Shown one piece after another: positions 1 through 64,000 of a stretch of DNA of 64,000 nt; within the stretch, counting starts at the first letter, position 1, and the number at the start of each line of letters is the position of its first letter. The notes below the pieces were generated by a model that saw only the letters and a program-made list of their open reading frames with translations, did no database searches and was not told where the DNA came from. The stretch spans positions 62,001 to 126,000 of the forward strand of contig JAGVWC010000011.1 of NCBI GenBank assembly GCA_018304465.1. Reading direction: 5' to 3'. This DNA comes from Candidatus Iainarchaeum sp. (lineage in GTDB: Archaea; Iainarchaeota; Iainarchaeia; Iainarchaeales; JAGVWC01). The translations under genes were made by a program, and so were the position numbers.

Positions 1-53
1 TTTCTTAAAGATTTACACTTAAATCCAAAAAAAGAATGCTTCAAAAGAAACGG

Positions 54-734
54 TCAGGTTTCTTGCGCGATTTGGTGCATCAGTTGGTTTTCGGTTCTGC
101 GCAAATGGTCTTTCAAAGTCGTGTACGGAACCCCGATTTTTTTGGCCAAGGATTCAAGCGAAATTTTGCGCGGATACTCGTAATACCCTTCGTCAAGCGC
201 CCGGTGCCACCAATCCAAATCCTGCGCGTCCACCTGTGGAACGCTTGAAAAAGAAACAAACCCCGTCTTGCGATTCTTGATCGAAACCAGTTCCGCGGTC
301 GCGTAAATTTTTTGTTTCTGGATTTTTTCAAGCAATCGGGTTAAATTTTCTTTCTTGTTGCTTCCGACTTTCCACCACTGAAACCCTTTTTCCTCAAGCA
401 CGGGGCCAAGAAAAAAAACCGTCTTGTCCGCCACCAGCGTGTGAAAACTCCGGATCGCTTTTTGCGCGAAAAAAACCACGTCTCCTTCCCGATGAATCAC
501 GTCCGAATCGGGGTGATTCAGCAATTCCGAAATCGCTTTTTCCTTGTCCACGCCCCAAAACTTCGCCAACCGCATCAATTTGGGCTGGCCGTTTTCCTCA
601 AACGTGTTTAAGTACTGCGAAAACATATGCACGTCATATTTTTCGGACAACGGCAGCAATGGAGAACCCTTGTGCCACACTTTAAACTCCGCGATCCACA
701 CTTCAAAACACCATCCTTGAAACGACGATTTCAT
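54..734 (-). CDS. Bat-type (HTH-10) transcriptional regulator
   Basis: Predicted DNA-binding regulator of about 226 residues. The C-terminal 45 residues carry the bacterio-opsin-activator type helix-turn-helix: an acidic/aromatic lead (LDEGYYEYPR) followed by ISLESLAKKIGVPYTTLKDH and a terminal helix. The N-terminal ~150 residues resemble the ligand/sensor half usual in this archaeal family, but I cannot assign a signal. The 5' end overlaps the upstream gene on the same strand by about 30 bp, so the two are probably co-transcribed. A GTG at 701, one base after the upstream stop, is an alternative start. The regulon is unknown. Confidence 0.8.
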   Translation of the reverse strand: MKSSFQGWCFEVWIAEFKVWHKGSPLLPLSEKYDVHMFSQYLNTFEENGQPKLMRLAKFWGVDKEKAISELLNHPDSDVIHREGDVVFFAQKAIRSFHTLVADKTVFFLGPVLEEKGFQWWKVGSNKKENLTRLLEKIQKQKIYATAELVSIKNRKTGFVSFSSVPQVDAQDLDWWHRALDEGYYEYPRKISLESLAKKIGVPYTTLKDHLRRTENQLMHQIAQET

Positions 735-1311
735 TTATCCATTCCATCAACCCTCTTCGAGTCAAAAAAAATTCTTTTACAAACGCCCGTGTCCGGCGGC
801 GACCAATTTTTTCAACCAGCCTGGTCGCTGCGTTCTCAAATGCATGCACTTTATTTTCCCACGCCAATGAACCTGACAAAATATATTCCATCCGATCAAA
901 TGATTTTCTCGCCAGTTTTTTTTCCTCAAAAGAAAGCCCCGTTCGATCCGCGGAATACGAAAACGCCATGCGATCCGCCACGTTTTGCAGCCGGGAAATC
1001 ATTTTCGCCGAAGGCGGTAGCCTCCATCGCATCTGACCCGAACGAACCCCGTCAAGAAAAACCTCCAAACTCGCGCCCTTCAACCGAACTTTGGGATCCG
1101 GCGAACGTTTCAATGCCGCGATTTCTGCTTCGAATTCCCGCGCTTGTTCGGTTGTTTCATCGCGATAGAGCAATTCCCGAATACGTTCATTCAGACTTAT
1201 CATCGCTTTTTTGGAAGGGCCTTTCATTCCCCGCCATCTGCGTTTGACATTCGAACGCATCGTTCGAACCTTCGAACGCACCCGACCCGCCAACGGTTTC
1301 AACGGTTTCAT
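703..1311 (-). CDS. Hypothetical basic protein
   Basis: About 202 residues, not recognised. The N-terminus is very basic (MKPLKPLAGRVRSKVRTMRS) and the remainder is predicted helical with alternating charged and aliphatic residues; there is no signal peptide or membrane segment. The open frame extends to 1545 but would then run into the divergent DUF255 gene. I chose ATG 1311 because a TATA-like box (CAAATAAATGC, about 1334-1345) lies 28 bp upstream, as expected for a leaderless message. It overlaps the 5' end of the HTH-10 regulator and probably shares its transcript. Confidence 0.6.
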   Translation of the reverse strand: MKPLKPLAGRVRSKVRTMRSNVKRRWRGMKGPSKKAMISLNERIRELLYRDETTEQAREFEAEIAALKRSPDPKVRLKGASLEVFLDGVRSGQMRWRLPPSAKMISRLQNVADRMAFSYSADRTGLSFEEKKLARKSFDRMEYILSGSLAWENKVHAFENAATRLVEKIGRRRTRAFVKEFFLTRRGLMEWINEIVVSRMVF

Positions 1312-1333
1312 CAATACGTCATCCGACAAAGAT

Positions 1334-1369
1334 GCATTTATTTGTTTTGGGAACAAAACCCATTTATTA
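1334..1369. promoter_or_regulatory. Divergent TATA boxes between a hypothetical gene and the DUF255 gene
   Basis: The 78 bp between the divergent starts at 1311 and 1390 contain CAAATAAATGC (read on the minus strand, ~1334-1345) and ATTTATTA (plus strand, 1362-1369). They are centred about 28 and 25 bp from the two ATGs. This is the expected spacing for archaeal leaderless promoters and supports both chosen starts. Confidence 0.5.
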
Positions 1370-1389
1370 CCGCTGTTCCAGGTTCCTAT

Positions 1390-2838
1390 ATGCAAACCAT
1401 TCAATGGCAACCGTTCTTTGAAGAAGCGTTTAAAAAAGCCAAAACCGAAAACAAACCGATTCTCTTGTCGATCAGCGCCAGCTGGTGTCATTGGTGCCAT
1501 CGCATGGACCACGATTCGTTCGAAAAAACCGCGGTGGTCGAACAAGTCAACCGCGATTTCATTCCGATCCGGGTTGACAGCAACGAGCGCCCGGACATCA
1601 ACGCGCGCTACAACGCCGGCGGATGGCCCACGGTCGTTATCATGGATCCAAACGGGATTCCGTTTCGCGAAACCCTGTACCTAAACGAATCCGATTTCAA
1701 AAAATTCTTATCCGACGGCCACGCGGATTATGCAAATCCTGATCCGAATTCTTCCGCGATTCCGATCGAAACAAAACAAGCACCTCCTTTTTCACAACTT
1801 GAATCAACACCCGACGAACACCGAACGGTTGAAATCGAAGTGATCCAAAAAATAAAATCCTTGTTCGATCCCCAATACGGCGGATTCGGAATCCAACCCA
1901 AATTCCCGCAACCGGAAATCCTGCGTTTTTTACTTTTTAAAACCGAAAAAAACAAGGATCCTGACCTGGAAAAAATATTGTTGACGACATTGGACGCGCT
2001 GCAATCCCGCGGATTGTTCGACAAAGAAGAAGGCGGTTTTTTTCGCTACTGCACCACGCGCGAGTGGAGTATTCCGCATTCCGAAAAAATGCTTGAAGAC
2101 AACGCCCAACTCGTTGAAATCTTTGGCCGCGCCGGAAACCGGTTCAAAAAACCCGATTACATCAAAACCGCCCAAAAAACAATGGATTACCTTGAAAAAA
2201 ACCTCAAAGACCCCGTTTCGGGTCTCTTTAACGGATCTCAAACCGCCGACGAAAAGTATTATTCCCTTTCGTTATCCGAACGCCAACAAAAAACCCCTCC
2301 AACGAGCCAGGAAACCCAGTTTCTCGGAGGAAACGCGTTCATGGTGCGTGCGTTTCTTGGTTTGGGAAAAAACGAGGACGCACGAGTATTGCTCCAAAAA
2401 ATAACCGCGATTTTTTATCGTGAAAACCACGTGCGACACAGCACCACACCCGGCTCGAACCTGTTTTGGCTCGAAGACGCCGCGCTTCTTTTGGACGCCA
2501 TTCTAAACTATGAAGAAACAAATCCGGGTCAAAACAGCGACGAGGCTCCGATTCTTGCCGGCCTCATCATCAGAAAATTTTTCTCAGCCGATCAACACGC
2601 GTTTGCCGACATTCCGGATTCCTCAGGACACCTTGGACTCCTCGCCGAACCGCTGTACCCGATTTTTGGAAACAGCCTCATGATCCGAAACCTGAACCGG
2701 GTCAGCCGGCTCACCGGTAACCCCGAATGGAACGCGTATGCCAAAAAAACCTTTGCCTCGTTTTATTCCGATTACAAAAAACACGGAATTTTCGCGGCGA
2801 CATACGCGTTGGCGGCATCTGAACTCAAAAACGCTTAG
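1390..2838 (+). CDS. DUF255 thioredoxin-domain protein (YyaL/SSP411-like)
   Basis: Protein of 482 residues. The N-terminal thioredoxin-fold domain carries the family hallmark WCHWCHRMDHDSFE (around residues 37-50) and the cis-proline region GGWPTVVIMDP. The rest is the all-helical glycoside-hydrolase-like (six-hairpin) part with DNAQLVEIFGRA and the GGNAFMVRAFLGLG segment. Bacterial and eukaryotic relatives are usually 600-700 residues, so this is a short archaeal version. The longer open frame starts at 1144 but the extension has no homologous features; ATG 1390 sits 25 bp after a TATA-like box. The biochemical role of the family is not settled; a redox function is inferred from the CxxC. 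Confidence 0.85.
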   Translation: MQTIQWQPFFEEAFKKAKTENKPILLSISASWCHWCHRMDHDSFEKTAVVEQVNRDFIPIRVDSNERPDINARYNAGGWPTVVIMDPNGIPFRETLYLNESDFKKFLSDGHADYANPDPNSSAIPIETKQAPPFSQLESTPDEHRTVEIEVIQKIKSLFDPQYGGFGIQPKFPQPEILRFLLFKTEKNKDPDLEKILLTTLDALQSRGLFDKEEGGFFRYCTTREWSIPHSEKMLEDNAQLVEIFGRAGNRFKKPDYIKTAQKTMDYLEKNLKDPVSGLFNGSQTADEKYYSLSLSERQQKTPPTSQETQFLGGNAFMVRAFLGLGKNEDARVLLQKITAIFYRENHVRHSTTPGSNLFWLEDAALLLDAILNYEETNPGQNSDEAPILAGLIIRKFFSADQHAFADIPDSSGHLGLLAEPLYPIFGNSLMIRNLNRVSRLTGNPEWNAYAKKTFASFYSDYKKHGIFAATYALAASELKNA

Positions 2839-2841
2839 CGT

Positions 2842-3885
2842 TTAAATGATCCGGTTCTGTTTTTTTCCCCGTTGGAACGCGACGATGTTCGACAAGGTTT
2901 CGTCCAAAATCCGCTGTAACGCCTCTTTGGAATTAAACGCGTTGTGCGGCGTGATAATCACGTTCGGACGGTTTAACATCCGGTACTCGAGCAGCAACGA
3001 ATCTTTCTGCGTCTGGGACAAGTGCTGAAAAAACACCTGGGTTTCTTCCTTGACCAGGTTTTCGTTTTCAAGCACGTCAAGACCCGCTCCCGCGATCAAC
3101 TTGCGGTCCAACGCCCAGCTTAAAGCCGCGGTATCCACGATTCCGCCGCGCGCCGTATTGATCAGGATCGCGTTTTTTTTCATCGACCGGATATTTTTCT
3201 TGTTGATCAAATGAAAAGTCGACGGAAGCAAGGGACAATGCAGGCTCACCACATCCGAAGTTCTAAGCAATTCCTCCAATGAAACGAACTGGCAGTTAAA
3301 CTCCTTGACCCATTCTTGTTCCACGGTGGGATTATTCGCGATAATATTCATGCCAAACCCCTTGGCGATACGCGCCACGTGCCAACCGATACGCCCCGCC
3401 CCCACGATTCCGATGGTTTTTCCCTTCAAATCCCACCCCGTGAGACCCTTCGTGGAAAAATTCCCCCGCGTCGTGCGCTCGAACGCCAAATGCACTTTTC
3501 GAGAAAGATTCAGAATCAAGGCAAACGAGTGTTCGGCCACGGTGTTTTCACCATATGCCGGAACATTTGCCACCGCGATTTTTCGTCGACGGCATTCTTC
3601 AAGATCCACATTGTCAAAACCCGTGCTCATGCAACAAATCAGTTTCAGTTTCGGCAACCGATCCAATAACGATTTGTTCAATTTCGAATTCACGAACACG
3701 GTCAGGATTTCCGAATTCTCATGACGCTTGATATTTCCCTTGGTCAAGACCGAAGAATAACCAATGCCGGTCATTTTCGGAAGGGTTTTTTTAAACAATT
3801 CTTTTGCTTCCGGAACAAGGCTATAGAAAGACAATTGATTCGAAAAAACGGTTTTGGTCACGGTTCGGGAGCTGGACTTTTCCAT
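2842..3885 (-). CDS. D-isomer-specific 2-hydroxyacid dehydrogenase
   Basis: NAD-dependent oxidoreductase of 347 residues interconverting a 2-keto acid and a D-2-hydroxy acid (D-lactate dehydrogenase-like). The Rossmann motif is GIVGAGRIGWHVARIAKG. The catalytic Arg lies in INTARGGIVD, the Glu in GLDVLENE and the His in ITPHNAFNSKEA, so the active site is complete. The exact substrate cannot be told from sequence. A minus-strand TATA-like box near 3907-3918 is 27 bp from the ATG, consistent with a leaderless transcript. It converges on the DUF255 gene with 3 bp between stops and is divergent from thioredoxin reductase. Confidence 0.9.
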   Translation of the reverse strand: MEKSSSRTVTKTVFSNQLSFYSLVPEAKELFKKTLPKMTGIGYSSVLTKGNIKRHENSEILTVFVNSKLNKSLLDRLPKLKLICCMSTGFDNVDLEECRRRKIAVANVPAYGENTVAEHSFALILNLSRKVHLAFERTTRGNFSTKGLTGWDLKGKTIGIVGAGRIGWHVARIAKGFGMNIIANNPTVEQEWVKEFNCQFVSLEELLRTSDVVSLHCPLLPSTFHLINKKNIRSMKKNAILINTARGGIVDTAALSWALDRKLIAGAGLDVLENENLVKEETQVFFQHLSQTQKDSLLLEYRMLNRPNVIITPHNAFNSKEALQRILDETLSNIVAFQRGKKQNRII

Positions 3886-3987
3886 GAATATACCTCATTA
3901 CCCAACTATTAAAATACTATAACTCCTCTATGATATATACCACGCTTCTTTAAAAACTTTTGAAACAAAACCATCGGAAGGAAAAAA

Positions 3988-4944
3988 ATGCAACTATCAG
4001 CAACGGTTCCAAGAACCATTGAAAAAGAACCGATTTGGGATCTCGTCATTGTCGGATACGGCGTTACGGGTCTTGCTGCCGCTATGTACGCGGGGCGGCT
4101 CGAAATGAAAACGCTTCTGGTCGGGGAAAATCCTGGCGGCGTCATCACGTGGACCGACATCGTTGAAAATTATCCTGGTTTTATCAAGCTCACGGGACAA
4201 GAACTCGTCGACAAACTCAAAGTGCACGCCCAACAATACAACGTTCCGATGGAATACGACCGCATCGAAACCATCGAGAAAAACAATAACGGTTCGTTTC
4301 GACTTGTCGGAGTGGATAAAACCTATCACGCAAAAGCTGTGCTGATTGCCACCGGAACCAAAGTCAAAAAACTCGAAGTACCCGGACTGGAAAAATTCGA
4401 CATGCGCGGAGTCCAGTATTGCGCATTATGCGACGGCGCGTTGTTTAAAGGACGAAACATCGCGGTGATCGGCGGAAGCGATTCCGCTGCCAAAGAAGCC
4501 ATTGTACTATCTCGATTCGCTCGCCAAGTCTACATGATTTATCGCGGAGACGCCATCCGAGCCGAACCCTCAAACCGCGACCGCATCAAACTGATTCCCA
4601 ACATTGAAATCATCACGAACACCAACGTGACCGAATTCTTGGGGACCAAATTCCTTGAAAAAATAAAAATCGACCGTCCCTACAACGGAAAAACCGAATT
4701 GCCCCTGGACGCGGTGTTCGTTGCCATCGGTCACATTCCCTTATCCGAAATCGTCAAAGAACTTGGCGTCAAAACCAACAACCACGGAGAAATCATCATC
4801 GACCGGGAATCCAAAACCAACGTTGCGGGAATATTCGCCGCAGGCGACGTCGTGGACACCAAATTCAAACAAGCCATCGTTGGCGTGGGCGAGGCAGTCG
4901 TCGCCGTGTATTCCGCTTTTCAGTTCGTTTCCGAGAAAAAATAA
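3988..4944 (+). CDS. trxB: Thioredoxin reductase
   Basis: Low-molecular-weight FAD-dependent thioredoxin reductase, 318 residues. The FAD site is VIVGYGVTGLAAAMYAGRLE, the redox-active disulfide is CALC in VQYCALCDGALFKG, the second dinucleotide motif is IAVIGGSDSAAKEA, and the C-terminal FAD motif is GIFAAGDVVDTKFKQ. In the second dinucleotide-binding site the usual HRR-type NADPH motif is replaced by YRGDAIRAEPSNR, so cofactor preference is uncertain. A purine-rich Shine-Dalgarno (GGAAGG) lies just upstream of the ATG. It could reduce a thioredoxin or the CxxC of the neighbouring DUF255 protein; that link is inference only. Confidence 0.93.
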   Translation: MQLSATVPRTIEKEPIWDLVIVGYGVTGLAAAMYAGRLEMKTLLVGENPGGVITWTDIVENYPGFIKLTGQELVDKLKVHAQQYNVPMEYDRIETIEKNNNGSFRLVGVDKTYHAKAVLIATGTKVKKLEVPGLEKFDMRGVQYCALCDGALFKGRNIAVIGGSDSAAKEAIVLSRFARQVYMIYRGDAIRAEPSNRDRIKLIPNIEIITNTNVTEFLGTKFLEKIKIDRPYNGKTELPLDAVFVAIGHIPLSEIVKELGVKTNNHGEIIIDRESKTNVAGIFAAGDVVDTKFKQAIVGVGEAVVAVYSAFQFVSEKK

Positions 4945-4948
4945 TTCC

Positions 4949-5551
4949 CTATTTTTCGATCTTCAAAAAAATACCCGAAACGATTTTCGGATCCGCTTTG
5001 TCAAAAAAAATCGTTTTCACGATCGAACACCCGTTGACCACGAGCGGCAAGTCCACCAAAAAAACCTCGTCCGCTTCCGTCATTTCACCCAGAAAACTTT
5101 TTTTTCCGCCGATCGACTCCGCGATCCGAAACGAAAGCAAACCAACGCCGCCAATTCCAAGTGCTTCGGTTATTTTTTGAACCATGTCCTTTGAAAAACC
5201 GACTTCATGCAGGGCCCGAAAAGAAAAAATCACGTTGCACTCGCGCGGAAACGGGATCCTCCACGCGTCGCCTTCCAAAAAAACATCCGAGTGATTTTTC
5301 TTTGGGACCACCAGATCGATTCCGATGGTCTCGACTTTTTTACCGAACTTTTCCTTTAATTCAAACAAAGCCCGGGCTTTTCCGCATCCGATTTCAAGCA
5401 CCCGGACCGGAACCGGTTCCAAAAACCGCTCCGAAACAAAGTCTTCGATCGTCAACGGCTCCCCCATGTTTTTCAAAAAACCGTTGTATTGGGAAAGCGA
5501 GTTATCCTGGTCCAAAATACCCAGGGAATACTTTTCGGACAAACGGGCCAT
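4949..5551 (-). CDS. Class I SAM-dependent methyltransferase
   Basis: Rossmann-fold methyltransferase of about 200 residues. Motif I is VRVLEIGCGKARALFELKEK, followed by the acidic residue ending beta-2 (ETIGIDLVV) and NVIFSFRALHEVGFSKD as motif IV. The substrate is unknown. The frame is open from 5605 with ATGs at 5605, 5572 and 5551. A TATA-like box at about 5580-5587 lies between the first two, so initiation at 5551 (MARLSEKYS) fits best, with 5572 possible. It converges on trxB. Confidence 0.75.
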   Translation of the reverse strand: MARLSEKYSLGILDQDNSLSQYNGFLKNMGEPLTIEDFVSERFLEPVPVRVLEIGCGKARALFELKEKFGKKVETIGIDLVVPKKNHSDVFLEGDAWRIPFPRECNVIFSFRALHEVGFSKDMVQKITEALGIGGVGLLSFRIAESIGGKKSFLGEMTEADEVFLVDLPLVVNGCSIVKTIFFDKADPKIVSGIFLKIEK

Positions 5552-5637
5552 TTTTTTTTTTCGGTCAGTCATATGGACTATGTATAACACCGGCCAAAAA
5601 CCCATTAAAAAACCTTTTGATTCTTTTCTTTTGTTGA

Positions 5638-6168
5638 ATGAAAATATACACCAAAACCGGCGATGACGGTTCCACGCGCCTGGGCAGCGGACAAGTGCTC
5701 AAAAAATCCAGCCAGCGCATTGAAGCCTACGGTCAAATCGATGAACTTACTTCCTGGATTGGCGCCGCATTGGCATTCATGAGCAAAGAAGAACACGTCG
5801 AAGTACTCCGGGAAATCCAAAACGACTTGCACAAAATGATGGCGGAACTCTCGCAAAGCGAAAAAAAATTCGAAGGAATCGGCGAAAAAGACATTTCCGT
5901 CATCGAAGCCCTCATTGACGATTACGTGGAACAAATGCCGCCGCTCACCGCGTTCATTTTGCCCGGCGGCAGTAAAACCGCGGCGCTCATCCATTTGTGC
6001 CGCACCAGTTGCCGAAAAGCCGAACGCGAAGTCGTCAAACTCGGCCAGGAAGAATTCGTCAACCCGGTTCTGATCAAATATTTAAACCGGCTGAGCGACT
6101 TGTTGTTCGTTTTGGCCCGAAAACTCAACCATGAAGCCGGTGTCGTGGAAAGCAATCCCGAATACTAG
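5638..6168 (+). CDS. ATP:cob(I)alamin adenosyltransferase (PduO type)
   Basis: Transfers the adenosyl group of ATP to cob(I)alamin to make coenzyme B12. The 176-residue length and motifs match the PduO/MMAB family: the N-terminal ATP-binding KIYTKTGDDGSTRLGSG, then EAYGQIDELTSWIGAAL, FILPGGSK, and the cobalamin-side RTSCRKAEREVV followed by YLNRLSDLLFVLARKLN. A TATA-like ATTAAAAAAC about 29 bp upstream suggests a leaderless transcript. No B12-dependent enzyme is visible in the window. Confidence 0.92.
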   Translation: MKIYTKTGDDGSTRLGSGQVLKKSSQRIEAYGQIDELTSWIGAALAFMSKEEHVEVLREIQNDLHKMMAELSQSEKKFEGIGEKDISVIEALIDDYVEQMPPLTAFILPGGSKTAALIHLCRTSCRKAEREVVKLGQEEFVNPVLIKYLNRLSDLLFVLARKLNHEAGVVESNPEY

Positions 6169-6222
6169 TTTTTTTTTCATTGTTCCCATTCTTTTTTATT
6201 CCGCTGGCATCCTATAGTATAC

Positions 6223-7728
6223 ATGGTGGATCACCCTCCAGCGATTTTTGTGGTTTTCGGCGCAACCGGCGACTTGTTCAATCGAAAGCTGGCGCCGGCG
6301 TTCTTTAAAATGTACCAAAGCGGCTGGCTCTCCGACGCATTCGCCGTTGTTGGAATCGCGAGAAAACCCAAAGCAAACGAAGAATTCCGCGAACAAGTCA
6401 AACACGCGGTTCAAACCCACAGCCGCGGCATCAGTGCCACCAAACTCGAATCGTTTTTACCGCATCTTTTTTATCACCAAACCCATTTTGACGAAGACGA
6501 AGGATTCGAAACCCTGAGAGAACTGATCCTGTTCCTGGACAAAGAGTTTCACACCCAACAAAACCTGGTGTTTTACCTTGCCACCTTGCCGCACCAGTTC
6601 CATTCTATTTCATCCAAACTCAAAAAACACGGATTGGACAAAACCAACGGTTTTTGCCGCGTCATCATTGAAAAACCATTCGGAAAAGACCTGCAAAGCG
6701 CCGCGTTGCTTAACCGCCAACTATCCGATGTTTTTTCCGAAGAACAAATTTTTCGAATCGACCATTACCTGGGCAAAGAACTGGTTCAAAACTTACTCAT
6801 CACGCGGTTTGCCAACGACATTTTTCAGCATCCCTGGAACAACAAATTCGTGGACAGCGTCCAAATCATGGTCGCGGAACAAACCGGAATCCAAAACCGC
6901 GGAACATATTACGAAAAAGCCGGCGTATTAAACGACATGGTGCAAAACCACATTCTGCAACTGGTCGCGCTCACGGCCATGGACGCGCCCAAAAGTCTTG
7001 ATGCAAAAGACATTGTCACGGAAAAAATAAAAGTGCTTAAACAACTGCATTCCTCGAACCGAAAAGGAAACAACGTCGTGGTCTTGGGACAATACCGGCA
7101 AGGAACTGTCGATGACAAACCCGTCGTGGGCTACCGCGAAGAAAAAGACGTGGACCCCTACTCGAACGTTCCGACGTTTGCCGCGCTTCGGCTTGAAATC
7201 AACAACAAAACCTGGAAAGGCGTTCCATTTTACATCCGGACCGGAAAACGCATGCCGAAAAATTCCGCGCGCATCTGGCTTGATTTTAAAAGCAAAACAA
7301 AACCGTTATTCCAAAATCTCAGTCAAAAAATTCACTCCAATCACCTCGAATTTCGCATCCAACCCGACGAAGGCATCGCGCTTTTCTTCAATGTCAAAGT
7401 TCCCGGACGAAAACTCGAAATAAAACCGTATCACCTGGACTTTTGCCACGAATGCGAATTCGCGTTAAACACGCCCGAAGCTTACGAACGCTTGCTCTCT
7501 GACTGCTTGCATAACGACAAAACGCTTTTCACGAGCTGGGAAGAAACTCGCTACGCGTGGAAAGTCCTCGAACCCATCAAGCACATCTGCGAACACACCG
7601 TCACGGAATGCCCGACGTATCTCGCGGGAACCTGGGGTCCCAAAGAAGCCGACGAACTCATCGAAAAAGACGGCCGAACCTGGCATGCGCCAAAAGACTA
7701 CACTGGAGGGAAAAACGGTGCCTATTAA
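6223..7728 (+). CDS. zwf: Glucose-6-phosphate 1-dehydrogenase
   Basis: First enzyme of the oxidative pentose phosphate pathway, oxidising glucose 6-phosphate to 6-phosphogluconolactone. At 501 residues it has the length of the bacterial/eukaryotic enzyme. It shows the NADP-binding FVVFGATGDLFNRKLAP at the N-terminus, the active-site signature RIDHYLGKE and the downstream VPFYIRTGKRM. This enzyme is uncommon in archaea and probably reflects transfer from bacteria (inference). It is first in a tight three-gene operon: its last codons contain the Shine-Dalgarno and GTG start of the next gene. A T/A-rich box near 6190-6201 may be the promoter. Confidence 0.95.
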   Translation: MVDHPPAIFVVFGATGDLFNRKLAPAFFKMYQSGWLSDAFAVVGIARKPKANEEFREQVKHAVQTHSRGISATKLESFLPHLFYHQTHFDEDEGFETLRELILFLDKEFHTQQNLVFYLATLPHQFHSISSKLKKHGLDKTNGFCRVIIEKPFGKDLQSAALLNRQLSDVFSEEQIFRIDHYLGKELVQNLLITRFANDIFQHPWNNKFVDSVQIMVAEQTGIQNRGTYYEKAGVLNDMVQNHILQLVALTAMDAPKSLDAKDIVTEKIKVLKQLHSSNRKGNNVVVLGQYRQGTVDDKPVVGYREEKDVDPYSNVPTFAALRLEINNKTWKGVPFYIRTGKRMPKNSARIWLDFKSKTKPLFQNLSQKIHSNHLEFRIQPDEGIALFFNVKVPGRKLEIKPYHLDFCHECEFALNTPEAYERLLSDCLHNDKTLFTSWEETRYAWKVLEPIKHICEHTVTECPTYLAGTWGPKEADELIEKDGRTWHAPKDYTGGKNGAY

Positions 7729-8347
7729 AATCATCGATATCTCCATGCCGATCACAAACGAAATGTCCGTGTACAAAAACAAACCAGACAAAAAACCGTT
7801 GATTTCAATCGAACAAACCATCGAACACGGCGCGCAAGAAACCCGCCTGGACATGAATCTTCACACCGGAACCCATTTTGACGGACCTAATCACATGATC
7901 AAAGACGCGTTTTCGGCGGACCAACAACTCGGAACCCAATTCGTGTTTGCCGCGCAAGTACTCGACGTATCGGACGCGCTGGAGGCAATCGACGCCACGG
8001 TTCTTGAAACCAAAACCATTAGCCCCGGCAAATTCATTCTCTTAAAAACCACAAACTCTTCCGACGAAACATTCGACCCCCGATTTGTTTATTTGGAAAA
8101 AACCGGTGCCCAAAAACTGGTCCAAGCCCATGTTGCCGGTGTCGGAATCGACGCGCTGGGAATCGAACGAGACCAACCCGAACACGAAACCCACCGGATG
8201 TTGATGCAAAACAACGTGCGGATCCTTGAAGGATTGCGATTGGCCCACGTTCCCGAAGGAAATTACACCTTGGTGGTGGCACCGCTTTCAATTCCGGGTT
8301 CGGACGCAACACCGGTACGCGCTTTTTTGATTTCCGAGGGGGACTAA
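7718..8347 (+). CDS. Cyclase-family (PF04199) metal-dependent hydrolase; candidate 6-phosphogluconolactonase
   Basis: About 209 residues of the kynurenine-formamidase-like cyclase family. The metal-binding signature is NLHTGTHFDGPNHM (HxGTHxDxPxH), and the C-terminal half has GVGIDALGIERDQPEH and IPGSDATPVRAFL, both typical. I chose GTG 7718 because a strong GGAGGG (7705-7710) precedes it at proper spacing; the upstream ATG at 7685 has none. It overlaps zwf by 11 bp and is 3 bp from gnd. Family members hydrolyse cyclic or N-formyl compounds. The position between zwf and gnd suggests hydrolysis of 6-phosphogluconolactone, a step for which no standard lactonase is visible here. That is inference. 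Confidence 0.85.
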   Translation: MPIKIIDISMPITNEMSVYKNKPDKKPLISIEQTIEHGAQETRLDMNLHTGTHFDGPNHMIKDAFSADQQLGTQFVFAAQVLDVSDALEAIDATVLETKTISPGKFILLKTTNSSDETFDPRFVYLEKTGAQKLVQAHVAGVGIDALGIERDQPEHETHRMLMQNNVRILEGLRLAHVPEGNYTLVVAPLSIPGSDATPVRAFLISEGD

Positions 8348-8350
8348 ATC

Positions 8351-9247
8351 ATGCGGATTGGCTTTATCGGACTCGGACGCATGGGCAAAAACATGGTCCT
8401 GCGGCTTCTAAGCAAAAAACATTCCGTCGTGGCATGGAACCGATCCATCGAACCGCTCCAAGAAGTGGAATCCCACGGCGCCATTGGTGCCACCGACTTT
8501 AAAAATCTTGTATCCCAATTGCCGTCTCCGCGCATCATTTGGACCATGCTTCCGGCCGGCGATGTCACGGAAAAAACTTTGGCGGAACTATTGGAGTTGC
8601 TTTCGAAGGGGGATATTGTGATTGATGGCGCCAATTCAAATTATGTAGACACTGTGCGTCGTGGCGAACAGTTCAGGGAACGCGGAATCCATTTTTTCGA
8701 CGCGGGAGTTTCCGGCGGAATCGTAGGCGCTCAAATCGGATACTGCATCATGATCGGAGGCCCCCAAGCGGCATTTAAAACCATCGAACCCCTTTTTTCC
8801 GATTTAACCCAACCCGAAGGCTACCGGTACCTCGGACCCAGCGGCGCCGGACACTTTGTCAAAATGGTCCACAACGGAATCGAATACGCCATGATGCAAG
8901 GCATGGCCGAAGGCTTTAACCTCCTCAAAAACGGGCCGTATCCCCACCTCGATTTGAACGCAACCGCCACACTCTGGCAACACGGAAGCATTATCCAGTC
9001 CTTTTTGCTCGAACAAACCCAAAAAGGCCTTGAAAAAGACCCTGGATTATCCTCTTTTTCGGGTCACGTGGAAGATTCCGGCGAAGGCCAATGGACGATT
9101 GAAACCGCCTTGAAATACAAAATCCCGGTTGAAACGATTGCCGCCGCGCTTTTTTCGCGTTATCATTCGCGAAAACGCGGCGAATTCGGACACAAAACAT
9201 TGTCTTTGCAACGATCGCAATTCGGCGGCCACCCGGAAAAAAAATAA
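8351..9247 (+). CDS. gnd: 6-phosphogluconate dehydrogenase, short NAD-type
   Basis: Oxidatively decarboxylates 6-phosphogluconate to ribulose 5-phosphate. The 298-residue length matches the short GntZ/GndA-like form rather than the 470-residue enzyme. N-terminal Rossmann motif: RIGFIGLGRMGKNM. Substrate and catalytic segments: FDAGVSGGIVGAQIGYCIMIGG and GPSGAGHFVKMVHNGIEYAMMQ, with the catalytic Lys in HFVKMVHNG. It is third in the zwf-cyclase-gnd operon, with 3 bp between the cyclase stop and this ATG, which strongly implies a shared pathway. Confidence 0.93.
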   Translation: MRIGFIGLGRMGKNMVLRLLSKKHSVVAWNRSIEPLQEVESHGAIGATDFKNLVSQLPSPRIIWTMLPAGDVTEKTLAELLELLSKGDIVIDGANSNYVDTVRRGEQFRERGIHFFDAGVSGGIVGAQIGYCIMIGGPQAAFKTIEPLFSDLTQPEGYRYLGPSGAGHFVKMVHNGIEYAMMQGMAEGFNLLKNGPYPHLDLNATATLWQHGSIIQSFLLEQTQKGLEKDPGLSSFSGHVEDSGEGQWTIETALKYKIPVETIAAALFSRYHSRKRGEFGHKTLSLQRSQFGGHPEKK

Positions 9248-9334
9248 TTCATTTCAAAACAAACGGGTTCTATTCCTTCAAATCTAAAGCCTTTTTTCCG
9301 CAGAGATTAATAACCCATCGGACTTTTCTTCGAT

Positions 9335-9904
9335 ATGAACTTTTTCCGGCTCCTCCACGACAACGACATCATTCGACGCTACATCGTCATGAATTCGTTC
9401 GACGGAACCCTCACCAGTCTTGGAATCCTCATCGCGATGAAACTCTCCAACATCACCGACGTCAAATTGATCGTGATTTCAGCCATCGGAGTGATCTTTG
9501 CAACCGGCATCAGCGGCGTTTGGGGTGCGTACCTCGTTGAAAAAGCCGAACGAAAACACGAACTCGCGGAATTACACCGGCTTTCCCCCAAAGAAGACCT
9601 CGAAGAACGCCGACGTGAATTCAAACAACTGACAATCCTGATGGGAATCGCGAATGGCGCAAGCTCGGCGTTGATCGGACTGGTCATCATCAGTCCGTTT
9701 TTTATGGCGAGCATCGGAACACTCTCGGTTTCGAACGCGTTCAATTATTCTTTTTTCCTGGTTTTTTTGGCGCTTATCCTCATTGGAAGTTTTACCGCGC
9801 GCATCGCGCGAGAACCGGTTGTAAAACACGCCATCATGACGATTTTGGCCGGATTATTCGTCGGCGCCGTCATCTATTTGTTCGAATTATTGAAATTTAT
9901 CTGA
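9335..9904 (+). CDS. VIT1/CCC1-like integral membrane protein
   Basis: Membrane protein of 189 residues with about five hydrophobic segments. The start IRRYIVMNSFDGTLTSLGIL corresponds to the first helix of the VIT/CCC1 iron-manganese transporter family, and the polar loop KAERKHELAELHRLSPKEDL sits where family members have their metal-binding region. Archaea have a conserved subgroup of this type with unproven substrate. A TATA-like GATTAATAAC (9305-9314) is 25 bp before the ATG, consistent with leaderless transcription separate from gnd. Confidence 0.75.
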   Translation: MNFFRLLHDNDIIRRYIVMNSFDGTLTSLGILIAMKLSNITDVKLIVISAIGVIFATGISGVWGAYLVEKAERKHELAELHRLSPKEDLEERRREFKQLTILMGIANGASSALIGLVIISPFFMASIGTLSVSNAFNYSFFLVFLALILIGSFTARIAREPVVKHAIMTILAGLFVGAVIYLFELLKFI

Positions 9905-9973
9905 ACCGAATCCCGGTTGCACATTTGCACCAGCAGACAAACGAATTAATCCTTTTCGCAAATAGAATTATGC

Positions 9974-10519
9974 ATGAACGACCGGGCCAGAAGTTTTTTT
10001 GCGGTCAATTTTTCTTTGGACGTGCAAGACGAAATCACCCGGACATTGGTTTCGAAAATTCCTTCCGATGGATTCGGACGAACCCGCGTAGAAAACCTTC
10101 ACCTGACTCTTTTTTTCCTCGGAAACATTTCCAAAGAACAAGTCGAACAATTAAAAGAAAAAACCCTTTCGTTGACCCAAACCAACCCGTTCGAAATCGA
10201 ATTAAACGGAATCGGCCACTTCAAAAACAACATCATCTGGCTTGGAACCGGCAAAGGAACACCCGAAATCCAAGCGCTTGCAACAAACCTGGGAGACGCC
10301 ATCGGAATCAAACCCGCGGATTTTCACGCGCACATTACGCTTGCGCGAACCAAAAGCGCGTCCCCTCGAAGTGTTCGAGAAACCGTTGAAAAACTTCGAT
10401 CCGAAAAATACTCCAAAAAAATCTTCGTACGAGGATTCGATTTGATGCAATCCACCTTGACCCACCAAGGACCCCGCTACAAGGTCCTTTTTTCGATTTG
10501 TTTTGAAGAACCCCGCTGA
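9974..10519 (+). CDS. thpR: RNA 2',3'-cyclic phosphodiesterase (ThpR/LigT family)
   Basis: 2H phosphoesterase of 181 residues with both HxTx signatures: HLTLFFLG (around residue 43) and HITLART (around residue 121). The N-terminal RSFFAVNFSLDVQDEI is also typical. The family opens 2',3'-cyclic phosphates on RNA ends; cellular substrates are unclear. The 3' end overlaps the convergent glycosyltransferase gene by about 43 bp, an unusual tail-to-tail coding overlap. Confidence 0.9.
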   Translation: MNDRARSFFAVNFSLDVQDEITRTLVSKIPSDGFGRTRVENLHLTLFFLGNISKEQVEQLKEKTLSLTQTNPFEIELNGIGHFKNNIIWLGTGKGTPEIQALATNLGDAIGIKPADFHAHITLARTKSASPRSVRETVEKLRSEKYSKKIFVRGFDLMQSTLTHQGPRYKVLFSICFEEPR

Positions 10520-11151
10520 CCCGTTAATTCAAGCGAAAGCGAATCATCAAACCGGCCGAAAAAATACCGGTACGTTGGAGACAACACTTTTTTCCATTTA
10601 AACCCCTTTTTTTTCATGACATCAAACAAACGAATATCCAAAAAATCTCCGACAAAACCACCCGCGTCCAAAAAACGTCGGCGTTTTCCGAACAAGATGC
10701 CAAGAACGCATTCGATTTTGGAAACCGGAATCGTTTTTTTCGGATGAAAATAATCCGCCACCCGCAACACCTGTTTTTTTTCCGGTGAAACCACGATGAA
10801 CGAACCCAGCACAAAATCAAGCGACGGATCCGCGTTCAAAACCCCTACAAGAGTTGACACGTGATCGGGAAGCAATTCATCATCCGAATCCACAAACCCC
10901 ACGTATTCCGAACGACAATGTTCAAGCCCCCAATTGAGGGTTTCGGCTTGACCGTGATGGCCCAATTTGAAGTATTTCACGCGCGCATCCACAAGAAAAG
11001 GACGGACCCTGTGTTCGGTTTCATCCGTGCTGCCATCGTCCAAAATCCAATACTCAAAATCCCGGTTCGATTGCTTTAGAACCGACGAAATCGTCTGGGA
11101 AATCGAGTGACTCCGATTATACGTCGCGGTAAAAATCGTGGTTTGAACCAT
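10477..11151 (-). CDS. Family 2 glycosyltransferase
   Basis: GT-A fold transferase of 224 residues. It has the nucleotide-sugar site TTIFTATYNRSHSISQTI, the DxD-type segment EYWILDDGSTDETE and YVGFVDSDDELLPDHV. There is no membrane segment, so it is probably cytoplasmic. The donor and acceptor are not predictable. It lies just downstream of the pilin-like operon on the same strand and near two GT4 enzymes and a LmbE deacetylase, which suggests surface glycan or glycoprotein assembly (inference). A box CGTTTATTC (11174-11182) is 27 bp from the ATG, so it has its own promoter. Confidence 0.88.
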   Translation of the reverse strand: MVQTTIFTATYNRSHSISQTISSVLKQSNRDFEYWILDDGSTDETEHRVRPFLVDARVKYFKLGHHGQAETLNWGLEHCRSEYVGFVDSDDELLPDHVSTLVGVLNADPSLDFVLGSFIVVSPEKKQVLRVADYFHPKKTIPVSKIECVLGILFGKRRRFLDAGGFVGDFLDIRLFDVMKKKGFKWKKVLSPTYRYFFGRFDDSLSLELTGQRGSSKQIEKRTL

Positions 11152-11181
11152 AGTATCTGGTGGTTGCGAAAAGAATAAACG

Positions 11182-12159
11182 TCAATTGGGAAGTGTCAAA
11201 ACCCGGTTTGTGCGAAGAATCTGGTATTTGGTGGCTTTCACTGAAAAATTGAAATCCATGCTTCGAAACGATTGAATAGACCGGTTAAAATCAAGCCCGA
11301 TGTTCATGTCCACGGAACGATTGGCATCCGACCACGCGCGAAACCTTGGACCGAACGCCAAGGTGACTCCTTTGGAATGACAATTTGGCCCGCTGCAAGT
11401 CAAAAAAACATTGAAATCCGCAGTCGTGGCATAATGACCTGACACCAGCGTCTGACTCAATGTGCATTTTTGACACGAGTCCACCAGAAAATTCACCGAA
11501 AAAAACGGCAGCGGATTCGCGGGGTTAAAACTGTCCGTCGGGCACGAAGAACCGTTGCAGCGCAAAAAATTAAAATCCGCGGAAGGGTCTTTCACCAAAA
11601 TATTGATGTCCGTTCGCCGGATCGAATTGGGGTCAAACATTGACGAACACGCCTGGGAACCGCCCCCGTCCACGGTCGACTGTGCAAGGGAAAGCTGGTA
11701 GCGCGCGCACACGGGCTCGAGCAAAAACGACGGCGAATCCAGAATCGATCCCCAATTCAAATCCGTCGCCGCGTTCATGTCGATCAAAATTTCCGTGCGA
11801 TTCAAATCGTCGTGCAATCCAAGATAAAAAACACGGTACCCCTGAACCGAATCAAAGTACCCTGAAAACACCTGTTGATTTAACGGCAGTTCCTGCGACA
11901 AAATAATCCGGTGGGGATTGATCAAAATATACGAAAACGGAAGCCCTTGTTCCACGATTTTTTTTCTCCCTCCGTTCAAATCCAACTGAACCAGCGAACG
12001 TTCGATATCGCGATACACTTTTCCAAGCTCCCGAAGCCTTGTTAATTCAGGCTGCGGTTCCAAATCCCGCGTAGACGACCGGATTTCCGAATTCAAGGTC
12101 AAGATCGCCAAAACGAACAGCAACGCGATCAACGTAAACAAGATTCCCCGCTGGTTCAC
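11182..12159 (-). CDS. Membrane-anchored pilin-like surface protein, last gene of the pilin operon
   Basis: About 325 residues, no recognised enzyme domain. The start is GTG 12159 inside the stop of the upstream gene (GTGA overlap), preceded by GGGTGG, which indicates translational coupling; the open frame to 12255 is a shadow. The N-terminus NQRGILFTLIALLFVLAIL is a short basic/polar leader plus one hydrophobic helix, like archaeal pilin-type proteins. The ectodomain has several cysteine pairs (CQKC, CSGPNC, CNGSSC). Function is inferred only from position in the class III signal-peptide cluster. Confidence 0.75.
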   Translation of the reverse strand: MNQRGILFTLIALLFVLAILTLNSEIRSSTRDLEPQPELTRLRELGKVYRDIERSLVQLDLNGGRKKIVEQGLPFSYILINPHRIILSQELPLNQQVFSGYFDSVQGYRVFYLGLHDDLNRTEILIDMNAATDLNWGSILDSPSFLLEPVCARYQLSLAQSTVDGGGSQACSSMFDPNSIRRTDINILVKDPSADFNFLRCNGSSCPTDSFNPANPLPFFSVNFLVDSCQKCTLSQTLVSGHYATTADFNVFLTCSGPNCHSKGVTLAFGPRFRAWSDANRSVDMNIGLDFNRSIQSFRSMDFNFSVKATKYQILRTNRVLTLPN

Positions 12160-15100
12160 GAAACCACCCTTTTTTTCCAAACCCACAAATCCATATCGTA
12201 AAAAACGTTCAATTGAGATTGACAATCGATCCGAATCGCATTGTTGTTGGGGCACTCCCGAACGGCTCTATCGCCGTTAATGACCGCAAACAACGTTCCT
12301 CCAATCCCGGAATCACGATCGAGGAGCAATTCGAAAAAATCCGTGCAAAGCGGTTGTTTTTCCCCGCACGAAAACGCGCTCACTGAAAAAGTTTTGACCA
12401 CCGAACCCGAAATCGTTTCCCTTCGGATCTGAATCGTGCTTTCGGGAGAACCCAAATATCCCGCGTTAATCGCGTTCAAGTCAAGCAACGCGCCGCCGCT
12501 TGTACTGGGACGCGCGCCGATGACCGCCAAGGTCAAATCCCGGTACCGCAACGTGATCGAAACGTTGGCGTCCCACGGAAAACCCGTCTGCAGGTTTTCG
12601 TCTTTATCCAAAAAATCCAGAAAGGTTCCCGGTTGGGGCACGACCCTGTTTTCATCCGAACACGAATACGACGAATTGCAGTCAAACGAAAACGTATACG
12701 AGCCATACCAAACTTTGCGAGTATTATTCAAATCCCCGATGTGATAATAAATGTAATTCTGATCCGATCCTTCGATGAAAACCCCCGTGTTCAGGTCCTT
12801 GACCGTTGTTCCATATGGAATCGGCACCGTGAGGTTGACGTCCGAAACCCGGTTCGTCGTGTACGCCGACGCGATATCCCCGATTTCCTGGGCGATGATT
12901 TCATACAATGCGATCAACGCGTTCTGATCCCACGCCACATACGATTTTCCCCCCGTAATATCGGCCACGTTGGTCAGTTCGGCTTGATCCGCATCCAATC
13001 CGAACGCGACCGTAAAAATCATGACATTATTGTCGCGTGCTACCAAGGCGGCGGCGCCGCTGTCACCCGAATTGGACTGCCCGTCCGACATCAACACAAC
13101 GAACTTTAACGCAAGCGGGTTCTGCGAACTTGGCACGTACCGGATTTCCACCATCATGTCTCCCGATTGGCTTGAAGACTGCTGAAACGCGTTTCCATTA
13201 ATATAATTGTTCGCCGAATTGCGTCCCCACGCATAATAATTTCCAGTGGACTGTCCGGTCGTGGAAAGCACGATATAATACGTGACTCCGGAAGAAAGCG
13301 AAACCGGCGACGGAAACGACACCGAATGCCAGTTGTAACCGGAAGAACTGATTTCGCTTGCCGGAATCGTGGCGGTCGCCCAATCCGATCCACTGATCGA
13401 ATTTCGAAGCCGAACCGTCACCGGCCCCGAAGGATCACCGGTTTTTTGAAGAAAAACATTGACTCCCGAAATCTGGTCGCCTTGCAGTTGTCGAAACGAC
13501 TGGCCCGCGGTGGATTCGGAAGAACTGTATCCGAATCGCAATTGCGAATTCCGAATATTTGTGGTCAAAAAACCGTCTTTTAACACAACTGTGCCCAAAT
13601 CCACTCCGGATTGGATATCCGTTCCGCCGTTCGCCGTCAAAGCATACAATGCCGAATTCACGTCGTCAAAAACAGCCGTCAATTCCTGGTTTTGCGTGGC
13701 CACAGTGTTAAACGAACTCAACCCGATCTGATCCTGGGGCTTCCACAAGAAGTCAAAATTCAAAAAAGCGCTTCCCGCCGCTTTCGCCTGATTGATGCGT
13801 GGCCCCAGCGACAAATCAATCGTAACCAAACCCTGGTTATCCGCGGAAATAAACGCGATATTGTTCCGTACAACGATTCCCCGGTAAACCGAAATCGATG
13901 GAAAACTCGTGAAAAAAGACGGGGCCGACGGAACCGATACATCCACGACCTGCAAAGACGAATCATCCGCGATATACGCACGATCGTTTTCAACCCAAAC
14001 ATCCCACGCGCTTCCAGGAGAATTGAACGTGCTTTCGACAAACGGCGCCGTCGGCGTGGACACGTTAATGATCCGCAATCCGGCCCCCCGATCCGCAACA
14101 AACGCGTAATCGCCCCGAACAAACACGCCTGTTGCGTCCGTCGTGTCCTCGATTCCCAATTGGAAAACGTCTAACGGGTTCGAAACATCCAGGATCCGCA
14201 GTCCGGAAGTATCGTCGGCAACGAATAATCGCGACCCATCCACAAAAACCTTGTTCGCATTGGTGGTCGGAAACGTTTCCACGAGTTGCGGATCGCTTTT
14301 ATCGGACACATCCACAACTTGGATTCCCTCCAAAATAAACGAACGCAAAAGCAAATCGCTGGTCAGCGCCGTCGACTGCTGGAACGCGTTTCCGCCGGCA
14401 TACGGATTGCTGGTTCTAACGCCGACTTGATAATAATTGCTCGTGGACTGCGTGGTTGTCGTCGCGACCACGAAAACCGTGTCATCCGGAGTCACTTGGA
14501 CCGGTTCCGAAAACGAAACGGTTTCCCAATTCAGCGAACTCGTGGAAATCGACCCGGATGAAATCTCGGCGGACGCAAGATCCGCTCCGGTAAGGCTTGA
14601 TCTCAAATGAATCGTCACGTTGCTCGGATTTCCGAATCTTCTCAAGTACAATTCCACTCCCGAAATCACGCCATGATTCGAAACAAACGATTGTCCCACC
14701 CACGATTCACCGGCCGAGTAGCCTAACCGAAGCGTGGAATTACTGGACGTGGTCGTGGTCACGTCGTAAATGGCGCCCGAAGCCGAAGCGGCTACAAACG
14801 CGTAGTTACCACTGACGGCAATTCCGTTAGCGGTTCCCAGGTTCGTGATCGTTGAAACCGAAAAAATGTTGCTCGGGTTCGACGCGTTCGCAATCCGGAA
14901 GCCGGACGCGCCGTCCGCTAAAAACACATAATTGCCTTGCTTGTTGATATCCATGGCCGTTCCAGGCGTATTCAAAGTCATGATCAAGGAAGGCAAACGC
15001 GGATTTTGGATATTCGCATCGCGAATTCCCGCGGATCCGTCCGCCAAATACAAATAATTGCCATCCAATGCCACGGCATAGGTATCCGTGGAAGCGGCGT

Positions 15101-15899
15101 GGCCATCCCAGCTCATGGAACCGCTGCGATCCATGACCAATGCGATATCCACCGGTTTTCGGCCGGTCGTTAACACCATGACATTCAGATCGACTTTGAT
15201 ATCCTGATCGCAATCCACGCTTCCGCTGGGGGCAGTGGACACGCCCAAGGTGATATTGGCGTCGCTTGCTCCCGCCAAATGCATTGCGAATGTTTTCGAC
15301 GAAAAACCGGGTGACTTTAATTCCGGTTCGCGGGCCATTCGGGCCAGAAAAACCAATCGGTCCCATCCAAAGACTTCGGGGTAAGCGGGTGAAAAAGGCG
15401 CAAGCGAAATCTGGCCCGGATCCACCTGACAGGCCAACACGTTTCCTTTGCGGAAAAAACTCAGTTTTTCGCGTGTCAAGGAACTGCCGATGGGAATCGG
15501 TTGTCCTTTGGATGGAAGAACGGTCCTGAATTGAAAACAATTGTCAAACGTCTGGTTTTGGATGCATTGGGCGCCGTTCAAATCATACCGCGTCATATCA
15601 ATGTGAAATTCGGTGTTCGGAGGAAGAACCGAACGGACTTTTTCCGAAATCGCGTCCATTTTTTCGCTGTCGTTCAAATCGTTTCGATCAAACGTGAAAA
15701 TGATGTATCCGCTTTCATCCAAACTGATCAGGGTGTCGCGCGACAATTGTTTGAGATTGGATATTTCCGACAACGGCTTGGATTCAAACGGTCCGACCCA
15801 TGCGACCGCGAGAAAACTGGTCACCAAAAAAACGGCAAACAACAAATCCGTCGACAAGGCGAAGCCTTTATCGGAAAACCGTGAGCCTGAAAATGGCAT
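12156..15899 (-). CDS. Giant pilin-like surface protein with interrupted von Willebrand A domain and LVIVD repeats
   Basis: Protein of 1247 residues. The N-terminal hydrophobic helix follows SDKGFALSTDLLFA, a pilin-type leader. A vWA domain begins with IALVMDRSGSMS (MIDAS DxSxS, about residue 260). It is then interrupted by roughly 390 residues of repeats with the pattern D..GNYLYLADGSAGI and VDVS.P, which are LVIVD beta-propeller units, and resumes with FNFDFLWKPQDQIGLSSF and NGGTDIQSGVDLG. A second interruption is a jelly-roll-like module, then KFVVLMSDGQSNS and IFTVAFG finish the vWA fold. The jelly-roll module also occurs once inside the first insert. GGAGGG precedes the ATG. Probably an extracellular adhesin or pilus tip. 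Confidence 0.8.
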   Translation of the reverse strand: MPFSGSRFSDKGFALSTDLLFAVFLVTSFLAVAWVGPFESKPLSEISNLKQLSRDTLISLDESGYIIFTFDRNDLNDSEKMDAISEKVRSVLPPNTEFHIDMTRYDLNGAQCIQNQTFDNCFQFRTVLPSKGQPIPIGSSLTREKLSFFRKGNVLACQVDPGQISLAPFSPAYPEVFGWDRLVFLARMAREPELKSPGFSSKTFAMHLAGASDANITLGVSTAPSGSVDCDQDIKVDLNVMVLTTGRKPVDIALVMDRSGSMSWDGHAASTDTYAVALDGNYLYLADGSAGIRDANIQNPRLPSLIMTLNTPGTAMDINKQGNYVFLADGASGFRIANASNPSNIFSVSTITNLGTANGIAVSGNYAFVAASASGAIYDVTTTTSSNSTLRLGYSAGESWVGQSFVSNHGVISGVELYLRRFGNPSNVTIHLRSSLTGADLASAEISSGSISTSSLNWETVSFSEPVQVTPDDTVFVVATTTTQSTSNYYQVGVRTSNPYAGGNAFQQSTALTSDLLLRSFILEGIQVVDVSDKSDPQLVETFPTTNANKVFVDGSRLFVADDTSGLRILDVSNPLDVFQLGIEDTTDATGVFVRGDYAFVADRGAGLRIINVSTPTAPFVESTFNSPGSAWDVWVENDRAYIADDSSLQVVDVSVPSAPSFFTSFPSISVYRGIVVRNNIAFISADNQGLVTIDLSLGPRINQAKAAGSAFLNFDFLWKPQDQIGLSSFNTVATQNQELTAVFDDVNSALYALTANGGTDIQSGVDLGTVVLKDGFLTTNIRNSQLRFGYSSSESTAGQSFRQLQGDQISGVNVFLQKTGDPSGPVTVRLRNSISGSDWATATIPASEISSSGYNWHSVSFPSPVSLSSGVTYYIVLSTTGQSTGNYYAWGRNSANNYINGNAFQQSSSQSGDMMVEIRYVPSSQNPLALKFVVLMSDGQSNSGDSGAAALVARDNNVMIFTVAFGLDADQAELTNVADITGGKSYVAWDQNALIALYEIIAQEIGDIASAYTTNRVSDVNLTVPIPYGTTVKDLNTGVFIEGSDQNYIYYHIGDLNNTRKVWYGSYTFSFDCNSSYSCSDENRVVPQPGTFLDFLDKDENLQTGFPWDANVSITLRYRDLTLAVIGARPSTSGGALLDLNAINAGYLGSPESTIQIRRETISGSVVKTFSVSAFSCGEKQPLCTDFFELLLDRDSGIGGTLFAVINGDRAVRECPNNNAIRIDCQSQLNVFYDMDLWVWKKRVVS

Positions 15900-16359
15900 T
15901 CTGTCCCTCCAGTGAAACGTTTCGCCAAACCACCGCGGTATTCGACGCGGGGTTGGGGATGCGACCGATGTTTCGATCCAACGAATCCTTGTTCGAATCG
16001 ATTTCGATGAAAAAATCGTATTCGAAAAACTTCATTTTGTGTTTTGTCAGGTTATAATCGTCAAGCACCATCTGCGAAAACATCTGTAACCGGTTCGAAT
16101 CCAACACGTTTTTTTGAACCGACAGCCCCACGATCTGAACCGACTGGGGATTCCAATCCATCGGATAGCCCGGCGACTCCACCAATGCCGTGGATTCCTG
16201 TTGCGCGCGGTTATACATGGTCTGGAATTCGTATTCTCCTTTCCAACGACTCACGTTTTCCGGCCAGATGTTCTCCAAAAAAAGAAAAATAATCAGAAAA
16301 ACGAACAAAACCCCCACGAGCTCGAGCATCAATGCCTGTCCTTGTTCATTGATTCTCAA
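15868..16359 (-). CDS. Pilin-like protein with class III-type signal
   Basis: Small secreted/pilin-like protein of 163 residues. The leader MRINEQGQALMLELVG has the Q-x-x-x-x-E spacing of archaeal class III signal peptides and is followed by a strongly hydrophobic helix (VLFVFLIIFLFLE). The body is polar with no recognised domain. The start lies inside the end of the preceding gene and the end overlaps the start of the giant vWA protein by 32 bp, so the operon is tightly coupled. Confidence 0.75.
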   Translation of the reverse strand: MRINEQGQALMLELVGVLFVFLIIFLFLENIWPENVSRWKGEYEFQTMYNRAQQESTALVESPGYPMDWNPQSVQIVGLSVQKNVLDSNRLQMFSQMVLDDYNLTKHKMKFFEYDFFIEIDSNKDSLDRNIGRIPNPASNTAVVWRNVSLEGQNAIFRLTVFR

Positions 16360-16702
16360 CTTCGACCACCCCGGTTCTGTTGGAAAGAACGATCATTCCT
16401 TTTGAAAGCGACGCGGGTTGTGCGATTCCCGAAAAAAAACAATACGCTTCGTTCACCGAAATCGACGATTCATTCAAAACAAAATCCGCGCGTGCCTCCA
16501 CCACGATTTGGGTGCCGGGTCCCTGAATGAAAACTTCCTGAACCAATTCGGATAACCGCGAGCAATTACCCATGTCAAACGAAGAATCCGAAATAAACAG
16601 CGTGTACTCCTGAATATTCAGGATGGACGACACCGCAATTACGAGAAAAACAAGAATCAACAACACCGAAATGAGACCCTCAAAAGAAATCTGGCCCCTC
16701 AT
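16346..16702 (-). CDS. Pilin-like protein with class III signal peptide
   Basis: 118 residues. MRGQISFEGLISVLLILVFL is a clear class III signal: a short leader, Gly-Gln cleavage context, Glu at +5 and a hydrophobic helix. Cleavage would be by an archaeal prepilin-type peptidase and the mature protein would assemble as a pilin or minor pilin. The gene overlaps both neighbours by a few bases (ATGA-type coupling). The ectodomain has one pair of cysteines and no named fold. Confidence 0.8.
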   Translation of the reverse strand: MRGQISFEGLISVLLILVFLVIAVSSILNIQEYTLFISDSSFDMGNCSRLSELVQEVFIQGPGTQIVVEARADFVLNESSISVNEAYCFFSGIAQPASLSKGMIVLSNRTGVVEVENQ

Positions 16703-17130
16703 CCGCTCACCACACTGATGTTGACGTCGGAACCCAAAGACACCAGTTTAATTTTATACGCGCCGCCTTTGACGGGAAGAGATCCTTTGACATTGGCGTC
16801 CAAATACACGAAGTAATTCCGCACTCCAAAAGGAGACGACAAATCAAAACCGACTTCTCTTCCGGACAAACCGCCGACATTGCTGTCTGAAACGCTTGCC
16901 GGAAGCGCGATTTCAACGATCAAGACGTTTCCGGGCCCCAAAGCATAGGAATGATTGATCCCCGTTTGAATGTTACGCAGACTATCCATGGCCATGCTTG
17001 ACGAAACCGACTCCGAAAATGTCAAAAAAGCCGATCCGCCCACGACTGCGATAAACAAAAGCATCACTACGGTCAAAACGAGCAATTCGAGCGAACTTTG
17101 ACCCCGGGAAGAAACACGCCAAACAGTCAT
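16699..17130 (-). CDS. Pilin-like protein, first gene of the operon
   Basis: 143 residues. The N-terminus SSRGQSSLELLVLTVVMLLF is a textbook class III signal peptide (R-G-Q-S-S-x-E then hydrophobic). The ectodomain is beta-rich with an IKLVSLGSDVNISVVSG ending. It is first in the five-gene operon running to 11182. A strong TATA (TTAATATATTA, 17152-17162) is centred 27 bp upstream of the ATG, so the operon message starts at or next to this codon and is leaderless. Confidence 0.85.
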   Translation of the reverse strand: MTVWRVSSRGQSSLELLVLTVVMLLFIAVVGGSAFLTFSESVSSSMAMDSLRNIQTGINHSYALGPGNVLIVEIALPASVSDSNVGGLSGREVGFDLSSPFGVRNYFVYLDANVKGSLPVKGGAYKIKLVSLGSDVNISVVSG

Positions 17131-17151
17131 ACTTTCCGGTTTTATTAGGAC

Positions 17152-17162
17152 TTAATATATTA
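17152..17162 (-). promoter_or_regulatory. TATA box of the pilin/vWA operon
   Basis: TTAATATATTA is centred 27 bp upstream of the ATG at 17130 on the minus strand. There is no Shine-Dalgarno in between, consistent with a leaderless start. Confidence 0.6.
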
Positions 17163-17164
17163 AT

Positions 17165-17450
17165 AATGGTTTTTGTAAAAGCAGGGTTCAAAAAAATAGG
17201 AATTCTCCAACGGAACCGTAAGCAAAACGTTTTTCACAATCGAATACACGGTGTTTCGCGGTAAAACCAGGTCTTCGGACAAAAAACCACGGTCCACGAC
17301 GATTGACCGATATTATTGGTGGAACCCGCGTGCAAACCTCGTTTACCTTGCCGATTTCGCTTCCGTCCGGTCAAAAGCCTTCAATTCCTCGTATTCCGTG
17401 ACCGGCGAAATCTTTAGGATCACCCCTAACTGGGTTTCTTCAAGAACCGA
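17165..17450 (-). other. Gene-free stretch with a possible decayed coding fragment
   Basis: About 285 bp with no convincing gene. On the minus strand one frame from about 17320 to 17164 reads SIVVDRGFLSEDLVLPRN followed by TVYSIVKNVLLTVPLENS, which looks protein-like (hydrophobic/polar alternation) but has stops just upstream. It may be the tail of a degraded gene. I see no tRNA or other RNA signature. Confidence 0.3.
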
Positions 17451-18743
17451 TCAATCCGAAAAAGAATCCCAAATTTTTTGCACAACGCTTTTGTTCGGAT
17501 GTCCCCGAGTCGATTCCAACACGTTCACCAATTCTTTTACCAACGGTCGAAGAACCCTTTTTTTAGCAAGTTTTTTCCCGTTTTTTCCAATGCGGTTTCG
17601 AAGACGGAAATCCGACAACAAGCGATGCAAAACTTCGGCCAGCACGTTCGGATGCGACAACGGAATCACCACCAACGGACTCGATTGAGAAATATCTTTG
17701 GCCAAAAAAACCTCTTTTGGATGAATCGCTTCCATCACCGAAATCGCGCGCGTAGTCGTAACCACAGGCTTTTGCATCGCCATGGCTTCCCACACCGTAT
17801 TAAGATACGATTCCGGATACTGCGAATTGCACACCACCATATCCGCCCGCCGGTATTGTTTGAGAAAATCCTTCCGAACCGAATCCGCGACCGAAAGAAA
17901 ACGGATACGCGATTCGATTCCACAATTTTTTGCAAACTGTCGAATGGCATTCAACGCAAATCGATTGTTCTTATTCGTGGGATCGAAACCACCGAAAATC
18001 AAAACCGAATCCGGAAACTCGGAAGCGATCTTGCTGTATCCAAACAACAAGTCTCCGATGCCCTTGTCCCAGATCAAGCCGGGAACCCGCGGAAAAACCC
18101 GGCCCGGAAAAAGAATCCGTAGTTGTTTGGAAAAACGCGGCACGAAACCCGAAAAAAAATCTTTTGAAATTCCGTTATGCACCAATCGTATTTTTTTGGA
18201 AGACACTTTTTTTTGCGTCAACCATTTTTTCATCAGTAAAGAAGGCACTACGATTCGATTCGGACAAGACAACACCGTTTCCTCGACTTTCCGGTACTTG
18301 AAAAAATGCAGTTCCGATGCTTCTCGAGACACCAACGGAATCTTTCTTTTCGCGCACTCAAGAATCACATTGATCGAAACCCCCAGGAAAAAAAGACGAT
18401 GGATACTGACAAAGAACACGACGTGTTTTCCGGGGTCTGATTCGAATTGATCAAAAAAACGGGTCACCTTTTGACGAAGCGCGTCTGTTGCACTCACCAC
18501 CGTTTTTTTGGACAAAATTTCTTCTTCCGCTAATCGCCACAAATCATGCTCTGTTTTTGAAATCGCCGGGTCAACCACAAACCGAACCCCTTTTTTTACA
18601 AGTCCCGCCGGAGGCCGACTTGACGACAACACGTGCACACAATGCCCCTGATCCAAAAGCTCTTCGACCAGGGTTTCGGTGTACGATTGAAAGCCGCCGA
18701 TGCTCTGAAAGTCACGCGCAATAATACCGATCACAAGCCCCAT
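17451..18743 (-). CDS. Family 4 glycosyltransferase
   Basis: GT-B glycosyltransferase of about 430 residues. The N-terminal domain begins GLVIGIIARDFQSIGGFQSY with the GG loop. The nucleotide-binding part has LRILFPGRVFPRVPGLIWDKG and the E-x7-E region VVCNSQYPESYLNTVWEAMAM followed by KPVVTT. ATG 18743 is preferred over 18749 because a TATA (CTATATAAAT, 18764-18773) is 26 bp upstream. It is divergent from the LmbE deacetylase; the two may act on the same glycan (inference). Confidence 0.88.
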   Translation of the reverse strand: MGLVIGIIARDFQSIGGFQSYTETLVEELLDQGHCVHVLSSSRPPAGLVKKGVRFVVDPAISKTEHDLWRLAEEEILSKKTVVSATDALRQKVTRFFDQFESDPGKHVVFFVSIHRLFFLGVSINVILECAKRKIPLVSREASELHFFKYRKVEETVLSCPNRIVVPSLLMKKWLTQKKVSSKKIRLVHNGISKDFFSGFVPRFSKQLRILFPGRVFPRVPGLIWDKGIGDLLFGYSKIASEFPDSVLIFGGFDPTNKNNRFALNAIRQFAKNCGIESRIRFLSVADSVRKDFLKQYRRADMVVCNSQYPESYLNTVWEAMAMQKPVVTTTRAISVMEAIHPKEVFLAKDISQSSPLVVIPLSHPNVLAEVLHRLLSDFRLRNRIGKNGKKLAKKRVLRPLVKELVNVLESTRGHPNKSVVQKIWDSFSD

Positions 18744-18826
18744 AAACAACCCCTGATTTGCAGCTATATAAATGTATCTACTAATTCTACCGACGTTTTT
18801 TTATTGAAATCAATTTTCTATAAATA

Positions 18827-19633
18827 ATGATCAAAAAGGACAAGGGGGTTCATTTACTCGTCATTGCCCCGCACCGCGACGATGAAACACTTGGTTGCGG
18901 CGAATTCATCTTTGATATCCAATCCCAAGGACATTTCGTCTGGGTCGCGTTTCTTACCAGCGGAACTTCCCCGGAAGGAAAATTAAACCATAACGGACAC
19001 GTGCAGCTTCGACGACGCGAAGCGCGACGCGCCTTGAAATTCCTCGGAGTCCCGTCGCACCGCAACATTTTTTTTCCTTTGCTTACCCGAAACACGTACC
19101 GAAAAATTCCTTTTTTATTCGCTCAGCTGTCCAAGCACGTTAAAAAAATCGAGCCCCAATTCATTCTGGCTCCCGCCTTTGAAGGCGGTCATCCCGATCA
19201 TGACGTCGCGTCGTTTTTGGCGCATCTGCTAAAACAACACCACCCCAACGTCGTCGTATTGGAATACGCACTCTACAATTGGAAAAAAGGAGCCCGAAAA
19301 TGCAAAGAGTTCCTGGAAAAAGACGGATTCATCACCTGGCATCCGTCCAAAGAAGCAAAAAAAGCCAAAGCCCGCGCCCTGAATCAATATCGAACCCAGC
19401 AGCACATTCTTTCCCTGGAAAAAAGGACTTTCGTCGAACGGTTTCGACCCCAACCCGAACACGATTATTCCCGTCCGCCCGCGCACCAAAAAGCCCTTTA
19501 TGAACGATGGGCCAGCGGCGTGCGACAACAAGACGTTATTTCACACATATCCGCTTTCGAACAGCAATTCGCCAAAAAAAAACCGAAAAAAAAGCACACG
19601 AAAAAACTTTGGCACTCACTTGTTTTTCGTTAA
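18827..19633 (+). CDS. PIG-L/LmbE family N-acetylglucosamine deacetylase-like protein
   Basis: Zinc-dependent de-N-acetylase family, 268 residues. The metal site is PHRDDETLGCG (the family usually has PHPDD; here Arg replaces Pro), with a second ligand in EGGHPDHDVAS. The RRREARRALKFLGV helix is also typical. The likely substrate is an acetylated amino sugar in a glycan or glycolipid, unproven. The Lys-rich C-terminus overlaps the end of the convergent glycosyltransferase by 18 bp. Confidence 0.88.
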   Translation: MIKKDKGVHLLVIAPHRDDETLGCGEFIFDIQSQGHFVWVAFLTSGTSPEGKLNHNGHVQLRRREARRALKFLGVPSHRNIFFPLLTRNTYRKIPFLFAQLSKHVKKIEPQFILAPAFEGGHPDHDVASFLAHLLKQHHPNVVVLEYALYNWKKGARKCKEFLEKDGFITWHPSKEAKKAKARALNQYRTQQHILSLEKRTFVERFRPQPEHDYSRPPAHQKALYERWASGVRQQDVISHISAFEQQFAKKKPKKKHTKKLWHSLVFR

Positions 19634-20776
19634 CCGCAGGTAAATCTCTTCATACTGTTTCGTTTCTTGTTTCGGATGAAACGAACGCACGCGTTTCATG
19701 GCGGCGGATCCGAGCCGGTCAATCAATTTCGGATCCGCAAAAACCTTTTCGAAAACCATCCGAAGCGATTCGGAATCCCGCGGATTCGCCAAAAGCCCTT
19801 CAGTCTGGTCTTCCAACACCTGCATGACCCCCGGAATACGCGTGCTGACAATCAGCTTTCCGAACAACATTCCATCCAAAACCACGTTTGGACAGCCTTC
19901 GCGCGTGGAAGGAACCACCAGAACATCGCAGTCGTTATACTTTTCGTGGATTTTTTTGCGCGGCACCGGATCGAAAAAACGGATTCGCTTCGAAAGACCC
20001 GTTTTGGCCAGCAATTTTTCATACGATTTTTTTTCCTCCGCGTTGATTCTACCCGTGACCTGTAATTCGAACGGAAAACGCTTTAGCTCCGACAAAGCTT
20101 CGATCAAATACACGAACCCTTTTTTGCGATGAACATCGCCCACGTACCCGATCGAGATTTTTTTTCCTCTTTGACGAGGTTTCACGGGCAAATGTTCCAT
20201 GAAACCGGAATTCGGAATCACCGCGGACTTATCCAGAACAGGGGCGATGACATTTCCGATTTCGCGTAACTCGGGATTCACAAACGTCAAAAAATCCGCG
20301 TTCTGCAAAGTCCAAAGCACCCACGGAAAACGAGTCGCCACGAACACGTTGCGCGCGACATCGCTTCCCCGCACGCTGACCAACACCGGAATCTTCAAAA
20401 TTTTTCCCGCAAGAACGCTGACGTAACCGGTCGGCACCAGAAAATACGCGTGAATCAAATCGAACGAATATTTCCGATGCAAAGACGAAATCGCGAAAAA
20501 AAGATTATCCAATCCCCATTCGTACTGGGAAGAACCGTCATCGGGAGCGACGAAAACCGAATGAAGAAAAAAATTCCCTTTTTTTTCCGTTCGAAAATCG
20601 GATTTGATGAGATCCAATTGATCGGAAGCAAACGCGCCCGCAATCAAGTGAACCTCGAACCGGTCCGACAAATGGGAAATCAACCGATGCGCGGAAATCG
20701 ATACGCCGTCCGAATCCGGGTCAAAATGGTGAACCACCACCGCGATCCGCAATTTTTTATTTTCCATCCCAACCAT
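19616..20776 (-). CDS. Family 4 glycosyltransferase
   Basis: GT-B enzyme of 386 residues. N-terminus: RIAVVVHHFDPDSDGVSISA. Domain II: KISIGYVGDVHRKKGFVYLI and the donor-binding VVPSTREGCPNVVLDGMLFG then KLIVSTRIPGV. There is no membrane helix. It forms a convergent pair with the LmbE-type deacetylase, and with the 17451-18743 GT4 it makes up a small glycan-assembly neighbourhood. MENKKLR at 20767 is an alternative start. Confidence 0.88.
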   Translation of the reverse strand: MVGMENKKLRIAVVVHHFDPDSDGVSISAHRLISHLSDRFEVHLIAGAFASDQLDLIKSDFRTEKKGNFFLHSVFVAPDDGSSQYEWGLDNLFFAISSLHRKYSFDLIHAYFLVPTGYVSVLAGKILKIPVLVSVRGSDVARNVFVATRFPWVLWTLQNADFLTFVNPELREIGNVIAPVLDKSAVIPNSGFMEHLPVKPRQRGKKISIGYVGDVHRKKGFVYLIEALSELKRFPFELQVTGRINAEEKKSYEKLLAKTGLSKRIRFFDPVPRKKIHEKYNDCDVLVVPSTREGCPNVVLDGMLFGKLIVSTRIPGVMQVLEDQTEGLLANPRDSESLRMVFEKVFADPKLIDRLGSAAMKRVRSFHPKQETKQYEEIYLRLTKNK

Positions 20777-20872
20777 ACCAACACAGTCAAAGAATAACTA
20801 AAAATACCTTTCTTTTTGTTTTTTTTCAGCTTAACGGAAAAAATCGTTAAAAAAAGCCCGATCGAGGAACAC

Positions 20873-21172
20873 CTAAATCAAACTTCGTCCTTTTTCCATC
20901 AAACGCAAGGCAAACGACAATTCCAAAACCGATCCTAAGAGCGAAAAAAATCGTATCCGAAATCCATTCGGCGTGAACTCTTTGCCCGTTGCGTTCTGCA
21001 AAATCAAATAGTGCCTTCGTTCATCCGCCGAGATTTTTTCCAGTATCCTGCGATTATTCTTGTCTTTGGTCAGTTTCGCCAGATTCGCGTACGTGTGATA
21101 CTCGTTCAATTCGCCTTGCTGAAACCGCAAAATCCTTGCCAGGATATCCGGATCCAGTTCTTTGCTTTTCAT
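20873..21172 (-). CDS. Stand-alone ferritin-like (rubrerythrin-type) domain
   Basis: 99 residues. The sequence RFQQGELNEYHTYANLAKL and RRILEKISADERRHYLILQN carries the E..EY and E..RH metal-ligand pattern of the rubrerythrin-type domain that is usually fused to a VIT1/CCC1 membrane domain. The tail LGSVLELSFALRLMEKG corresponds to the linker that normally leads into the transporter. Here a stop follows, so the membrane half is missing. It is either a genuine short form or a truncation. Confidence 0.75.
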   Translation of the reverse strand: MKSKELDPDILARILRFQQGELNEYHTYANLAKLTKDKNNRRILEKISADERRHYLILQNATGKEFTPNGFRIRFFSLLGSVLELSFALRLMEKGRSLI

Positions 21173-21307
21173 GACAATCCTCTATATCAACAAGGAAAAA
21201 ACATTTAAGGCTTTATTCCACCGAAAAGAAGACTCAAAAACGTTTTCAAGTTTTTTTCAAATTCGGTTCAAAAGAAAAAGAAGAAGGGCTTTCGCCCTCC
21301 TTTACCG

Positions 21308-23029
21308 TTACTTCCAGATCTGATAGTTTTTGAACTGGACATCCATAAAGTCCGTTCGAAAACCGTCAAAACCCGCGGTTTTGTGGGGCAAACCGCCGGC
21401 ACCGGTATCAACTGTTTCGAGTTTTTTCTCCCATTTTTTGGTGGATGCGTTATAGATGTACAACTTGAGATTAACGCCGTTGCTGACGTTACGGGTCTCG
21501 AGTTTTAGGGGAATCCATGTGTTTTTTGGAAGAAGCGACGGATTCGACTCATGATGATAGGTTCCAGAGAATACTTTTTTGGAGGCAAGGGTGAAATAAT
21601 CCCCGTTGATTTTTTTCTTGATCACGGCTTGTCCATCCACGCGGATTCCGGCATAATACCCGTTGTCCCCATTCTGGAACCGGCTGATCAAGAAAATACC
21701 GTTCGAAGATTTTCGGGTCGACGCGTCGCTTAGGTTATCGCGAACGATCCGAAACCATGCGATTTCCGAGTGATTTTCCCACAGGTGACGCGTTACGAGT
21801 TCGAAGAGATTCTGAGGTCGGTCCCCGAAATCCGTTGTCGCGGAAGACGCGAATTTTACGTGCAACGGATCATTTGCCGCTAATGGTCCCTGTAACGTGG
21901 CTCCGACTCCGTTTGCTTGCGTCATTTTTCCCCCGGCGCGCAGCCAAAAGTATGGATTCGTGTTGTTATCCGGATCACTTTGGTTAAGAACGCTCGTTGA
22001 ATCGAATTGGTATTTGAACGGCGAACTCAACGTTCTGGGAGTGACAGGCGGAATCACCGGCGGATCAACGGGTGGAACGATCGGAGGAACCACCGGAGGA
22101 AAAGTTCCGTTCGGGTCGATTTCCCGAACGCTCATTTTTTTGTAAATCAATCCGTCCGATCCGACGCCATCGCTTCGGAAATAAACCGTCGCGTTTGGAT
22201 TTCCAGATTCGGAACCCGGCCGATTATTGCTGTTCGTCAGTTTTTCCGCCGGATTGATTCCCGAATCACAGGCTCTTCCACCGGCTCCGAAATTGTTTCC
22301 GTTATCGATGAATTCGTTGATCTTGACCCAGTTACCGCCGTTAGCTCCGTCGGTTTCGTCAAGCCACAATTCCAGCTTGACATTCCCGTCAAGAAGATCA
22401 TACACGACGTACTTGTAGCCGATCCATGTGTTTTTCGGCAATCCTCCGCTCCATTTCTGAGTGCTTTTGACGACCGAAGAACTCGGATGCGACGTTTCTT
22501 TTTCAAAATCGATTTTTCCGTCATAGCGCATGCGCGCGGCGATTCCGCGCGTATCGCACAGGTTATCGGTTTCACGTCCGCCAACGGTTCCGTGATTGGT
22601 CCGGGCAAGACCGACAATGCCGCCCCAATTGATTCCGTTATCGGAAATCCGCTTGGCGTACACGGTCATTTCCACGTTGGTCCATCCATCTGTGTGCTGT
22701 GGATCATGGATGTACATGCGCGGAACAGAGCCGGATACTTTGAGTTGCCCGGTTCCGTCCACCTTGTACGAAGCGTTGCCATGGTCGGCATCGAACCAGG
22801 GATCTTTCGGATCGACTCCGGAAAAGTTTCGGGAAACTCCGTTGTCCCAGGTGGAAGTCCATTCTTTTCCGCCGGTCGGATACAGTTCCTTGATCCCGAA
22901 ACGATCTTTTTGAGTCGATGTTTCTGCTGCGAGTGCAGCGGACGCCACCAATGCAATTAATGCAAATGCAATCATGGCAAACATCCGCCAATTCGTGAAT
23001 CGAGTTGTGCGTGTGTTTGTTCGTGTCAT
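21308..23029 (-). CDS. Secreted protein with two lectin-like beta-sandwich domains
   Basis: About 573 residues. The signal peptide has a basic N-region, the hydrophobic core [16 protein letters not shown] and a likely cleavage at ALA-AE. Two large beta-sandwich domains resemble LamG/concanavalin-type or polysaccharide-lyase-like folds; both contain a LPKNTWI motif (once before GYKYVVYD, once before PLKLET). They are joined by a proline-rich linker of repeated PPV/PPI units. No catalytic residues are certain. A role in binding or degrading polysaccharide outside the cell is likely. ATG 23029 follows a GGAG; ATG 23041 abuts it and is less likely. Confidence 0.75.
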
Positions 23030-23058
23030 TTCTATGTACATCTCCTTTTTTGTGGTTT

Positions 23059-23100
23059 GTACAGACTGCTGTCTAAGGTATGTACGACAGGCATCTGTAC
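23059..23100 (-). promoter_or_regulatory. Large dyad upstream of the secreted lectin-like gene
   Basis: Two 15-bp arms (23059-23073 and 23086-23100) are inverted with 12 of 15 positions matching: GTACAGACTGCTGTC and GACAGGCATCTGTAC around a 12-bp loop. Further GTAC motifs sit in the loop and at the start codon. It could be an operator or an mRNA hairpin next to the ribosome-binding site. Confidence 0.5.
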
Positions 23101-23374
23101 TACATTGTGTATGATTGACTTATGGTGCAGTTTCTTGGAAGTACTGACCTTTATCCACTCAGGGGTATAACAACTTGACGTTCACCTGCGAGAAAAGCCA
23201 GGGGGCCCCGAAAAAAAGGATAGGCGCACCGCTGTTTTCCAATGAGGCTCCTGGAAACGAATCCAGGTAACTGCCTCCAACAAACCACAAATCGGGGCGA
23301 ATTCCAAAAAAAAGCGGTAAAAAAAGGTTTGTTTGAAGCGTTTTTTGAGCATTTTTCCGGAAAAAAAAGCAGAT
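23101..23374. other. Gene-free stretch with a compact hairpin
   Basis: No convincing gene. At 23244-23277 GAGGC pairs with GCCTC around an inner stem CCTGGA/TCCAGG with an AACGAA loop, and GGGGCCCC occurs at 23198-23205. On the minus strand a TATA-like TTATAAAAAA near 23394-23403 could drive a transcript through it towards the lectin-like gene. I could not match it to RNase P, SRP or a known riboswitch. Confidence 0.35.
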
Positions 23375-23412
23375 AACCGGATAATAAAAAACACATTTTT
23401 TATAACCCGGTT
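23375..23412 (-). terminator. Hairpin directly after the MFS gene
   Basis: AACCGG and an A-rich arm (23375-23391) pair with a T-rich arm and CCGGTT (to 23412), adjoining the MFS stop codon at 23413. It is consistent with a terminator for the minus-strand gene. Confidence 0.4.
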
Positions 23413-24594
23413 TTACGGTTGGTTCGTGACTTTAAGCTTTGGCATGGCAAAAACCGTGAACAACAACAAGTAAACAAACACCACCAACGCCATTCCCAAA
23501 AACGAAAACAAGTGATTGATGCCAAACAAAAAGCCGCCCAACAGCGGACCGATGATCTGGCCGCCGGCGCTAAACGAATTATTCAAACCCAATACGACTC
23601 CGCTTTTTCCCTGAACTTTCTTTGTAATCAACGAAGTAACCGCCGGAAAAACCGACGCGTTTCCCGCGACAAAAATCGCAAGCGGAATCAAAAGCGAAAT
23701 CCAGTCGTTTGTCAAGGCAATGAGAAAAAAACCCAGGCCTGACAAAAACAATCCCGCTTGAATCATGCGAACCTCGCCGAAACGATTTACGAGCGTTCCG
23801 CCGACAAACTGCATGATCATGATCAAGACGCCCACATACGTGAAAATCAAACCCATTTGCGTTGCGTTAAAACCCAGTTTTTCGCTCGTATACAACGCCA
23901 ACGTCGCTTCGATTCCCCCGATCATAAAGGTGATCATCAAACTCGACAAAAACAAAAAAAGCAACGGGGAAGACAGATGCGACAAAAGCGAAACTTCCTG
24001 AGAAACGATTTCCTTGCTTTCCGGTTTTTCTTTCGGTTCTTTCAATTTGAAAAAAATCCACAAAAAATTCAGGAACGAAAAACCCGCTGCGAGAAAAAAC
24101 GCGTCTTGCACGGCAAAAGTCGAAGCGAACCCACCGAACGCGGGGCCGAAAATAAAGCCCAGCGAAAACGTCATTCCCATCAAACCCATGGCGTGGCCCC
24201 GCTGTTTTGGAGTCGTCAAATCGGACAACAACGAAATGCACACCGGAAAAATGCCGGCGGCAAAAAAGCCTTCGAGCGCGCGACCAAGAATCGCCATCCA
24301 AAACGAGGTGGCAAACGCGAACACCAGATACGCCGCCATAAAACCCAGGGTGCCCATCATCAAGACTTTTTTCCGCCCGATCCGGTCCGCGAGTTTTCCA
24401 AACACCGGACTAAAAATCAATTGCATCACGGCAAACGTCGCCGTCAAAAAACCGAGTTCAACCGGCGCGGCGCCAAGAGAAAGCGCGTAAAACGGAAGCA
24501 AAGGCAAAATGATTCCAAAGCCCATGGACGTCAGAAAAAGCGTCAACAGAATCGGTTTCATTCCCGGGATCGAAAAAATTTCCTTAAACGACAT
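23413..24594 (-). CDS. Major facilitator superfamily transporter
   Basis: Membrane transporter of 393 residues with about 12 hydrophobic helices. The cytoplasmic loop 2-3 signature FGKLADRIGRKKVLMMG is of the drug-exporter type. A central cytoplasmic linker KLKEPKEKPESKEIVSQE divides the two halves. Helix 5 has the GPAFGGF motif common in DHA1 exporters. The substrate is unknown; it lies next to an MhqO/MhqD-like pair, which hints at quinone or drug stress (inference). A palindromic TATA-like GTTTATATAAAC (24630-24641) precedes it. Confidence 0.9.
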   Translation of the reverse strand: MSFKEIFSIPGMKPILLTLFLTSMGFGIILPLLPFYALSLGAAPVELGFLTATFAVMQLIFSPVFGKLADRIGRKKVLMMGTLGFMAAYLVFAFATSFWMAILGRALEGFFAAGIFPVCISLLSDLTTPKQRGHAMGLMGMTFSLGFIFGPAFGGFASTFAVQDAFFLAAGFSFLNFLWIFFKLKEPKEKPESKEIVSQEVSLLSHLSSPLLFLFLSSLMITFMIGGIEATLALYTSEKLGFNATQMGLIFTYVGVLIMIMQFVGGTLVNRFGEVRMIQAGLFLSGLGFFLIALTNDWISLLIPLAIFVAGNASVFPAVTSLITKKVQGKSGVVLGLNNSFSAGGQIIGPLLGGFLFGINHLFSFLGMALVVFVYLLLFTVFAMPKLKVTNQP

Positions 24595-24643
24595 GAAACC
24601 ACAAAACCATGCGAGAAATCAAAAAAAAGTTTATATAAACAGA

Positions 24644-25300
24644 TTATAAACAGATCTCTTGGCGTGTTTTTTCCGGAAAACCCCCCGCTATCCACACCCG
24701 GGCAAGATCGACATCCGCCAAAGAAACATCGTGCCCCAACTCGAGCCATTCGCATTGAACCTGACAGCGGGTTTTTTCCAAATACGCAAGCAATTCCGTC
24801 GTCTTGGCGGGAAAAATCAGCGCGTCTTTTTTTCCGGCCAACACCAACACTTTTTTCCCCGATAAATCCGGAATATTCACCGGTTTTGACGGCAACAAAG
24901 GCCTAAGCAAAATAACGCCGGAAATCGAATCGGGATAATGCAACAACAAATTCACCAGCATGTTCGCGCCATTCGAATATCCGACCCCAACCAACGCGTC
25001 CTCGGAAAAAGAATATTCTTTTGCCGCGTTCGAAACAAATTTCTTCAGTTCTTTGGTGCGAAGACGCAAATCCTCCAAATCGAATGCCCCTAGCGCGGTT
25101 CGCCTGAAAAAACGATTCGCGTTTCCTTCCAGCACTTTTCCGCGAGGACACAGAATATTCGCGGCGGGGCGAATTGCTTTTGCAATTTCGAACAAATCGT
25201 TTTCATCTCCGCCCGTGCCATGCAATCCCAGCAATGTCATCGAATCGTTTTTCGCCGATCGCTCGAATCGATGAAAAAAACCCAATTTCGGTGTCGTCAT
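24644..25300 (-). CDS. MhqD-like alpha/beta hydrolase (carboxylesterase/phospholipase family)
   Basis: Serine hydrolase of 218 residues: oxyanion region TLLGLHGTGGDENDL, nucleophile elbow GVGYSNGANMLVNLLL, the acid in KKVLVLAGKKDALIFP and the final His in ELGHDVSLAD, so the triad is complete. The start overlaps the stop of the ring-cleavage dioxygenase-like gene by 4 bp. The same pairing occurs in bacterial mhq operons for quinone/hydroquinone detoxification, which is the likely role here. Confidence 0.88.
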   Translation of the reverse strand: MTTPKLGFFHRFERSAKNDSMTLLGLHGTGGDENDLFEIAKAIRPAANILCPRGKVLEGNANRFFRRTALGAFDLEDLRLRTKELKKFVSNAAKEYSFSEDALVGVGYSNGANMLVNLLLHYPDSISGVILLRPLLPSKPVNIPDLSGKKVLVLAGKKDALIFPAKTTELLAYLEKTRCQVQCEWLELGHDVSLADVDLARVWIAGGFPEKTRQEICL

Positions 25301-26232
25301 GCCTTCGACTCCGTTTTAAGCAAAGGCAGCGATTGTTCGATTTGCGATCGCATGGATTCAAACCACGGCGGAAGCGTCAATTCTTTTCCCAGTTTTTCCA
25401 CGGATTGATCGATCAAAAAACCAGGCGAATCCGTGGCAATCTCAAACAATGCGCCGCCCGGTTCGTTAAAATAAATCGATTTGAAATAAAACCGCTCGAC
25501 TGCAGGAGTCACGTTTACCTTTTTTTTGACGAGCTGTTCACGCCAACGAACCTGGTGATCGGCGTCTTTGACCCGAAAAGCCACGTGATGAATGCTACCG
25601 TTTCCTTGCCGAGCCAAACGCGAATCCGGCTGAATTTTCACATCCACGAAACTGTTGCCGCTCGAAAACCGGGCCATGTCGCTTTCGGGTTTTTGATGCG
25701 GAGCAAACAAAAGAACTTTTTCTAAAAAATCGGCAGTCCGGCCAAAATCGTTCGGAATCAACGAGACGCCGGCAAATCCGCGGATCGCATGGTCCACAGG
25801 CACATCGCTTTGATTCCACGGCCGGGTGTCAAATAAGGATTCTTGCCCGACTAATTCAACTGACAAACCGCTTGCATCCGAAAAATTCAAAACGGATTCT
25901 CCAAAACGATTCGTTTCCCCAAAAAAAATCTCGTGTTTTTTCAAGCGTTTTTTCCAAAACGAAATCGAATGAAGCGGAACCGAAAACGCCATCGAATCGA
26001 TACTGCCTGCGCCGGGTTTTTGGTCCGGCAGCACCCAATTGAAAAAAGTCAAAATCGTTCCGGGTTTACCGGTAACGTCCCCGAAATACAAATGATACAC
26101 CGACGGGTCGTCAAAATTAACGGTTTTCTTGACAAACCGAAGCCCCAAAATCTTCGTGTAAAAATCAAACGTAGCCTGAGCGTCTGAAGAAATCGCGGTC
26201 ACGTGATGAATCCCGTTGATCGGTGCAATCAT
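25297..26232 (-). CDS. VOC-family ring-cleavage dioxygenase (MhqO-like)
   Basis: Two-module vicinal-oxygen-chelate protein of 311 residues. Module 1 begins INGIHHVTAISSDAQATFDF and includes LGLRFVKKTVNFDDPSVYHL. Module 2 has GSIHHVAFRVKDADHQVRWR. Both carry the metal His at the start, and the Glu is in PGGALFEIATDSPGF. The family cleaves hydroquinones. A TATA-like CATTAAAGAAC (about 26254-26264) is 27 bp upstream. It is first in a two-gene operon with the hydrolase. Confidence 0.9.
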   Translation of the reverse strand: MIAPINGIHHVTAISSDAQATFDFYTKILGLRFVKKTVNFDDPSVYHLYFGDVTGKPGTILTFFNWVLPDQKPGAGSIDSMAFSVPLHSISFWKKRLKKHEIFFGETNRFGESVLNFSDASGLSVELVGQESLFDTRPWNQSDVPVDHAIRGFAGVSLIPNDFGRTADFLEKVLLFAPHQKPESDMARFSSGNSFVDVKIQPDSRLARQGNGSIHHVAFRVKDADHQVRWREQLVKKKVNVTPAVERFYFKSIYFNEPGGALFEIATDSPGFLIDQSVEKLGKELTLPPWFESMRSQIEQSLPLLKTESKA

Positions 26233-26311
26233 TACTCAATTATACTCCAAAGTTCTTTAATGGTTTCACTTCAAAAACAAAAATTTTTAAAACAACTGAA
26301 TTATCTTCACT

Positions 26312-26530
26312 ATGGTCGAAAAGGAGGATCAAAAGACCAAATTTATTCCACTCGTTTTCGTGGGAATTGGATTATTGCTGCTGGTCGTCGGATGCATCCA
26401 AGGTTCGCGATTAACGAAGGCTGCGGAAAAGACGCAACAGAACTATTCAACACGCGGCCCACGGGAAGCAGAACACCGTATTCGGATCGCGCGCGAAGCT
26501 TTCTGCCAAAATTCTACATCGGCGAATTAA
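26312..26530 (+). CDS. Small single-pass membrane protein
   Basis: 72 residues: a charged N-terminus (MVEKEDQKTK), one hydrophobic helix (FIPLVFVGIGLLLLVVGCI) and a basic C-terminal tail. There is no recognised family. An AT-rich box (ATTTTTAAAAC) lies about 23 bp upstream. It sits at the left edge of the scpA-repeat block and may be cargo or a chromosomal gene. Confidence 0.5.
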   Translation: MVEKEDQKTKFIPLVFVGIGLLLLVVGCIQGSRLTKAAEKTQQNYSTRGPREAEHRIRIAREAFCQNSTSAN

Positions 26531-26580
26531 AACAGTAACATCTCCTTAATTCTATTCTTTTCTTTTTAATTTAGGAAAAT

Positions 26581-26651
26581 TCTGCCAAAAGTTATATTTT
26601 TCTTGTTCGTTTTTATTTCAGCGGATAAAGATATCTTCCCACAACGTTGCG
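26581..26651 (-). repeat. scpA 3'-end repeat, copy 1
   Basis: Matches the 75-bp end of scpA from the CCAA edge through the ATCTTCCCA core. Read on the minus strand it decodes as WEDIFIR, stop, NKNEQEK, so the ScpA C-terminal motif is still visible but carries a nonsense change. Same orientation as scpA. Confidence 0.85.
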
Positions 26652-26674
26652 TTTATTACAAAAAAAGAATTTTT

Positions 26675-27079
26675 TCAATCTGATGAAACAATTTCAAAGG
26701 CCAATAAATACTCGTCGTTTATTTTAAGCGCATATTTTCCATTGGCACCCGCTAAACCAACCGTACGGGTATAATATTCAGTCCATCCATCAAAACGCGA
26801 ATCCAACTTCTGCCATCCAAGCTGGTTTAGATCTTGGCTCAAGAGAGTATTTGGGTATTCAACAAACTCGAATTGATTCAGAGTGATTTGGGTTTTTGTC
26901 AGAACATGCAATTCATCGAACGATTCAAAACTTGAACACCGGAAATTAAAATCGGGTGGAAGACTAGCTACATTGCATTGTAATACCGGCTTATTTGCCC
27001 AAAATGGCTTCTCTCCCACACACCCCATCAACAGGAGCCCCCCTACCAGGAGGATACAAACCAAAGAAAGATGTTTCAT
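26675..27079 (-). CDS. Putative lipoprotein
   Basis: 134 residues. The signal peptide MKHLSLVCILLVGGLLLMGC ends in a lipobox-like LMGC. The mature part is short and beta-rich with a further cysteine pair; no domain is recognised. It lies between two scpA-end repeats and so looks like a one-gene cassette. A box near 27104-27114 could be its promoter. Confidence 0.65.
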   Translation of the reverse strand: MKHLSLVCILLVGGLLLMGCVGEKPFWANKPVLQCNVASLPPDFNFRCSSFESFDELHVLTKTQITLNQFEFVEYPNTLLSQDLNQLGWQKLDSRFDGWTEYYTRTVGLAGANGKYALKINDEYLLAFEIVSSD

Positions 27080-27191
27080 GTTTCAAATACAATTAGAAAG
27101 AATAAAAATGTTCCTACAACGCATTTGTTTTGGCAAGAACAATTTCCTTTTTCACGAATTCCACAAAATAAGTTTAATTGCTGTTCTCTTG

Positions 27192-27225
27192 CGTTTTGTT
27201 CGAGCGGATGAAAATATCTTCCCAA
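27192..27225 (-). repeat. scpA 3'-end repeat, copy 2 (core only)
   Basis: The core GCGGATGAAAATATCTTCCC and flanks decode on the minus strand as IWEDIFIRSNKTQEN. Homology to scpA is limited to about 34 bp. A short inverted match to the outer part of the repeat (GGCAAGAACAATT) occurs at 27132-27144. Confidence 0.75.
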
Positions 27226-27268
27226 ATTAACGAGTCTATTTTTAAAAGAAATTTTGTTTGGATCGGTT

Positions 27269-28420
27269 TCAATTCGGAAGCGACAAATCCCATTCTATTT
27301 TTTGATTCCCCGTAAAATCATCCGTATCGGGATGCGCGGCCCAAGAGTCATTCAATGATCCGTTCAATCTCCCGGATTCGGTCCAGGTTCCCTCGATGAA
27401 CGCCAGAGTTATTCCCAGTGGTTCGTCGTACGATTGGGCGGTTTCTTCGCAGCCTTCTTCGTTGGTCTGGGTCACGGTAACGTGCACCATGACCGCTTTG
27501 TCCACGATGGGTCCCGAATAAGTTCCGTCCGCATAGACGCCGACATATCCATCCTCATATCGATCCAATACTTCGCTTCCACTGCCTGTTCGAACCGTCG
27601 TAGCGCAGTCGTCCCGGGTCGTTTCCTGAAACTCCCAGGTCAATAATCCGTCAGACCAATAATACGTCAAGGCCTCCGGATTCCGATACCCGAAAACAGC
27701 ATGTTCTTTCAAAGTCCCGCCCAGTATGGATACTCGAAGGAAATGGTTATACGAATAATTTCTCGTCGCCCATTCACGGGTGACCCAACTACACTGCAAC
27801 GGCGCCGAAGCCGCCCGGTTCATGATCTGGGTATTCAACGCGTCCAAATCCGCGGTACTTGTCAATTCGGCTAATTCGATCAAACGCCCCTTGCACAGGG
27901 TCGAATTCGTTAACACGCCTTCGATATACGCTTTGATCTTATTCTTCACCGCATCCATCAATTCCGGGTCCTTGATGCCAAGCGATTCGGCCCACGAAAA
28001 CGCATCCAACCATGCGCGCGGAGTGGATGCGGGATCCGATAACACGAACCGAACCCATTCCTTGATTCGGGCCACTACTTCAGCCGGCAATTCATCCTCC
28101 GAGACACCCGCTTCAATCAGGATCCGCATGGCCGCGGACTGCTGTGCGATCGTCGAAGAACTGCTTTTCATCACGTCTTTGGCGTCTTCGATCTTGGGAT
28201 CGTTGTCCGCGTCCGGATCCGGTCCCGGATTGTTTCCCAACGGACCCGAATCGTCATTCGAATCCGATGCGGGATTATTCGAACCGCTTGGCGGAAAAGT
28301 CGCCGCATTTGGACCCGTCGAAGACGGAACCTGGGCACAACCGACAAGCCACACGAGCAAAAGCACGGCCAACGGCCACACGATCAATCGAAGACGCCTA
28401 TTCACGGGAAAACCAATCAC
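27269..28420 (-). CDS. Putative lipoprotein with Asp/Asn-rich linker
   Basis: 383 residues beginning at GTG. The signal WPLAVLLLVWLVGC has a lipobox (LVGC) and is followed by a low-complexity segment rich in Ser, Asn, Asp and Pro, as in surface-displayed lipoproteins. The middle is helical and the C-terminal ~150 residues are beta-rich with two cysteine pairs. No family is recognised. A box CCATAAATAGT (28443-28453) is 28 bp upstream of the GTG. It lies between scpA-end repeats. Confidence 0.7.
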   Translation of the reverse strand: MIGFPVNRRLRLIVWPLAVLLLVWLVGCAQVPSSTGPNAATFPPSGSNNPASDSNDDSGPLGNNPGPDPDADNDPKIEDAKDVMKSSSSTIAQQSAAMRILIEAGVSEDELPAEVVARIKEWVRFVLSDPASTPRAWLDAFSWAESLGIKDPELMDAVKNKIKAYIEGVLTNSTLCKGRLIELAELTSTADLDALNTQIMNRAASAPLQCSWVTREWATRNYSYNHFLRVSILGGTLKEHAVFGYRNPEALTYYWSDGLLTWEFQETTRDDCATTVRTGSGSEVLDRYEDGYVGVYADGTYSGPIVDKAVMVHVTVTQTNEEGCEETAQSYDEPLGITLAFIEGTWTESGRLNGSLNDSWAAHPDTDDFTGNQKIEWDLSLPN

Positions 28421-28488
28421 GCTATCAGAATGAATTTTCCTACTATTTATGGATTGCGTTATGAATCGCTCATTACGCTTCCGTGTCC

Positions 28489-28520
28489 CATTTCACGAAG
28501 AAGTCTTCCCGCGACCGCAC
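28489..28520 (-). repeat. Possible degenerate scpA 3'-end repeat, copy 3
   Basis: GAAGTCTTCCCGCGACCGC resembles the core and outer part of the copy at 56109 (GATGTCTTCCCACGACCGC). The rest has diverged, so this copy is tentative. Confidence 0.4.
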
Positions 28521-28625
28521 AAATCCAAACGAGCCGAGGCCATTTTGCAGGGAAAAGATATACAGTTGTGAAGGCAAAAAAAAGCATATTTTTATGGGAA
28601 CAAAACCGCCGTAAAACCACGTTTT

Positions 28626-30905
28626 TCAGGGATTCCGTTTCAGGAGAACCCCTGATTTGGCTTCCATTGCAATCGAGGAAACCGGCGCGCCCGAAAGCGT
28701 ATAAAACGTGCCTGCAAGCGAAACCGTTTCGGTCACGGTTCCCGAATTCACGAGCACGAGCACGTTTTGGTATTCGCGCTCATACACGCCGACGGTTCCG
28801 GAACGCAGGTGATATTCTTCACGCGGCTGCCCCACGTTGGTGTCCCACGCGTCAAAATGCACGTAGGTCTGGTAGGGCCCCGGATCCAAACCGAAATGAA
28901 AAAACGCGAACCGCTGGTTTCCAAGCAAGAAAGTCGCGAACGAATAGGACGCCACTTTTTTCATCTGAATGGTATCCGGATCAGAGGGATTGAGCCTATT
29001 CGCGTCCGGCAACCGGAGCCGCCCTTGTGCAAGATAAATCCGCGTCTTCGAAATCGAATTCAGTTCATCCAACTGCTTTTTCCAAGTGGCGCCTGAAAGC
29101 CACGAACCAATGGGAGCCGTCCACGGAGACGCGACGAATTGCTCGTCCATTCCCCCATCAGTTAAACTCGGAAACGAATCGTCTTCGGTCCAACTGTAAA
29201 TGATTCCGTTAAAAACAGTGAGCTTGGGCTTGATTGCGGCCCGAACGAACGAAATCGTATCACTCATGCGCTGGGGCCACGCGTCAATGAAAGCCTGATC
29301 CGGTTCGGACAATGCCCGATAACTCACATACACCGTGCTGTAGGGCTCAACCGGAGTTCCGAGCACGATCTGGTTTTTGGAATAGCTTCCGCCTGCAAAA
29401 AAATCGGTTCCGGTTTGGTCCGGATTATCGAACGCCGTGATGTCGTTTTCACACGCGTAATACGGTTGTGGCGTGTGCAAATTCTCATCCGGCAGATCAA
29501 TGGTTTTTCCGTCGGATCCGACCGTCTGGGACTCGCTTGAAACCCAGCGGATAAATCGGTTGGCGGTCACAATCCGTCCCAGCGCGTTGTCCAGGAATAT
29601 TCCGTCCAAATTTTGGTTTTTGGAAAGAAGCGCTTTCGAATAATCGGCCAACGCTTCCCGCCAAGCGGTTTCCGGATTGATGAGATACCCCGTGAAATAA
29701 CAACGGTGCCGCAGACGGTTTTCGCGAGTAACCGGATGGTTCCGGGCATGGGCAAAGGCGTTCTCGTTGTCTTTGATCGCGTCCCAGACCTCTTTCACCC
29801 AGGTTTCATTCTCGTAAACCGTGTAGGTCTGGGCATACTCGACCACGGGAAGACGGTTACTGGATTGAGACAACAACTCCGATCCAAATACCAGGCCCCG
29901 AATCGAAAAATCCAGTTTGTCAAGCAAAAAATCATGAATTTGCATCGGATCCGTGACTTCCGAGACCGTTCCGTCAAGATGAAACCGCTGTACTTTCGTC
30001 ACATTGTAGGCCGGAAACTGGATTTTGACTATATCGGACTGGCTTGCGATCAGACAATCCCACGGGCAATTGTCTGTTCCCTCGCCTTTGCCGCACACCT
30101 GGTCCCCGCAGACACCCGCGCAATCCGAAGGACACGTCAACGCGGTTTCGCCGGCTTCGCACGCGTCGTTTCCGCACGAGTTGCATTGCGAAACATCGAA
30201 CCCAGAACAATCCGGCTTGCAGGAAAGCGATCCGCCTGCGAAGCCCTGCAATCCACAAGTCTGGGAATTCAAGTCGGAAGAATCACAGGATTCGAATCCC
30301 TCAATGATTCCGTTTCCGCAGGAGTAGACCGGCGGGGTTTCCAAAATGCATTGTTTGACATCAAAGCTTCGGCAATCGGACGCACACAACAAGGTTCCGC
30401 CTTTAAATCCAAACGACCGGCAGGTAGTGCCGTTTAACTTCTCCTTGTCGCAGACCTCCGGCGTTTCAATCACCGAATCGCCGCACACGGGCCGTGAACC
30501 GCAATCATTCGAATTGCAGACGGGTAAAGCCGGACAATCGACTTTACACGAATTCGAATTCTCGCCGATTTCTGATTCACACACGCCATTGGCATTGCAC
30601 ACCCAACAATCCAATAAACAATTATTCACGTTCTCGCCGGTTTCACACACCGAATTCCCGCAAAGGTACTCCGGATTCGACACCGGAAGAACCGGGTCCG
30701 GCAAATTTCCGAAAAAATTGGCATCACTGTTTGAGTCGCCTACCGGCAAAGCAGGCGGTCTTTGAACCGACAGCCCCACCCAAGTGATTCCGATAACAAG
30801 AACAACAAACAAGACCAAGGAAACCGTGTTAAGCATTTGATTGATCGGCGCCTTGCCAGACGGTGTGGACACGAACACAAGATCTTTCGATGCGTCGGAT
30901 TCCAT
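28626..30905 (-). CDS. Membrane-anchored Cys-rich protein with glycosidase-like (GHL-type) C-terminal domain
   Basis: About 759 residues. One membrane helix lies near the N-terminus (LVLFVVLVIGITWVGL). About 230 residues of tandem cysteine-rich repeats follow, of the type CGNSVCETGENVNNCLLDC and CGDSVIETPEVCD, alternating two repeat classes. The C-terminal ~480 residues resemble the putative glycosyl-hydrolase-like families (GHL15 type), with NLDGIFLDNALGR as the likely catalytic strand. Substrate unknown. ATG 30905 is preceded by CTTTTTATTGG about 30 bp upstream; the upstream TTG is less likely. It lies inside the scpA-repeat block. Confidence 0.75.
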   Translation of the reverse strand: MESDASKDLVFVSTPSGKAPINQMLNTVSLVLFVVLVIGITWVGLSVQRPPALPVGDSNSDANFFGNLPDPVLPVSNPEYLCGNSVCETGENVNNCLLDCWVCNANGVCESEIGENSNSCKVDCPALPVCNSNDCGSRPVCGDSVIETPEVCDKEKLNGTTCRSFGFKGGTLLCASDCRSFDVKQCILETPPVYSCGNGIIEGFESCDSSDLNSQTCGLQGFAGGSLSCKPDCSGFDVSQCNSCGNDACEAGETALTCPSDCAGVCGDQVCGKGEGTDNCPWDCLIASQSDIVKIQFPAYNVTKVQRFHLDGTVSEVTDPMQIHDFLLDKLDFSIRGLVFGSELLSQSSNRLPVVEYAQTYTVYENETWVKEVWDAIKDNENAFAHARNHPVTRENRLRHRCYFTGYLINPETAWREALADYSKALLSKNQNLDGIFLDNALGRIVTANRFIRWVSSESQTVGSDGKTIDLPDENLHTPQPYYACENDITAFDNPDQTGTDFFAGGSYSKNQIVLGTPVEPYSTVYVSYRALSEPDQAFIDAWPQRMSDTISFVRAAIKPKLTVFNGIIYSWTEDDSFPSLTDGGMDEQFVASPWTAPIGSWLSGATWKKQLDELNSISKTRIYLAQGRLRLPDANRLNPSDPDTIQMKKVASYSFATFLLGNQRFAFFHFGLDPGPYQTYVHFDAWDTNVGQPREEYHLRSGTVGVYEREYQNVLVLVNSGTVTETVSLAGTFYTLSGAPVSSIAMEAKSGVLLKRNP

Positions 30906-30917
30906 GTAGATTAACAA

Positions 30918-31075
30918 AGAGGATTCGCCAATAAAAAGCTAACTGAAAAAAAGATTTTTTTTCTATTTGGAAACGCGAAATCCGTTTTTTTTCAAATCCA
31001 AAATCACGGAATTTAGCTTCTCGATTATTTTCCCACAGCCCGATGGCAATTCAAAACAAAAAAAATAAAAAGATT
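30918..31075. other. Short gene-free stretch with promoter only
   Basis: AT-rich spacer between two minus-strand genes. It contains the TATA-like box of the glycosidase-like gene near 30931-30940. I see no gene or scpA-type repeat in it. Confidence 0.4.
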
Positions 31076-31092
31076 AGAGGCGATTCGCCTCT
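31076..31092 (-). terminator. Hairpin terminator after the DUF4382 lipoprotein gene
   Basis: AGAGGC and GCCTCT pair around a 5-base loop, 10 bp after the stop codon at 31102. On the minus strand a T-rich run follows. Confidence 0.55.
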
Positions 31093-31101
31093 TTTTTGAC
31101 C

Positions 31102-32442
31102 TTACGGAATCGAAATAATGCCGTCGACTCCGATCTCGAGAATGACTTGGGGTCCAATGCGCATATCGACACCCATCTCGCCGTCTTCATTCATTCCAAC
31201 AGCGTGTTTGGTCGTGGTGATTCCACCCACTAAGATCACTTTTTGGCCTTGGGTCACCGAAACATCCACTTCGGATTTGGTTTCAACCAAGATAACGGGG
31301 GCCAAAATATACTTTCCATTGCCCGTTACATGCAGCGAATCATCCGCATTAAAATCCAATACCGCAGTGGCCGTCTCGTTTTGGTCCACTTCAAGATTGG
31401 CGTCAATTCGCAGTACATTTGACGGAAGCTTCGCGGTTTTGGCCTGGTTATCGACCGTCAAGTTGACATCGGACACGGATAACCGAATCTGATCATATGT
31501 TCCGGCCATCACATTGACATCCGCCATCAATGCGATTGAACTGTCGGCACTCAATGCGATCAGGTCGAATGTTTGCACCGAAGAAGAAATGGTATTCCAC
31601 AGGCCTGCATTCGAATCGCGGACTTCCACGCGTGTAACCGTCAGCAAAATACTGGTTACATTGTTCAAGTCTTTTTTGGCATCCGTGATTCCAATGACCA
31701 CGCGTCCGTTTCCCCGGCCTTGCGGACCAAGACCAATTCTAATTTTGCCTTGGGCATCAATGTCAAGGGCCGTGTCGCGGGGAATGCCGATTCCAACACC
31801 CATGTTTCCCTGGATGTCCATTCCGAATTTGGCGTTTGATTTAACAGTTCCGCCTCGAACTGAAATGGAATTGTTCGAACCTGCTTCAACTGTTGCATTG
31901 CTTCGGGTTTCCATTTGAATTACCGGCGCCAGAATATATTTGCCGTTTCCCGTGACATGCAATGATTCGTCAGCCAATACATCCAAAACAACAGTCGAAG
32001 TCGAGTTGCTATTGACATCTAATTGCCCCACTAGTTTTAGTTCGTTGGATGGCAATTTGGCTTCGGTGGTTCCGGTTTCATCCGTGACCATCACTTTAGA
32101 AATCTGCAACCGCAACTGCTGATACGTTCCAGGCTGCAAATTGACATCCGTCAATGCAACCACCATGGATTGCGACTTTAAGGCCAACAAATCCACTGTT
32201 TTGGATGTGGATGATACGGTTACCCAGCCTTTGGATGCACTATGCACTTGAATCTGATCAATCGTCACATCGATTTTTGATACGGACTCCATGTTTGCGG
32301 CCGCATCCGTGATTCCGATGACTATCCGACCGGTTGAGGCACCACCATTTGGATTCGACGGGGCACTTGTACAACCAACGAGTAATAGCAGAAGTACTAA
32401 GGCCACCATTCCGATTGGAACTGAAAAACGCTTCAAACTCAT
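31102..32442 (-). CDS. Lipoprotein with two DUF4382 domains
   Basis: 446 residues. A signal peptide with LLLLLVGC lipobox is followed by two homologous DUF4382 beta-sandwich domains. Each starts GRIVIGITDA or GRVVIGITDA, has DVNLQPGTYQQLRL or DVNVMAGTYDQIRL, and ends HVTGNGKYILAPVI. A C-terminal extension follows each domain. The protein is probably anchored on the outer face; function unknown. ATG 32442 has GGTGG at good spacing; GTG 32451 is the alternative. It follows repeat copy 4. Confidence 0.85.
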   Translation of the reverse strand: MSLKRFSVPIGMVALVLLLLLVGCTSAPSNPNGGASTGRIVIGITDAAANMESVSKIDVTIDQIQVHSASKGWVTVSSTSKTVDLLALKSQSMVVALTDVNLQPGTYQQLRLQISKVMVTDETGTTEAKLPSNELKLVGQLDVNSNSTSTVVLDVLADESLHVTGNGKYILAPVIQMETRSNATVEAGSNNSISVRGGTVKSNAKFGMDIQGNMGVGIGIPRDTALDIDAQGKIRIGLGPQGRGNGRVVIGITDAKKDLNNVTSILLTVTRVEVRDSNAGLWNTISSSVQTFDLIALSADSSIALMADVNVMAGTYDQIRLSVSDVNLTVDNQAKTAKLPSNVLRIDANLEVDQNETATAVLDFNADDSLHVTGNGKYILAPVILVETKSEVDVSVTQGQKVILVGGITTTKHAVGMNEDGEMGVDMRIGPQVILEIGVDGIISIP

Positions 32443-32526
32443 TCTATCCACCCAATAAACATGAGTAATATTTCAATATAAATCAGTTGCTTTTATAGCG
32501 ATCGGCCATTGTGACGAGTAACAAAC

Positions 32527-32601
32527 CCGGCCAAAAGTCTTATTTTTCCTGTTCGTTTTTATTCCAGTGGATGAAAATATCTTCCCAGAATTGTTCATGC
32601 C
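32527..32601 (-). repeat. scpA 3'-end repeat, copy 4 (full length)
   Basis: A full 75-bp match to the end of scpA. On the minus strand it decodes as EQFWEDIFIHWNKNEQEK followed by TAA at the same place as in scpA. Many differences from scpA are synonymous or conservative, as if it came from a diverged scpA gene rather than from random drift. Confidence 0.9.
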
Positions 32602-32635
32602 AAAAATGTGTAAATGTGATTGACCACGAAATGAC

Positions 32636-32995
32636 CTATGCTCGTTTTGGGTTTAATGCGGATTCCAATTTAGCCCATATTTTTTTGAACTGTTGAGGAG
32701 AACAGCTTTTTTGCAATTGCAAACGGAATGATTTCTTGCTGATGACTCCCGAACGGATTAACTGGGCTGCAAACCCAATCCTGAATTGCTCGCTCTGAAT
32801 AATCTTCGGAACAGGGATTGCGTTCGTAGGAATAAACATCGGGCCGACGGGCTGCCGTTCTCGAATCTGCTTTTTCGCATAGTCGTTCATTCTCCATTTA
32901 ACGGTATTCACCGTTTTTCTGATTTGGCGTGCAGTACTTGGCCTTCCTCGTGTTGCCGTTTTCGTTTTCGGCTTTTTTTGTTTTCTCACACTCAT
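32636..32995 (-). CDS. Small basic hypothetical protein
   Basis: About 119 residues, strongly basic at the N-terminus (SVRKQKKPKTKTATRGRP, AT-hook-like RGRP) with predicted helices after residue 70 (FRIGFAAQLIRSG, SPQQFKKIWAKLES). It could bind nucleic acid; no family is recognised. Start ATG 32995 follows GAGGAGG; the 5' region directly abuts repeat copy 5. Confidence 0.55.
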   Translation of the reverse strand: MSVRKQKKPKTKTATRGRPSTARQIRKTVNTVKWRMNDYAKKQIRERQPVGPMFIPTNAIPVPKIIQSEQFRIGFAAQLIRSGVISKKSFRLQLQKSCSPQQFKKIWAKLESALNPKRA

Positions 32996-33002
32996 TTCCT
33001 CC

Positions 33003-33097
33003 TCAGCCAATCGGCTTATTTTTCCTGCTGATTTTTATTCTTTTGATTTTTGTCAGCCAAGAAACGTTTTTTGTTGTTAGAACTTGCTCTTGTCACA
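33003..33097 (-). repeat. scpA 3'-end repeat, copy 5 (rearranged)
   Basis: The stop-codon half (TCAGCCAATCGGCTTATTTT and the following bases, 33003-33040) matches scpA. The WEDIFI core is missing, and a diverged outer part (GTTAGAACTTGCTCTTG) appears after a 35-bp spacer. It looks like a recombined or decayed copy. Confidence 0.65.
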
Positions 33098-33154
33098 TTA
33101 TTTTTAATTGTGCAAAGAAACGATTCTTTCTCCTCTGGATATAACTCAGGGCCC

Positions 33155-34216
33155 CTATGCGCTTTGTTTTTGCTTGATAACATCTCGCATTTGGTATAAC
33201 CGACTTTCAGCAATGCCGGTAATTTCGGTTACACGAGTCGGATGATAACCGCGCCGCAAGAATTCTTCTGCAATCGTGTCTCGGATGAACTTCAAGGGAA
33301 TTCTGAGCTGTTTGGCCATTTTTCTCCAATTGAAGCTCATTGGCGTTTTTTTCGGCATGAAAACACGAATGATCCGCTTCTTTGCTTTTTTGCTTTCCTG
33401 AAATCGTCGGCCAGTAATTCCATGGGCAACTCTGACTTTGGTAGCGGATTGACGAATTGCGTTGATGGTGGTCGAGTACCCGTGACGGGATTCGCGTTCG
33501 AGTGCTCGCTGTGCAATTCTATCGCGCGGTTCAAAAGTGAGTTTGAATGCTTTTCGGAGAAATTCTTCTCTCCGCGCCGCATTGGGTATACGCTTTCCTT
33601 CGAATGATCTTCGCTCTTGAAGGCTTCGGATTTTTTTGGCGATTCGTGTCACTGTTTCTAATCCGACAAAGATATGTTGGTCGGCCAATCGACCCGGAAT
33701 TTCTGTTTCGGTATACTTGAATTTTCCTTCCGGTGTTCGCGCTGAAAGAAGTTTGGCAACAGCATCCCACGCGTCTTTGCGAACACGAGCCTTGGCAATC
33801 TTTTGTCCCACGCTCTTAGTGTTTTTTCGTCCGTGGATTCGATTGTTCATACTTTTGACTCCCGCAAAGGAGATCCCTGATTTAGCAGCAATCTCCCCAA
33901 GAGTCATCTTTCTTCCGCGCAATTTAGATGTAACCCAATCAACGGTCGCTGGTTCCAATATAGTCTCCAATCGTCGGCTTCTGCCATTGGCCGCAATTCC
34001 TTGTTCAATAATTTTCTCCGGAGTCCGTGCACCAGAAAAAACAAGCACTCGTTTCACAGCTTGACCAGACGCACGAACTCTCTGCTTAATACTGGAAATT
34101 GGTTCTGTGTCGGGCGATTCAAGGATTCGTGAAAATGTCTGAAAAGGCAATCGTCTACGCGAGGCCTTTGCATAGTGCGCATACAAGGAAGGTATTTGAT
34201 GTGAAGGAATCGGCAT
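33155..34216 (-). CDS. Multi-helix-turn-helix basic protein
   Basis: About 353 residues, basic throughout, with several homeodomain-like HTH segments: MTLGEIAAKSGISFAGVKSM (near residue 105), a second near FVGLETVTRIAKKI (near 190), RKMAKQLRIPLKFIRDTIAE (near 310) and RVTEITGIAESRLYQMRDV (C-terminal). There is no serine- or tyrosine-recombinase signature that I can see. It may bind DNA and could regulate or help move the cassettes (speculative). ATG 34216 has a TATA (GATTTATATTC, about 34240-34250) 28 bp upstream. It is flanked by repeat copies 5 and 6. Confidence 0.6.
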   Translation of the reverse strand: MPIPSHQIPSLYAHYAKASRRRLPFQTFSRILESPDTEPISSIKQRVRASGQAVKRVLVFSGARTPEKIIEQGIAANGRSRRLETILEPATVDWVTSKLRGRKMTLGEIAAKSGISFAGVKSMNNRIHGRKNTKSVGQKIAKARVRKDAWDAVAKLLSARTPEGKFKYTETEIPGRLADQHIFVGLETVTRIAKKIRSLQERRSFEGKRIPNAARREEFLRKAFKLTFEPRDRIAQRALERESRHGYSTTINAIRQSATKVRVAHGITGRRFQESKKAKKRIIRVFMPKKTPMSFNWRKMAKQLRIPLKFIRDTIAEEFLRRGYHPTRVTEITGIAESRLYQMRDVIKQKQSA

Positions 34217-34272
34217 TTCAAACACACATCATTGTCGAATATAAATCTTGCCATAGGCACAGTAGTATTTTT

Positions 34273-34347
34273 CTGCTAATCAGCTTTTTTCCTGATTTTT
34301 GTTCCAGCGAATAAAGATGTCTTCCCAAAACAAGAACACGCTGCACG
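34273..34347 (-). repeat. scpA 3'-end repeat, copy 6
   Basis: On the minus strand it decodes as SCSVFLFWEDIFIRWNKN followed by QEKS and a stop. The outer part differs from scpA but shares CCAAAACAAGAACACGCTG with the copy at 55448, so it belongs to a second subfamily. Confidence 0.85.
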
Positions 34348-34423
34348 ACTTTTTCGACAAAAAAATAATTAGAATGGCCGAATTTGGTGCCGTAATTTGA
34401 ATAGTTTTTTATACAAGTCGCCG

Positions 34424-34438
34424 CACTATTAAATAGTG
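34424..34438 (+). promoter_or_regulatory. Palindromic operator of the RelBE-type module
   Basis: CACTATTAAATAGTG is a perfect 15-bp palindrome ending 5 bp before the antitoxin ATG. A TATA-like GTTTTTTATAC lies about 20 bp further upstream. The placement fits autorepression by the antitoxin complex. Confidence 0.55.
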
Positions 34439-34443
34439 ACATA

Positions 34444-34653
34444 ATGGTTAGTAATGAGCAGATTTTGCAGGGAAAAGCAATCAAAGAATTGGCTGAGGAA
34501 GCCGCCCGCGTAAAAGAAGGCTTGAAAGGATACTTAGAAGACTTGGAATTATACTCGAATCCTGAATTTTGGGAAGCAATCGCCGAAACCAACGAAAACA
34601 AAGGCAAAAAATTCGCTTCAACCAAAAAACTCTTCCAAGAGCTCGATAGCTGA
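34444..34653 (+). CDS. RelB-type antitoxin
   Basis: 69 residues, acidic and helical: KELAEEAARVKEGLKGYLED then ELYSNPEFWEAIAE. This resembles short archaeal antitoxins paired with RelE. Its stop and the toxin start share an A (TGATG), so the pair is translationally coupled. It is flanked by repeat copies 6 and 7. Confidence 0.75.
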   Translation: MVSNEQILQGKAIKELAEEAARVKEGLKGYLEDLELYSNPEFWEAIAETNENKGKKFASTKKLFQELDS

Positions 34654-34901
34654 TGCCCTACTCTGTTTTTCGATCCGACAGGTTCAAAAAAGAATACAAA
34701 AAACTCGACGGTCGCCAACAACAATTAGTGAAAAAGAAAATCGACAAAATCGTCGAAAACCCCGAAGTCGGAAAACCCTTGCACGCGCCGTTGCAAAACT
34801 TCAAAAGCGAACGAATCGAAAACCTGCGAATCGTCTACACGATTGAAGGAACATTGATCAAATTCGCTTGGATCGAAGACCGCGGACACGCATACGATTA
34901 A
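34653..34901 (+). CDS. RelE-family toxin
   Basis: 82 residues with the RelE/ParE fold: FRSDRFKKEYKKLDGRQQ, KIVENPEVGKPLHAPL, ENLRIVYTIEG and the C-terminal FAWIEDRGHAYD. RelE members cleave mRNA on the ribosome; the C-terminal His/Tyr are plausible functional residues. It is coupled to the preceding antitoxin. Confidence 0.85.
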   Translation: MPYSVFRSDRFKKEYKKLDGRQQQLVKKKIDKIVENPEVGKPLHAPLQNFKSERIENLRIVYTIEGTLIKFAWIEDRGHAYD

Positions 34902-34925
34902 AATTGTGTATTAAACGCCTTTATC

Positions 34926-34945
34926 GTTAGAAATTGTTCTTGCCA
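34926..34945 (-). repeat. scpA 3'-end repeat, copy 7 (remnant of the outer edge)
   Basis: GAAATTGTTCTTGCCA matches the outer edge of the repeat (scpA residues QEQF); the core is missing. The flanking GTTAGAA is shared with copy 5. Confidence 0.45.
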
Positions 34946-34955
34946 CTTTGTGAAC

Positions 34956-35573
34956 TTACAAGTTTGGATTATTTCTCGCATCATAAAAAAACATGCTTGT
35001 CATCACCACGGAGTGAAAAATGTCATGCCTAATTTGAAACTCCAACAGTTCTTCAAAAGTTGGATTATTTTTTTGATCCCACCGGTCTTCGTTTGAAGGG
35101 TCAAAAAATAAGCCCATTTTACTGATGACGCCTTTGATTCTTGCATCTTCTACATTGCTGATTTTTTGGGCAAGCTCTCGGATTTGCCAATGAACGGGTT
35201 GGTCCATCGAAAAATCTCTCGGATTTCGGGAGAACCAGTCTATCATTCGATTAAATGCGTCGGAAGCTTCAGGGGTGACTTTGGATCTCACTTGCTCTTT
35301 AAGCGATCCGGCAATGATTGGAATAATTTGTTCAATCGCTCTTGCGGTTCCCGTTTGTGTTCTTTCAGATCCGACGCCATGCGATAACACAATTCGAAGC
35401 GACCTGGCTACAATGGATTTTTCCATCGGATTTTTAACCATCGTGGCCAACGGTTTCCACCCCTTCTTGCGAGCAGCCAGATACGCCTTTTGATGAGCAA
35501 CATACTGTGGAGTTTTTCGTTGCGGCAAGTTCAACACCACTAAAAAAGCATTCAAACCAATTAAAATAATCAT
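34956..35573 (-). CDS. Hypothetical protein starting at the edge of the scpA repeat
   Basis: 205 residues. The N-terminus is hydrophobic (MIILIGLNAFLVVLNL), perhaps a membrane anchor or signal; the rest is soluble and helical with WFSRNPRDFSMDQPVHWQ and FHSVVMTSMFFYDARNN. No family is recognised. The ATG is the first codon after the 75-bp scpA-end repeat, 12 bp past the scpA stop. I see no separate promoter, so it is probably expressed from the scpA promoter, like the first cassette of an array. Confidence 0.6.
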   Translation of the reverse strand: MIILIGLNAFLVVLNLPQRKTPQYVAHQKAYLAARKKGWKPLATMVKNPMEKSIVARSLRIVLSHGVGSERTQTGTARAIEQIIPIIAGSLKEQVRSKVTPEASDAFNRMIDWFSRNPRDFSMDQPVHWQIRELAQKISNVEDARIKGVISKMGLFFDPSNEDRWDQKNNPTFEELLEFQIRHDIFHSVVMTSMFFYDARNNPNL

Positions 35574-35647
35574 CAGCCAAACGTCTTATTTTTCCTGTTG
35601 ATTTTTATTCCAGCGAATAAAGATATCTTCCCAGAATTGTTCTTGCC
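35573..35647 (-). repeat. scpA 3'-end repeat, resident copy inside scpA
   Basis: This is the genuine 3' end of scpA plus about 13 bp beyond the stop. It encodes QEQFWEDIFIRWNKNQQEK and serves as the reference for all other copies. The outer boundary beyond the stop is (T/A)CAGCCAA on the plus strand. Confidence 0.9.
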
Positions 35648-36392
35648 AAATCATGATTTGGTTTCGATTGGCCAAAAACAACAATGGAATAAAATTGTTC
35701 ACGACTTCGATGGGGTCGTTTTTGTGTTCGGCGGTTAACTGCGAAAACAACACGAGTCCCTGCGAATCCGCGCGCGCTTTGATCTTGTTCAACACATCCG
35801 CCATTTTTTCTTCAATGTTAAAACTCGGGTCCGGCATCACGAAGCGCAGTTCCTCGAGTTTTTTGGCAAACCGCGACTGCGTCGAGGATTTGGCCAGCAT
35901 GGTTTCAATGGTTTGCACCAGTGAATCAAGCGTAACGGGTCCTTCGCGCATCATGCGGGTTCCGCGTAACTCCGGGATCTGGGCGGCAAGCAACGCGCGT
36001 TCTTCCGGCGACAATTCTTTTTCCTTTAATTCGTCTTCCAGTTCTTCAAGACTTGTCAAACGCAGGGTTTTCGCTTTGTGTTTAAGCAAAATCGCGGTCG
36101 CCAAAATCGCGTTGGCGGGCACGCGCAGATTCGACCGTTCCAACAAATTTATTTTGGACAAATACAAATCCGCCAAGCGAATCACGTCAATGTTCCACGG
36201 ATCCATTTTTTCGGCTTTCACGATATCAAGCAAAATCGTTTTCCAAGCCGGCTGGTCAATCAAGTCCACCAAATATTCATGCGTCACTTCTTCGGGCAAC
36301 GCGTATTCGATCAACTGTTCCGAATCCGCCTCTTCTTTTTGATGCGATTCCACGGTGCTTTCGGTTACATCCGGTTTTTTTTTGGGAGACAT
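35586..36392 (-). CDS. scpA: Segregation and condensation protein A (kleisin)
   Basis: 268 residues. ScpA is the kleisin subunit that bridges SMC heads in chromosome condensation. The N-terminal SMC-binding region is EYLVDLIDQPAWKTILLDIV with KAEKMDPWNIDVIRLADLYL, followed by the typical TAILLKHKAKTLRL. The C-terminal winged helix ends QEQFWEDIFIRWNKN. No smc or scpB is in the window. A TATA (TTTATATTC, about 36415-36423) is 27 bp upstream of the ATG (leaderless). Its last 60 bp are the source of the dispersed repeats. Confidence 0.92.
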   Translation of the reverse strand: MSPKKKPDVTESTVESHQKEEADSEQLIEYALPEEVTHEYLVDLIDQPAWKTILLDIVKAEKMDPWNIDVIRLADLYLSKINLLERSNLRVPANAILATAILLKHKAKTLRLTSLEELEDELKEKELSPEERALLAAQIPELRGTRMMREGPVTLDSLVQTIETMLAKSSTQSRFAKKLEELRFVMPDPSFNIEEKMADVLNKIKARADSQGLVLFSQLTAEHKNDPIEVVNNFIPLLFLANRNQIMIWQEQFWEDIFIRWNKNQQEK

Positions 36393-36563
36393 ACGATACC
36401 AAATAAGGCTTTAAAAAGAATATAAATCAGGGGGTTTCCCACGTTTTATGTAGACTAAAAGGGCTTTTTTGAAATGCGAAAACCAGTTTCCAGAACCAAT
36501 GACCACAAACGGATCGTGATTGAAAACCCCTTGTCGCCGCCAACAGCAAATAAAAACCTCTTA

Positions 36564-38144
36564 TTATTTTGGAATCCTTTTTTTCATCCGGTTTTTGCGA
36601 TAAACGTTCGCGAACCGATGCGCTTCGTCGCGAAGATTGGTTAACACGCGTAACCCGGGGCTGCTTCGATCAAGAGCGATCGCTGTACTGCGAATCGGAA
36701 CGAATATTTCCTCGTTTCTTTTCGCTAACCCGATGACCGGAAGAGACAAATTCATTTTTCGGAATACCATAAGCGCCGTGGACAACTGGCCTTTTCCACC
36801 GTCCACGACCACCAAATCCGGCAACGGCAAGTCTTTGGACAAGCTTCCGCCGTACCGGCGGTCCAACACTTCAAACATCGCGGCATAATCGTCTCCCGGT
36901 TGCGCCGTCAAAATCCTGAATTTTCGATAATTCGCCTTGTTGGGTTTTCCGTTTTCAAACACCACCATGGACGCCACGGTTTCGGACCCGCCCATATGTG
37001 AAATATCAAAGCATTCAATGCGCTTAGGGGTCTTGGGCAAAAACAGCCTCGTTTTCAGTTCCACCAATGGATCCGCCGTCGGATTCAACGCGTATTCCAG
37101 GTTTTTTTTGGCGATATCCAGCATTCGCTTGGCATCCGCCGAGGGATTCCAACGCACCGCTACCGGATAACCGGCCGAATCGGACAAGACAATCATGATT
37201 TCATCGGCGCGCGCGATCGGCTCCGACAAAACGATTTCATGCGGCGGAACGTTTTGCGAATAATACTCAAGCAAAAAATCCTCGACGATATCCGTCGAAA
37301 CAAGCTTTGAATCAAACGAAAAAAGTTTTTTTCCAAGCAACGTTCCGCGACGAAACGGCAGCACCAGCAAGCGAACGCCGTCCTCCGTTTTTTTGAACGC
37401 GATGAAATCCTGGTTTTTGTTTTTGAACGTGTCCACGACTTGCTTTTCCATTTTTCCTTTCAATGTCTCGATGGCCTCGCGTTTCTGCAACGCCAATTCG
37501 AAATTCTGGCTTTTGGCCAGCAATTTCATTTCTTCTTCCAGAATCGAAATCAAGGTTTCGCGTTTTCCCGAAAAAAAATCCGCGGCTTTTTCAACCTGAA
37601 CGGCGTACTCTTCGCGCGAAACGTTTTGGATGCAAGGCGCCGTGCATTGTCCCATATAAAATTTCAAACACGCTTTTTTCGGAAGGGTTTTACAGGTTCG
37701 GATCCTGAAAGTTTTTTCGACCATGTCAATCATGGTGTGGCGCGCAGAACCGTCCACAAACGGACCGAAAACCAGGTCTTTTGGGTCAAGGTTTTTTTTG
37801 GGTTCTCGCACCACCACAATCTTTGAGAACGGTTCGTTCGTGACTTTGACGTACGGATAACGATAGGAATCCTTCAAATCGACGTTGTATTTTCCCTTGA
37901 ATTTCTTGATCAAATTCGATTCCAAAATCAAGGCTTCGGTTTCATTCGACGTAATGATGAATTCAATATCTGCGATCTGCTCCACCAATTGCATGGTTTT
38001 CGAATCATGTTTTTTGTTGTTAAAATAACTCGAAATGCGATTTTTGAGGTCCTTGGCTTTGCCAACGTAAATCACGGTCGCCAAAGCGTCTTTCATGAGG
38101 TAAACGCCGGGCGAATGAGGGGCAAGCGAAACAAAAGAAGGCAT
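36564..38144 (-). CDS. uvrC: UvrC excinuclease subunit, lacking the C-terminal HhH domain
   Basis: About 526 residues. UvrC makes both incisions in nucleotide excision repair. The GIY-YIG domain is at the N-terminus (PHSPGVYLMKDALATVIYVG). CTAPCIQNVSREEYAVQV is the Cys-rich segment and the UVR motif follows. The RNase H-like domain starts ECFDISHMGGSETVASMVVF and contains DLVVVDGGKGQL. The protein stops just after RDEAHRFANVYRKNR, where other UvrCs continue with about 60 residues of helix-hairpin-helix. The frame is open to 38657 but homology begins at ATG 38144. Confidence 0.93.
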   Translation of the reverse strand: MPSFVSLAPHSPGVYLMKDALATVIYVGKAKDLKNRISSYFNNKKHDSKTMQLVEQIADIEFIITSNETEALILESNLIKKFKGKYNVDLKDSYRYPYVKVTNEPFSKIVVVREPKKNLDPKDLVFGPFVDGSARHTMIDMVEKTFRIRTCKTLPKKACLKFYMGQCTAPCIQNVSREEYAVQVEKAADFFSGKRETLISILEEEMKLLAKSQNFELALQKREAIETLKGKMEKQVVDTFKNKNQDFIAFKKTEDGVRLLVLPFRRGTLLGKKLFSFDSKLVSTDIVEDFLLEYYSQNVPPHEIVLSEPIARADEIMIVLSDSAGYPVAVRWNPSADAKRMLDIAKKNLEYALNPTADPLVELKTRLFLPKTPKRIECFDISHMGGSETVASMVVFENGKPNKANYRKFRILTAQPGDDYAAMFEVLDRRYGGSLSKDLPLPDLVVVDGGKGQLSTALMVFRKMNLSLPVIGLAKRNEEIFVPIRSTAIALDRSSPGLRVLTNLRDEAHRFANVYRKNRMKKRIPK

Positions 38145-38229
38145 GAAGTAATTATGTACAAGACTTTTTTTAAGGTATTCGACCACCAAAACGAATAATA
38201 AGAAAAAAAAACCATTTGAATCGGGAAAA

Positions 38230-38874
38230 ATGGCTTTGCCGCGACCAAGAAAAATTTTGAAAGAAAAAATCCTGAATGTCAGGCGAAAAGCCCGCGTCAT
38301 CCGTCGAAAAGCGCGGGTATTCGCATCCAAACAACTGGAACAAAGCGAAAACAGACTGCTAAAACCAGTGGATGGCCGAAAACCGGGTCCGGTCCGAAAA
38401 AAAATCGCTTTGGCGTTACGCGTATACCGGCTGGGACCCGTAATCCAGCAAAAAATGAGACAATTTTCAACCGAAGTCGATGTATCCAGCCAGCGGTTTG
38501 GATTGATCAAAGAAAATACCGCGGAACTTGATCGACTGAGTCGGCGAATAAGAAATTTGGGCCGCGACAGAACCCGCGGTGACCCCGAACGAATGGATGC
38601 CCGGTTGCTTCGGCAAGCCCGGCTGTGCGAAGACGAAATTTTGCGCACGCACCGCATCCTTCGGATCGCCGACGAGATTCATTCGTACTTGAATGCCCGA
38701 AAAAAAGTCTTGGGCCCATTCATGGGAAAAAAATTCCGCATGATCTATGAAAAAGACGCCCGCGTCTGGAGCGACCCCGAATTCCGAAAACGCCAGGAAG
38801 ACCTGTTGACGTTTCTCACTGCGGCCAAAGAATCCGCCGTTTTTTCCATTAAAACCCGGGAACGTTATTCTTAA
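38230..38874 (+). CDS. Hypothetical basic helical protein
   Basis: 214 residues, not recognised. The first 60 residues are Lys/Arg-rich (KILNVRRKARVIRRKARVFA). The remainder is predicted helical/coiled-coil (ENTAELDRLSRRIRNLGR, LLRQARLCEDEILRTHRI). It could be a nucleic-acid-associated protein. It lies between uvrC and the uvrBA operon on the opposite strand and overlaps the 3' end of uvrA by 4 bp. Confidence 0.65.
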   Translation: MALPRPRKILKEKILNVRRKARVIRRKARVFASKQLEQSENRLLKPVDGRKPGPVRKKIALALRVYRLGPVIQQKMRQFSTEVDVSSQRFGLIKENTAELDRLSRRIRNLGRDRTRGDPERMDARLLRQARLCEDEILRTHRILRIADEIHSYLNARKKVLGPFMGKKFRMIYEKDARVWSDPEFRKRQEDLLTFLTAAKESAVFSIKTRERYS

Positions 38875-41729
38875 TCCGTTTTTTCATTGATCGGCGAAGA
38901 AACATTTTTTTCTTTGGGTGAAAGGGTTTGTTTTAGAAACTGACCCGTATAACTCTTCGAATTGGCCGTAACATCTTCCGGAGTGCCCTTGGCAATGATT
39001 TGTCCGCCGCCCAAACCGCCTTCCGGACCCAAATCAATGATGTAATCCGCGGATTTGATCACGTCCAGGTTGTGCTCCACAATAATCACGGTATTACGGC
39101 TCGCAATGAGACGATTGAGGACTTCCAATAGTTTTTTCACGTCTGCAAAATGCAGTCCCGTCGTCGGCTCGTCCAGCAGATAAATCGTGGAACCCGTTTC
39201 GCGTTTGGACAATTCTTTCGCGATTTTCACCCGCTGGGCTTCTCCGCCGGAAAGCGTGGTCGCGCTTTGACCCATTTTGATGTAATTCAAACCCACGTCC
39301 GCCAAAAGCGCGAGTTTGTTGCGAATCCGCGGAATATTCTCGAAAAAAACAACCGCTTCTTCGACGCTCATGTTCAATACATCGGAAACGTTTTTTCCTT
39401 TGTACGTAATCGAAAGCGTTTCCCGGTTAAACCGCGTTCCCTTGCATTCTTCGCAAACCACCGTGACGTCAGGCAAAAAATTCATTTCAATCGTGTTCGA
39501 TCCGTTGCCTTCGCACGCTTCGCATCGCCCCCCCGGAACGTTAAACGAAAAACGACCCGGTCCAAAACCCCGAATCTTCGCTTCGCGAGTGGACGCATAC
39601 AAGTCCCGGACCAAATCGAATACCCCGATATAGGTTCCCGGGTTCGATCGCGGGGTTCGGCCGATCGGCTGTTGATTAATATTAATGACCTTGTCAATCT
39701 GATCCAGGCCCGTGAGCTTTGAAAACAGACCCACTTTCAAATCGGAGTGATTCAAGCGATTCGAAAGCAACGGAAACAAGGTATCATTGATTAAAGAGCT
39801 TTTTCCGCTGCCGGAAACCCCAGTAATACACGTCATGACCCCCAGCGGAAACTCGACGTCGATGTTTTTGAGGTTGTGTTCCTTGCAGCCAAACAACACC
39901 AGTTTTTTTTCGGATTTCCGACGGGTTTTGGGAACCGGAATTTTTTCTTTTCCGGACAAAAACTTTCCCGTAAGCGACTTCGGATTCGCCTCGATTTCCG
40001 CCGGAGTCCCCGTAGCCACGACAAATCCGCCGTGAATCCCCGCGCCGGGACCGATGTCGATCACGAAATCGGCTTGCCGAATCGTATCATCATCATGTTC
40101 CACGACGAGCACGGTGTTTCCCAGGTCCCGCAAGCGCTGCAAGGTCTCGATCAAACGCTGATTGTCCCGCTGATGCAAGCCAATGCTTGGTTCGTCCAGA
40201 ATATACATGACGCCGGTCAGATTGGACCCGATTTGCGTCGCCAAGCGAATCCGTTGGCTTTCGCCGCCCGACAACGTTGCCGCCGGACGAGACAACGTCA
40301 AGTACCCCAATCCCACGTTTCGAATGAAAAACAACCGGTCGCGGATTTCCTTTAAAACCTGTCGAGAGATTTCGAAATCTTTTTTGGACAAATCCAGGTT
40401 CTTGAAAAAATCAACCAGATCCAACACCGTTAAATCAGAGACTTCGATGACGTTTTTTTCGCCGACAGTCACCGCCAAACTCAACGGTTTTAACCGGTGT
40501 CCCTTGCATGTTTCACACGTCTGAACCCGCATGAATTCTTCCATGTCCTGGCGTCTGCGCTCGGACTTGGTTTCGGTATACAATCGTTTTTGCAACGGAA
40601 TGATTCCTTCAAACCGCGTGGTTCCCGAAAAACTCGAATCGGTATTAACGGAATTGTATTCGAACTTCACCGGCTCGTCGCTTCCGTACAAAATGATTTT
40701 CTGGTATTGTTTGGACAACTGGTTCCACGAAACATTCAGTGAAAACTTGAAATGCCGGGCCAAAGACGCGAGTTGCTGGCCGCGCCAACCCGTCAAAGAA
40801 CCGAATCCCGGCAGTGCAATCGCGCCTTTTAGGATCGATACGGTTTTGTCCGGAATTACGAGATCCGGATCGAACTCTTGCTTGTATCCGATTCCGTGGC
40901 ATTCGTCACAAGCGCCAAACGGCGAATTAAAACTGAACATTCGCGGCTGTAATTCCTCAAAACTGATCTCGTGCTCGTCACATGAAAGCTTTTTCGAATA
41001 CGATTTCGAGTCTTTTCCCGACTTGACGACGACAAAACCATTCGCGAGTCCCGCCGCGGTTTCGATCGCGTCCGCGATCCGCGACTGGTTTTCCTTTAAA
41101 ACCGCAAGCCGGTCCACGACCACGTCGATGCTGTGTTTTTTTTGCTTGTCCAAATCCAGTTTGTCTCCGGCCGAATACGAAAACCCGTCGATAAAAAACC
41201 GTGCAAACCCCTTTTTTCCGAGGTCTTCCACCATTTTTTCGTAGGTTCCTTTTTTCTGGCGGACAATCGGCGCCATCACCTGAATGGGCTGGGACGCGTA
41301 CTGCTTGAAAATCGAATCCACGATGGCGTCGGTTGAAGTCGAAGACAATACTTTTCCGCACACCGGACAATGAGGAGTACCGATGCGCGCGTACAACAAA
41401 CGCAAATAATCGAATATTTCGGTAATGGTTCCAACCGTCGAACGCGGGTTCTTACTGGTCGATTTTTGTTCGATCGAAATCGCGGGAGACAATCCTTCAA
41501 TGGAATCCACGTCCGGCTTGTTCATCAAACCCAAAAACTGGCGCGCATACGCCGAAAGGCTTTCCACGTACCGGCGCTGGCCTTCGGCATACAAGGTATC
41601 GAACGCAAGGGTCGATTTGCCCGAACCCGAAACTCCCGTGATCACGATCAGTTTGTTGCGCGGCAAATCCAGACTGATGTTTTTGAGGTTGTGTTCGCGG
41701 CAACCGCGTAACCGAATAAAATCATCCAT
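38871..41729 (-). CDS. uvrA: UvrA excinuclease ATPase subunit
   Basis: About 952 residues, the normal UvrA length; recognises DNA lesions with UvrB. Tandem ABC ATPase halves: Walker A ITGVSGSGKSTLAFDTLYAE and ITGVSGSGKSSLINDTL; signatures LSGGESQRIRLA and LSGGEAQRVKIAKELS; Walker B VMYILDEPSIGLH and IYLLDEPTTGLH. The zinc modules (CPVCGKV, CETCKGHRL, CEACEGNGS with CEECKGTRFN) are intact. ATG 41729 follows AGGAGAG and lies 10 bp after the uvrB stop, so uvrB-uvrA form an operon. The open frame to 41807 is not part of the gene. Confidence 0.97.
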   Translation of the reverse strand: MDDFIRLRGCREHNLKNISLDLPRNKLIVITGVSGSGKSTLAFDTLYAEGQRRYVESLSAYARQFLGLMNKPDVDSIEGLSPAISIEQKSTSKNPRSTVGTITEIFDYLRLLYARIGTPHCPVCGKVLSSTSTDAIVDSIFKQYASQPIQVMAPIVRQKKGTYEKMVEDLGKKGFARFFIDGFSYSAGDKLDLDKQKKHSIDVVVDRLAVLKENQSRIADAIETAAGLANGFVVVKSGKDSKSYSKKLSCDEHEISFEELQPRMFSFNSPFGACDECHGIGYKQEFDPDLVIPDKTVSILKGAIALPGFGSLTGWRGQQLASLARHFKFSLNVSWNQLSKQYQKIILYGSDEPVKFEYNSVNTDSSFSGTTRFEGIIPLQKRLYTETKSERRRQDMEEFMRVQTCETCKGHRLKPLSLAVTVGEKNVIEVSDLTVLDLVDFFKNLDLSKKDFEISRQVLKEIRDRLFFIRNVGLGYLTLSRPAATLSGGESQRIRLATQIGSNLTGVMYILDEPSIGLHQRDNQRLIETLQRLRDLGNTVLVVEHDDDTIRQADFVIDIGPGAGIHGGFVVATGTPAEIEANPKSLTGKFLSGKEKIPVPKTRRKSEKKLVLFGCKEHNLKNIDVEFPLGVMTCITGVSGSGKSSLINDTLFPLLSNRLNHSDLKVGLFSKLTGLDQIDKVININQQPIGRTPRSNPGTYIGVFDLVRDLYASTREAKIRGFGPGRFSFNVPGGRCEACEGNGSNTIEMNFLPDVTVVCEECKGTRFNRETLSITYKGKNVSDVLNMSVEEAVVFFENIPRIRNKLALLADVGLNYIKMGQSATTLSGGEAQRVKIAKELSKRETGSTIYLLDEPTTGLHFADVKKLLEVLNRLIASRNTVIIVEHNLDVIKSADYIIDLGPEGGLGGGQIIAKGTPEDVTANSKSYTGQFLKQTLSPKEKNVSSPINEKTD

Positions 41730-41739
41730 TTTTTCTCTC

Positions 41740-43674
41740 CTATTTTCCCGCTTTGAACCGTTTTTCCATCTGATGAATCCGGTCCCGAAGCACGATCGCT
41801 TTTTCAAACTGCAGTTCTTCCGCGGCCACGTTCATTTCCGCTTCGAGTTCGATCAGCAACGCGGGAATATTGTCCTTTGGAATCGTTTCCACGCTTGACA
41901 AATCCATATCGCCTTCCTTGATGGCCTTGATGATCGTTTTCGGAACGATCCCGTGTTTTTCGTTGAACTCCAGTTGCTTGGCGCGGCGACGATTCGTCTC
42001 GTCAATCGCCCGTTTCATCGAATCCGTCATCCGGGAAGAATACAAAATCACGCGTCCCTCGGAATTCCGCGCCGCACGTCCAATCGTCTGGATCAACGAC
42101 CGGTCGTTTCGCAAAAAACCTTCCTGATCCGCGTCCAAAATCGCGACCAAAGCGACTTCCGGAATATCCAATCCTTCGCGCAGCAAATTGATTCCGACCA
42201 ACGTGTCGAATTTTTTCAATCGCAACTGGCGAATCACTTCGGTTCGCTCCAACGTATCGATTTCCGAATGCAAATATCTCACTTTCAATTGTTTTTTGGC
42301 GAAAAACTCGGTCAAATCCTCCGCCATTTTCTTGGTCAAGGTCGTTACCAGCGTTCGAAAACCCTTTGCGGTGGTTGATTCGATTTCTTTGAACAAATCA
42401 TTCACCTGATCGTTTGACGGACGCACTTCAATGATCGGATCCACAAGCCCTGTGGGACGAATGATCTGTTCCACGACTTTTTTCGAATGCTTAAACTCGT
42501 AATCCGCCGGCGTCGCGCTCGTAAACACCACGTTTTTGAGGTATTTTTCGAATTCCTCGAACGAAAGCGGACGGTTATCGAACGCGCTGGGCAACCGAAA
42601 CCCATGGTCCACCAGGCTTTTTTTGCGCGACTGATCCCCTTTCAACATTCCGTGAATCTGCGGCAACGACACGTGCGATTCGTCGATAATCATCAAAAAA
42701 TCTTTCGGAAAAAAATCCAAGAGACAATACGGCGGCTCGCCGGGTTTTCGGCCGTCAAAATGACGCGAATAATTCTCGATTCCGCTGCAATACCCGAGTT
42801 CCTCGATCATTTCCAAATCATAAAACGTGCGCGAACGCAAGCGTTCTTGTTCCAACGGACCCAAGTTCGGCAGCCATTCCTTTAACTCTGTTCGAATCGA
42901 TTCGATCGCCCGGTTCCGCTGGTCTTCTTCGATCACGAAGTGCCGCGCGGGAAACAACACGATCGCATTCATTTTTTCGACCAATTGGTTCGTTAACGCG
43001 TTTCGAACCGAAATCGCCTCTACCGTGTCCCCGAAAAACTCGATGCGCGTAAACGAGTCATCGGTTCCGCTTCGAATATCCACAATATCGCCCAGCACCC
43101 GGATTTTTCCCGGCGAAAAATCGACATTGTTGCGCTGATACTGAATATCCACCAGCTTTTCAATCAAAGTATTGCGGTTAATTTCCTCGCCGACCCGCAC
43201 CGAAACCGCCATTTTGGCATAGTTTTCCGGGTCCCCCAACCCATAAATACACGAGACACTTGAAACAATGATCACGTCTTTTCGCGTCATCAACGCATGC
43301 GTGGCCTCCAGGCGCAATTGCTCGATTTTTTCATTGATTTGCGCGTCTTTTTCAATATACACGTCTTTTCCCGGCAAATACGATTCCGGCTGGTAATAAT
43401 CGTAATACGAAACAAAATAATGCACCGAATTATTCGGAAAAAACGCCTTGAACTCGTTAAACAACTGGGCCGCCAAGGTCTTGTTGTGACACAACACCAA
43501 CGTGGGTTTTTGGACTTTTTCAATCACGTTTGAAACCGTAAACGTCTTTCCGCTGCCCGTGACCCCAAGCAACGTGAGCAACCCGCCGGTCTTGAGGCCT
43601 TCGGCTAATTCTTTAATCGCTTGGGGCTGGTCTCCAGCAGGCTGGAACGAACTTTCCACTTTGAATAGAGGCAT
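41740..43674 (-). CDS. uvrB: UvrB excinuclease helicase subunit
   Basis: 644 residues. Superfamily 2 helicase that verifies damage and recruits UvrC. Walker A is LGVTGSGKTFTVSNVIEKV, the beta-hairpin region is YYDYYQPESYLPGKDVYIEK, the DEAD-like motif is DFLMIIDESHVSLPQ, and motif VI is QTIGRAARNSEGRVILY. The C-terminal UVR motif (ALLIELEAEMNVAAEELQFE) that contacts UvrC is present. Bacterial-type; uvrA follows 10 bp downstream. Confidence 0.97.
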   Translation of the reverse strand: MPLFKVESSFQPAGDQPQAIKELAEGLKTGGLLTLLGVTGSGKTFTVSNVIEKVQKPTLVLCHNKTLAAQLFNEFKAFFPNNSVHYFVSYYDYYQPESYLPGKDVYIEKDAQINEKIEQLRLEATHALMTRKDVIIVSSVSCIYGLGDPENYAKMAVSVRVGEEINRNTLIEKLVDIQYQRNNVDFSPGKIRVLGDIVDIRSGTDDSFTRIEFFGDTVEAISVRNALTNQLVEKMNAIVLFPARHFVIEEDQRNRAIESIRTELKEWLPNLGPLEQERLRSRTFYDLEMIEELGYCSGIENYSRHFDGRKPGEPPYCLLDFFPKDFLMIIDESHVSLPQIHGMLKGDQSRKKSLVDHGFRLPSAFDNRPLSFEEFEKYLKNVVFTSATPADYEFKHSKKVVEQIIRPTGLVDPIIEVRPSNDQVNDLFKEIESTTAKGFRTLVTTLTKKMAEDLTEFFAKKQLKVRYLHSEIDTLERTEVIRQLRLKKFDTLVGINLLREGLDIPEVALVAILDADQEGFLRNDRSLIQTIGRAARNSEGRVILYSSRMTDSMKRAIDETNRRRAKQLEFNEKHGIVPKTIIKAIKEGDMDLSSVETIPKDNIPALLIELEAEMNVAAEELQFEKAIVLRDRIHQMEKRFKAGK

Positions 43675-43866
43675 ATCTCATCAGACAAATAATTTTTTTG
43701 GGGAATTCGGCACCTGCTCGTAGAATGAAAGGAAAAAACAGGAACAGAACAAACAATTAGTTCAGGAAAACGTTAAAAGAATATGCAAGCCGATTCGCCA
43801 GTAAAACCCGACAAAAACCACAAGCAAAAGTCTCAAGCCGAAAAAACATTTTTGAAAAGGTTCTTC
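43675..43866. other. Short intergenic stretch, nothing identified
   Basis: About 190 bp between uvrB and the TrmB-type regulator. It is AT-rich and purine-rich. No gene, scpA-type repeat or clear RNA is seen; it presumably holds the uvrBA promoter. Confidence 0.4.
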
Positions 43867-44619
43867 TTACGCTTTACTTGCTTCCCACATAATATTGAAG
43901 TAAACCTTAAAGCTATCCGCCAAAGATTTGTCCCGAACCAATAACGCAAGCGGGGTTTTTAACACAAAACAAAATAGCACGCATTCATTGTAAATATCCA
44001 CCCAATTCGGACTGACCAGCTCATTTGGCAGGTATCGAACTTTTGTTAACTTGAATTTTTTTCGAACTTGTCCAAAATCACGCACATTGCTGTTATACAA
44101 AATTTTCATGCGAATTCCACGACTTTCCCGTCGACGATGAAAATTCAAAAACCACGACTCCCATTTTTCGTTTGCGATGCGAGGAGCCCCAAAAACAAGC
44201 AAGGAATCCCCTGATTTTAGGCCTTTAAGCAATTCTTCGCGAACGGACCGCAAACCATGAAAACCTTCGGTTACTTCCGCAAAAGACCCAAAGGAAAAAG
44301 ATTTCCGCTGCTGTTCAAGGGATGGAAGCAGCGTCAAAATCTTTTTCTTCATCACGGCTAATTTTTGCTCTTTTTTTTGAACATACTCGACTAGGGTGTG
44401 GGTATCATTTGCAAGAAACTGTTTCACTCTGTTTTTGATAATGTATCCGGCTAAGCCCTTGTCAATCAACCGGTTTAAAATGTCATAAATCTTAGATTTT
44501 GAAACACCGCTTTCCTTGGCTATTCTTCCAACACCGCTTTCCCCCAAGCGAACCAACGAAAAATACACTCGTGTTTCTCCGTTGCTTAATCCCAATTCTC
44601 GAAAAACTTCTTCTTCCAT
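43867..44619 (-). CDS. TrmB-family transcriptional regulator
   Basis: 250 residues. The N-terminal winged helix has LSNGETRVYFSLVRLGESGV and RIAKESGVSKSKIYDILNRL. A coiled-coil dimer helix follows (VQKKEQKLAVMKKKILTLL). The C-terminal domain resembles the TrmB effector/PLD-like region (LLVFGAPRIANEKWESWFL). TrmB proteins usually respond to sugars, but this short type has no obvious maltose-binding part. It is divergent from a methyltransferase/aminotransferase operon, its probable target. Confidence 0.88.
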   Translation of the reverse strand: MEEEVFRELGLSNGETRVYFSLVRLGESGVGRIAKESGVSKSKIYDILNRLIDKGLAGYIIKNRVKQFLANDTHTLVEYVQKKEQKLAVMKKKILTLLPSLEQQRKSFSFGSFAEVTEGFHGLRSVREELLKGLKSGDSLLVFGAPRIANEKWESWFLNFHRRRESRGIRMKILYNSNVRDFGQVRKKFKLTKVRYLPNELVSPNWVDIYNECVLFCFVLKTPLALLVRDKSLADSFKVYFNIMWEASKA

Positions 44620-44652
44620 AACCTATTTACAAAACAAATGTATTAAAAGTAT

Positions 44653-44664
44653 CCCCCTAGGGGG
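44653..44664. promoter_or_regulatory. CCCCCTAGGGGG palindrome between divergent promoters
   Basis: A perfect 12-bp GC palindrome in an AT-rich setting. On one side AAAATATATGG (44672-44682) lies about 21 bp before the methyltransferase ATG. On the other, TTTTAATAC (about 44640-44648) lies about 25 bp before the TrmB start. The palindrome is directly upstream of both core promoters and is a strong candidate operator for the TrmB-type protein. Confidence 0.55.
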
Positions 44665-44697
44665 GAAATCGAAAATATATGGCTAAAACACAGCAAT

Positions 44698-45411
44698 ATG
44701 TATGGTGAAAAAGTGGCAAATGCTCGACCAGACGAATTAAACTATGACCAATACGAAAAGAAAAAATACGATCATGATATCGTACGGGTAATCCCAGGTC
44801 ATGAAGAAGTACATAAACAAATTCCAAGGTTACTGCTAGGAATAAACCAAAAAAAACCAAAAATTCTTGAACTTGGAATCGGTACCGGAATAACCGCGGA
44901 TATCATCCTACGAAGGTTCCCAAAAGCGCAATATATTGGAATCGATTTTTCAAAAAATATGCTTGTAGGCGCACAACAGCGGTTAGAACCGTACAAACCC
45001 ACTTTGATCTGTGCAGATTATGCCACATGCAAATGGCCAATTGAAAATGATGTCATCGTCTCTGTGATTTCGATTCATCATCAAGAAACAGACAGGGATA
45101 AGAAAAAATTATTCAAAAAAATTTATCGCCATCTTGCGGCGGGAGGAATCTTTATTTTTGGAGACCTAGTCACTTTCGAAGACAAAAATACCGCCGCATT
45201 CAACGAAGCACTTCATTTCCATCACCTGGTCGAAAACGCTTCTAGCCGGAAAAATCTCACGGAATGGGCGTTTCATCATAAATATCTCAATTGCTTGGCT
45301 CCTGTCGAAAAACAACTCCAGTGGCTTCAGCAAACCGGATTTGAAAAAGTCCGCCTGATTTACCACCGATATAATACCGTTCTTATTGTCGCCAACAAGG
45401 GTCATTTATGA
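44698..45411 (+). CDS. Class I SAM-dependent methyltransferase
   Basis: 237 residues. Motif I is PKILELGIGTGITADIILRR, followed by QYIGIDFSKNMLVGAQQRL, and motif IV is NDVIVSVISIHHQE. It resembles small-molecule methyltransferases with a His-rich active-site region (HFHHLVENASS). The stop overlaps the next start (ATGA), so it is coupled to the aminotransferase. Substrate unknown. Confidence 0.85.
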   Translation: MYGEKVANARPDELNYDQYEKKKYDHDIVRVIPGHEEVHKQIPRLLLGINQKKPKILELGIGTGITADIILRRFPKAQYIGIDFSKNMLVGAQQRLEPYKPTLICADYATCKWPIENDVIVSVISIHHQETDRDKKKLFKKIYRHLAAGGIFIFGDLVTFEDKNTAAFNEALHFHHLVENASSRKNLTEWAFHHKYLNCLAPVEKQLQWLQQTGFEKVRLIYHRYNTVLIVANKGHL

Positions 45412-46781
45412 AATTTCAAGCAATCGCGCGTGTTATCGGTCAAAAGAATAGATTTCGAACTATTTGTGGATCTACTGTTCGGGTGATTCGATTAAACAAT
45501 GCCGCCACCACGCCTCCGTTTGTAGAAACATGCTCTGCCGTAAACCGATTTCTTAAAACCTATGGCGCTCTTCACAGAGGCGCCGGACCCAATGCCAATA
45601 AAACCGTAAACGAAGTTAATCAGTCGGTTCGAATTATCCGCTCATTTGTAAATGCATCCAAAGACCAGTCCGTTTTATTCACTCAAAACACCAGTGAAGC
45701 GATCAATCTCTTGGCTCGACTCTTTCGTCTGAATAAAAAAGACGTTATTTTGACTTCTTCCGTTGAACATACTTCCAACAATCTTCCCTGGAGATATAAT
45801 ACTCCCGCCAAAATAGTATCCGTTCATTCATTTCCGGATGGCTCACTTGATCTGCGGGATTTTGAAAAAAAGGCAATTCGATTTCGAAAAAAACTACGAA
45901 TCGTTGCGATTACGGGTGCTTCGAATCAGACAGGATATATCCCCAATATCCCGAAAATTTCCAAAATAACACACCAGAATAACGGGCTTCTCTTTATTGA
46001 TGCGGCTCAATTGGCGCCTCATCGACCGATAAATATGAAACGCGACGGGATTGATGCGTTGGCTTTTTCAGGGCATAAACTATATGCGCCCTTTGGAACC
46101 GGAGTTCTGGTCCTTCCGCAAAAGCTGTTAGATTCCGTTCCCGTGAATCCCGGCGGGGGATCAATCGACATGATTAGTACTCACGGAATCATCTGGTCGG
46201 CGCCAGCAGTGCGGCATCAGACCGGTACCTGGAACGCCACAGGAATAATTGCATTGGGCGCAAGCTGTCGGATCATTCGAAAAATAGGCTGGAAAAAAAT
46301 TATGAAACACGAACGGCAATTGCTCAATTATACGCTTCAACAGTTGCAAAAAATTCCGGAAGTAACCTTATATGTTTCTCCAGAAAAATATCTTTTGGAA
46401 AACCGGGTCGCGACAATCCCCTTCAATCTGAAAGGATTTCATCATGCCAAACTATCCGCAATACTTGATCATGAATACGGGATTGAAACTCGTGCTGGAA
46501 CCATTTGCAATCACCAATTAGTCCGAAAATGGTTTCAGGTCAGCAACAAGACCCAAAAAGAAATCGAAAAGAAAATCCGAAAAAAAAATCGATTGGCAAG
46601 TTATGGAATTGTACGAATCAGTATCGGTCTGCACAACAGCTTTTCAGACATGAGAAAATTGATTCGAGCAATAAAAAAAGTGAATCAAAATGGATCCGCA
46701 CTGAAATACAAGCCAGATCCACTTGACGAAACATTTGTTCCCGATCAACGTCAGGTTCCTTCTTTCCACGACGCCAAATAG
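45408..46781 (+). CDS. Class V aminotransferase (cysteine desulfurase-like)
   Basis: 457 residues, PLP fold type I. It has the N-terminal LNNAATTPPFVETCSAVNRF, a helix GAGPNANKTVNEVNQSVRI, LLFIDAAQLAPHRPINM with the PLP-contacting Asp and Gln/His, and the Schiff-base lysine in AFSGHKLYAPFGTGVL. The closest type is cysteine desulfurase/selenocysteine lyase (SufS/Csd-like). The Cys loop typical of desulfurases may be GIETRAGTICNHQLV. It is coupled to the methyltransferase; the shared product is unknown. Its 3' end overlaps the convergent ahcY by about 30 bp. Confidence 0.88.
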   Translation: MKFQAIARVIGQKNRFRTICGSTVRVIRLNNAATTPPFVETCSAVNRFLKTYGALHRGAGPNANKTVNEVNQSVRIIRSFVNASKDQSVLFTQNTSEAINLLARLFRLNKKDVILTSSVEHTSNNLPWRYNTPAKIVSVHSFPDGSLDLRDFEKKAIRFRKKLRIVAITGASNQTGYIPNIPKISKITHQNNGLLFIDAAQLAPHRPINMKRDGIDALAFSGHKLYAPFGTGVLVLPQKLLDSVPVNPGGGSIDMISTHGIIWSAPAVRHQTGTWNATGIIALGASCRIIRKIGWKKIMKHERQLLNYTLQQLQKIPEVTLYVSPEKYLLENRVATIPFNLKGFHHAKLSAILDHEYGIETRAGTICNHQLVRKWFQVSNKTQKEIEKKIRKKNRLASYGIVRISIGLHNSFSDMRKLIRAIKKVNQNGSALKYKPDPLDETFVPDQRQVPSFHDAK

Positions 46782-48007
46782 TCTTTTTGAGCCTGCGTTA
46801 ACTGGTCGATTTTGACGTTCAAACTATCCAGTTTGAGCTTGGCGATATTCGAATCCACTTCGCTTGGCAACACGTGCACGCCCGCTTTTAATTTTCCCTT
46901 GTTTTTGACGCCGAATTCGAGCGCCAATGCCTGGCCGCAAAAACTCAAATCCATGACTTCGGATGGATGACCTTCGGCCGCCGCGAGATTGACCAATCGT
47001 CCTTCACCGCACAAAAAAATCTTGTGCCCGTTTGGCAGTAAATACTCGTCTAATTGCCAGCGCAATCGGCGCTTTGATTTCGCGTTTTTTTCCAAGGCCT
47101 CAATATCGATTTCGACATTAAAGTGCCCGCTGTTCGCCAAAATCGCGCCGTTTTTCATTTCTTTCATATGATCCCAGGTAATGACATCTTTGTCACCTGT
47201 GACCGTAATGAAAATATCCGCGATCGAAGCAACATCCTTCATTTTCAGAACCCGAAAACCGTCCGCGTACGCCTGCAAACCACAAACCGAATCCACTTCC
47301 GTAACGATCACGTTGGCACCGAAGCCTTTGGCGCGCAATGCCACGCCTTTTCCGCAATCCCCGTACCCCGCAATGACCACGGTTTTTCCCGCGAACAAAA
47401 TATTGGTCGCGCGAAGAATGCCATCCAAGGTCGATTGGCCGGTACCATAATAATTGTCAAACAAATGCTTGGTTTTGTTGTCGTTTACCGCGACAATCGG
47501 GTACCGCAACGCGTTATCGCGTTCCATCGCGCGCAACCGGATGATTCCCGTCGTGGTTTCTTCGGTTCCGACAATCAAATCCTTCAACAATTCCGGCCGC
47601 TTCAAATGAATTTCCGAAATCAAATCCGCACCGTCATCAATCGTGGCCTGCGGTTTGAAATCCAGCACCGCGTTCAAAAATTTGTAGTAATCTTCCTTGG
47701 TTTCTCCTTTGTACGCGTACACCCGCACGCCTTCCGCCGCCAACGCCGCCGCCACGTCGTCTTGGGTGGACAACGGATTACAACCCGTGATCGCGACTTC
47801 GGCTCCGCCCGCAATCAACGTTCGAACCAATACCCCGGTTTCTTTGGTGACATGCAACGCCATTCCAACGCGAATACCCTGGAGCGGCTTTTCTTTTTCA
47901 AAGCGTTTTCGAACCTGGGCCAAAGCACCCATCTGCATTTCCGCCCATTCCATATTTTTTTTTCCCTGTTCGGCCAAGGATTCGTCTTTCACAAAAAAAT
48001 TTTTCAT
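46751..48007 (-). CDS. ahcY: S-adenosylhomocysteinase
   Basis: Hydrolyses S-adenosylhomocysteine, the product of SAM methyltransferases. About 418 residues, the archaeal/bacterial length. It shows NPLSTQDDVAAALA, the catalytic region GTEETTTGIIRL, the NAD-binding VVIAGYGDCGKGVALRAKG and the C-terminal HPSEVMDLSFCGQALALE. Homology begins at ATG 48007 (KNFFVKDESLAEQGKKNMEW); ATGs at 48052 and 48061 lie closer to a TATA-like CATATTTAATG and remain possible. Several methyltransferases nearby would supply substrate. Confidence 0.95.
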   Translation of the reverse strand: MKNFFVKDESLAEQGKKNMEWAEMQMGALAQVRKRFEKEKPLQGIRVGMALHVTKETGVLVRTLIAGGAEVAITGCNPLSTQDDVAAALAAEGVRVYAYKGETKEDYYKFLNAVLDFKPQATIDDGADLISEIHLKRPELLKDLIVGTEETTTGIIRLRAMERDNALRYPIVAVNDNKTKHLFDNYYGTGQSTLDGILRATNILFAGKTVVIAGYGDCGKGVALRAKGFGANVIVTEVDSVCGLQAYADGFRVLKMKDVASIADIFITVTGDKDVITWDHMKEMKNGAILANSGHFNVEIDIEALEKNAKSKRRLRWQLDEYLLPNGHKIFLCGEGRLVNLAAAEGHPSEVMDLSFCGQALALEFGVKNKGKLKAGVHVLPSEVDSNIAKLKLDSLNVKIDQLTQAQKDYLASWKEGT

Positions 48008-48147
48008 TCCGTCACTTCCGCAAAAAAAAAACCGGTCTTTTTTAGGATTCATGGGACGCATTCATTAAATATGTTTGGTTCAAACCCCAAAATCCACTCC
48101 AAAAGGTTTTATACATTTGCCAAAGGATTCTAATAACCGGTTACCCT

Positions 48148-49416
48148 ATGGCCCACACCACGTATTTCAGCGAAATATATCACAAGCCCATTTTGGACGA
48201 CAAGGGAAAACACCTGGAAAAACTATCCGACTTGATTTTTAAAGATGGAGAAGAACTCGCCGAAATCACGCACATGGTGCTGATCGTAAACGGAAAAAAA
48301 CTCAAATTCAAATGGGACTACGTGGCGACCATCGGACCCAAGATTTACCTTAACGCGGTCAAGGAAAAAGTGCACGTATCCGAAGTAACCGACTCGGATT
48401 TGCTGGTCAACGAAATCCTGATGGACCGCCAGTTGGTCGACATCAACGGACTCAAAGTCGTGCGTGTCAATGACGTGTTGTTGACCAAAAACAAGCAAAA
48501 ATTCTTCATTTCCGCCGTCGGAGTGGGTCTTCGAAGCCTTCTTCGCCGCCTCGGACTCGAAAAACCCGTGCTGCTCGCGATTCCGAATCTCAAAGCAAAC
48601 CTCGTGCCCTGGCAGTACGTGCAGTCGCTTTCCACCGCAAGCTCCCACTTAGAACTCAAGTTTTCCAGACAAAAAATAAACGACGTTCATCCCGCGGACA
48701 TCGCGGACTTGATGGACGAATTATCGCATTCCGAACGACAGATCCTGTTCAATTCGTTGGATGAACAAACCGCGGCCGAAACACTCGCAGAAGCCCAACC
48801 CGAAATCCAGCGAAGCCTGGTGGAACACCTTCACGAAGCCAAGATGAATTCGATTCTGCGCAAATTATCCCCCTCCGAAATCGTCGATTTGTTCGGAAGC
48901 GCTTCCACGGCGTCACGCGTCAAGCTATTCGCATTGATGGAACAAATGGACAAACAAGTATTCAAAAAAATCGCCCGATTACTGCCGTTTCCAGACGAAT
49001 GGGCCGGCGGACTGATGAAAACCGAATATTTCGCCATTCCCGTGAATTTCACGGTCCAACAAACGCGCAATTACCTCAAAAAACAAAAAGACATCGAGGA
49101 TTTTCATCATTTATACGTGGTTGACGAGGAAAGAAAACTCGTAGGACAATTATTGTTAAAAGATTTGTTCCTGCAAAAATCAAAATCAAAAATCCGAGAC
49201 ATCATGGATTCGCAAGTGATTTACGTGCACCTCAAAGACCCGCTTAAAAAAGTCGCGAATACGTTCTCGAAATACCACTTGTACGCGTTACCCGTCGTTG
49301 ACAAAAACGAACGACTCGCGGGCATCATCACCATGAATGACGTCTTCGAAGAAGTCTCGCCCAAACACTGGCGCAAACAATCGTACTTTGCCAAACGCAC
49401 CCACCCCGAAAAATGA
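48148..49416 (+). CDS. Soluble PRC-barrel/MgtE-N/CBS regulator of the adjacent transporter
   Basis: 422 residues without membrane helices. The N-terminal ~150 residues look like two PRC-barrel units (the first begins YHKPILDDKGKHLEKLSDLI). The MgtE N-terminal superhelix follows (VHPADIADLMDELSHSERQI). A CBS pair (FTVQQTRNYLKKQKDIEDFH and VIYVHLKDPLKKVANTF) ends it. In MgtE these parts sense cytosolic Mg2+ and gate the pore; here the pore is absent and the next gene, 9 bp downstream, is an NRAMP-type transporter. It probably acts as a separate gating subunit (inference). Confidence 0.88.
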   Translation: MAHTTYFSEIYHKPILDDKGKHLEKLSDLIFKDGEELAEITHMVLIVNGKKLKFKWDYVATIGPKIYLNAVKEKVHVSEVTDSDLLVNEILMDRQLVDINGLKVVRVNDVLLTKNKQKFFISAVGVGLRSLLRRLGLEKPVLLAIPNLKANLVPWQYVQSLSTASSHLELKFSRQKINDVHPADIADLMDELSHSERQILFNSLDEQTAAETLAEAQPEIQRSLVEHLHEAKMNSILRKLSPSEIVDLFGSASTASRVKLFALMEQMDKQVFKKIARLLPFPDEWAGGLMKTEYFAIPVNFTVQQTRNYLKKQKDIEDFHHLYVVDEERKLVGQLLLKDLFLQKSKSKIRDIMDSQVIYVHLKDPLKKVANTFSKYHLYALPVVDKNERLAGIITMNDVFEEVSPKHWRKQSYFAKRTHPEK

Positions 49417-49425
49417 AGTGATGCC

Positions 49426-50667
49426 ATGGGATTCAAATTCGACAAAAAAACAATCCTGATTTTCCTGATGACGCTCGGCCCCGGAATCATTACGAGCGCC
49501 GTGGACAACGACGCCGGCGGCATCACGACGTACTCGATTGCCGGAGCGCACTTCGGATACTCGTTGCTTTGGACCATGATTCCGATCGCGATTCTTTTGA
49601 TCGTCATCCAGGAAATGGGAATCCGCATGGGAATCGCCACGGGCAAAGGATTATCCGACCTGATCCGCGAAAATTTCAAAGTCAAAATCACCATGCTGCT
49701 CATGATCGGGCTTGTTCTCACCAATCTGGGAAACGTCATCGCCGAATTCGCAGGAATCGCGGCATCGGGAGAATTATTTGCCATTCCCAAACTGATACTC
49801 GTTCCGTTATGCGCGATTTTCGTCTGGATCTTAATCGTCAAGGGAAACTACCAAAGCATCGAACGCGCGTTTTTGGTCGCCACCTTGTTTTATTTCTGTT
49901 ACGTCGCCGCGGGAATCATGTCAAATCCGGATTGGGCCGAAGTCGCTCGAAACGTTGTGACGCCCCAAATGGCGTTCGAAGCCGCTTATATCACGATCCT
50001 GGTGGGGCTGGTGGGAACCACGATCGCGCCCTGGATGCAGTTTTATTTACAATCCGCCGTGGTTGAAAAAGGCGTCAAAAAAGAACAATACCAATTTTCG
50101 CGTATCGACGTCATCATCGGAAGCCTGATCACCGTCGTCATCATGTTTTTCATCATCGTGGCGACCGCGGCGCTTCACCCAGCCGGAATCCGCATTGAAA
50201 CCGCCGGAGACGCCGCACGCGCATTGGAACCGCTCGCCGGGGCATACGCCACGATTCTGTTTGGCGTGGGATTGTTCGTGGCCTCGTTGTTTGCCGCCGC
50301 GATTCTTCCGCTTTCCACCGCGTATTTCGTTTGCGAAGCCTTCGGATGGAACAGCGGCGTCAACAAAACCCTAAAAGAAGCGCCTGAATTCTACGGTCTC
50401 ATCACGTTTTTGCTCGGAATCGGCGCCCTGATCATTTTACTGCCCGACATCCCGCTTGTCCGCATTATGTACTTTTCCCAAGTACTCAACGGTCTGATGC
50501 TGCCCGTCATTCTGATCATGATGCTGTTGCTCGTCAACAACAAAAAACTCATGGGAGAACACGCCAACGGCCAGTGGTTCAATATTTTTTCGATTGTTTC
50601 AATCGTGGTCCTGATTCTTTTGAACCTGACGATGATCGGACAAGCCATCGGCTTGATCCAATCCTAA
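49426..50667 (+). CDS. NRAMP-family divalent metal transporter with non-canonical metal-site motif
   Basis: 413 residues, about 11 membrane helices. Helix 1 reads GPGIITSAVDNDAGGITTYS instead of the classical DPGN, and helix 6 reads GTTIAPWMQFYLQSAVVEKG instead of MPH. It therefore belongs to a divergent NRAMP clade and may transport Mg2+ or Mn2+ rather than Fe2+ (inference). The partner upstream is an MgtE-N/CBS protein, 9 bp away. Confidence 0.9.
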   Translation: MGFKFDKKTILIFLMTLGPGIITSAVDNDAGGITTYSIAGAHFGYSLLWTMIPIAILLIVIQEMGIRMGIATGKGLSDLIRENFKVKITMLLMIGLVLTNLGNVIAEFAGIAASGELFAIPKLILVPLCAIFVWILIVKGNYQSIERAFLVATLFYFCYVAAGIMSNPDWAEVARNVVTPQMAFEAAYITILVGLVGTTIAPWMQFYLQSAVVEKGVKKEQYQFSRIDVIIGSLITVVIMFFIIVATAALHPAGIRIETAGDAARALEPLAGAYATILFGVGLFVASLFAAAILPLSTAYFVCEAFGWNSGVNKTLKEAPEFYGLITFLLGIGALIILLPDIPLVRIMYFSQVLNGLMLPVILIMMLLLVNNKKLMGEHANGQWFNIFSIVSIVVLILLNLTMIGQAIGLIQS

Positions 50668-50692
50668 AAATCGTTTGCAAAAAGAAACCGGT

Positions 50693-50896
50693 TCAATCAA
50701 TCCATTTGAACTGGCAGGTTTTGCATACCCAGTCCGGGTTTCCTTCTTCGTAAAAATTTCCGCCGACAATCGCCCGTCCCGCGGCGACTTCTTGTCTTAG
50801 ATTCGAATCCATTTCCGCGTACACGATGGGAACTACGTTGGTTCCTCGGCACTTGGGACAATTCGGTTTTAGAAACTGTATCGCCATCACAAACAC
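50693..50896 (-). CDS. Small zinc-ribbon protein
   Basis: About 67 residues (possibly 64, starting MAIQFLKP). Two Cys pairs, PNCPKCRGTN and WVCKTCQFKW, form a zinc ribbon around a central acidic helix. Function unknown. It lies 5 bp downstream of the PfkB kinase stop on the same strand, so it is probably the last gene of that operon. Confidence 0.75.
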   Translation of the reverse strand: MFVMAIQFLKPNCPKCRGTNVVPIVYAEMDSNLRQEVAAGRAIVGGNFYEEGNPDWVCKTCQFKWID

Positions 50897-50901
50897 CTCG
50901 C

Positions 50902-51813
50902 TTAAAATAAAACGATTTTTCTGAATTCTCTTACGCGTTGCCGGATTTCGGTTTGGGTCAGCGACAAGAGCCGATTGAACGAAAAGTCTTCGGCGTTAAA
51001 CGACGCCACCGCGCTTGCCGTCACCAAGGCGCGTCGAATATTTGATTCGTCAAAATTCATGGATTGCGCCAAAAACCCCAAAAAAGCCCCCGCGAACGCG
51101 TCTCCGCACCCCGTGGGATCCTTGATGTTTTCCAACGCGTATCCCGGCAAGGCAAAATACGAATTGTTATCCGAAAAAAGCACCACGCCGTTTTCGCCTT
51201 TCTTGATAATCGCGTACTTGGAATTCAGTTTCAAAATTTCCTTGGCGCATTTCACCAGATTCGTTGTTTTAAACAACATGCGCGCTTCCGCGTCGTTCAT
51301 CAACCCGATGTCCGCGCTTCTCACCATTTCGCGTACTTTGGCCGGATTTTTCTTGATGTAAAAATTCATGGTGTCGCACACCGACAACCGGGGCTTTCGC
51401 GCCATTTGCTTTAACACCGACAACTGCTGTTCCGGATCGGAATTGGCCAAAAACAAAAAAGGAATCCGCGCGTGTCTTTCGGACAACGTCGGAACAAAAT
51501 CCGCGTACGCGTTCAATTTGATCGCGTCTGTTTTGGCGTCGTTAATATCGTATCCGTAATGCGCCCGCCACACCATGGTTTTCTTGGACGGATGCACTTC
51601 GATTCCACTGGTGTCAATTCCTTGTTTTTCAAATACTTCCATGTGTTTTTTGGAAAAATCTTTTCCCACCATCGACACCAACGCAGTGGGAACAAAAAAA
51701 CTCGCGGCAATCGCGGAATACGAACCGGATCCGCCCACGACTTTGTTGGCCCGGCCAAACGGCGTGGAAACCGAATCGATTCCAATGCTTCCAACCGACA
51801 ACAAATTCGGCAT
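50902..51813 (-). CDS. PfkB-family sugar/nucleoside kinase
   Basis: 303 residues of the ribokinase fold. N-terminal: LSVGSIGIDSVSTPFGRANK with the GGSGSYSAIAAS motif. C-terminal signature with catalytic Asp: DPTGCGDAFAGAFLGFLA. The substrate (adenosine, ribose or another sugar) is not resolved. The start directly abuts the stop of the adenylate kinase gene, so the two share an operon, which slightly favours a nucleoside substrate. Confidence 0.88.
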   Translation of the reverse strand: MPNLLSVGSIGIDSVSTPFGRANKVVGGSGSYSAIAASFFVPTALVSMVGKDFSKKHMEVFEKQGIDTSGIEVHPSKKTMVWRAHYGYDINDAKTDAIKLNAYADFVPTLSERHARIPFLFLANSDPEQQLSVLKQMARKPRLSVCDTMNFYIKKNPAKVREMVRSADIGLMNDAEARMLFKTTNLVKCAKEILKLNSKYAIIKKGENGVVLFSDNNSYFALPGYALENIKDPTGCGDAFAGAFLGFLAQSMNFDESNIRRALVTASAVASFNAEDFSFNRLLSLTQTEIRQRVREFRKIVLF

Positions 51814-52500
51814 TTATTTTTTCCCCTTTTTCGAACCCGGAACCATCTGGTTTTTGACGGCGTCCAGTTTGGCGGTAATGTCGGACAAAATCTTCGGGAT
51901 TTCCCCGCCCGCATTCACTTCGAATACCATTCCGCGTTTCTTGTAAAAATCAATAATGGGACGCGTTTGTTCTTCGAACAATTGCCAGCGTTTTCGAATC
52001 GCTTCTTCCTTGTCGTCTTCGCGCTGGTACAGTTCTCCGCCGTCCAAATCGCATTTGCCCGGAACTTTGGAAGGCAAATTCGTCACGTGATAAATCTTTC
52101 CGCATACCTTGCATTGAATGCGACCCGTAATGCGCTGCAACAAAATCTTGTCATCAGCCCCAAACAACAAAACCAAATCAAGTTTTTTTTTCGTTTGATC
52201 CATCAAAGAATCCAGCATCTGGGCTTGCTTGACGGTTCGAGGATACCCGTCCAGAATAAAACCGTTTTTGCAGTCCTCCGCGCCAAGACGCAATTCCAAC
52301 AATTGCGAAACCAGTTCATCCGAAACCAATCCGCCTTCTTTCATGGTTTTGGCGACACGTTGACCCAGCGGGGACGGCTTTTTGGCTTCTTCGCGCAGCA
52401 AATCGCCCGTTGAAATCTGCGGCAAGGAATACTTCGCGCTGATGCGCTGGGCATAGGTTCCTTTTCCAACGCCTTGCTTTCCCAAAAACACCAAATTCAT
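51814..52500 (-). CDS. adk: Adenylate kinase (zinc-lid, bacterial type)
   Basis: Interconverts AMP, ADP and ATP. 228 residues: P-loop LVFLGKQGVGKGTYAQRIS, AMP site KYSLPQISTGDLLREEAK, GFILDGYPRTVKQAQML and a long lid with Cys ligands in CKVCGKIYH and a further Cys in PGKCDLDG. This is the long-lid form rather than the trimeric archaeal type. It starts the adk-pfkB-zinc ribbon operon. Confidence 0.93.
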   Translation of the reverse strand: MNLVFLGKQGVGKGTYAQRISAKYSLPQISTGDLLREEAKKPSPLGQRVAKTMKEGGLVSDELVSQLLELRLGAEDCKNGFILDGYPRTVKQAQMLDSLMDQTKKKLDLVLLFGADDKILLQRITGRIQCKVCGKIYHVTNLPSKVPGKCDLDGGELYQREDDKEEAIRKRWQLFEEQTRPIIDFYKKRGMVFEVNAGGEIPKILSDITAKLDAVKNQMVPGSKKGKK

Positions 52501-52572
52501 TTTTCCGACCTCGCTCTTGCTGATTACAAGAACACCGCACTTTTTAAAAGTGTTCCCCCAAAACCACTCGGA

Positions 52573-53454
52573 TCACTTTTGGGCCTTGACTGAAAAATCA
52601 ATCACGGCTTGCAGGATTTCCTTTGAAAACGAACGGACTTTTTTCTTTTCCAGAAAAACAACCGAAAACCCGTGTTCCTTCGCTTTTTTGGTGATCAATT
52701 TTTCAAGAGCAGAAAACGGGTCGCTTGCGGGAGCGAATGCGTAAAAATGAATGACGCACCCCGCGGGATTAGCCCCAAAAAGCGCAGCGTCCAAAAAATC
52801 CTCGCTTCCGCGGGGCATCGGCATGGTGATCCGGTCAAACGCGCCTTTGAATTTTTTGGGAACAATCCTATTAACGTCCCCAAGCACGGGCACGACTTTT
52901 TCACCGACTTTGTTCGCGGCGATGTTAAATTCCATGTCTTTGACCGCGATCGGATTCAGTTCGATCGCAACCGCTTTTTTCATCAAAGAATTTTTCGCGA
53001 AAACAATCGGAAACGGGCCCACGCCGGCAAACAACGTACCGATGGTTTCACCCGCTTGAATCAATTTCGAAATGCGCAGCCGTTCGGTTCCAAGTCGCGG
53101 TGAAAAAAAAACTTTTCCCAAATGAATCTGAAACACGCAGCCGCTTTCGCGATACGTGGCCAGTAATCTTTTTTTTCCCGCGATGACTTTAAGCGGTTCC
53201 GCCCGAAAACGCCCTTTGTGCGCGCCGGCTTTCTTGGCAATCGTTTCGAAACGTGGATTGGTTTCAAGCAACGCCTGACCGATCTTTTTTTCTTTTTTCA
53301 CCAGTTCATCCGGAATTTCAATGATCGCGACGTTGCCCAGCGAATCAAAACTCGAAACCAAGTACTCGAATTCTTTTGGGGTCAAAATTCCTTTGAGCCG
53401 CTCTTTTAGACTTTGCGGACGCGACCCTTTTTTTATTTCAACCAAACGAGCCAT
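52573..53454 (-). CDS. trm5: tRNA (guanine37-N1)-methyltransferase Trm5
   Basis: Makes m1G37 next to the anticodon. About 293 residues from ATG 53454 (MARLVEIKKG). The D2 domain has NVAIIEIPDELVKKEKKIGQ and the D3 domain FFSPRLGTERLRIS, the SAM motif ETIGTLFAGVGPFPIVFAK and AVAIELNPIAVKDMEFNI. The NPPY-like position reads TMPMPRGSEDFLDAAL, typical of archaeal Trm5. Divergent from DUF63. Confidence 0.93.
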   Translation of the reverse strand: MARLVEIKKGSRPQSLKERLKGILTPKEFEYLVSSFDSLGNVAIIEIPDELVKKEKKIGQALLETNPRFETIAKKAGAHKGRFRAEPLKVIAGKKRLLATYRESGCVFQIHLGKVFFSPRLGTERLRISKLIQAGETIGTLFAGVGPFPIVFAKNSLMKKAVAIELNPIAVKDMEFNIAANKVGEKVVPVLGDVNRIVPKKFKGAFDRITMPMPRGSEDFLDAALFGANPAGCVIHFYAFAPASDPFSALEKLITKKAKEHGFSVVFLEKKKVRSFSKEILQAVIDFSVKAQK

Positions 53455-53515
53455 AATCAATATGAAAAACAACAGGCGTTTTGTTTAAAACCATTTTCCA
53501 AACACAAATCGTATC

Positions 53516-54358
53516 ATGGTCATCGAAATATTGAACGATTTTTTCTGCAAGCCAATCCTAAACTACGAAGGATACAACCTCGTCAACACCTTGGTGTACG
53601 GCGTGATTTTGCTCGTGATCGCGTTCAAAATCGTCTACCCGTTTTTTAACAAACGAAACATCCGCTTTGACCACCGATTCCTGATTTCCCTGTTGCCCTT
53701 TATCCTATTGGGTTCCTCGTTTCGGATTTTCGAAGACCTCAAACTGATTCCGCGGTCCTGCAATCCATTAGAACCCGCATTTTACACCATTTCTCCCGGC
53801 GTATACATTTTCATCGGAATCTTAACGATTCTTTCCTTATGGCTCTCGCTTGAAATATCCAAAAAAACCAAGTACAGCGCCTTGACCGTGTTCACGGCCA
53901 TCGGAAGCGTTTTCGCTCTGATCAGCCTCGTATTTTTGGCGCCCTTCATCACCGAATGGATCGCCGTAATCGCGATACCGGTTTTCACGCTGCTCCTCGT
54001 GATCGGCGCGACGATCCTGACGCGTATGCACTCCAAAACCAAAACGCTTCTGGATCACAACCCGCAAAACCAACTCGTTTTGTTCGGACAATTACTCGAC
54101 GGAAGCGCGACGTTTACCGCGATCCAGTTCTTCGGTTTTTCCGAACAACACGTCGTCAGCAACGCCATCATCCAGGGTTTTGGCCCCATCGCGTTTTTAA
54201 TCGTAAAATTCGGTTTGATGCTCGCGATACTGTATTTTGCCGACAAGGAAATCGAAGATGAAAACCTTCGCGGATTCATCAAGATTTTTATCGCCATCAT
54301 CGGGTTTGCTCCAGGAATCCGGGACGTTCTCCTCATCGGAGTCGGACTCGGATCCTAA
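53516..54358 (+). CDS. DUF63 family membrane protein
   Basis: 280 residues with about seven hydrophobic helices, beginning EILNDFFCKPILNYEGYNLV and containing FILLGSSFRIFEDLKLIPR; these are conserved features of archaeal DUF63. Function unknown. A TGTTTAAAACC box (about 53482-53492) is 27 bp before the ATG. Confidence 0.88.
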   Translation: MVIEILNDFFCKPILNYEGYNLVNTLVYGVILLVIAFKIVYPFFNKRNIRFDHRFLISLLPFILLGSSFRIFEDLKLIPRSCNPLEPAFYTISPGVYIFIGILTILSLWLSLEISKKTKYSALTVFTAIGSVFALISLVFLAPFITEWIAVIAIPVFTLLLVIGATILTRMHSKTKTLLDHNPQNQLVLFGQLLDGSATFTAIQFFGFSEQHVVSNAIIQGFGPIAFLIVKFGLMLAILYFADKEIEDENLRGFIKIFIAIIGFAPGIRDVLLIGVGLGS

Positions 54359-54392
54359 AAAGGTTTAATAACTTCCAATGGAAATAGTCGCT

Positions 54393-55154
54393 ATGCTGTA
54401 CGTGATCGGAATCGGACTTTCGCCGCAACAAATGACGCTTGAAGCAGTGGCAGCTGTCAAAAAAAGCCGGAAAATATACCTTGAAAACTATACCAGCGCG
54501 TTTGCCAGTGGAACCCGCAAACAATTGGAAAAAATCCTGCACAAAAAAATAACGGTTTTGACGCGAAAACAAGTCGAAGAAGAATTCACGCCGGTTCTAT
54601 CGCTTGCGCGCAAAAAAACCGTCGCATTACTGGTCTACGGAAACCCCTTGTTTGCCACCACCCACATCCAGTTGATCCTCGACGCGCAAGCCAAGCGAAC
54701 CCCTATTACCGTCATTCCGGGAATTTCCATTGTGAATTATGTCGGCGCCACCGGACTTGACGCCTACAAATTCGGCCGCACTGCAACCGTCGTGTTCCAA
54801 GAACCCAATTATTCGCCTCACTCGTTTTTTGACATCATCGAAAAAAACAGCCAAGCGGGACTACACTCGCTGTGCCTGCTTGATATTCGCACGGATGAAA
54901 ACCGTTTCATGACCGTTACCGAGGCCATCGCGATACTGCGAAAAATAGCGGATTTTCGAAACTCCGATTTGATCCAAAACACAGTGCTAATTGGGTTGTA
55001 TGGTGTCGGCGGCAAAAACCAGCGGATCCGAATCGAAAACCCTTCGATCACCCGAAAACCCATCGAAGCGTATCCCCAATCCCTGATCGTTTGCGGCAAA
55101 CTCAATCCCAAAGAACAAGAAGCCATTGAATTGTTTCGGGGGAAAAAACGATGA
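54393..55154 (+). CDS. dph5: Diphthine synthase
   Basis: SAM-dependent methyltransferase that modifies the diphthamide precursor on elongation factor 2, a trait of archaea and eukaryotes. About 253 residues of tetrapyrrole-methylase fold: LYVIGIGLSPQQMTLEAVAA, LLVYGNPLFATTHIQLILDA, PGISIVNYVGATGLDAYKFG. ATG 54393 matches the family start and is 27 bp from GGTTTAATAAC (54360-54370), so 54378 is unlikely. The 3' end overlaps DUF357 by 4 bp. Confidence 0.93.
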   Translation: MLYVIGIGLSPQQMTLEAVAAVKKSRKIYLENYTSAFASGTRKQLEKILHKKITVLTRKQVEEEFTPVLSLARKKTVALLVYGNPLFATTHIQLILDAQAKRTPITVIPGISIVNYVGATGLDAYKFGRTATVVFQEPNYSPHSFFDIIEKNSQAGLHSLCLLDIRTDENRFMTVTEAIAILRKIADFRNSDLIQNTVLIGLYGVGGKNQRIRIENPSITRKPIEAYPQSLIVCGKLNPKEQEAIELFRGKKR

Positions 55155-55438
55155 ACGAAACACTTCGGCACAAAACCAAAAAATACCGGCTATTAACCGA
55201 AGAAGCATTGCGAGTCATCCAAGTCTCAAAACCGCTTTCAACCAAAGAAAAAAAAATCGCGGCCGACTTTTTGCAAATGACGCGAAATTATTTTTCCGAC
55301 GGACAACACTTCGAACATCAAAAAGAATTCGCTACGGCACTTGCGGCCTATTCGTATGCACACGCATGGCTGGACGCAGGAGTACGCGCCGGATTATTCG
55401 ACGCAAAAGGAAACGACCGGTTGTTCACGCTACAATAA
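55151..55438 (+). CDS. DUF357 protein
   Basis: 95 residues, an archaeal helical protein with the pattern YFSDGQHFEHQKEFATALAA and AYSYAHAWLDAGVRAGLF. Role unknown. It is translationally coupled to dph5 (ATGA). The second repeat block begins about 10 bp after its stop. Confidence 0.88.
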   Translation: MNETLRHKTKKYRLLTEEALRVIQVSKPLSTKEKKIAADFLQMTRNYFSDGQHFEHQKEFATALAAYSYAHAWLDAGVRAGLFDAKGNDRLFTLQ

Positions 55439-55447
55439 AAAAAGATT

Positions 55448-55486
55448 GGGGGGATGAAAATATCTTCCCAAAACAAGAACACGCTG
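55448..55486 (-). repeat. scpA 3'-end repeat, copy 8
   Basis: On the minus strand it decodes as SVFLFWEDIFIP and then diverges. It shares CCAAAACAAGAACACGCTG with copy 6, 21 kb away. It marks the left edge of the second repeat block, right after the dph5-DUF357 operon. Confidence 0.8.
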
Positions 55487-55523
55487 TTTGATTTTCAGGC
55501 GGAAAAAATGCTGGAATTGGCTG

Positions 55524-55781
55524 TCAAAACTGGGTATACACTTTTTTCCGGTGTTCGATCCGCAGGACAATTATTTTTTTTGTTGCTGGAAATTTTTGGA
55601 CAATTACCCGATAATGCCCCACACGAACCTTTTGGTATGGCGTTCCTTTTACGGCCTCGAGAAAAACGGAATCTTCTTTTTCAAATAATTCCATCTTGTC
55701 GAGAATTCGACGAGTAAGTTCTTTTTCAAGGGACTCAAGATCTTTCTTTGCGCGGTTCGTCCAAACAAGTGTGAAAGGCAT
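55524..55781 (-). CDS. RelE/ParE-family toxin
   Basis: 85 residues: LVWTNRAKKDLESLEKELTR, VKGTPYQKVRVGHYRVIVQK and VLRIEHRKKVYTQF at the end, where the His and Tyr match the RelE-type C-terminus. It directly follows the antitoxin gene with no gap. It lies between repeat copies 8 and 9. Confidence 0.85.
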   Translation of the reverse strand: MPFTLVWTNRAKKDLESLEKELTRRILDKMELFEKEDSVFLEAVKGTPYQKVRVGHYRVIVQKFPATKKIIVLRIEHRKKVYTQF

Positions 55782-56030
55782 TCATAAACCCAGTTCTTTG
55801 CGTAATTGCTTGGAAGAAAACACGCGTCCGTGCCGCAGGTCTTTTTTAGCCTCTTCAATCCCCCTCAAGGTTTCCGAACTCAATTCGAACTCGGCCTCTT
55901 CATCTTCACGTATGCGACTTAATAATTTCTCAATCACATCCGCGTAGGTTTCACGCTCGTTTTCCTTGAATGCATCCAAATCCTTCTTTACTTTAACCGG
56001 GATCTGAATAGTCGAATTATCAGCCATCAT
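55782..56030 (-). CDS. Antitoxin with N-terminal ribbon-helix-helix-like region
   Basis: 82 residues. STIQIPVKVKKDLDAFKENE resembles the DNA-binding strand-helix of archaeal VapB/RelB-type antitoxins; the acidic C-terminal half would wrap the toxin. An AT-rich box (AATATACTATAAGG, about 56039-56052) precedes it. MADNS at 56027 is an alternative start. Confidence 0.78.
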   Translation of the reverse strand: MMADNSTIQIPVKVKKDLDAFKENERETYADVIEKLLSRIREDEEAEFELSSETLRGIEEAKKDLRHGRVFSSKQLRKELGL

Positions 56031-56108
56031 AACACCTTATAGTATATTACAAACAACTATAATAAAAGACGTTTCTTTCGATGATTGTGGAAATATCTTT
56101 TTGCCGCA

Positions 56109-56161
56109 GGTTTTGTTCCAGCGGATGAAGATGTCTTCCCACGACCGCTCCACGCTGCACG
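56109..56161 (-). repeat. scpA 3'-end repeat, copy 9
   Basis: On the minus strand it decodes as PCSVERSWEDIFIRWNKT; the WEDIFIRWNK core is intact although many codons differ from scpA (GAC, ATC, TTC, AAC variants). The outer part resembles copy 6 (CACGCTGCACG). Confidence 0.85.
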
Positions 56162-56256
56162 GTTTATCGACGGTTTTCTAAAGAAGACTGGCCGAGAACT
56201 TCGCCCGTTTTGAATTCGCCGGAACCTTTTTTAATTATAGGAACTCCGTATATACA

Positions 56257-57438
56257 ATGCCCGCACGAAATCGTCGCATACAACGAGTCCAAGCGGAAAC
56301 CAATCGTGTGATGGACTCTGCCTTTGGAAATCCGCAGCACCGAGGAATAACACGTAGGCAACGCCTGGGAGAACTGCGCAACCAAGCCGCCCGTTATGCA
56401 AAACATGCGCCCGTCCAATTTGCAGCCCGACAAATCGTTAAACACCTCAGCCGCGCGCAAACTACGTTTGAAGGCCATTCAAAGATCACTCCTATCCAAA
56501 GCGCTTCTGTTTTTTACGGGGGTCAAAACATCCGGTTCGGAAAAGCGATTCGGGAACACTTTCGAAAACGCAGGATCACCGCTCGATCCATGCAGCTAGA
56601 TTCAAAACGATCTCCCACCAGCACAGTTGAGAATCGGCGCATCGACGCATTATCACGAGCAAACGCGGTTGTATTTGCAGCGAATGGTCCCGCCAGCAAG
56701 CTTGATGGCCCCGTAGACCGGATTGTGAATAGTGTGGAGCGGCGATACGGAAAAAAAAGCGGTACTCGTCTTGCGCTGATGTACGGCATTACACCGCAAG
56801 CAGTCCGAGAAGTGCTATCCCTAAACTCCAAACGCATGCATGAATTCACACGGCGGACTTTTCAAGCGGTACACGGATGCAAAACCATCCAAGTCCGGTC
56901 TTCCAGCGGGACCAACATGACTTTTTCGATTACTCCCCGACATCGCTGGGTTCAAGATAACGCTATTCTCTCTAAAAACTATTGGGGAAACCTGCCCGCA
57001 GGAGAAGTATTCACCGCGCCCGCTTCCGCCAACGGAAACCTTGTGATCGATGCCGTGATGAACAACGTTGGCGACTGTCATAAAACGCCCATCACTGTGC
57101 AAATCCGAAACGGTCGCGCGATCCCTCAAACCGCACGGTGCAAGAACCCGCGACTGCTCAGAAAGTTTCTTGCCCAAATCCATGCGGAACCCAACGCGGA
57201 CCGCATCGGCGAACTTGGTTTAGGGACCAATGTGGCGGTGACCAAACTCACCGGTAACGATTTGGTGGATGAAAAGCATGTGGGCGTGCACGTGGCGTTT
57301 GGAGACCCCGAAGGCGCAGACACGGGGGCCACATGGACGACGGCAGAAGGCACTCATAACGATGCGATTCTGCGAAAACCCAGCATATTTGTGGATGGGC
57401 GCTGCATCATGCGAAACGGAAAAAGTCTACTGATGTAA
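56257..57438 (+). CDS. Fusion of a basic N-terminal region to an M29-like aminopeptidase
   Basis: 393 residues. The first ~180 are strongly basic (MPARNRRIQRVQAETNRV) with a possible HTH (ALMYGITPQAVREVL). From about residue 210 the sequence follows archaeal M29-type leucyl aminopeptidases: VRSSSGTNMTFSITPRHRWV, NLPAGEVFTAPASANGNLVI, IGELGLGTNVAVTK, DEKHVGVHVAFGDPEGAD, THNDAILRKPSIFVDGRCIM. The Glu, Glu, His and HxD metal ligands all appear to be present, so it may be active. The usual N-terminal half of M29 is missing or replaced. Flanked by repeats on both sides. Confidence 0.75.
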   Translation: MPARNRRIQRVQAETNRVMDSAFGNPQHRGITRRQRLGELRNQAARYAKHAPVQFAARQIVKHLSRAQTTFEGHSKITPIQSASVFYGGQNIRFGKAIREHFRKRRITARSMQLDSKRSPTSTVENRRIDALSRANAVVFAANGPASKLDGPVDRIVNSVERRYGKKSGTRLALMYGITPQAVREVLSLNSKRMHEFTRRTFQAVHGCKTIQVRSSSGTNMTFSITPRHRWVQDNAILSKNYWGNLPAGEVFTAPASANGNLVIDAVMNNVGDCHKTPITVQIRNGRAIPQTARCKNPRLLRKFLAQIHAEPNADRIGELGLGTNVAVTKLTGNDLVDEKHVGVHVAFGDPEGADTGATWTTAEGTHNDAILRKPSIFVDGRCIMRNGKSLLM

Positions 57439-57452
57439 AACTCATGGCTGTC

Positions 57453-57527
57453 ACAGCCAATCAGCTTATTTTTCCTACTCGTTTTTATTCCAGCGAATAA
57501 AGATATCTTCCCAGAATTGTTCTTGCC
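57453..57527 (-). repeat. scpA 3'-end repeat, copy 10 (full length, nearly identical to scpA)
   Basis: A 75-bp match to the scpA end with 8 differences, all in the stop-codon half; the 46 bp from TTTTTATTCCAG to CTTGCC are identical although the two sites are 22 kb apart. On the minus strand it decodes as QEQFWEDIFIRWNKNE and an early TAG. It starts 14 bp after the stop of the fusion gene. Confidence 0.92.
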
Positions 57528-57596
57528 TCGATGCGTTCACTTTTCCCAGTAAAAAGGTTTAAATATTTCGAATCTGTATCTAATAAAGGCCTGGAC

Positions 57597-58106
57597 ATGG
57601 GAATATACGATTCGCTTCCGCAACTCGATCTGGACATGGATTCCGCCAAAAAATACGCGGCGATTGTCGCAGCCATTGTGGTGGTCGGATGCCTGGCATT
57701 TGTGCTGTTCACCCAAAACAACACCGCGTTTAGTATTTTTTCGTTTCTCAATGGAAACCCGATCGACGCCAAATTCGACGGACCCATCAACCTTAGCATC
57801 GGATCCGACGGCTTGCCGGTAAAAACCAGTACGAATCTTGTGGTAACATTAACCAACCCGTCCAATCAACCCGCACGCGACGTATCGATTCTGGTGCGCG
57901 CGTCCGATGACCAAGCCCTGATCATTTATCCGTCTTCACGCGTCATCCCCGTGCTTGACAAAACGCGTAACGCCCAATTCACGATCCGACCCAACCCCGT
58001 GCAACCCGCTTTGTCCGGAACCTATCTTATTGAAATACAGGCGTTTGTCGGCGACAAAGAATACTCCAAACAAATCGAATTACAGGTCAAAACCAACGAA
58101 CCGTGA
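57597..58106 (+). CDS. Membrane-anchored protein with CARDB-like domain
   Basis: About 169 residues from ATG 57597 (MGIYDSLPQLDLDMD). One membrane helix (YAAIVAAIVVVGCLAFVLF) is followed by an extracellular Ig-like/CARDB-type domain (TSTNLVVTLTNPSNQPARDV, SGTYLIEIQAFVGDKEYSKQ). Adhesion or scaffold role inferred. A TATA-like GTTTAAATATTTC lies about 57558-57570, right of repeat copy 10. The open frame from 57531 is not needed. Confidence 0.7.
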   Translation: MGIYDSLPQLDLDMDSAKKYAAIVAAIVVVGCLAFVLFTQNNTAFSIFSFLNGNPIDAKFDGPINLSIGSDGLPVKTSTNLVVTLTNPSNQPARDVSILVRASDDQALIIYPSSRVIPVLDKTRNAQFTIRPNPVQPALSGTYLIEIQAFVGDKEYSKQIELQVKTNEP

Positions 58107-58107
58107 C

Positions 58108-58386
58108 CTAAAACCGGATTTCAAACTTTGAAAACGATTCGTAGGATTCCATCCAATCCGACACCACGTGATCCACTCGGGCCAACCAGGTTCCTTTTTC
58201 GAGCATCGCCAAAAAATCGTTCAGTTTTTCTTTTTCGCCGACCGCGACGATTTCAACGCTTCCATCCGGCACATTTCGGACGAATCCTGTCAGTTTATTT
58301 CGATTCGCCGCGGAAGAAACAAAAAAACGGTATCCCACGCCTTGCACGCGACCAAAAACAAAGACATGAACCTGAAGAATCGGCAT
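58108..58386 (-). CDS. acyP: Acylphosphatase
   Basis: 92 residues. It hydrolyses acyl phosphates. The signature VHVFVFGRVQGVGYRFFVSS contains the catalytic Arg, and TGFVRNVPDGSVEIVAVG contains the catalytic Asn. Same strand as the Nudix gene, 9 bp downstream of it, so co-transcription is likely. Confidence 0.93.
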   Translation of the reverse strand: MPILQVHVFVFGRVQGVGYRFFVSSAANRNKLTGFVRNVPDGSVEIVAVGEKEKLNDFLAMLEKGTWLARVDHVVSDWMESYESFSKFEIRF

Positions 58387-58395
58387 TTTTCATCC

Positions 58396-58842
58396 CTAAC
58401 CGAGAGTTTTTTTCAATTCGTCTTGCGCAAACGAAATCAAGCGTTTCGTATCCGAAAATTTCAGTTTTCGAATCGCTTCGGAACCCGACAACCATTCAAA
58501 TCCGTCATGTTCTTTCACGATATTATTGGAAAACGAAACCGATTCTTCTTCGTCGGTTTTCACTAAAAATACCGACAATTCATTCTGGATTTTCCGGTTC
58601 CGATCCCAATACACCATGTTCGTATCCAAGTGCTTGATGATCTCGATTTTTTTCAAACCGCTTTCCTCGAAAATTTCGCGCCGCAACGCGTTTTCCTCGC
58701 TTTCGTTCGGTTCGATTCCGCCTTTTAACAATTCCCAACCGGACCAATTCAATTTTCGGTGCATGATCAAGAACAACGGCTCGCCGGACACCGAATCCAA
58801 ACGGTAAATAATCGCCAAAACGCCAAATCGTTTGAGAACCAT
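58396..58842 (-). CDS. Nudix hydrolase
   Basis: 148 residues. The Nudix box is GGIEPNESEENALRREIFEE followed by SGL and matches GX5EX7REUXEEXGU. The C-terminal EHDGFEWLSGSEAIRKL resembles the Ap4A hydrolase type. Substrate not certain. It is in a same-strand run with the 59202 gene and acyP. Confidence 0.9.
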   Translation of the reverse strand: MVLKRFGVLAIIYRLDSVSGEPLFLIMHRKLNWSGWELLKGGIEPNESEENALRREIFEESGLKKIEIIKHLDTNMVYWDRNRKIQNELSVFLVKTDEEESVSFSNNIVKEHDGFEWLSGSEAIRKLKFSDTKRLISFAQDELKKTLG

Positions 58843-58854
58843 GATTCCCTCAAT

Positions 58855-59202
58855 TCAGCGGATGTGAAATCCTTCCGGCATCTGATCCAATTCGGCGCCT
58901 TCCGATTCCACTTTTCGTTTCTTTACTTTTTCCGCGTAGTCATTCCAGACTTTTTTGGCCACGTCTCCGCGCAAAATCTTGACCACGACCTGCTTTGGCA
59001 CGGGAATCGTCTGATACTTGGGAGAATAATCCAGCAACACCACGTCATTATCCTTGATTTTGTCCGCCAACACCGGTTCGACTTCCACCGTCAACAAATT
59101 GTCATCCCACATCAACACAACCGCTTGAACGCTTTTATCCGCTCCTAAAACGCCTTTATCATCGTTTCTTAAAACCGTCAACACTTTTCCAGGATGAAAC
59201 AT
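58855..59202 (-). CDS. Hypothetical beta-rich protein
   Basis: 115 residues, not recognised. The pattern MFHPGKVLTVLRNDDKGVLG then VQAVVLMWDDNLLTVEVEPV and DNDVVLLDYSPKYQTIPVPK suggests a small beta-barrel (OB- or SH3-like) with a basic helical tail. It is first in a three-gene run with Nudix and acyP. Confidence 0.65.
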   Translation of the reverse strand: MFHPGKVLTVLRNDDKGVLGADKSVQAVVLMWDDNLLTVEVEPVLADKIKDNDVVLLDYSPKYQTIPVPKQVVVKILRGDVAKKVWNDYAEKVKKRKVESEGAELDQMPEGFHIR

Positions 59203-59278
59203 CGGCCATCACTCCAACTCAATAGAAACAACCAAATGCTTTAATACATTCCGAAACCCGATGGTATTAGACTCCCCT

Positions 59279-59728
59279 ATGACATCGCCGCATTCCGATC
59301 AATTGCTTGCGCGCCGCTGCGCCCAAATCTGCCGAGAATACTTCAAAGGAAAAGAAATCACCAACTTACTCGTGGTCCGATGGGGAAAACCATGGAAAAC
59401 AAAACTCGGGCACATCAAACCCCTGCGAGGCAATGTTCAATACGGATCCATCATTGAAATCAACACGGTTTTCCAGGATCCGCGCGTCCCCCAATTCGTC
59501 GTGGACGTCACCATGCTCCACGAACTCATTCATTACTTTCAGGGGTTCGGATCCAATCATCCGCGCAAACACCGTCATCCCCATCGCGGCGGAAGCGTTA
59601 CCAACGAATTCCGCGAATTCGGCTGGGTCGAGCTCCTCAAAAAACAAAACAAGTGGATCAAGGAAAACTGGGTCAAAATGTGGAAAGAACACCACGCCCA
59701 ATACAAACTCAGCCGGATCAAGGCATAA
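59279..59728 (+). CDS. SprT-like zinc metallopeptidase-type protein
   Basis: About 149 residues. The zinc motif is MLHELIHYFQG (HExxH) with a nearby basic/His-rich segment RKHRHPHRGGSVTNEF that could supply the third ligand. SprT-like proteins act on DNA-protein crosslinks or unknown targets. ATG 59279 lies about 35 bp after a TTTAATAC box; 59261 is only 17 bp from it and less likely. Convergent with the DHH gene, 2 bp apart. Confidence 0.75.
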   Translation: MTSPHSDQLLARRCAQICREYFKGKEITNLLVVRWGKPWKTKLGHIKPLRGNVQYGSIIEINTVFQDPRVPQFVVDVTMLHELIHYFQGFGSNHPRKHRHPHRGGSVTNEFREFGWVELLKKQNKWIKENWVKMWKEHHAQYKLSRIKA

Positions 59729-59730
59729 GA

Positions 59731-60831
59731 CTACTTGGCCACATTTCGCTTGCGCAATTCCGAAAGGAGGTTGTTCTTGAACAATTCCAAATTTTCCCGC
59801 GACACTTTTCCCGCGGCCGCCGGCGCATGCCCGCCCGCGCTTGCGTTTTCGATTCCTTTGACGCTTTCTTCAAGCAAATCATTCACGCGCACCTTGCCGT
59901 CTTGCCGACGGCCAGAAAAATTCGCGGTCTTCATTCCGTCCAGCAACTGAACCAACACCACGGTTTGATTGGGATAAAAATCGAACGAAATCTTGTTGAT
60001 GAACGGGGACTTGATGGGAAAACGCGGATGGAACACGAACCACACGAGTTCGATCTCCGGAAAAAACTCGGCTTTTTTTTTGAATTCCAAAAGCCAATAA
60101 TCCATTTCTTCCTCCAAATCCTTGGCCAAACCGAAAAAATCCGAAGCCAAAATGTCTCTGGTGCCCGACGCGTCCAAAAACAATCGGTACAACTCCGAAA
60201 ACTTCGAGTTATCGATGATTCCAACCGCGTCGATCACCTGACAGCTTTTTTTGATCGCGTCCAAATCGGTCTTGCTTTTTTTCAATTCCGAGTCGAAAAA
60301 AGTTTTCCACGCGCCGTTCGCACAATCCGCGTACAATCCGATGCAGCAAAGCCAACTCGACGAAGACAAATCCACCTGACGCGAAAACAAATCGAACGCC
60401 ATTTTGGACGCGGGATACTTGGACGGATCCATTCCTTTGGGAGCGATCCATTCCGCCTTGATGAACACGGTTTTCTCCGAATTAAAATCGTTATACACCT
60501 TGTGATGATCGACAAACAGCACTTCTGCGAACGGTTCCAGGTTTTTGATGACAAAATCATCCTGGTCCAGTGACAAATCCAAAATCAACACCTTGTTGCA
60601 TTGGCGGTCCTTTAAAACGGAAATTTTTCTCATTAAACCGTCTTGATTCGGATACCCCGAACAGAAAAAAATATCCGGTCGTTTTCCAATCAAGGACTCA
60701 ACGGCTTTCGCCGCGATCGCCCCGGACATCAAACCATCGCCGTCGCAATGCACCCACAATCCAACCCGATCGTTCTTCGAAAGCGCTTTTAGGAACAGAT
60801 CGAACCGCTTCAAAATCTTCGACTTTTGCAT
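59731..60831 (-). CDS. DHH/DHHA1 family phosphoesterase (archaeal RecJ-like/nanoRNase-like)
   Basis: 366 residues from ATG 60831. Motifs: VGLWVHCDGDGLMSGAIAAK (DxDG), KVLILDLSLDQDDF, VLFVDHHKVYND (DHH) and the C-terminal DHHA1 GGHAPAAAG. The family includes single-strand nucleases and oligoribonucleases. A box GTTATTAAACG (about 60853-60863) is 27 bp upstream, supporting this start over 60933. It is divergent from a 62-residue gene whose promoter overlaps. Confidence 0.88.
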   Translation of the reverse strand: MQKSKILKRFDLFLKALSKNDRVGLWVHCDGDGLMSGAIAAKAVESLIGKRPDIFFCSGYPNQDGLMRKISVLKDRQCNKVLILDLSLDQDDFVIKNLEPFAEVLFVDHHKVYNDFNSEKTVFIKAEWIAPKGMDPSKYPASKMAFDLFSRQVDLSSSSWLCCIGLYADCANGAWKTFFDSELKKSKTDLDAIKKSCQVIDAVGIIDNSKFSELYRLFLDASGTRDILASDFFGLAKDLEEEMDYWLLEFKKKAEFFPEIELVWFVFHPRFPIKSPFINKISFDFYPNQTVVLVQLLDGMKTANFSGRRQDGKVRVNDLLEESVKGIENASAGGHAPAAAGKVSRENLELFKNNLLSELRKRNVAK

Positions 60832-60896
60832 AAGGAAAGGTTTTTTACAAACGTTTAATAACCCCAATACCCCAAAACAATACCGAAGGAACTGCC

Positions 60897-61085
60897 ATGG
60901 GATTTGAATACAAAAACAGCAAAGGAAAAACATATTACCTCAACCAAAACGGAAAACTATTCTTTTTTTCATCCGAAAAAAAACCCAGTGCCATCGACTT
61001 GCCCATCGGATACAACGTGGTGGAAAACTCGAAAACCGGGCTTCCCATGCTCAAAAAAAATAAGCCGCTAAAAGAATTTCAGTGA
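60897..61085 (+). CDS. Small conserved-looking hypothetical protein
   Basis: 62 residues: GFEYKNSKGKTYYLNQNGKL then FFFSSEKKPSAIDLPIGYNV and ENSKTGLPMLKKNKP. Tyr/Lys-rich beta-hairpin character with no cysteines or membrane segment. I do not know a family for it. The next gene (M24 peptidase) starts 12 bp downstream, so they are probably co-transcribed. Confidence 0.65.
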   Translation: MGFEYKNSKGKTYYLNQNGKLFFFSSEKKPSAIDLPIGYNVVENSKTGLPMLKKNKPLKEFQ

Positions 61086-61097
61086 CAGTAGATTACA

Positions 61098-62174
61098 ATG
61101 AAAGAAAAAATCCGGGACTTGTTCCGTCAAACCCCCGCCACGACCGTAATCATCCGAAACACCCGCCAATCCCTCGATCCGGCGTTTCAATATTTTTCAG
61201 GACTCGACCCCAAACGGTTTGACAACAACATTTTGCTCCTTGAAAAAAACAAACCGCATCCCACGCTTTTGGTTCACTCGATGGAATTCGACGAAGACCT
61301 CAAACGATTACCTCTACACGTGGTCATTATCGACCGCCAAAAAAAAATGGACCTTTTTTTGTCCCAGCGATTCAAAAACAAAATCGTCGGCCTCAATTAT
61401 GACACCTATCCCTATCAACGCGTCTTGTATTTGCGCAAACACTTTCACCCCAAACGACTCGTGAACATTTCTTCGGGTTTGGCGACTGTTCGCGCTGAAA
61501 AAACCCCGCAAGAAATCAAAAAAATCAAAACCGCCTGCAAAATCACGAGCGAAATCCTCGAACACGCGCCGGAATTCGTCAAAAAAATCCGAACCGAAAA
61601 AGAACTCGCCGAAAAACTCGAAAACGAGGCATTCAAAACCGTTGACGAACTCGCGTACCCCACGATTGTTGCTTTTGGAAAAAACGCGGGAATCCCGCAT
61701 CATAATCCGGCGCCGCAAAAAATCGGAAAAAATAATTTTCTGCTGATTGATTTTGGCGTGAAGTACGACGGATACTGCGCGGACCTCACGCGGACTTTTT
61801 TTAGGGGAAAACCAACCGAAGAACAGCAATGGCAATACTGGGTCGTCTCTCAATCCAAAAAACGCGCCTTTGAACTTGCAAAACCCGGCGCAATCGCGTC
61901 GGATCTCTTCGAAGCCGCCGACGACGTGATTTTTTCCGGTTTCAAAACCCATATTCCGCACGCGCTCGGACACGGCATCGGACTCGAAGTCCACGATTAT
62001 CCCACGCGCATGGCGACCAAAGAAACATGGAAACTCGCGCCAAACCAAGTCGTGACGCTTGAACCCGCGATTTACACCCGCTCATTCGGCATCCGGATCG
62101 AAGACGACATTCGAATCACCAAAACAGGCGCCGAGTACCTGACCCGTGCACCAGAAGAACTCCACACCCTCTAA
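61098..62174 (+). CDS. M24 family Xaa-Pro aminopeptidase
   Basis: 358 residues. The N-terminal creatinase-like domain is followed by the pita-bread fold. Metal ligands: both Asp in FGVKYDGYCADLTRTFF, His in PHALGHGIGLEVHDYP, Glu in VVTLEPAIYTRS and Glu in GIRIEDDIRITKTG. It removes N-terminal residues before proline. Co-directional with the upstream 62-residue gene. Confidence 0.92.
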   Translation: MKEKIRDLFRQTPATTVIIRNTRQSLDPAFQYFSGLDPKRFDNNILLLEKNKPHPTLLVHSMEFDEDLKRLPLHVVIIDRQKKMDLFLSQRFKNKIVGLNYDTYPYQRVLYLRKHFHPKRLVNISSGLATVRAEKTPQEIKKIKTACKITSEILEHAPEFVKKIRTEKELAEKLENEAFKTVDELAYPTIVAFGKNAGIPHHNPAPQKIGKNNFLLIDFGVKYDGYCADLTRTFFRGKPTEEQQWQYWVVSQSKKRAFELAKPGAIASDLFEAADDVIFSGFKTHIPHALGHGIGLEVHDYPTRMATKETWKLAPNQVVTLEPAIYTRSFGIRIEDDIRITKTGAEYLTRAPEELHTL

Positions 62175-62269
62175 AAAACATACCATAAACCTCTTTCTAC
62201 AAGAAAACACCCCCGATCCATCGTTTTTAAGACTATCGTCAATAGTATATGCAGGGTAGGTGAAAACAC

Positions 62270-62422
62270 ATGCGAATCAACCCACAGCCTGGATTTACGG
62301 CAAACCCGCTCCGAAAAAAAAGAAAATGCCTCAACTGCGCAAAAGACATCGTGGATGACAATAGCGTCGCATTCCTAAGAGGATTTTGTTCGGACAAATG
62401 CCGAAACGAATACATGGAATAA
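62270..62422 (+). CDS. 50-residue zinc-finger protein
   Basis: Small gene of 50 codons. The protein has a basic N-terminus (RKKRK) and a CxxC...CxxxC finger (KCLNCAKDIV and GFCSDKCRNEYME), resembling TRASH/MYM-type or ribosomal-protein-like fingers. A TATA (AGTATATGC, 62244-62252) is centred about 22 bp upstream of the ATG. The next gene begins 14 bp downstream with its own GGAG, so the two are probably an operon. Confidence 0.7.
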   Translation: MRINPQPGFTANPLRKKRKCLNCAKDIVDDNSVAFLRGFCSDKCRNEYME

Positions 62423-62436
62423 AAGGAGACAAAAAA

Positions 62437-62817
62437 ATGACCACCAGCCCCGAATCGATGCTTTGGACCAAAAACGCCACCAAAAGAATACTTCAATTGG
62501 TGTTCGATGAAAACGACGACGTCCTCAAATGCCTTGAAACCGCCATGATCGAACACAATATCCACGAAGTCACGATTATCGAAGCCACCGGTAACATCAA
62601 AAGCGGCATCGGAAACTATTTGCTGGGATCCCGCTTATTTTCTTACAATTTCGACAACACCCGCATCAAAATGACCACCGGTCATTTCAAACGATCCAAA
62701 GACGGCTTGTTTGGCGTCCTCAAAATCATTCCGCAAGACGACAACAACCACGTCACGATCGCCAAAGCCATCGCGGGACCCGATCTGGAACTCAAAGTAT
62801 CCTACTACGAGTTCTAA
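62437..62817 (+). CDS. PPC-domain-like (DUF296) protein
   Basis: 126 residues from ATG 62437, preceded by AAAAGGAGAC. The segments LQLVFDENDDVLKCLETAMI, HEVTIIEATGNIKSGIGNYL and DGLFGVLKIIPQDDNNHVTI fit the trimeric PPC/DUF296 fold, found alone in prokaryotes and with AT-hooks in plants. Its partner may be the preceding zinc-finger protein. Role unknown. Confidence 0.75.
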   Translation: MTTSPESMLWTKNATKRILQLVFDENDDVLKCLETAMIEHNIHEVTIIEATGNIKSGIGNYLLGSRLFSYNFDNTRIKMTTGHFKRSKDGLFGVLKIIPQDDNNHVTIAKAIAGPDLELKVSYYEF

Positions 62818-62975
62818 GCCGACGGATTTTCGTTCAGCGCTTTCTGCCGGACCGGAAAAAGGGTTCCTGAATTTTTTTCAAACCATTCCACCACACGTTT
62901 CTTTGCTTCGAAAAGGCAAATCACAAAGGGACCACACGCTTTCAAATTAAAAAGAAATTGGTGGTCGCATTAATA

Positions 62976-63722
62976 ATGGAACTATCTTTCGTCAAAGAAC
63001 GAATTGAACACGCGGTGTTGTGCAAACAATTGGCGAACATCGTCGGCACTTGTTATGTAGAGTACTGGGGTCGCGCGGCCTCCAAACTCCCCAAAGGAAA
63101 ACGACTGCTTATGATCAAAGGCGACGGCTCGTTTGCGATTCACCAGAACCGATTGTTGCGTCCAACGAACTACATGATGGGTTCGACCATCGGATGCGAA
63201 CTATCCGACGACACCCTGATCATCACCGCAAGCAAATTGCACCCCAAAGAAACCATGAAAGTCATTTTTTACAACGTCGACGACCTTCAAAGCTACGAAA
63301 TGGACGAAGCAAGCGATCTGCGATTATTCGGAAGCGAACGCGAACTCTCCGACCAACTCATGCAAGACTTATCGTTTCTCGAAGCCGGATTAAAACCGCT
63401 CAACCAAGAAGAAGTCCTGCGCAAAGGACTCGTGGACATCCTCGCCGAAGACAAGGAAGGACGACTCGTGGTCATTGAACTCAAGCGACGCCAAGCCGAC
63501 TTTAACGCGGTGCAACAACTGAAACGCTATATGGACCAGGTCCAAAACATGAAAGGAAAAAAAACGCGAGGCCTCCTGATCGCCCCCGAAATCCGAAAAA
63601 ACGCCCGGGAACTCCTCGAAAAATACGGTCTCGAGTTTTTCGCGATCGATTTTGAAGTATCAAACCCGTCCACCAAAATCAAAGGACTGCAAAAAAAACA
63701 AAAAACCCTTTTTGAACTGTGA
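62976..63722 (+). CDS. nucS: Endonuclease NucS (EndoMS)
   Basis: About 248 residues. It cleaves mismatched or branched DNA and can replace MutSL. The N-terminal beta-domain includes KRLLMIKGDGSFAIHQNRLL and RPTNYM. The RecB-like catalytic domain has KGLVDILAEDKEGRLVVIEL followed by KRRQADFNAVQQLKRYMDQV; Asp, Glu and Lys of the PD-(D/E)xK core are present. The C-terminal KGLQKKQKTLFEL contains a QKTLFEL peptide that looks like a PCNA-binding (PIP-like) tail. ATG 62976 follows GGTGGT. Confidence 0.95.
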   Translation: MELSFVKERIEHAVLCKQLANIVGTCYVEYWGRAASKLPKGKRLLMIKGDGSFAIHQNRLLRPTNYMMGSTIGCELSDDTLIITASKLHPKETMKVIFYNVDDLQSYEMDEASDLRLFGSERELSDQLMQDLSFLEAGLKPLNQEEVLRKGLVDILAEDKEGRLVVIELKRRQADFNAVQQLKRYMDQVQNMKGKKTRGLLIAPEIRKNARELLEKYGLEFFAIDFEVSNPSTKIKGLQKKQKTLFEL

Positions 63723-63737
63723 AAAAGAAAAATCCCT

Positions 63738-63986
63738 TCACTTCACCGAAATCTGATTGATGACAATGCTTTGATTCGGAACCGTAGTAAACATTTTGAT
63801 TCCGATCCCGCCGTGACTGACCGCGTCCAGATGATTCGCGGTCAACACCCGAATCCCGTTGATGCTGCAACTGATTTCTCTTGGACCGACAAATGTTGAC
63901 AAAACCACGAAACTACCGTCGGTCAAATGGATTTGCGACGGAAGCGCGGCTTGTTTTAACACCTCGGTCGAATTATTGTAGGTCAT
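63738..63986 (-). CDS. Hypothetical beta-rich protein, possibly partial
   Basis: At least 82 residues: QIHLTDGSFVVLSTFVGPRE and GIGIKMFTTVPNQSIVINQI. It is predicted all-beta. The frame is open to the window edge, so it may be the C-terminal end of a longer, perhaps secreted, protein. No family recognised. Confidence 0.5.
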   Translation of the reverse strand: MTYNNSTEVLKQAALPSQIHLTDGSFVVLSTFVGPREISCSINGIRVLTANHLDAVSHGGIGIKMFTTVPNQSIVINQISVK

Positions 63987-64000
63987 GACCGCTGAAACCG

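Follow-up and report, generated by a model that had tools for sequence, protein, structure and literature searches.

Genomic Organization of the Locus

The window analyzed here is a 64,000-nt stretch of a Candidatus Iainarchaeum sp. contig (JAGVWC010000011.1, positions 62,001 to 126,000), and all coordinates below refer to it. Its minus strand bears an ORF at 12156..15899, exactly where the original prediction had placed it, which encodes 1247 aa with zero internal stops and is called here the vWA pilin. The protein opens with a putative leader of the class III (archaeal prepilin) signal type, residues 1–12 ending in ...SDKG (15864..15899), which was recognized from the sequence, the known motif and the relatives and is followed by the hydrophobic segment FALSTDLLFAVFLVTSFL... 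(residues 13–36, 15792..15863; sequence and relatives). The conserved N-terminal (pilin) domain extends over residues 9–159 (15423..15875; HMM segment N, 7.8e-46), and homologues share K/R-G-F-x-F-S-x-D at the same place. At the other end lies a conserved C-terminal β-rich domain (residues 1016–1243, 12171..12854; HMM segment D, 3.2e-70).

Four genes for pilin-like proteins, also on the minus strand, form an operon with the vWA pilin. The first gene of the operon (16699..17130) encodes 143 aa (SSRG/QSSLELLVLTVVMLLF) and matches PF04021 with 12.7 bits, which is below the cut-off. It is followed by a gene for 118 aa (MRG/QISFEGLISVLLILVFL; 16346..16702), overlapping the preceding one by 4 bases, and by one for 163 aa (NEQG/QALMLELVGVLFVFLII; 15868..16359), with overlaps of 14 bases with the preceding gene and 32 bases with the vWA pilin. 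Finally, a 325 aa product (NQRG/ILFTLIALLFVLAIL; 11182..12159) starts from the GTG at 12159, in a GTGA overlap with the stop of the vWA pilin. In all five operon products a G precedes some 20 hydrophobic residues (by eye, from sequence and relatives), which we take, on the strength of the motif, to be a class III prepilin signal; none of the curated class III signal or pilin models scored above its own cut-off against the window proteins. The same layout, in which three small pilin-like genes precede the large gene and a fourth follows it, recurs in 17 of the 19 relatives whose flanking sequence is long enough for the comparison; L043 and L065 are incomplete, and one gene each in L050, L051 and L062 was read by eye.

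No assembly ATPase was found beside the window operon. In the relative L047 an assembly ATPase (T2SSE, 88.3 bits) comes after the operon, and the same genome as the window has a paralogous operon on contig 8, where three pilin-like genes are followed by the gene of a 1478-aa vWA pilin, which carries LamG at site 1 (the position of the first insert described below), and then by products of 357 and 751 aa, a T2SSE ATPase, two T2SSF proteins and a pilin. Genome-wide, nine T2SSE and two Peptidase_A24 matches were obtained. Based on these data and on the pilin operon itself, the window gene most likely supplies a type IV pilus, the motor of which lies at another locus. The original prediction had mentioned neither the N-terminal pilin segment nor the operon of pilin-like genes, nor a family spread over the order.

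A Single vWA Domain Split by Two Inserts

Pfam analysis of the intact protein detected vWA only piecewise, namely VWA at residues 922–994 (PF00092, 35.7 bits; cut-off 23.8) and VWA_2 at 701–775 (below cut-off), together with LVIVD in seven stretches (2.1e-40) and DUF4082 in two (7.1e-13). The vWA motifs lie at residues 257–261 (DRSGS), 725–730 (IGLSSF), 758–761 (GGTD) and 934–940 (VVLMSDG). DRSGS had been predicted to stand about 390 residues apart from the IGLSSF/GGTD segment; they are indeed separated, although the spacing was underestimated, as 463 residues lead from DRSGS to IGLSSF and insert 1 measures about 435 aa.

When the three vWA pieces (residues 240–264, 698–776, and 926–1008) were rejoined, the core matched PF00092 with 61.6 bits in a single stretch covering profile positions 1–167 of 174. 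A control with the pieces in permuted order reached 51.0 bits, divided over two stretches, and single pieces reached at most 35.7 bits (VWA) and 24.0 bits (VWA_2). A sequence search of the PDB gave the same picture. The joined core retrieved nine distinct sequences at E ≤0.01, mostly vWA domains, with CLCA1 (6pyo, 3.8e-10) as the top match and an alignment collinear through both joints, while the intact protein retrieved three matches at E ≤1, the best of them at 0.3. All MIDAS residues are present in the window protein (D257, S259, S261, T760, and D939).

An AlphaFold2 model was built for residues 48–1247 from a 17-row alignment (model residue = protein residue − 47; mean pLDDT 77, pTM 0.53). 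Its elements run as β1, insert, α1-β2-β3-α2-α3, insert, β4-α4-β5-α5-β6-α6. In model numbering, β1 occupies 203–210, the propeller 219–648, α1 654–666, α3 715–727, module B 740–875, β4 884–891 and α6 945–965. On the DNA, the β1 region with the MIDAS DxSxS (D257, S259, and S261) corresponds to 15108..15284 (residues 206–264; HMM, model, rejoined core, and family alignment), α1 to α3 with T760 to 13572..13808 (residues 698–776; HMM, model, rejoined core, and family alignment), insert 2 between α3 and β4 to 13143..13559 (residues 781–919; HMM, model, and alignments) and β4 to α6 with D939 to 12876..13124 (residues 926–1008; Pfam, HMM, model, and rejoined core). Structure comparison of the whole model with the PDB returned only propellers among the matches listed, with no vWA chain there. 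A second model, of the relative L097, reached a pLDDT of 49.3 and was left out of further use.

The ORF thus holds a single vWA domain split by two inserts, and the relatives described below agree with this, as they bear other cargo or almost none at site 1 and no domain at the position of the second insert. That the modules are nested within one vWA fold, as had been proposed from the sequence, is supported by the rejoined core, by the predicted order of elements and by the contents of the two sites in the relatives. The reverse reading, in which the domains simply follow each other and the vWA pieces are separate remnants that share no fold, could draw on the partial vWA matches of the intact protein in Pfam and on the low confidence of the model at both joints flanking module B (model residues 729–739 and 846–866, pLDDT <50). 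It is nevertheless hardly credible and largely refuted already: the reassembled core and the relatives whose sites are empty contradict it, and in the model, as read from its order of elements, sequential domains lacking a common core did not emerge.

A Propeller and Two DUF4082 Modules as Inserts

Insert 1 is an LVIVD propeller (PF08309; seven stretches, 136.2 bits, cut-off 20.2) with seven four-stranded blades in the AlphaFold2 model, as counted by eye. Its first part covers residues 265–383 (14751..15107) and its second part residues 521–697 (13809..14339), both supported by Pfam, model and PDB comparison. In VIA-align 2, all 50 PDB matches listed were propeller proteins of the seven-bladed (WD40) type (Z 31.6–34.5), with 258–277 residues aligned, typically over model residues 217–651 and 210–706 at most. 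Between the two parts lies DUF4082 module A (residues 384–520, 14340..14750; Pfam, model, and alignments), which appears as a gap within the alignment of the propeller to solved seven-bladed chains and, according to the strand count on the model, sits between the third and fourth strands of blade 3. Moreover, a clean empty site for module A was seen in six of the ten aligned homologues, where the third strand of the blade runs straight into the fourth. There are thus three levels of nesting, with the vWA holding the propeller and the propeller holding the β module. The LVIVD repeats and the one module predicted after DRSGS are consequently both there, although the module does not stand beside the propeller, since it lies inside blade 3.

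Insert 2 consists of DUF4082 module B. Placed between GGTD and VVLMSDG, it is the second copy of the module that had been anticipated there. The two copies score 34.1 and 30.4 bits with PF13313 (curated cut-off 28.4) and are the sole DUF4082 matches in their own genome by profile search. Their predicted likeness was upheld, as modules A and B are 45% identical and align locally with a score of 303, against a mean of 36.4 (sd 6.5) and a maximum of 67 in 500 shuffles, so that chance does not account for the similarity. As DNA, the two copies align locally over a single stretch of 20 bases at best. They are therefore old, and an assembly repeat as the origin of module B was rejected. In a tree of 15 modules, window A, window B and the other copies stand on open forks, so that B may be a copy of A or may have come from elsewhere. 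Concerning the fold, the modules had been called jelly-roll-like. They are all-β in the AlphaFold2 model, in keeping with that description, but 'jelly-roll' stays a label, as a profile of nine modules gave no convincing match in a sequence search against solved structures (best E 0.11).

By topology, the two inserts should occupy different faces of the domain. In the standard vWA topology, the β1-α1 loop lies on the MIDAS face and the α3-β4 loop on the opposite one. Insert 1 occupies the MIDAS loop between β1 and α1 and is by topology at the adhesive face, whereas module B, in an α-to-β loop opposite the MIDAS, falls on the far face. Presentation of the modules at the adhesive face, as first proposed, accordingly holds, by topology, for insert 1 and not for module B.

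Distribution and Cargo Diversity of the Family

A tblastn-type search with the window protein (E ≤0.001) covered 75 genomes of the order, with matches in 45, and 87 of the phylum, with matches in 46; some of these matches were confined to the propeller or DUF4082. Among GTDB-derived contigs 25 loci were confirmed, of which 21 belong to this family, the other four being vWA proteins of bacteria whose match is confined to the vWA region. The archaeal records are mostly titled Ca. Diapherotrites, a few Micrarchaeota, Thaumarchaeota or even bacteria; the oddly titled archaeal contigs belong to genomes placed in the same order. Searches of phage and plasmid collections gave no match in one case and in another four records, mainly in the propeller range and none covering 80% of the query; no relative was found on viral contigs or in a first scan of genome contigs. 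Searches of the open-licence PMC literature listed no description of this archaeal family.

Forty loci were chosen among the matches and studied with the window, yielding 36 proteins with all three vWA pieces, after L049, L066, L069, L078, and L057:3-1145 had been dropped (at least two family segments, one vWA piece missing). Site 1 measures 119–928 aa in 35 of the 36, the window protein included, and 8 aa in L070. Site 2 measures 7–12 aa in 34, 32 aa in one fragment at a contig edge and 159 aa in the window protein, the only one of the 36 with a domain there. The homologues without insert that the original prediction had called for are therefore at hand, with site 1 nearly empty in L070 and site 2 free of any domain in the relatives. 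The cargo of site 1 is a short β module in eight proteins (a tandem pair in L048), a propeller alone in 11, a propeller with DUF4082 in 10, another long insert in six and none in one. By a local profile, L075 has three copies of the short module. LamG was detected by Pfam in the inserts of L071, L073, L077, and L067:11578-16677, part of the members having been scanned. The MIDAS (D, S, S, T, and D) is complete in 21 of the 24 members covering it. L062 and L063 have D in place of T, and L070, the member without insert, lacks S and T, so metal binding seems not to be needed in all members.

Cargo Exchange Between Paralogs

On a tree built from the core without the inserts, seven changes account for the five cargo classes, compared with a minimum of four and a mean of 20.2 in shuffles. 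Cargo is thus mostly, though not strictly, inherited. A conflict is seen in L045. By its core it stands beside L051 (100/98), within the window-type proteins, but its insert, a propeller with DUF4082, clusters with five paralogs from the GTDB family to which L045 belongs (insert tree 100/100, DUF4082 tree 99/96). AU tests, on groups defined once the trees were known, rejected both alternatives, namely a core of L045 constrained to join those paralogs (p-AU 6.5e-7) and an insert of L045 constrained to join the window and L042 (p-AU 2.3e-5). The simplest reading of this disagreement between sequence trees is that a cargo cassette moved between paralogous pilin genes, L045 being one case of such exchange.

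Proposed Function and Alternatives

We consider it probable that the vWA pilin serves a type IV pilus as a minor-pilin adhesin, its MIDAS loop forming a socket for exchangeable cargo. The N-terminal pilin segment would allow processing and building into the filament, where the protein and the four pilin-like products of the operon would most likely sit at the tip, by analogy with S. sanguinis PilB and PilY1. The pilin and C-terminal domains would carry the single vWA with its complete set of MIDAS residues, and the β1-α1 MIDAS loop would act across the family as a socket taking up cargo domains. In the window protein that cargo, a seven-bladed propeller holding a DUF4082 module, would be anchored only a few residues away from the metal site, because it sits in the MIDAS loop, and ligand contacts would probably be shared or gated between propeller and MIDAS. 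Exchange of the cargo may then alter what the pilus binds, and module B, on the opposite face, would probably serve as a side wing or a stalk contact.

The main rival assigns the protein a TadG-like structural role, in which vWA and cargo initiate, cap or anchor the pilus and no outside ligand is bound. TadG-type vWA proteins have been hypothesized to be pilus anchors (Makarova et al., PMC4858521, as far as that account goes), and three of the four non-archaeal matches (L103–L105) hold the Tad model PF13400, two of them above the 22.3-bit cut-off and one at 19.5. We regard this role as rather unlikely, given that the variable cargo of site 1, with its LamG domains and propellers, suits a choice of ligands better than a constant structural task and that the MIDAS is complete in most of the members covering it. 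Next comes a plain membrane-anchored receptor or S-layer-like adhesin, held by a simple signal anchor and never built into a filament, the neighboring pilin-like genes forming a separate short pseudopilus. The N-terminal segment could indeed act as an anchor, and both the window operon without assembly ATPase and the lack of any curated pilin model above cut-off would fit; yet the G-F-x-F-S-x-D at the same place in the relatives, the overlapping operon with four pilin-like genes conserved in nearly all relatives with context and the contig 8 paralog, which shares an operon with an ATPase, two T2SSF proteins and a pilin, make it improbable.

If the pilus adhesin reading is adopted, a bolder extension may be offered, although we hold it to be tentative and rather doubtful as a whole. 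The family could be a natural platform of exchangeable-cargo adhesins, with whole binding domains (propellers with or without DUF4082, LamG, and single or tandem short β modules) passing as cassettes from one paralog to another and lodging in the MIDAS loop. Propeller and MIDAS of the window protein might then form a single-chain analog of an integrin head with reversed nesting, gripping the ligand between propeller and metal site, with the cargo mechanically coupled to the MIDAS loop. 

Apart from this extension, the members of the family, read as pilus adhesins, form a natural series in which the binding domain is swapped and carrier and metal site are kept, the cargo being plugged into the metal-binding loop and not appended at the end of the protein. 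They also provide a set of predicted adhesins for poorly known, mostly uncultured archaea with small genomes, and a pointer to the ligands of their pili.

Relation to Known Systems

As a kind, the protein is already known, since the bacterial vWA pilins PilB and CpaL and vWA tip proteins bearing arms (ARM) have been published. PilB of Streptococcus sanguinis is described as a modular type IV pilin and pilus adhesin in which two arms flank the MIDAS of the vWA (PMC8179133). It shares with the window protein the pilin N-terminus, the vWA with MIDAS and additions flanking the MIDAS, and the same adhesive role is predicted here. It differs in being bacterial, in having its vWA after a small pilin module and in bearing two short arms as opposed to domains of 120–900 residues; neither a propeller nor a second insert on the far face belongs to PilB as described there. 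CpaL of Caulobacter crescentus is a minor pilin-like protein of the Tad/T4cP type with a vWA (PMC12607857); according to that account it carries two six-stranded barrels without strong structural relatives, where the window protein has a propeller, and one insert, and we liken the two without claiming homology for the socket. Mfa5, RrgA, and GBS104 also have a vWA with insertions framing the MIDAS, ARM2 lying between β4 and α4, and are located at the pilus tip (PMC7835359). As described, however, they belong to sortase-built or type V fimbriae, their ARM1 lies within a strand and their arms comprise about 38–123 residues.

Concerning Archaea, the adhesins of the DUF2341 type reported in the type IV pilus census (Makarova 2016, PMC4858521) are likewise large predicted adhesins in pilin loci, with another domain; in the portion of that census available to us, vWA is named for regulators (ArnB) and for bacterial TadG and not for archaeal pilins. 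As far as searches of the open-licence PMC literature show, what is new is the family in Archaea, the use of entire domains as cargo in the MIDAS loop, the nested propeller and the exchange of cargo.

Two known systems combine a vWA with a propeller. PilY1/PilC does so in one protein, PilY1 being a pilus-tip adhesin (PMC9210963, PMC8179133), but in the form described its propeller is C-terminal and un-nested (IPR008707) and it is not a pilin. When the window protein was scanned with Pfam at E values up to 1, neither the PilC-type propeller model nor the Tad model PF13400 matched, and a PilY1-type propeller was rejected, the one found here being internal and of LVIVD type. Integrin α subunits with an αI domain, in turn, have a vWA and a seven-bladed propeller joined by insertion, both of which serve ligand binding (PMC4237329, in the part concerned with αI). 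In integrins it is the vWA that lies within the propeller, and the material compared gives no sign of common descent; with its propeller within the vWA and a β module within the propeller, the window protein is the reverse mirror of the integrin α subunits.

Archaeal vWA pilin family

Phylogenetic comparison of L045, a locus bearing a relative of the window vWA pilin, with L057, L067, L068, L071 and L072 showed that its core tree (the pilin without inserts) and its insert tree are in conflict. This conflict points to transfer of the cargo at site 1, the MIDAS loop between β1 and α1 of the vWA domain, between paralogous vWA pilins. MIDAS residues are missing from three family members (L062, L063 and L070); two of the five are gone in L070, which is also the sole member lacking a site-1 insert. 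The conserved C-terminal domain of relative L053 contains a CARDB match at residues 820–920 (26.6 bits, cut-off 22.7), a hint as to the fold of this domain. Family members were also present in L084, L086 and L100, whose record titles name Thaumarchaeota, Chloroflexi and Falkowbacteria. A genome search assigned the matching contigs to genomes of the same archaeal order as the window, and these titles are probably wrong.

Genomic context

Glycosyltransferases of families 2 and 1/4 are located on either side of the pilin operon (window 10,477–11,151, 17,451–18,749 and 19,616–20,776), and the locus may therefore also produce surface glycans or glycosylate the pilins. In the paralogous pilus operon of the same genome (contig 8), the PilB3-like T2SSE ATPase (L115:6,280–10,011) harbors an intein with LAGLIDADG domains; Pfam matched PF14890 to residues 323–988 of this ATPase.

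Bacterial vWA proteins

The DRSGSMSW pattern also picked up Planctomycete and Rhizobium vWA proteins (L103, L104 and L105), all with N-terminal Tad (Flp pilus) matches, that of L104 being below the cut-off. The loop following the MIDAS is longer in all three and is possibly a small version of the same socket as in the archaeal family.

Follow-up and report, generated by a model that had tools for sequence, protein, structure and literature searches.

The recurring 3' end of scpA

The 3' end of scpA, which encodes the kleisin subunit of SMC-ScpAB, occurs repeatedly in the 1.25 Mb genome of a Diapherotrites/Iainarchaeota-type archaeon, and the question arises why the end of a coding sequence should recur in one orientation between accessory genes. 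The DNA analysed here (the window) is a stretch of 64,000 nucleotides from this genome. According to a PF02616 search the whole genome holds a single scpA, whose product is 62% identical to that of a genome from the same family (G001). This genome was checked by searches and by stretches totalling ~183 kb. Among the 176 ORF ends compared in the latter, many displaced copies were found for scpA only.

A 32-bp pattern encoding WEDIFIRWNK matched seven times on the minus strand of the window and never on the plus strand, while 50 Markov-1 simulations (up to 9 mismatches) yielded a mean of 0.08 matches per simulated window. The same-orientation repeats described in the initial annotation are thereby confirmed, with core-bearing copies at 26581, 27192, 32527, 34273, 55448, 56109 and 57453, and the window copies do lie between accessory genes. 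Three window copies are incomplete. The copy at 33003, already suspected to be partial, consists of the tail half only, the one at 55452..55486 has arm and core only, and the weak trace reported at 34926 is present as a left half only (WQEQF codons). A second weak trace, at 28489, is a genuine divergent site that matches the arm of copy 56109 at 15 of 16 bases.

Genome-wide there are ~13 copies. BLAST with a 63-bp consensus recovered 11 of them at E<0.01, and a second query that included the left arm added 55448 and C7:10002 as clear matches; contig C15 carries copies at 12760, 13909, 14885 and 104699. The copies are 80-95% alike across ~60 bp, several being degenerate. Minority cells among the 13 copies are distributed 11/7/35 over the three codon positions, so that the differences are indeed mostly synonymous; a further count of the third-position bias gave 13/3/24. 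Decoding is not clean in all copies: copies 57516 and 26644 contain in-frame stops and copy 55473 has no tail.

Table 1. Sites and cassettes of the scpA-adjacent and the remote array in the window.
Feature	Coordinates	Strand	Content and evidence
scpA	35586..36392	-	268 aa; PF02616 56.3 bits; its 3' end as primary target
Active site at scpA 3' end	35573..35650	-	Core (FWEDIFI codons, 35616-35636, -) and present tail RWNKNQQEK-stop; self-BLAST families, copy alignment
Cassette	34331..35615		205-aa ORF (34956-35573, -), RelE-like toxin ORF (34653-34901, +; relE2 tblastn 35%), small ORF upstream of toxin (34444-34653, +)
Displaced site	34286..34353	-	Left arm gtcgtgcagcgtgttcttg, core, tail RWNKNQEKS-stop; E 1.4e-21; alignment
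Cassette	33041..34285	-	356-aa protein with HTH-like stretches (33155-34225)
Partial displaced site	33003..33040	-	E 1.4e-5
Cassette	32605..33002	-	124-aa ORF (32636-33010)
Displaced site, scpA-like left side	32530..32604	-	WHEQFWEDIFIHWNKNEQEK-stop; 89% over 75 bp to scpA end; E 8.9e-21
Cassette(s)	28531..32529	-	DUF4382 lipoprotein (31102-32451), GHL15 glycosyl hydrolase-like protein (28626-30917)
Divergent displaced site	28485..28530	-	REDFFVKWDTEA-stop; core at 28514; read directly
Cassette	27229..28484	-	383-aa lipoprotein (27269-28420)
Displaced site	27186..27228	-	WEDIFIRSNKTQENSN-stop; BLAST, copy alignment, pattern match
Cassette	26646..27185	-	134-aa lipoprotein (26675-27079)
Displaced site, final one of scpA-adjacent array	26581..26645	-	E 1.7e-17; alignment
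Remote array, first site	57454..57527	-	scpA-like on both sides of core; 90.5% over 74 bp to scpA end
Remote cassette	56162..57453	+	393-aa protein (56257-57438), C-terminal part M29-peptidase-like (PF02073 3.1e-13)
Remote array, site with left arm	56111..56161	-	E 6.5e-10
Remote cassette	55487..56110	-	Toxin-antitoxin pair: VapB-like antitoxin (55782-56030; PF02697 2.7e-4), RelE-like toxin (55524-55781)
Remote array, last site	55452..55486	-	E 2.3e-9

Displaced scpA ends across the order

Profile searches were run against 75 genomes of the order, all MAGs like every genome analysed here, and the matches were read at the DNA level; blastn with our own consensus gave mostly chance matches in the relatives. 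Among these uncultured, very small archaea, displaced scpA ends were detected in 12 of the 75 genomes, belonging to six families. With sites in so few genomes, the activity is sporadic. On scpA contigs the displaced ends lie downstream of the gene and on its strand, in arrays that reach six consecutive sites: at 60 scpA loci, core matches were counted 12 times downstream on the same strand, three times upstream and not once downstream on the opposite strand.

The sites share one architecture. Similarity to scpA begins sharply at the codons F/W-F/W-G/E-E/D-I-F-I, with the left border at FFGEIF. Each copy continues beyond this core into its own distinct C-terminal tail, mostly terminated by a stop codon, and is preceded by a lineage-specific arm that does not resemble scpA. 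Constant arms were observed four times in G067, once each in G015, G041 and G047, and in two further cases on contig C24 of G015.

An empty site, the search for which had been suggested at the outset, was found in G021. This MAG contains the locus both with and without an insert, on C21 and C22, and the 2.2-kb insert, which holds a nucleotidyltransferase (DUF6036) gene, is located between 21-bp direct repeats of the core codons. Up to the core the two versions align with 89% identity over 87 bp. A second alignment (79% over 193 bp) begins with the displaced core and covers the native tail and flank; the overlap of both alignments is exactly the 21-bp core. Another candidate pair, G030 versus L147/L155, was not clean because of further rearrangement downstream.

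Cassettes are also shuffled, the same ones occurring at different positions and in different genera. One that is common to G015 and G067, which belong to different genera, is 83.7% identical, compared with 74.8% for scpA, and the first G067 cassette was found again beyond nadE in G041. In the present genome, the product of the 124-aa ORF is 67% identical to that of a gene in a cassette of the C15 array, while the 356-aa HTH-like protein is patchily distributed (2 of 59 genomes). The filled and empty locus, the distinct tails, the constant arms and the cross-genus cassettes support the earlier proposal that elements rebuild the scpA 3' end and displace the old one.

The same proposal would have been refuted by intervening genes without presence/absence variation or by repeats that are RNAs. 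The genes do vary in presence, and no Rfam family matched the repeats. One might still regard the copies as an ordinary dispersed repeat, or as scpA ends that were duplicated locally and then decayed without any mobility, as their similarity and the degeneracy of several would allow. This is very unlikely given the third-position bias, the different functional tails, the constant arms, the cross-genus cassettes and the spread over 12 genomes in six families, and barring an assembly error the filled/empty pair already refutes it.

The repeats had further been interpreted as derived from diverged scpA genes. The dispersed copies away from scpA are not former scpA genes but secondary insertions near the ends of other genes, namely at nadE in G041, inside an insert in hisG, and between orf95 and orf191, where the remote array of the window is situated; orf95 and orf191 are adjacent in L126 and L149.

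Cassettes without a recombinase

The cassettes measure 0.6-4 kb and carry one or few genes, often for toxin-antitoxin or defence functions. No recombinase domain was found in cassette genes and no PF00589 protein near displaced sites. Hence the idea of integrating elements holds as regards site-specific insertion, but the unit is a small cassette without an integrase, which implies mobilisation in trans.

We consider the repeats to be attachment sites at which small non-autonomous cassettes, moved in trans, integrate site-specifically at the scpA end and build up integron-like arrays (probability roughly 0.8). Small circular or linear cassettes would insert into the F/W-F/W-G/E-E/D-I-F-I codons close to the scpA 3' end. 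Directly behind its core, the incoming cassette would carry a new C-terminal tail to replace the old one, in most cases ending in a stop codon, and since every cassette supplies such a tail, ScpA would remain functional. The other end of the cassette would be the lineage-specific arm, and the old core and tail would come to lie at its far side. Repeated use could then produce the same-orientation arrays, with an equivalent of attI inside the kleisin gene, and occasional secondary insertion or hitch-hiking may carry cassettes and sites to other loci. The data directly show the structure and orientation of the sites, the third-position bias, the filled/empty pair and the sharing of cassettes. 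The circular intermediate, the action in trans and continuing activity are inferences: neither an excised circle nor an attP-only contig was found, and viral contigs gave none. A viral origin was dismissed, as the viral contigs contained neither the site pattern nor relatives of ScpA or of the cassette proteins. Difficulties remain for this reading besides its dependence on MAGs and the sporadic occurrence of sites. A recombinase is encoded inside no cassette and none has been shown to act, the scpA core has no dif-like dyad and no clear wobble constraint across the order, and a simple attL/attR scheme does not explain the scpA-like left sides of scpA itself, 57516, 32590 and C15:14936.

Terminal inverted repeats were rejected as a general cassette feature (one strong and three marginal cases among 23 cassettes checked). 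A 40-bp terminal inverted repeat on one G067 cassette would agree with a casposon- or transposon-like insertion with a long target-site duplication in place of conservative recombination, and tandem casposon insertions are known from the ef-2 3' end (PMC6563490). However, such repeats are not general, the tails replace the scpA end without duplicating it, and Cas1 is missing from the present genome and from all array genomes except G047, which makes 11 of 12. We judge this mode of insertion improbable, and a casposase was excluded on account of its absence from nearly all array genomes.

Which enzyme moves the cassettes

For cassettes mobilised in trans, the inferred mover is most likely a tyrosine recombinase, either the resident XerA or the integrase of a helper element. 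PF00589 proteins are encoded in all array genomes; in the present genome the recombinases are located on C6, at the start of C7, at the start of C15 and on C13, and none adjoins scpA. A serine integrase was ruled out, since just one of the 75 genomes has a serine recombinase and it is not an array genome.

XerA may be the enzyme, in which case the scpA end would serve as a second kind of Xer site and the cassettes would be comparable to IMEX or pdif modules; we regard this as possible but not established. XerA-type recombinases are near-universal in the order, and a protein of this type is the sole PF00589 member in the array genomes G015, G021 and G041, although a second integrase may have been missed at MAG completeness of 80-92%. 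The XerA copy of G015 is free of inteins. Moreover, only one half of a cassette site resembles scpA, just as in IMEX (GGI, TLC phage) a single half corresponds to dif (PMC5357621). On the other hand, the scpA core lacks an 11-6-11 dyad, no dif-like 28-bp site occurs at the core in the sequence scanned, and genomes that do encode XerA, G013 for example, are free of displaced copies. The scpA wobble positions gave no clear constraint across the order and none specific to the core, so that a dif site in scpA was discarded.

Alternatively, an archaeal-type integrase of ~400-450 aa from larger mobile elements could move the cassettes as satellites, which is likewise possible but not established. 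Many genomes of the order encode this type, the present one on C7 and C15, and integrases of 452 and 494 aa are known from this genome. Thaumarchaeota elements of this type are known to integrate into the 3' ends of protein genes (PMC6563490). It is, however, absent at E<1e-5 from the array-bearing G015, G021 and G041, no such gene was seen beside a displaced site, and its presence is uncorrelated with that of arrays.

Rather doubtful for now, but worth stating, is the wider notion of an integron-like capture platform in Iainarchaeota-type archaea, in which the coding end of scpA would be the landing site for cassettes that lack a recombinase, many of them carrying genes for toxin-antitoxin systems or defence. 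Each would supply an alternative ScpA C-terminus and be mobilised in trans by the housekeeping recombinase XerA, so that gene capture would be tied to the machinery of chromosome segregation.

Comparison with known systems

In the literature searched, which did not cover subscription literature, we found scpA described nowhere as a target of integration, and the gene-capture spot thus looks previously undescribed. It would be a way in which DPANN archaea, whose mobile elements are poorly documented, acquire genes, and an instance of cassette arrays that manage without an integron integrase. Whether a housekeeping Xer or an absent helper can bring cassettes of a single gene to an attachment site within coding sequence is a testable question. 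The displaced tails are a record of past ScpA C-termini and hence a readable insertion history. Phage targets of the icd type likewise have a short core in the 3' codons, a rebuilt gene end and a displaced end left behind.

Integron cassette arrays, including archaeal ones (PMC9668308), are similar in their short, promiscuous, often single-gene cassettes with toxin-antitoxin cargo, in their tandem same-orientation layout, in entry at one fixed site and in a recombinase outside the cassette. A canonical integron with the arms as attC and IntI present is nevertheless hardly conceivable here, as no IntI-type gene was recognised among the recombinases of this genome, inverted-repeat structure is not general, and the anchor lies inside scpA, not beside intI. 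Junctions read directly show GTTYTTC or unrelated sequence and no GTTRRRY core site. Unlike integrons, the scpA system uses a coding 3' end as landing site, restores the C-terminus with each cassette and lacks an attC fold (PMC9668308).

The IMEX, GGI and TLC phage among them, also have no recombinase of their own and combine one conserved with one divergent half-site. They exploit the chromosomal Xer at dif with its 11-6-11 dyad (PMC5357621), whereas the scpA core has no dyad and XerA action there has not been shown. Casposons likewise insert in tandem where a conserved archaeal gene ends, but encode Cas1 and a polymerase and feature terminal inverted repeats and target duplication (PMC6563490). 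The Thaumarchaeota elements at protein-gene ends agree in the short core within 3' codons, the rebuilt gene end and the displaced end. They are, however, large, bring their own integrase and form single or double insertions (PMC6563490), in contrast to the small recombinase-less cassettes, which form runs of as many as six sites and use scpA, a target conserved over an entire order.

Displaced scpA ends in the window and across the order

The genome holding the window (G000; 1.25 Mb in 15 contigs, 92% complete) is placed among the Diapherotrites/Iainarchaeota by archaeal genes (dph5, Trm5) and by the named organisms found with ScpA (Candidatus Diapherotrites, Ca. Iainarchaeum and Ca. Forterrea). 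The initial annotation described the 3' end of scpA as a family of same-orientation repeats, and indeed WEDIFIRWNK codons occur seven times on the minus strand of the window and never on the plus strand, against a simulated expectation of 0.08 per window. A partial copy was correctly recognized; of two suspected weak traces one is a true, divergent site, whereas the other retains a left half only. Among 176 ORF ends tested in roughly 183 kb of readable own sequence, none but scpA has numerous displaced copies, and hisG has a single one. The synonymous differences noted previously are borne out, and changes between copies are concentrated at third codon positions (minority cells 11/7/35 and 13/3/24). 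This bias is expected if every copy once served as the functional 3' end of scpA.

The profile search of relatives that had been suggested was performed on 75 genomes of the order with an HMM built from the ScpA C-termini of 19 relatives (consensus WQEEFFGEIFI). It yielded displaced ends, also read at the DNA level, in 12 genomes from six families (G000, G012, G015, G021, G030, G034, G041, G045, G047, G057, G065 and G067). At 60 scpA loci the core pattern was found downstream on the same strand in 12 cases, downstream on the other strand in none and upstream in three.

Features of the scpA system and associated observations (C, contig; L, DNA stretch read; genome G000 unless stated)
Feature	Location	Strand	Remark
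scpA	window 35586-36392	minus	sole scpA in genome
Partial copy	window 33003		tail half alone kept
Copy	window 55448		first codons only
Divergent site	window 28489
Weak trace	window 34926		left half only
Further sites	C7:10002; C15:12760, 13909, 14885, 104699		genome-wide searches
Sites also scpA-like on left	scpA; 57516; 32590; C15:14936		unexplained
Remote cores, G015 C24	L110 5446-5500, 6031-6101		TTTTTCGGCTTGGGTGTTCATC
hisG end copies	C7:9852-9947, 11278-11373 (L069)
Inverted repeat, first G067 cassette	L125 1964-2010, 3066-3111		40 bp, imperfect
356-aa protein paralogues	window 33155-34225; C15:5137-6185; C15:238518-239543		HTH-like stretches
CGNG...E.CD proteins	window 28626-30917; L026 6808-8697; L027 about 19000-19900		large surface proteins
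XerA-type recombinase	C6:162319-164427 (L067 4319-6427)		702 aa

Site anatomy and remote sites

The displaced sites resemble scpA only from the F/W-F/W-G/E-E/D-I-F-I codons onward, with a sharp border. The tail that follows on the right is individual to each copy and usually includes a stop (in G067 FISLAKRTDQK, FIATNTGYEK and FISINGSEKRDQK, all three stop-terminated). The left side is a non-scpA arm, invariant inside each lineage. In G015 and, four times, in G067 tattctataataacgctataag precedes TTTTTCGGCGAG, and related arms occur in G041 and G047; in G045 and G065 gaaagagagaa precedes TTCTGGAGAG; and in G000 a gcagcgtgttcttg-like arm precedes TTTTGGGAAGAC. The two larger remote clusters each open with a site that is scpA-like on the left. 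In G067 the current scpA tail and the right arm of the first cassette form an inverted repeat, which is not as strong in other cassettes.

Sites away from scpA lie just beyond the ends of other genes (nadE in G041, named from its sequence without a family search, and an endA-like gene at C15:104.7 kb) or within another insert (hisG), and are read as secondary insertions or hitch-hiking. A frame-breaking core occurs at two remote sites of G015; copying or use of these sites was thus free of coding constraint, as the propagation of arrays remote from scpA seems to be. The hisG copy (96 bp, 98% identical) lies about 1.4 kb past hisG, and the interval holds an scpA-type site and a relBE-like pair; hisG is thus another gene targeted by an integrating element.

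Filled and empty loci and cassette sharing

An empty site, as sought by the initial annotation, was found in the MAG G021, which has two locus versions. In C22 (L159) scpA ends in ISVVKND and a stop. In C21 (L101) scpA is 89% identical up to the core and followed by a new tail, an insert gene (547 aa, DUF6036 nucleotidyltransferase domain), a second core with the tail ISVIKND and a stop, and a flank that matches C22 at 79% identity. The two alignments have 21 bp in common (TGGTTCGGGGAAATATTCATT). Such a pair is the signature of site-specific integration whose core does not exceed 21 bp. Likewise, orf95 and orf191, which flank the remote array of the window, are adjacent in L126 and L149 (orf191 match in L149 weak, E 2e-5). 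All data are MAGs, without reads, excision products or experiment.

The cassettes themselves move, judging by genome comparison. One cassette common to G015 and G067 is core-bounded and 83.7% identical, compared with 74.8% for the scpA genes, and occupies different array positions. The first G067 cassette (two small genes, one ParE/YoeB-like) recurs in G041 directly after nadE. Fic-type and 213-aa cassette genes recur among G030, G057 and partly G008. For most cassette genes of G000, no relative lies close to scpA elsewhere in the genomes compared, and the 356-aa gene occurs in 2 of 59 genomes. The cargo comprises toxin-antitoxin pairs, PemK, Fic, AAA_14/DUF4143 ATPases, nucleotidyltransferase, lipoproteins and methyltransferase. 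One of the three 356-aa paralogues lies inside the scpA array; another is stop-broken and has a 494-aa tyrosine integrase about 1 kb away. Large surface proteins with repeated CGNG...E.CD cysteine motifs recur in the genome, and two of them directly adjoin displaced scpA ends.

Candidate recombinase

No array genome has a serine recombinase and only G047 among them has Cas1, while tyrosine recombinases are near-universal. XerA is favored because its short type is the only tyrosine recombinase in G015 (92% complete), G021 and G041. However, the scpA core does not have the 11-6-11 dyad of archaeal dif (PMC8371274, PMC2958812), and core wobble positions are not specially constrained across the order. 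Xer-exploiting elements with one divergent half-site exist (PMC5357621). XerA and a helper integrase are therefore taken as about equally probable. The XerA-type enzyme of G000 appears to carry an intein adjoining the catalytic HxxR motif (...TPHSMRH/C ... HN/SYATHLL...); a 721-aa version in G057 is likewise split by profile.

Comparison with known systems

No prior description of scpA as an integration target was found in the open-access literature searched. The scpA arrays behave integron-like, but the features that define integrons, IntI next to attI and GTTRRRY/attC, were tested for and are lacking. Archaeal elements that integrate into the 3' ends of protein genes have been described, but they are large and integrase-bearing (PMC6563490). 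Consequently, we regard the scpA cassettes as a variant of known integration.

Follow-up and report, generated by a model that had tools for sequence, protein, structure and literature searches.

The window analysed here (64,000 nt; positions 62001-126000 of contig C7 in a 1.25-Mb genome of 15 contigs) holds a ~2-kb block between dph5-DUF357 and a CARDB-like gene, bounded by repeats of the 3' end of scpA. From the sequence comparisons set out below, we lean towards reading the units of this block, and of related arrays elsewhere in the genome, as integrase-less cassettes, each with a scpA-derived attachment module, that would be moved by a trans-acting recombinase, most likely of the tyrosine type.

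The left chromosomal flank is the DUF357 gene (55151-55438, plus strand; PF04010, E = 4e-22), with its stop codon at 55438, and the right flank is the CARDB-like gene (57531-58106, plus strand, likely start 57597), the neighbor of DUF357 in relatives. DUF357 is present in 48 of 53 relatives, and the CARDB-like gene follows it directly in 15 of the 29 loci recovered from relatives, at distances ranging from a 3-nt overlap to an 83-nt gap. The gap measures 30 nt in the one other genome that represents the host family in this comparison (G001, sister genus; E = 2.5e-33), and removal of the block would leave ~84 nt here; for G015, G017 and G034 adjacency was taken from coordinates. Since the two genes are adjacent in relatives with the block absent, the block is an insertion, and relatives display the empty site at the DUF357-CARDB junction; the sister-genus contig ends 115 nt past scpA. 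Because both flanks are syntenic neighbors in the expected order and orientation, assembly error is an unlikely source of the block. A preliminary description of this DNA had pointed to this adjacency as the thing to look for in relatives, and had named conservation of the block and misassembly as grounds for abandoning its reading. The adjacency was found in the 15 loci and three further genomes, including G001, the block is not conserved in relatives, and the flanks argue against misassembly.

In several other genera, unrelated genes lie between DUF357 and the CARDB-like gene (L169, L170, L172, L173, L174 and L175), including an antiporter with a P-type ATPase, a radical SAM gene and glnA. 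No terminal repeats were found around these inserts, and with their unrelated genes they were rejected as instances of the same system. From these loci, the junction appears to be a generally permissive insertion point.

Three modules, whose matches far exceed chance, lie on the plus strand of the block. Module F forms the left boundary (55452-55540; nhmmer E = 3.3e-18, and sequence) and consists of the right half of the core and a right arm, P', without a left arm; its homology begins within the core spacer (...^GGATGAAAATATCTTCCC). The repeats had been placed ten bases past DUF357; homology starts at 55450-55452, some 12-14 bases downstream. Module G (56099-56214; nhmmer E = 5.4e-27), made of core and right arm P' and not named in the preliminary description, is internal, so that the block comprises two cassettes, and Module B (57454-57527; nhmmer E = 6e-20) closes the block on the right with a left arm P, the core and a scpA-like arm, B'. 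The F-to-G cassette carries adjacent toxin and antitoxin genes, as in type II toxin-antitoxin cargo, and the pair had been recognized as RelE/antitoxin from the outset: the toxin (85 aa; 55524-55781, minus strand) belongs to the ParE/RelE superfamily (PF05016, E = 7.6e-9; phrog_1213, E = 2.7e-10), and the adjoining partner antitoxin (82 aa; 55782-56030, minus strand) is weakly similar to VapB-type antitoxins, below the cut-off (PF02697, E = 2.7e-4). The G-to-B cassette holds a 393-aa gene (56257-57438, plus strand) with an M29 metallopeptidase domain in its C-terminal half (PF02073, E = 3.1e-13, residues 207-350). This gene had been described as an HTH/M29 fusion; the M29 assignment stands, but its N-terminal half is basic and gave no HTH match by Pfam or PHROGs. 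The M29 half lacks the family's usual N-terminal half and is joined instead to the basic region, which may represent a novel combination of domains; single-sequence structure prediction of the protein was unusable (mean pLDDT 35).

The right boundary of the block carries the closest link to scpA. The resident scpA 3' end, Module A (35574-35647, plus strand, with scpA itself on the minus strand), spans the last 20 scpA codons, the stop codon and 12 nt beyond. The last 46 bases of Module B match it consecutively (46/46), and all seven mismatches (7/7) fall in the remaining 28 bases (hypergeometric p = 0.0007), with identity ending at TTGCC on the scpA-proximal side. Both the 46-base identity and the confinement of changes to the stop-codon half had been claimed at the outset, and both hold. 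Module B is therefore a mosaic in which core and B' are identical to scpA and the P arm is divergent; read from these alignments, this mosaic supports movement or gene conversion involving scpA, the two processes the preliminary description took it to imply.

The module measures 74-125 bp. On the plus strand it is ordered as left arm P (CAGCCAAACGTCTTATTTTTCCTGTTCG), core (TTTTTATTCCAGCGAATAAAGATATCTTCCCA) and a right arm that is either B' (GAATTGTTCTTGCC; A, B, C and D) or P' (in E, F, G, H, I and L; ~65 bp, with TGGCYG near its end). The 74-bp P-core-B' form is sharp-ended, with CAGCCAA at the left of eight copies and TTGCC at the right of A-D, and the P-core-P' form has matching inverted outer ends (CRGCCA/TGGCYG). 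The core contains the inverted repeat TTTTTATTC-CAGC-GAATAAAGA, and two hybrid copies break within its spacer: Module M ends at TTTTTATTC and Module F begins at GGATGAAAATATC. The dyad reaches 8/9 in A, B and O, a level attained by ~0.1% of random 26-mers from the window; several copies show it weakly (G 4/9, K 5/9), and the coding sequence accounts for part of it.

That coding sequence is native to ScpA. On the opposite strand, translation of core and B' gives WQEQFWEDIFI, the ScpA end conserved in the order; in the ScpA alignment, relatives keep WQEEFF(G)EIFI, the stretch that B' and core encode, and a variable tail follows. The named ScpA relatives are Candidatus Forterrea and Diapherotrites (Iainarchaeota) MAGs, which places the host among the DPANN archaea of that group. 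The WEDIFIRWNKN frame has 27 of the 37 minority letters of 11 cores at third codon positions (binomial p ~1e-6 ignoring shared ancestry; p = 0.06 by the column-wise test alone), so copies that are now displaced earlier formed translated ends of scpA. Together with the ScpA alignments, this bias shows that scpA, through its translated 3' end, is the source of the module, and that coding constraint acted on many copies before their displacement. At the target gene itself, att-like direct repeats cover the scpA 3' end, which is restored, with the ORF intact at Module A. The array begins directly past the stop codon, and as its first cassette gene (205 aa) starts only 12-13 nt beyond, that gene may be read from the scpA transcript.

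The inverted outer ends, CRGCCA/TGGCYG at both sides of P-core-P' copies, and the discreteness of the repeats would also be expected if the modules were MITE- or REP-like non-autonomous elements with short inverted ends (CAGCCA...TGGCTG) that built up between genes and enclosed some by coincidence. We consider this very improbable, as conserved, native ScpA coding sequence with coding-type variation makes up part of the module, no target-site duplication was seen, and the genes of the block are insertions.

Genome-wide searches and a profile identified 16 modules, spread over five loci on two contigs, in keeping with the earlier claim that the system extends beyond scpA. The loci are the scpA array (26.6-35.6 kb), the DUF357 block, C15:12.7-15.0 kb (HicBA, a 118-aa gene and a methyltransferase), C15:104.7 kb, where a single module adjoins a lipoprotein gene of 629 aa, and the stretch following hisG at C7:10.0-10.7 kb, with genes for toxin-antitoxin and a lipoprotein. 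The distal part of the scpA array holds Module J (P-core; 26582-26655, nhmmer E = 4.3e-19), with Module K, a degenerate core (27193-27226, nhmmer E = 1.9e-5), also in the window. Module C (P-core-B'; 32528-32601), within the scpA array at 3 kb from scpA and defined by nhmmer profile and end comparison, has the same B' end base as A, B and D. Module M (33004-33040, nhmmer E = 1.2e-5) is a left arm that stops at the core spacer (TTTTTATTC^), Module E (34275-34397, nhmmer E = 2.7e-24), in the same array, is of the P-core-P' form, and N (34930-34944), found by sequence only, is a B' arm remnant (GAAATTGTTCTTGCC) between a RelE gene and the 205-aa gene. All modules lie on the plus strand of their own contig, which, with five loci on two contigs, is suggestive only. 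A possible degenerate module (TCTTCCCGCGACCGC; 28484-28518, E = 0.43) between a 383-aa and a 763-aa gene would, if real, divide a 5-kb cassette. ParE/RelE toxins occur in the block, the scpA array and the hisG insert, and HicA on C15; a related cassette gene (124/118 aa; 68% amino acid and 74% nucleotide identity) lies between modules at two loci. Separately, this genome encodes three members of a family of basic, all-helical 356-aa proteins (window 33155-34225; L043:5119-6185; L176:2369-3571), of which one belongs to the scpA array and another lies close to an integrase gene; the family is nearly absent from relatives, and single-sequence structure prediction was unusable here also (mean pLDDT 53).

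No modules were found in 74 other genomes of the order. A 93-nt module query against these gave short, weak matches, the best of them (G009) within a gene; core patterns had no match in genome_contigs (own record excluded) or viral_contigs, and an Rfam search returned none. In G021, a second scpA-like fragment sits at a contig end.

At the hisG locus, the hisG 3' end itself is duplicated (98% over 96 nt; L073:9702-9947 and 11263-11373 on contig C7), with a 119-nt internal deletion and a second copy that reaches the stop codon. Between the duplicate ends lies a 1.3-kb insert, which holds a toxin-antitoxin pair and a lipoprotein gene along with a module of scpA type. Such a duplication around an insert could be a sign of a general duplication process, and the mosaic breakpoint of Module B, whose identity to scpA covers a single part of its length, likewise fits gene conversion or duplication acting alone, whereby the modules would be old dispersed repeats of the scpA end and B would have become near-identical without a dedicated recombinase. 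We judge this account improbable, for it leaves unexplained the modules that bound accessory genes at five loci, the absence of the block in relatives and the same sharp ends in independent copies.

A better, though still doubtful, alternative is ordinary tandem integration, in which full-size archaeal viruses or plasmids with integrases inserted at the scpA 3' end time and again and then decayed, leaving remnants of their cargo, with the other loci as secondary attB insertions of the same elements. The P-core-P' junctions (E, H and I) are the expected product of such tandem accretion. The units themselves fit it less well: cassettes span 0.5-5 kb and repeatedly hold one to three genes, no virus or plasmid genes were recognized among the cargo proteins scanned, a search for viral relatives of cassette proteins found none, and the scpA-type B' arms away from scpA share one exact end.

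We return, then, to cassettes mobilized in trans. Matches to the integrase family PF00589 all lie outside the module arrays. Two integrase genes lie on the same contigs as the arrays (C15:2593-4077 and C7:680-2038); a profile search found no modules beside either, and scanned against XerA/XerC-type models they matched far below the cut-off. The host Xer recombinase gene, xerA, is present on contig C6. XerA is interrupted by an intein (L075:7318-9426, minus strand) with splicing and LAGLIDADG domains, sited at the catalytic region. On contig C13, a broken integrase in two overlapping frames (L076:5037-7381), beside tRNA-Ile and a LAGLIDADG-type ORF, is probably a decayed tRNA-integrated element. 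Candidate recombinases for the modules are the two integrases and XerA.

In the mechanism we propose, the block would be a two-cassette mobile island between DUF357 and its ancestral neighbor, each cassette comprising accessory genes and an attachment module from the translated scpA 3' end, without a recombinase. A site-specific recombinase acting in trans, most likely of the tyrosine type, would recombine the cassettes at these modules. The scpA gene would be the home target, where an incoming cassette brings a new gene end, keeping ScpA intact, and pushes the older end away; the DUF357, C15 and hisG blocks would be secondary insertions of the same cassette units. The comparisons demonstrate the modules and their scpA origin, the insertion relative to relatives, the spread over several loci, the mosaicism and arrays free of recombinase genes; we infer the action of a recombinase on the modules, its tyrosine type, its supply in trans and the continued activity of the modules. 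The spacer breakpoints in M and F, together with mosaic B, suggest a crossover in the core, and the B' arms of B, C and D, ending at the same base away from scpA, point to units that include the scpA end as far as TTGCC and are joined at that position. Several results run against the cassette model: a sharp-ended B' in B, C and D is unexpected from a simple core crossover, so that B' copies away from scpA call for a crossover at TTGCC or for conversion; the core dyad is weak in some copies; neither integrase gene adjoins a module; the hisG 3' end duplication is unpredicted; and modules were found in no other genome. The full proposition is one we advance tentatively and consider rather unlikely in its entirety, namely an integron-independent archaeal cassette system with one whole scpA-derived module per cassette and insertion at the module end, in which scpA and several secondary loci would exchange cassettes of toxin-antitoxin and other accessory genes through a trans-acting recombinase.

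The shuffling of cassettes is familiar mainly from integrons and Xer modules. If true, our reading would describe a separate route in a DPANN archaeon that started from the end of a gene for chromosome segregation, would show that an attachment site at a gene end can turn into a cassette module found at scattered loci, and would account for the way a small genome gains toxin-antitoxin and other accessory genes; the 16 modules offer an exact test set for tracing the responsible recombinase. Among known systems, staphylococcal SCC elements insert repeatedly, with direct repeats, at the 3' end of rlmH/orfX and encode their own serine recombinases. The repeated use of one housekeeping-gene 3' end and the direct repeats are alike here, whereas no serine recombinase (PF00239) was found in this genome. 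Archaeal elements in the 3' ends of protein genes, with tandem arrays and integrase loss, have been described (PMC6563490, on thaumarchaeal iMGEs; PMC8371274). They share with the present system the housekeeping-gene target, the supply of a new end and stop codon, the tandem arrays and a sometimes missing integrase; here, however, the units are cassette-sized, four further loci bear the same att-like module, and arms of scpA type are also found at a distance from scpA.

The Xer-mobilized dif (pdif) modules of Acinetobacter plasmids are recombinase-less and carry toxin-antitoxin genes (PMC6449649, PMC13141974). Both systems consist of small modules with accessory and toxin-antitoxin genes between short sites, moved in pdif in trans by the chromosomal recombinase, but the module here is 74-125 bp, scpA-derived and in a single orientation, and pdif sites are 28 bp (11-6-11). 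The canonical archaeal-type dif pattern was absent genome-wide at up to 3 mismatches, a pattern that may miss diverged dif. Integron arrays, including CALIN, which lack an integrase, occur in archaea (PMC9668308) and resemble the present arrays in being rich in toxin-antitoxin and other accessory genes, with one sharp-ended module of more than 60 bp per cassette; several cassettes here are instead multi-gene, and neither of the two integrases scanned was identified as an integron integrase. Folding of the modules as attC-like single strands was unremarkable (12 sequences, z from 0.03 to -1.7, none unusual), which speaks against the foldable bottom strand expected of attC sites. By these comparisons, the system resembles gene-end elements, dif modules and integron arrays each in part, and it is best called a form of element integration at a gene end, functioning like a cassette system.
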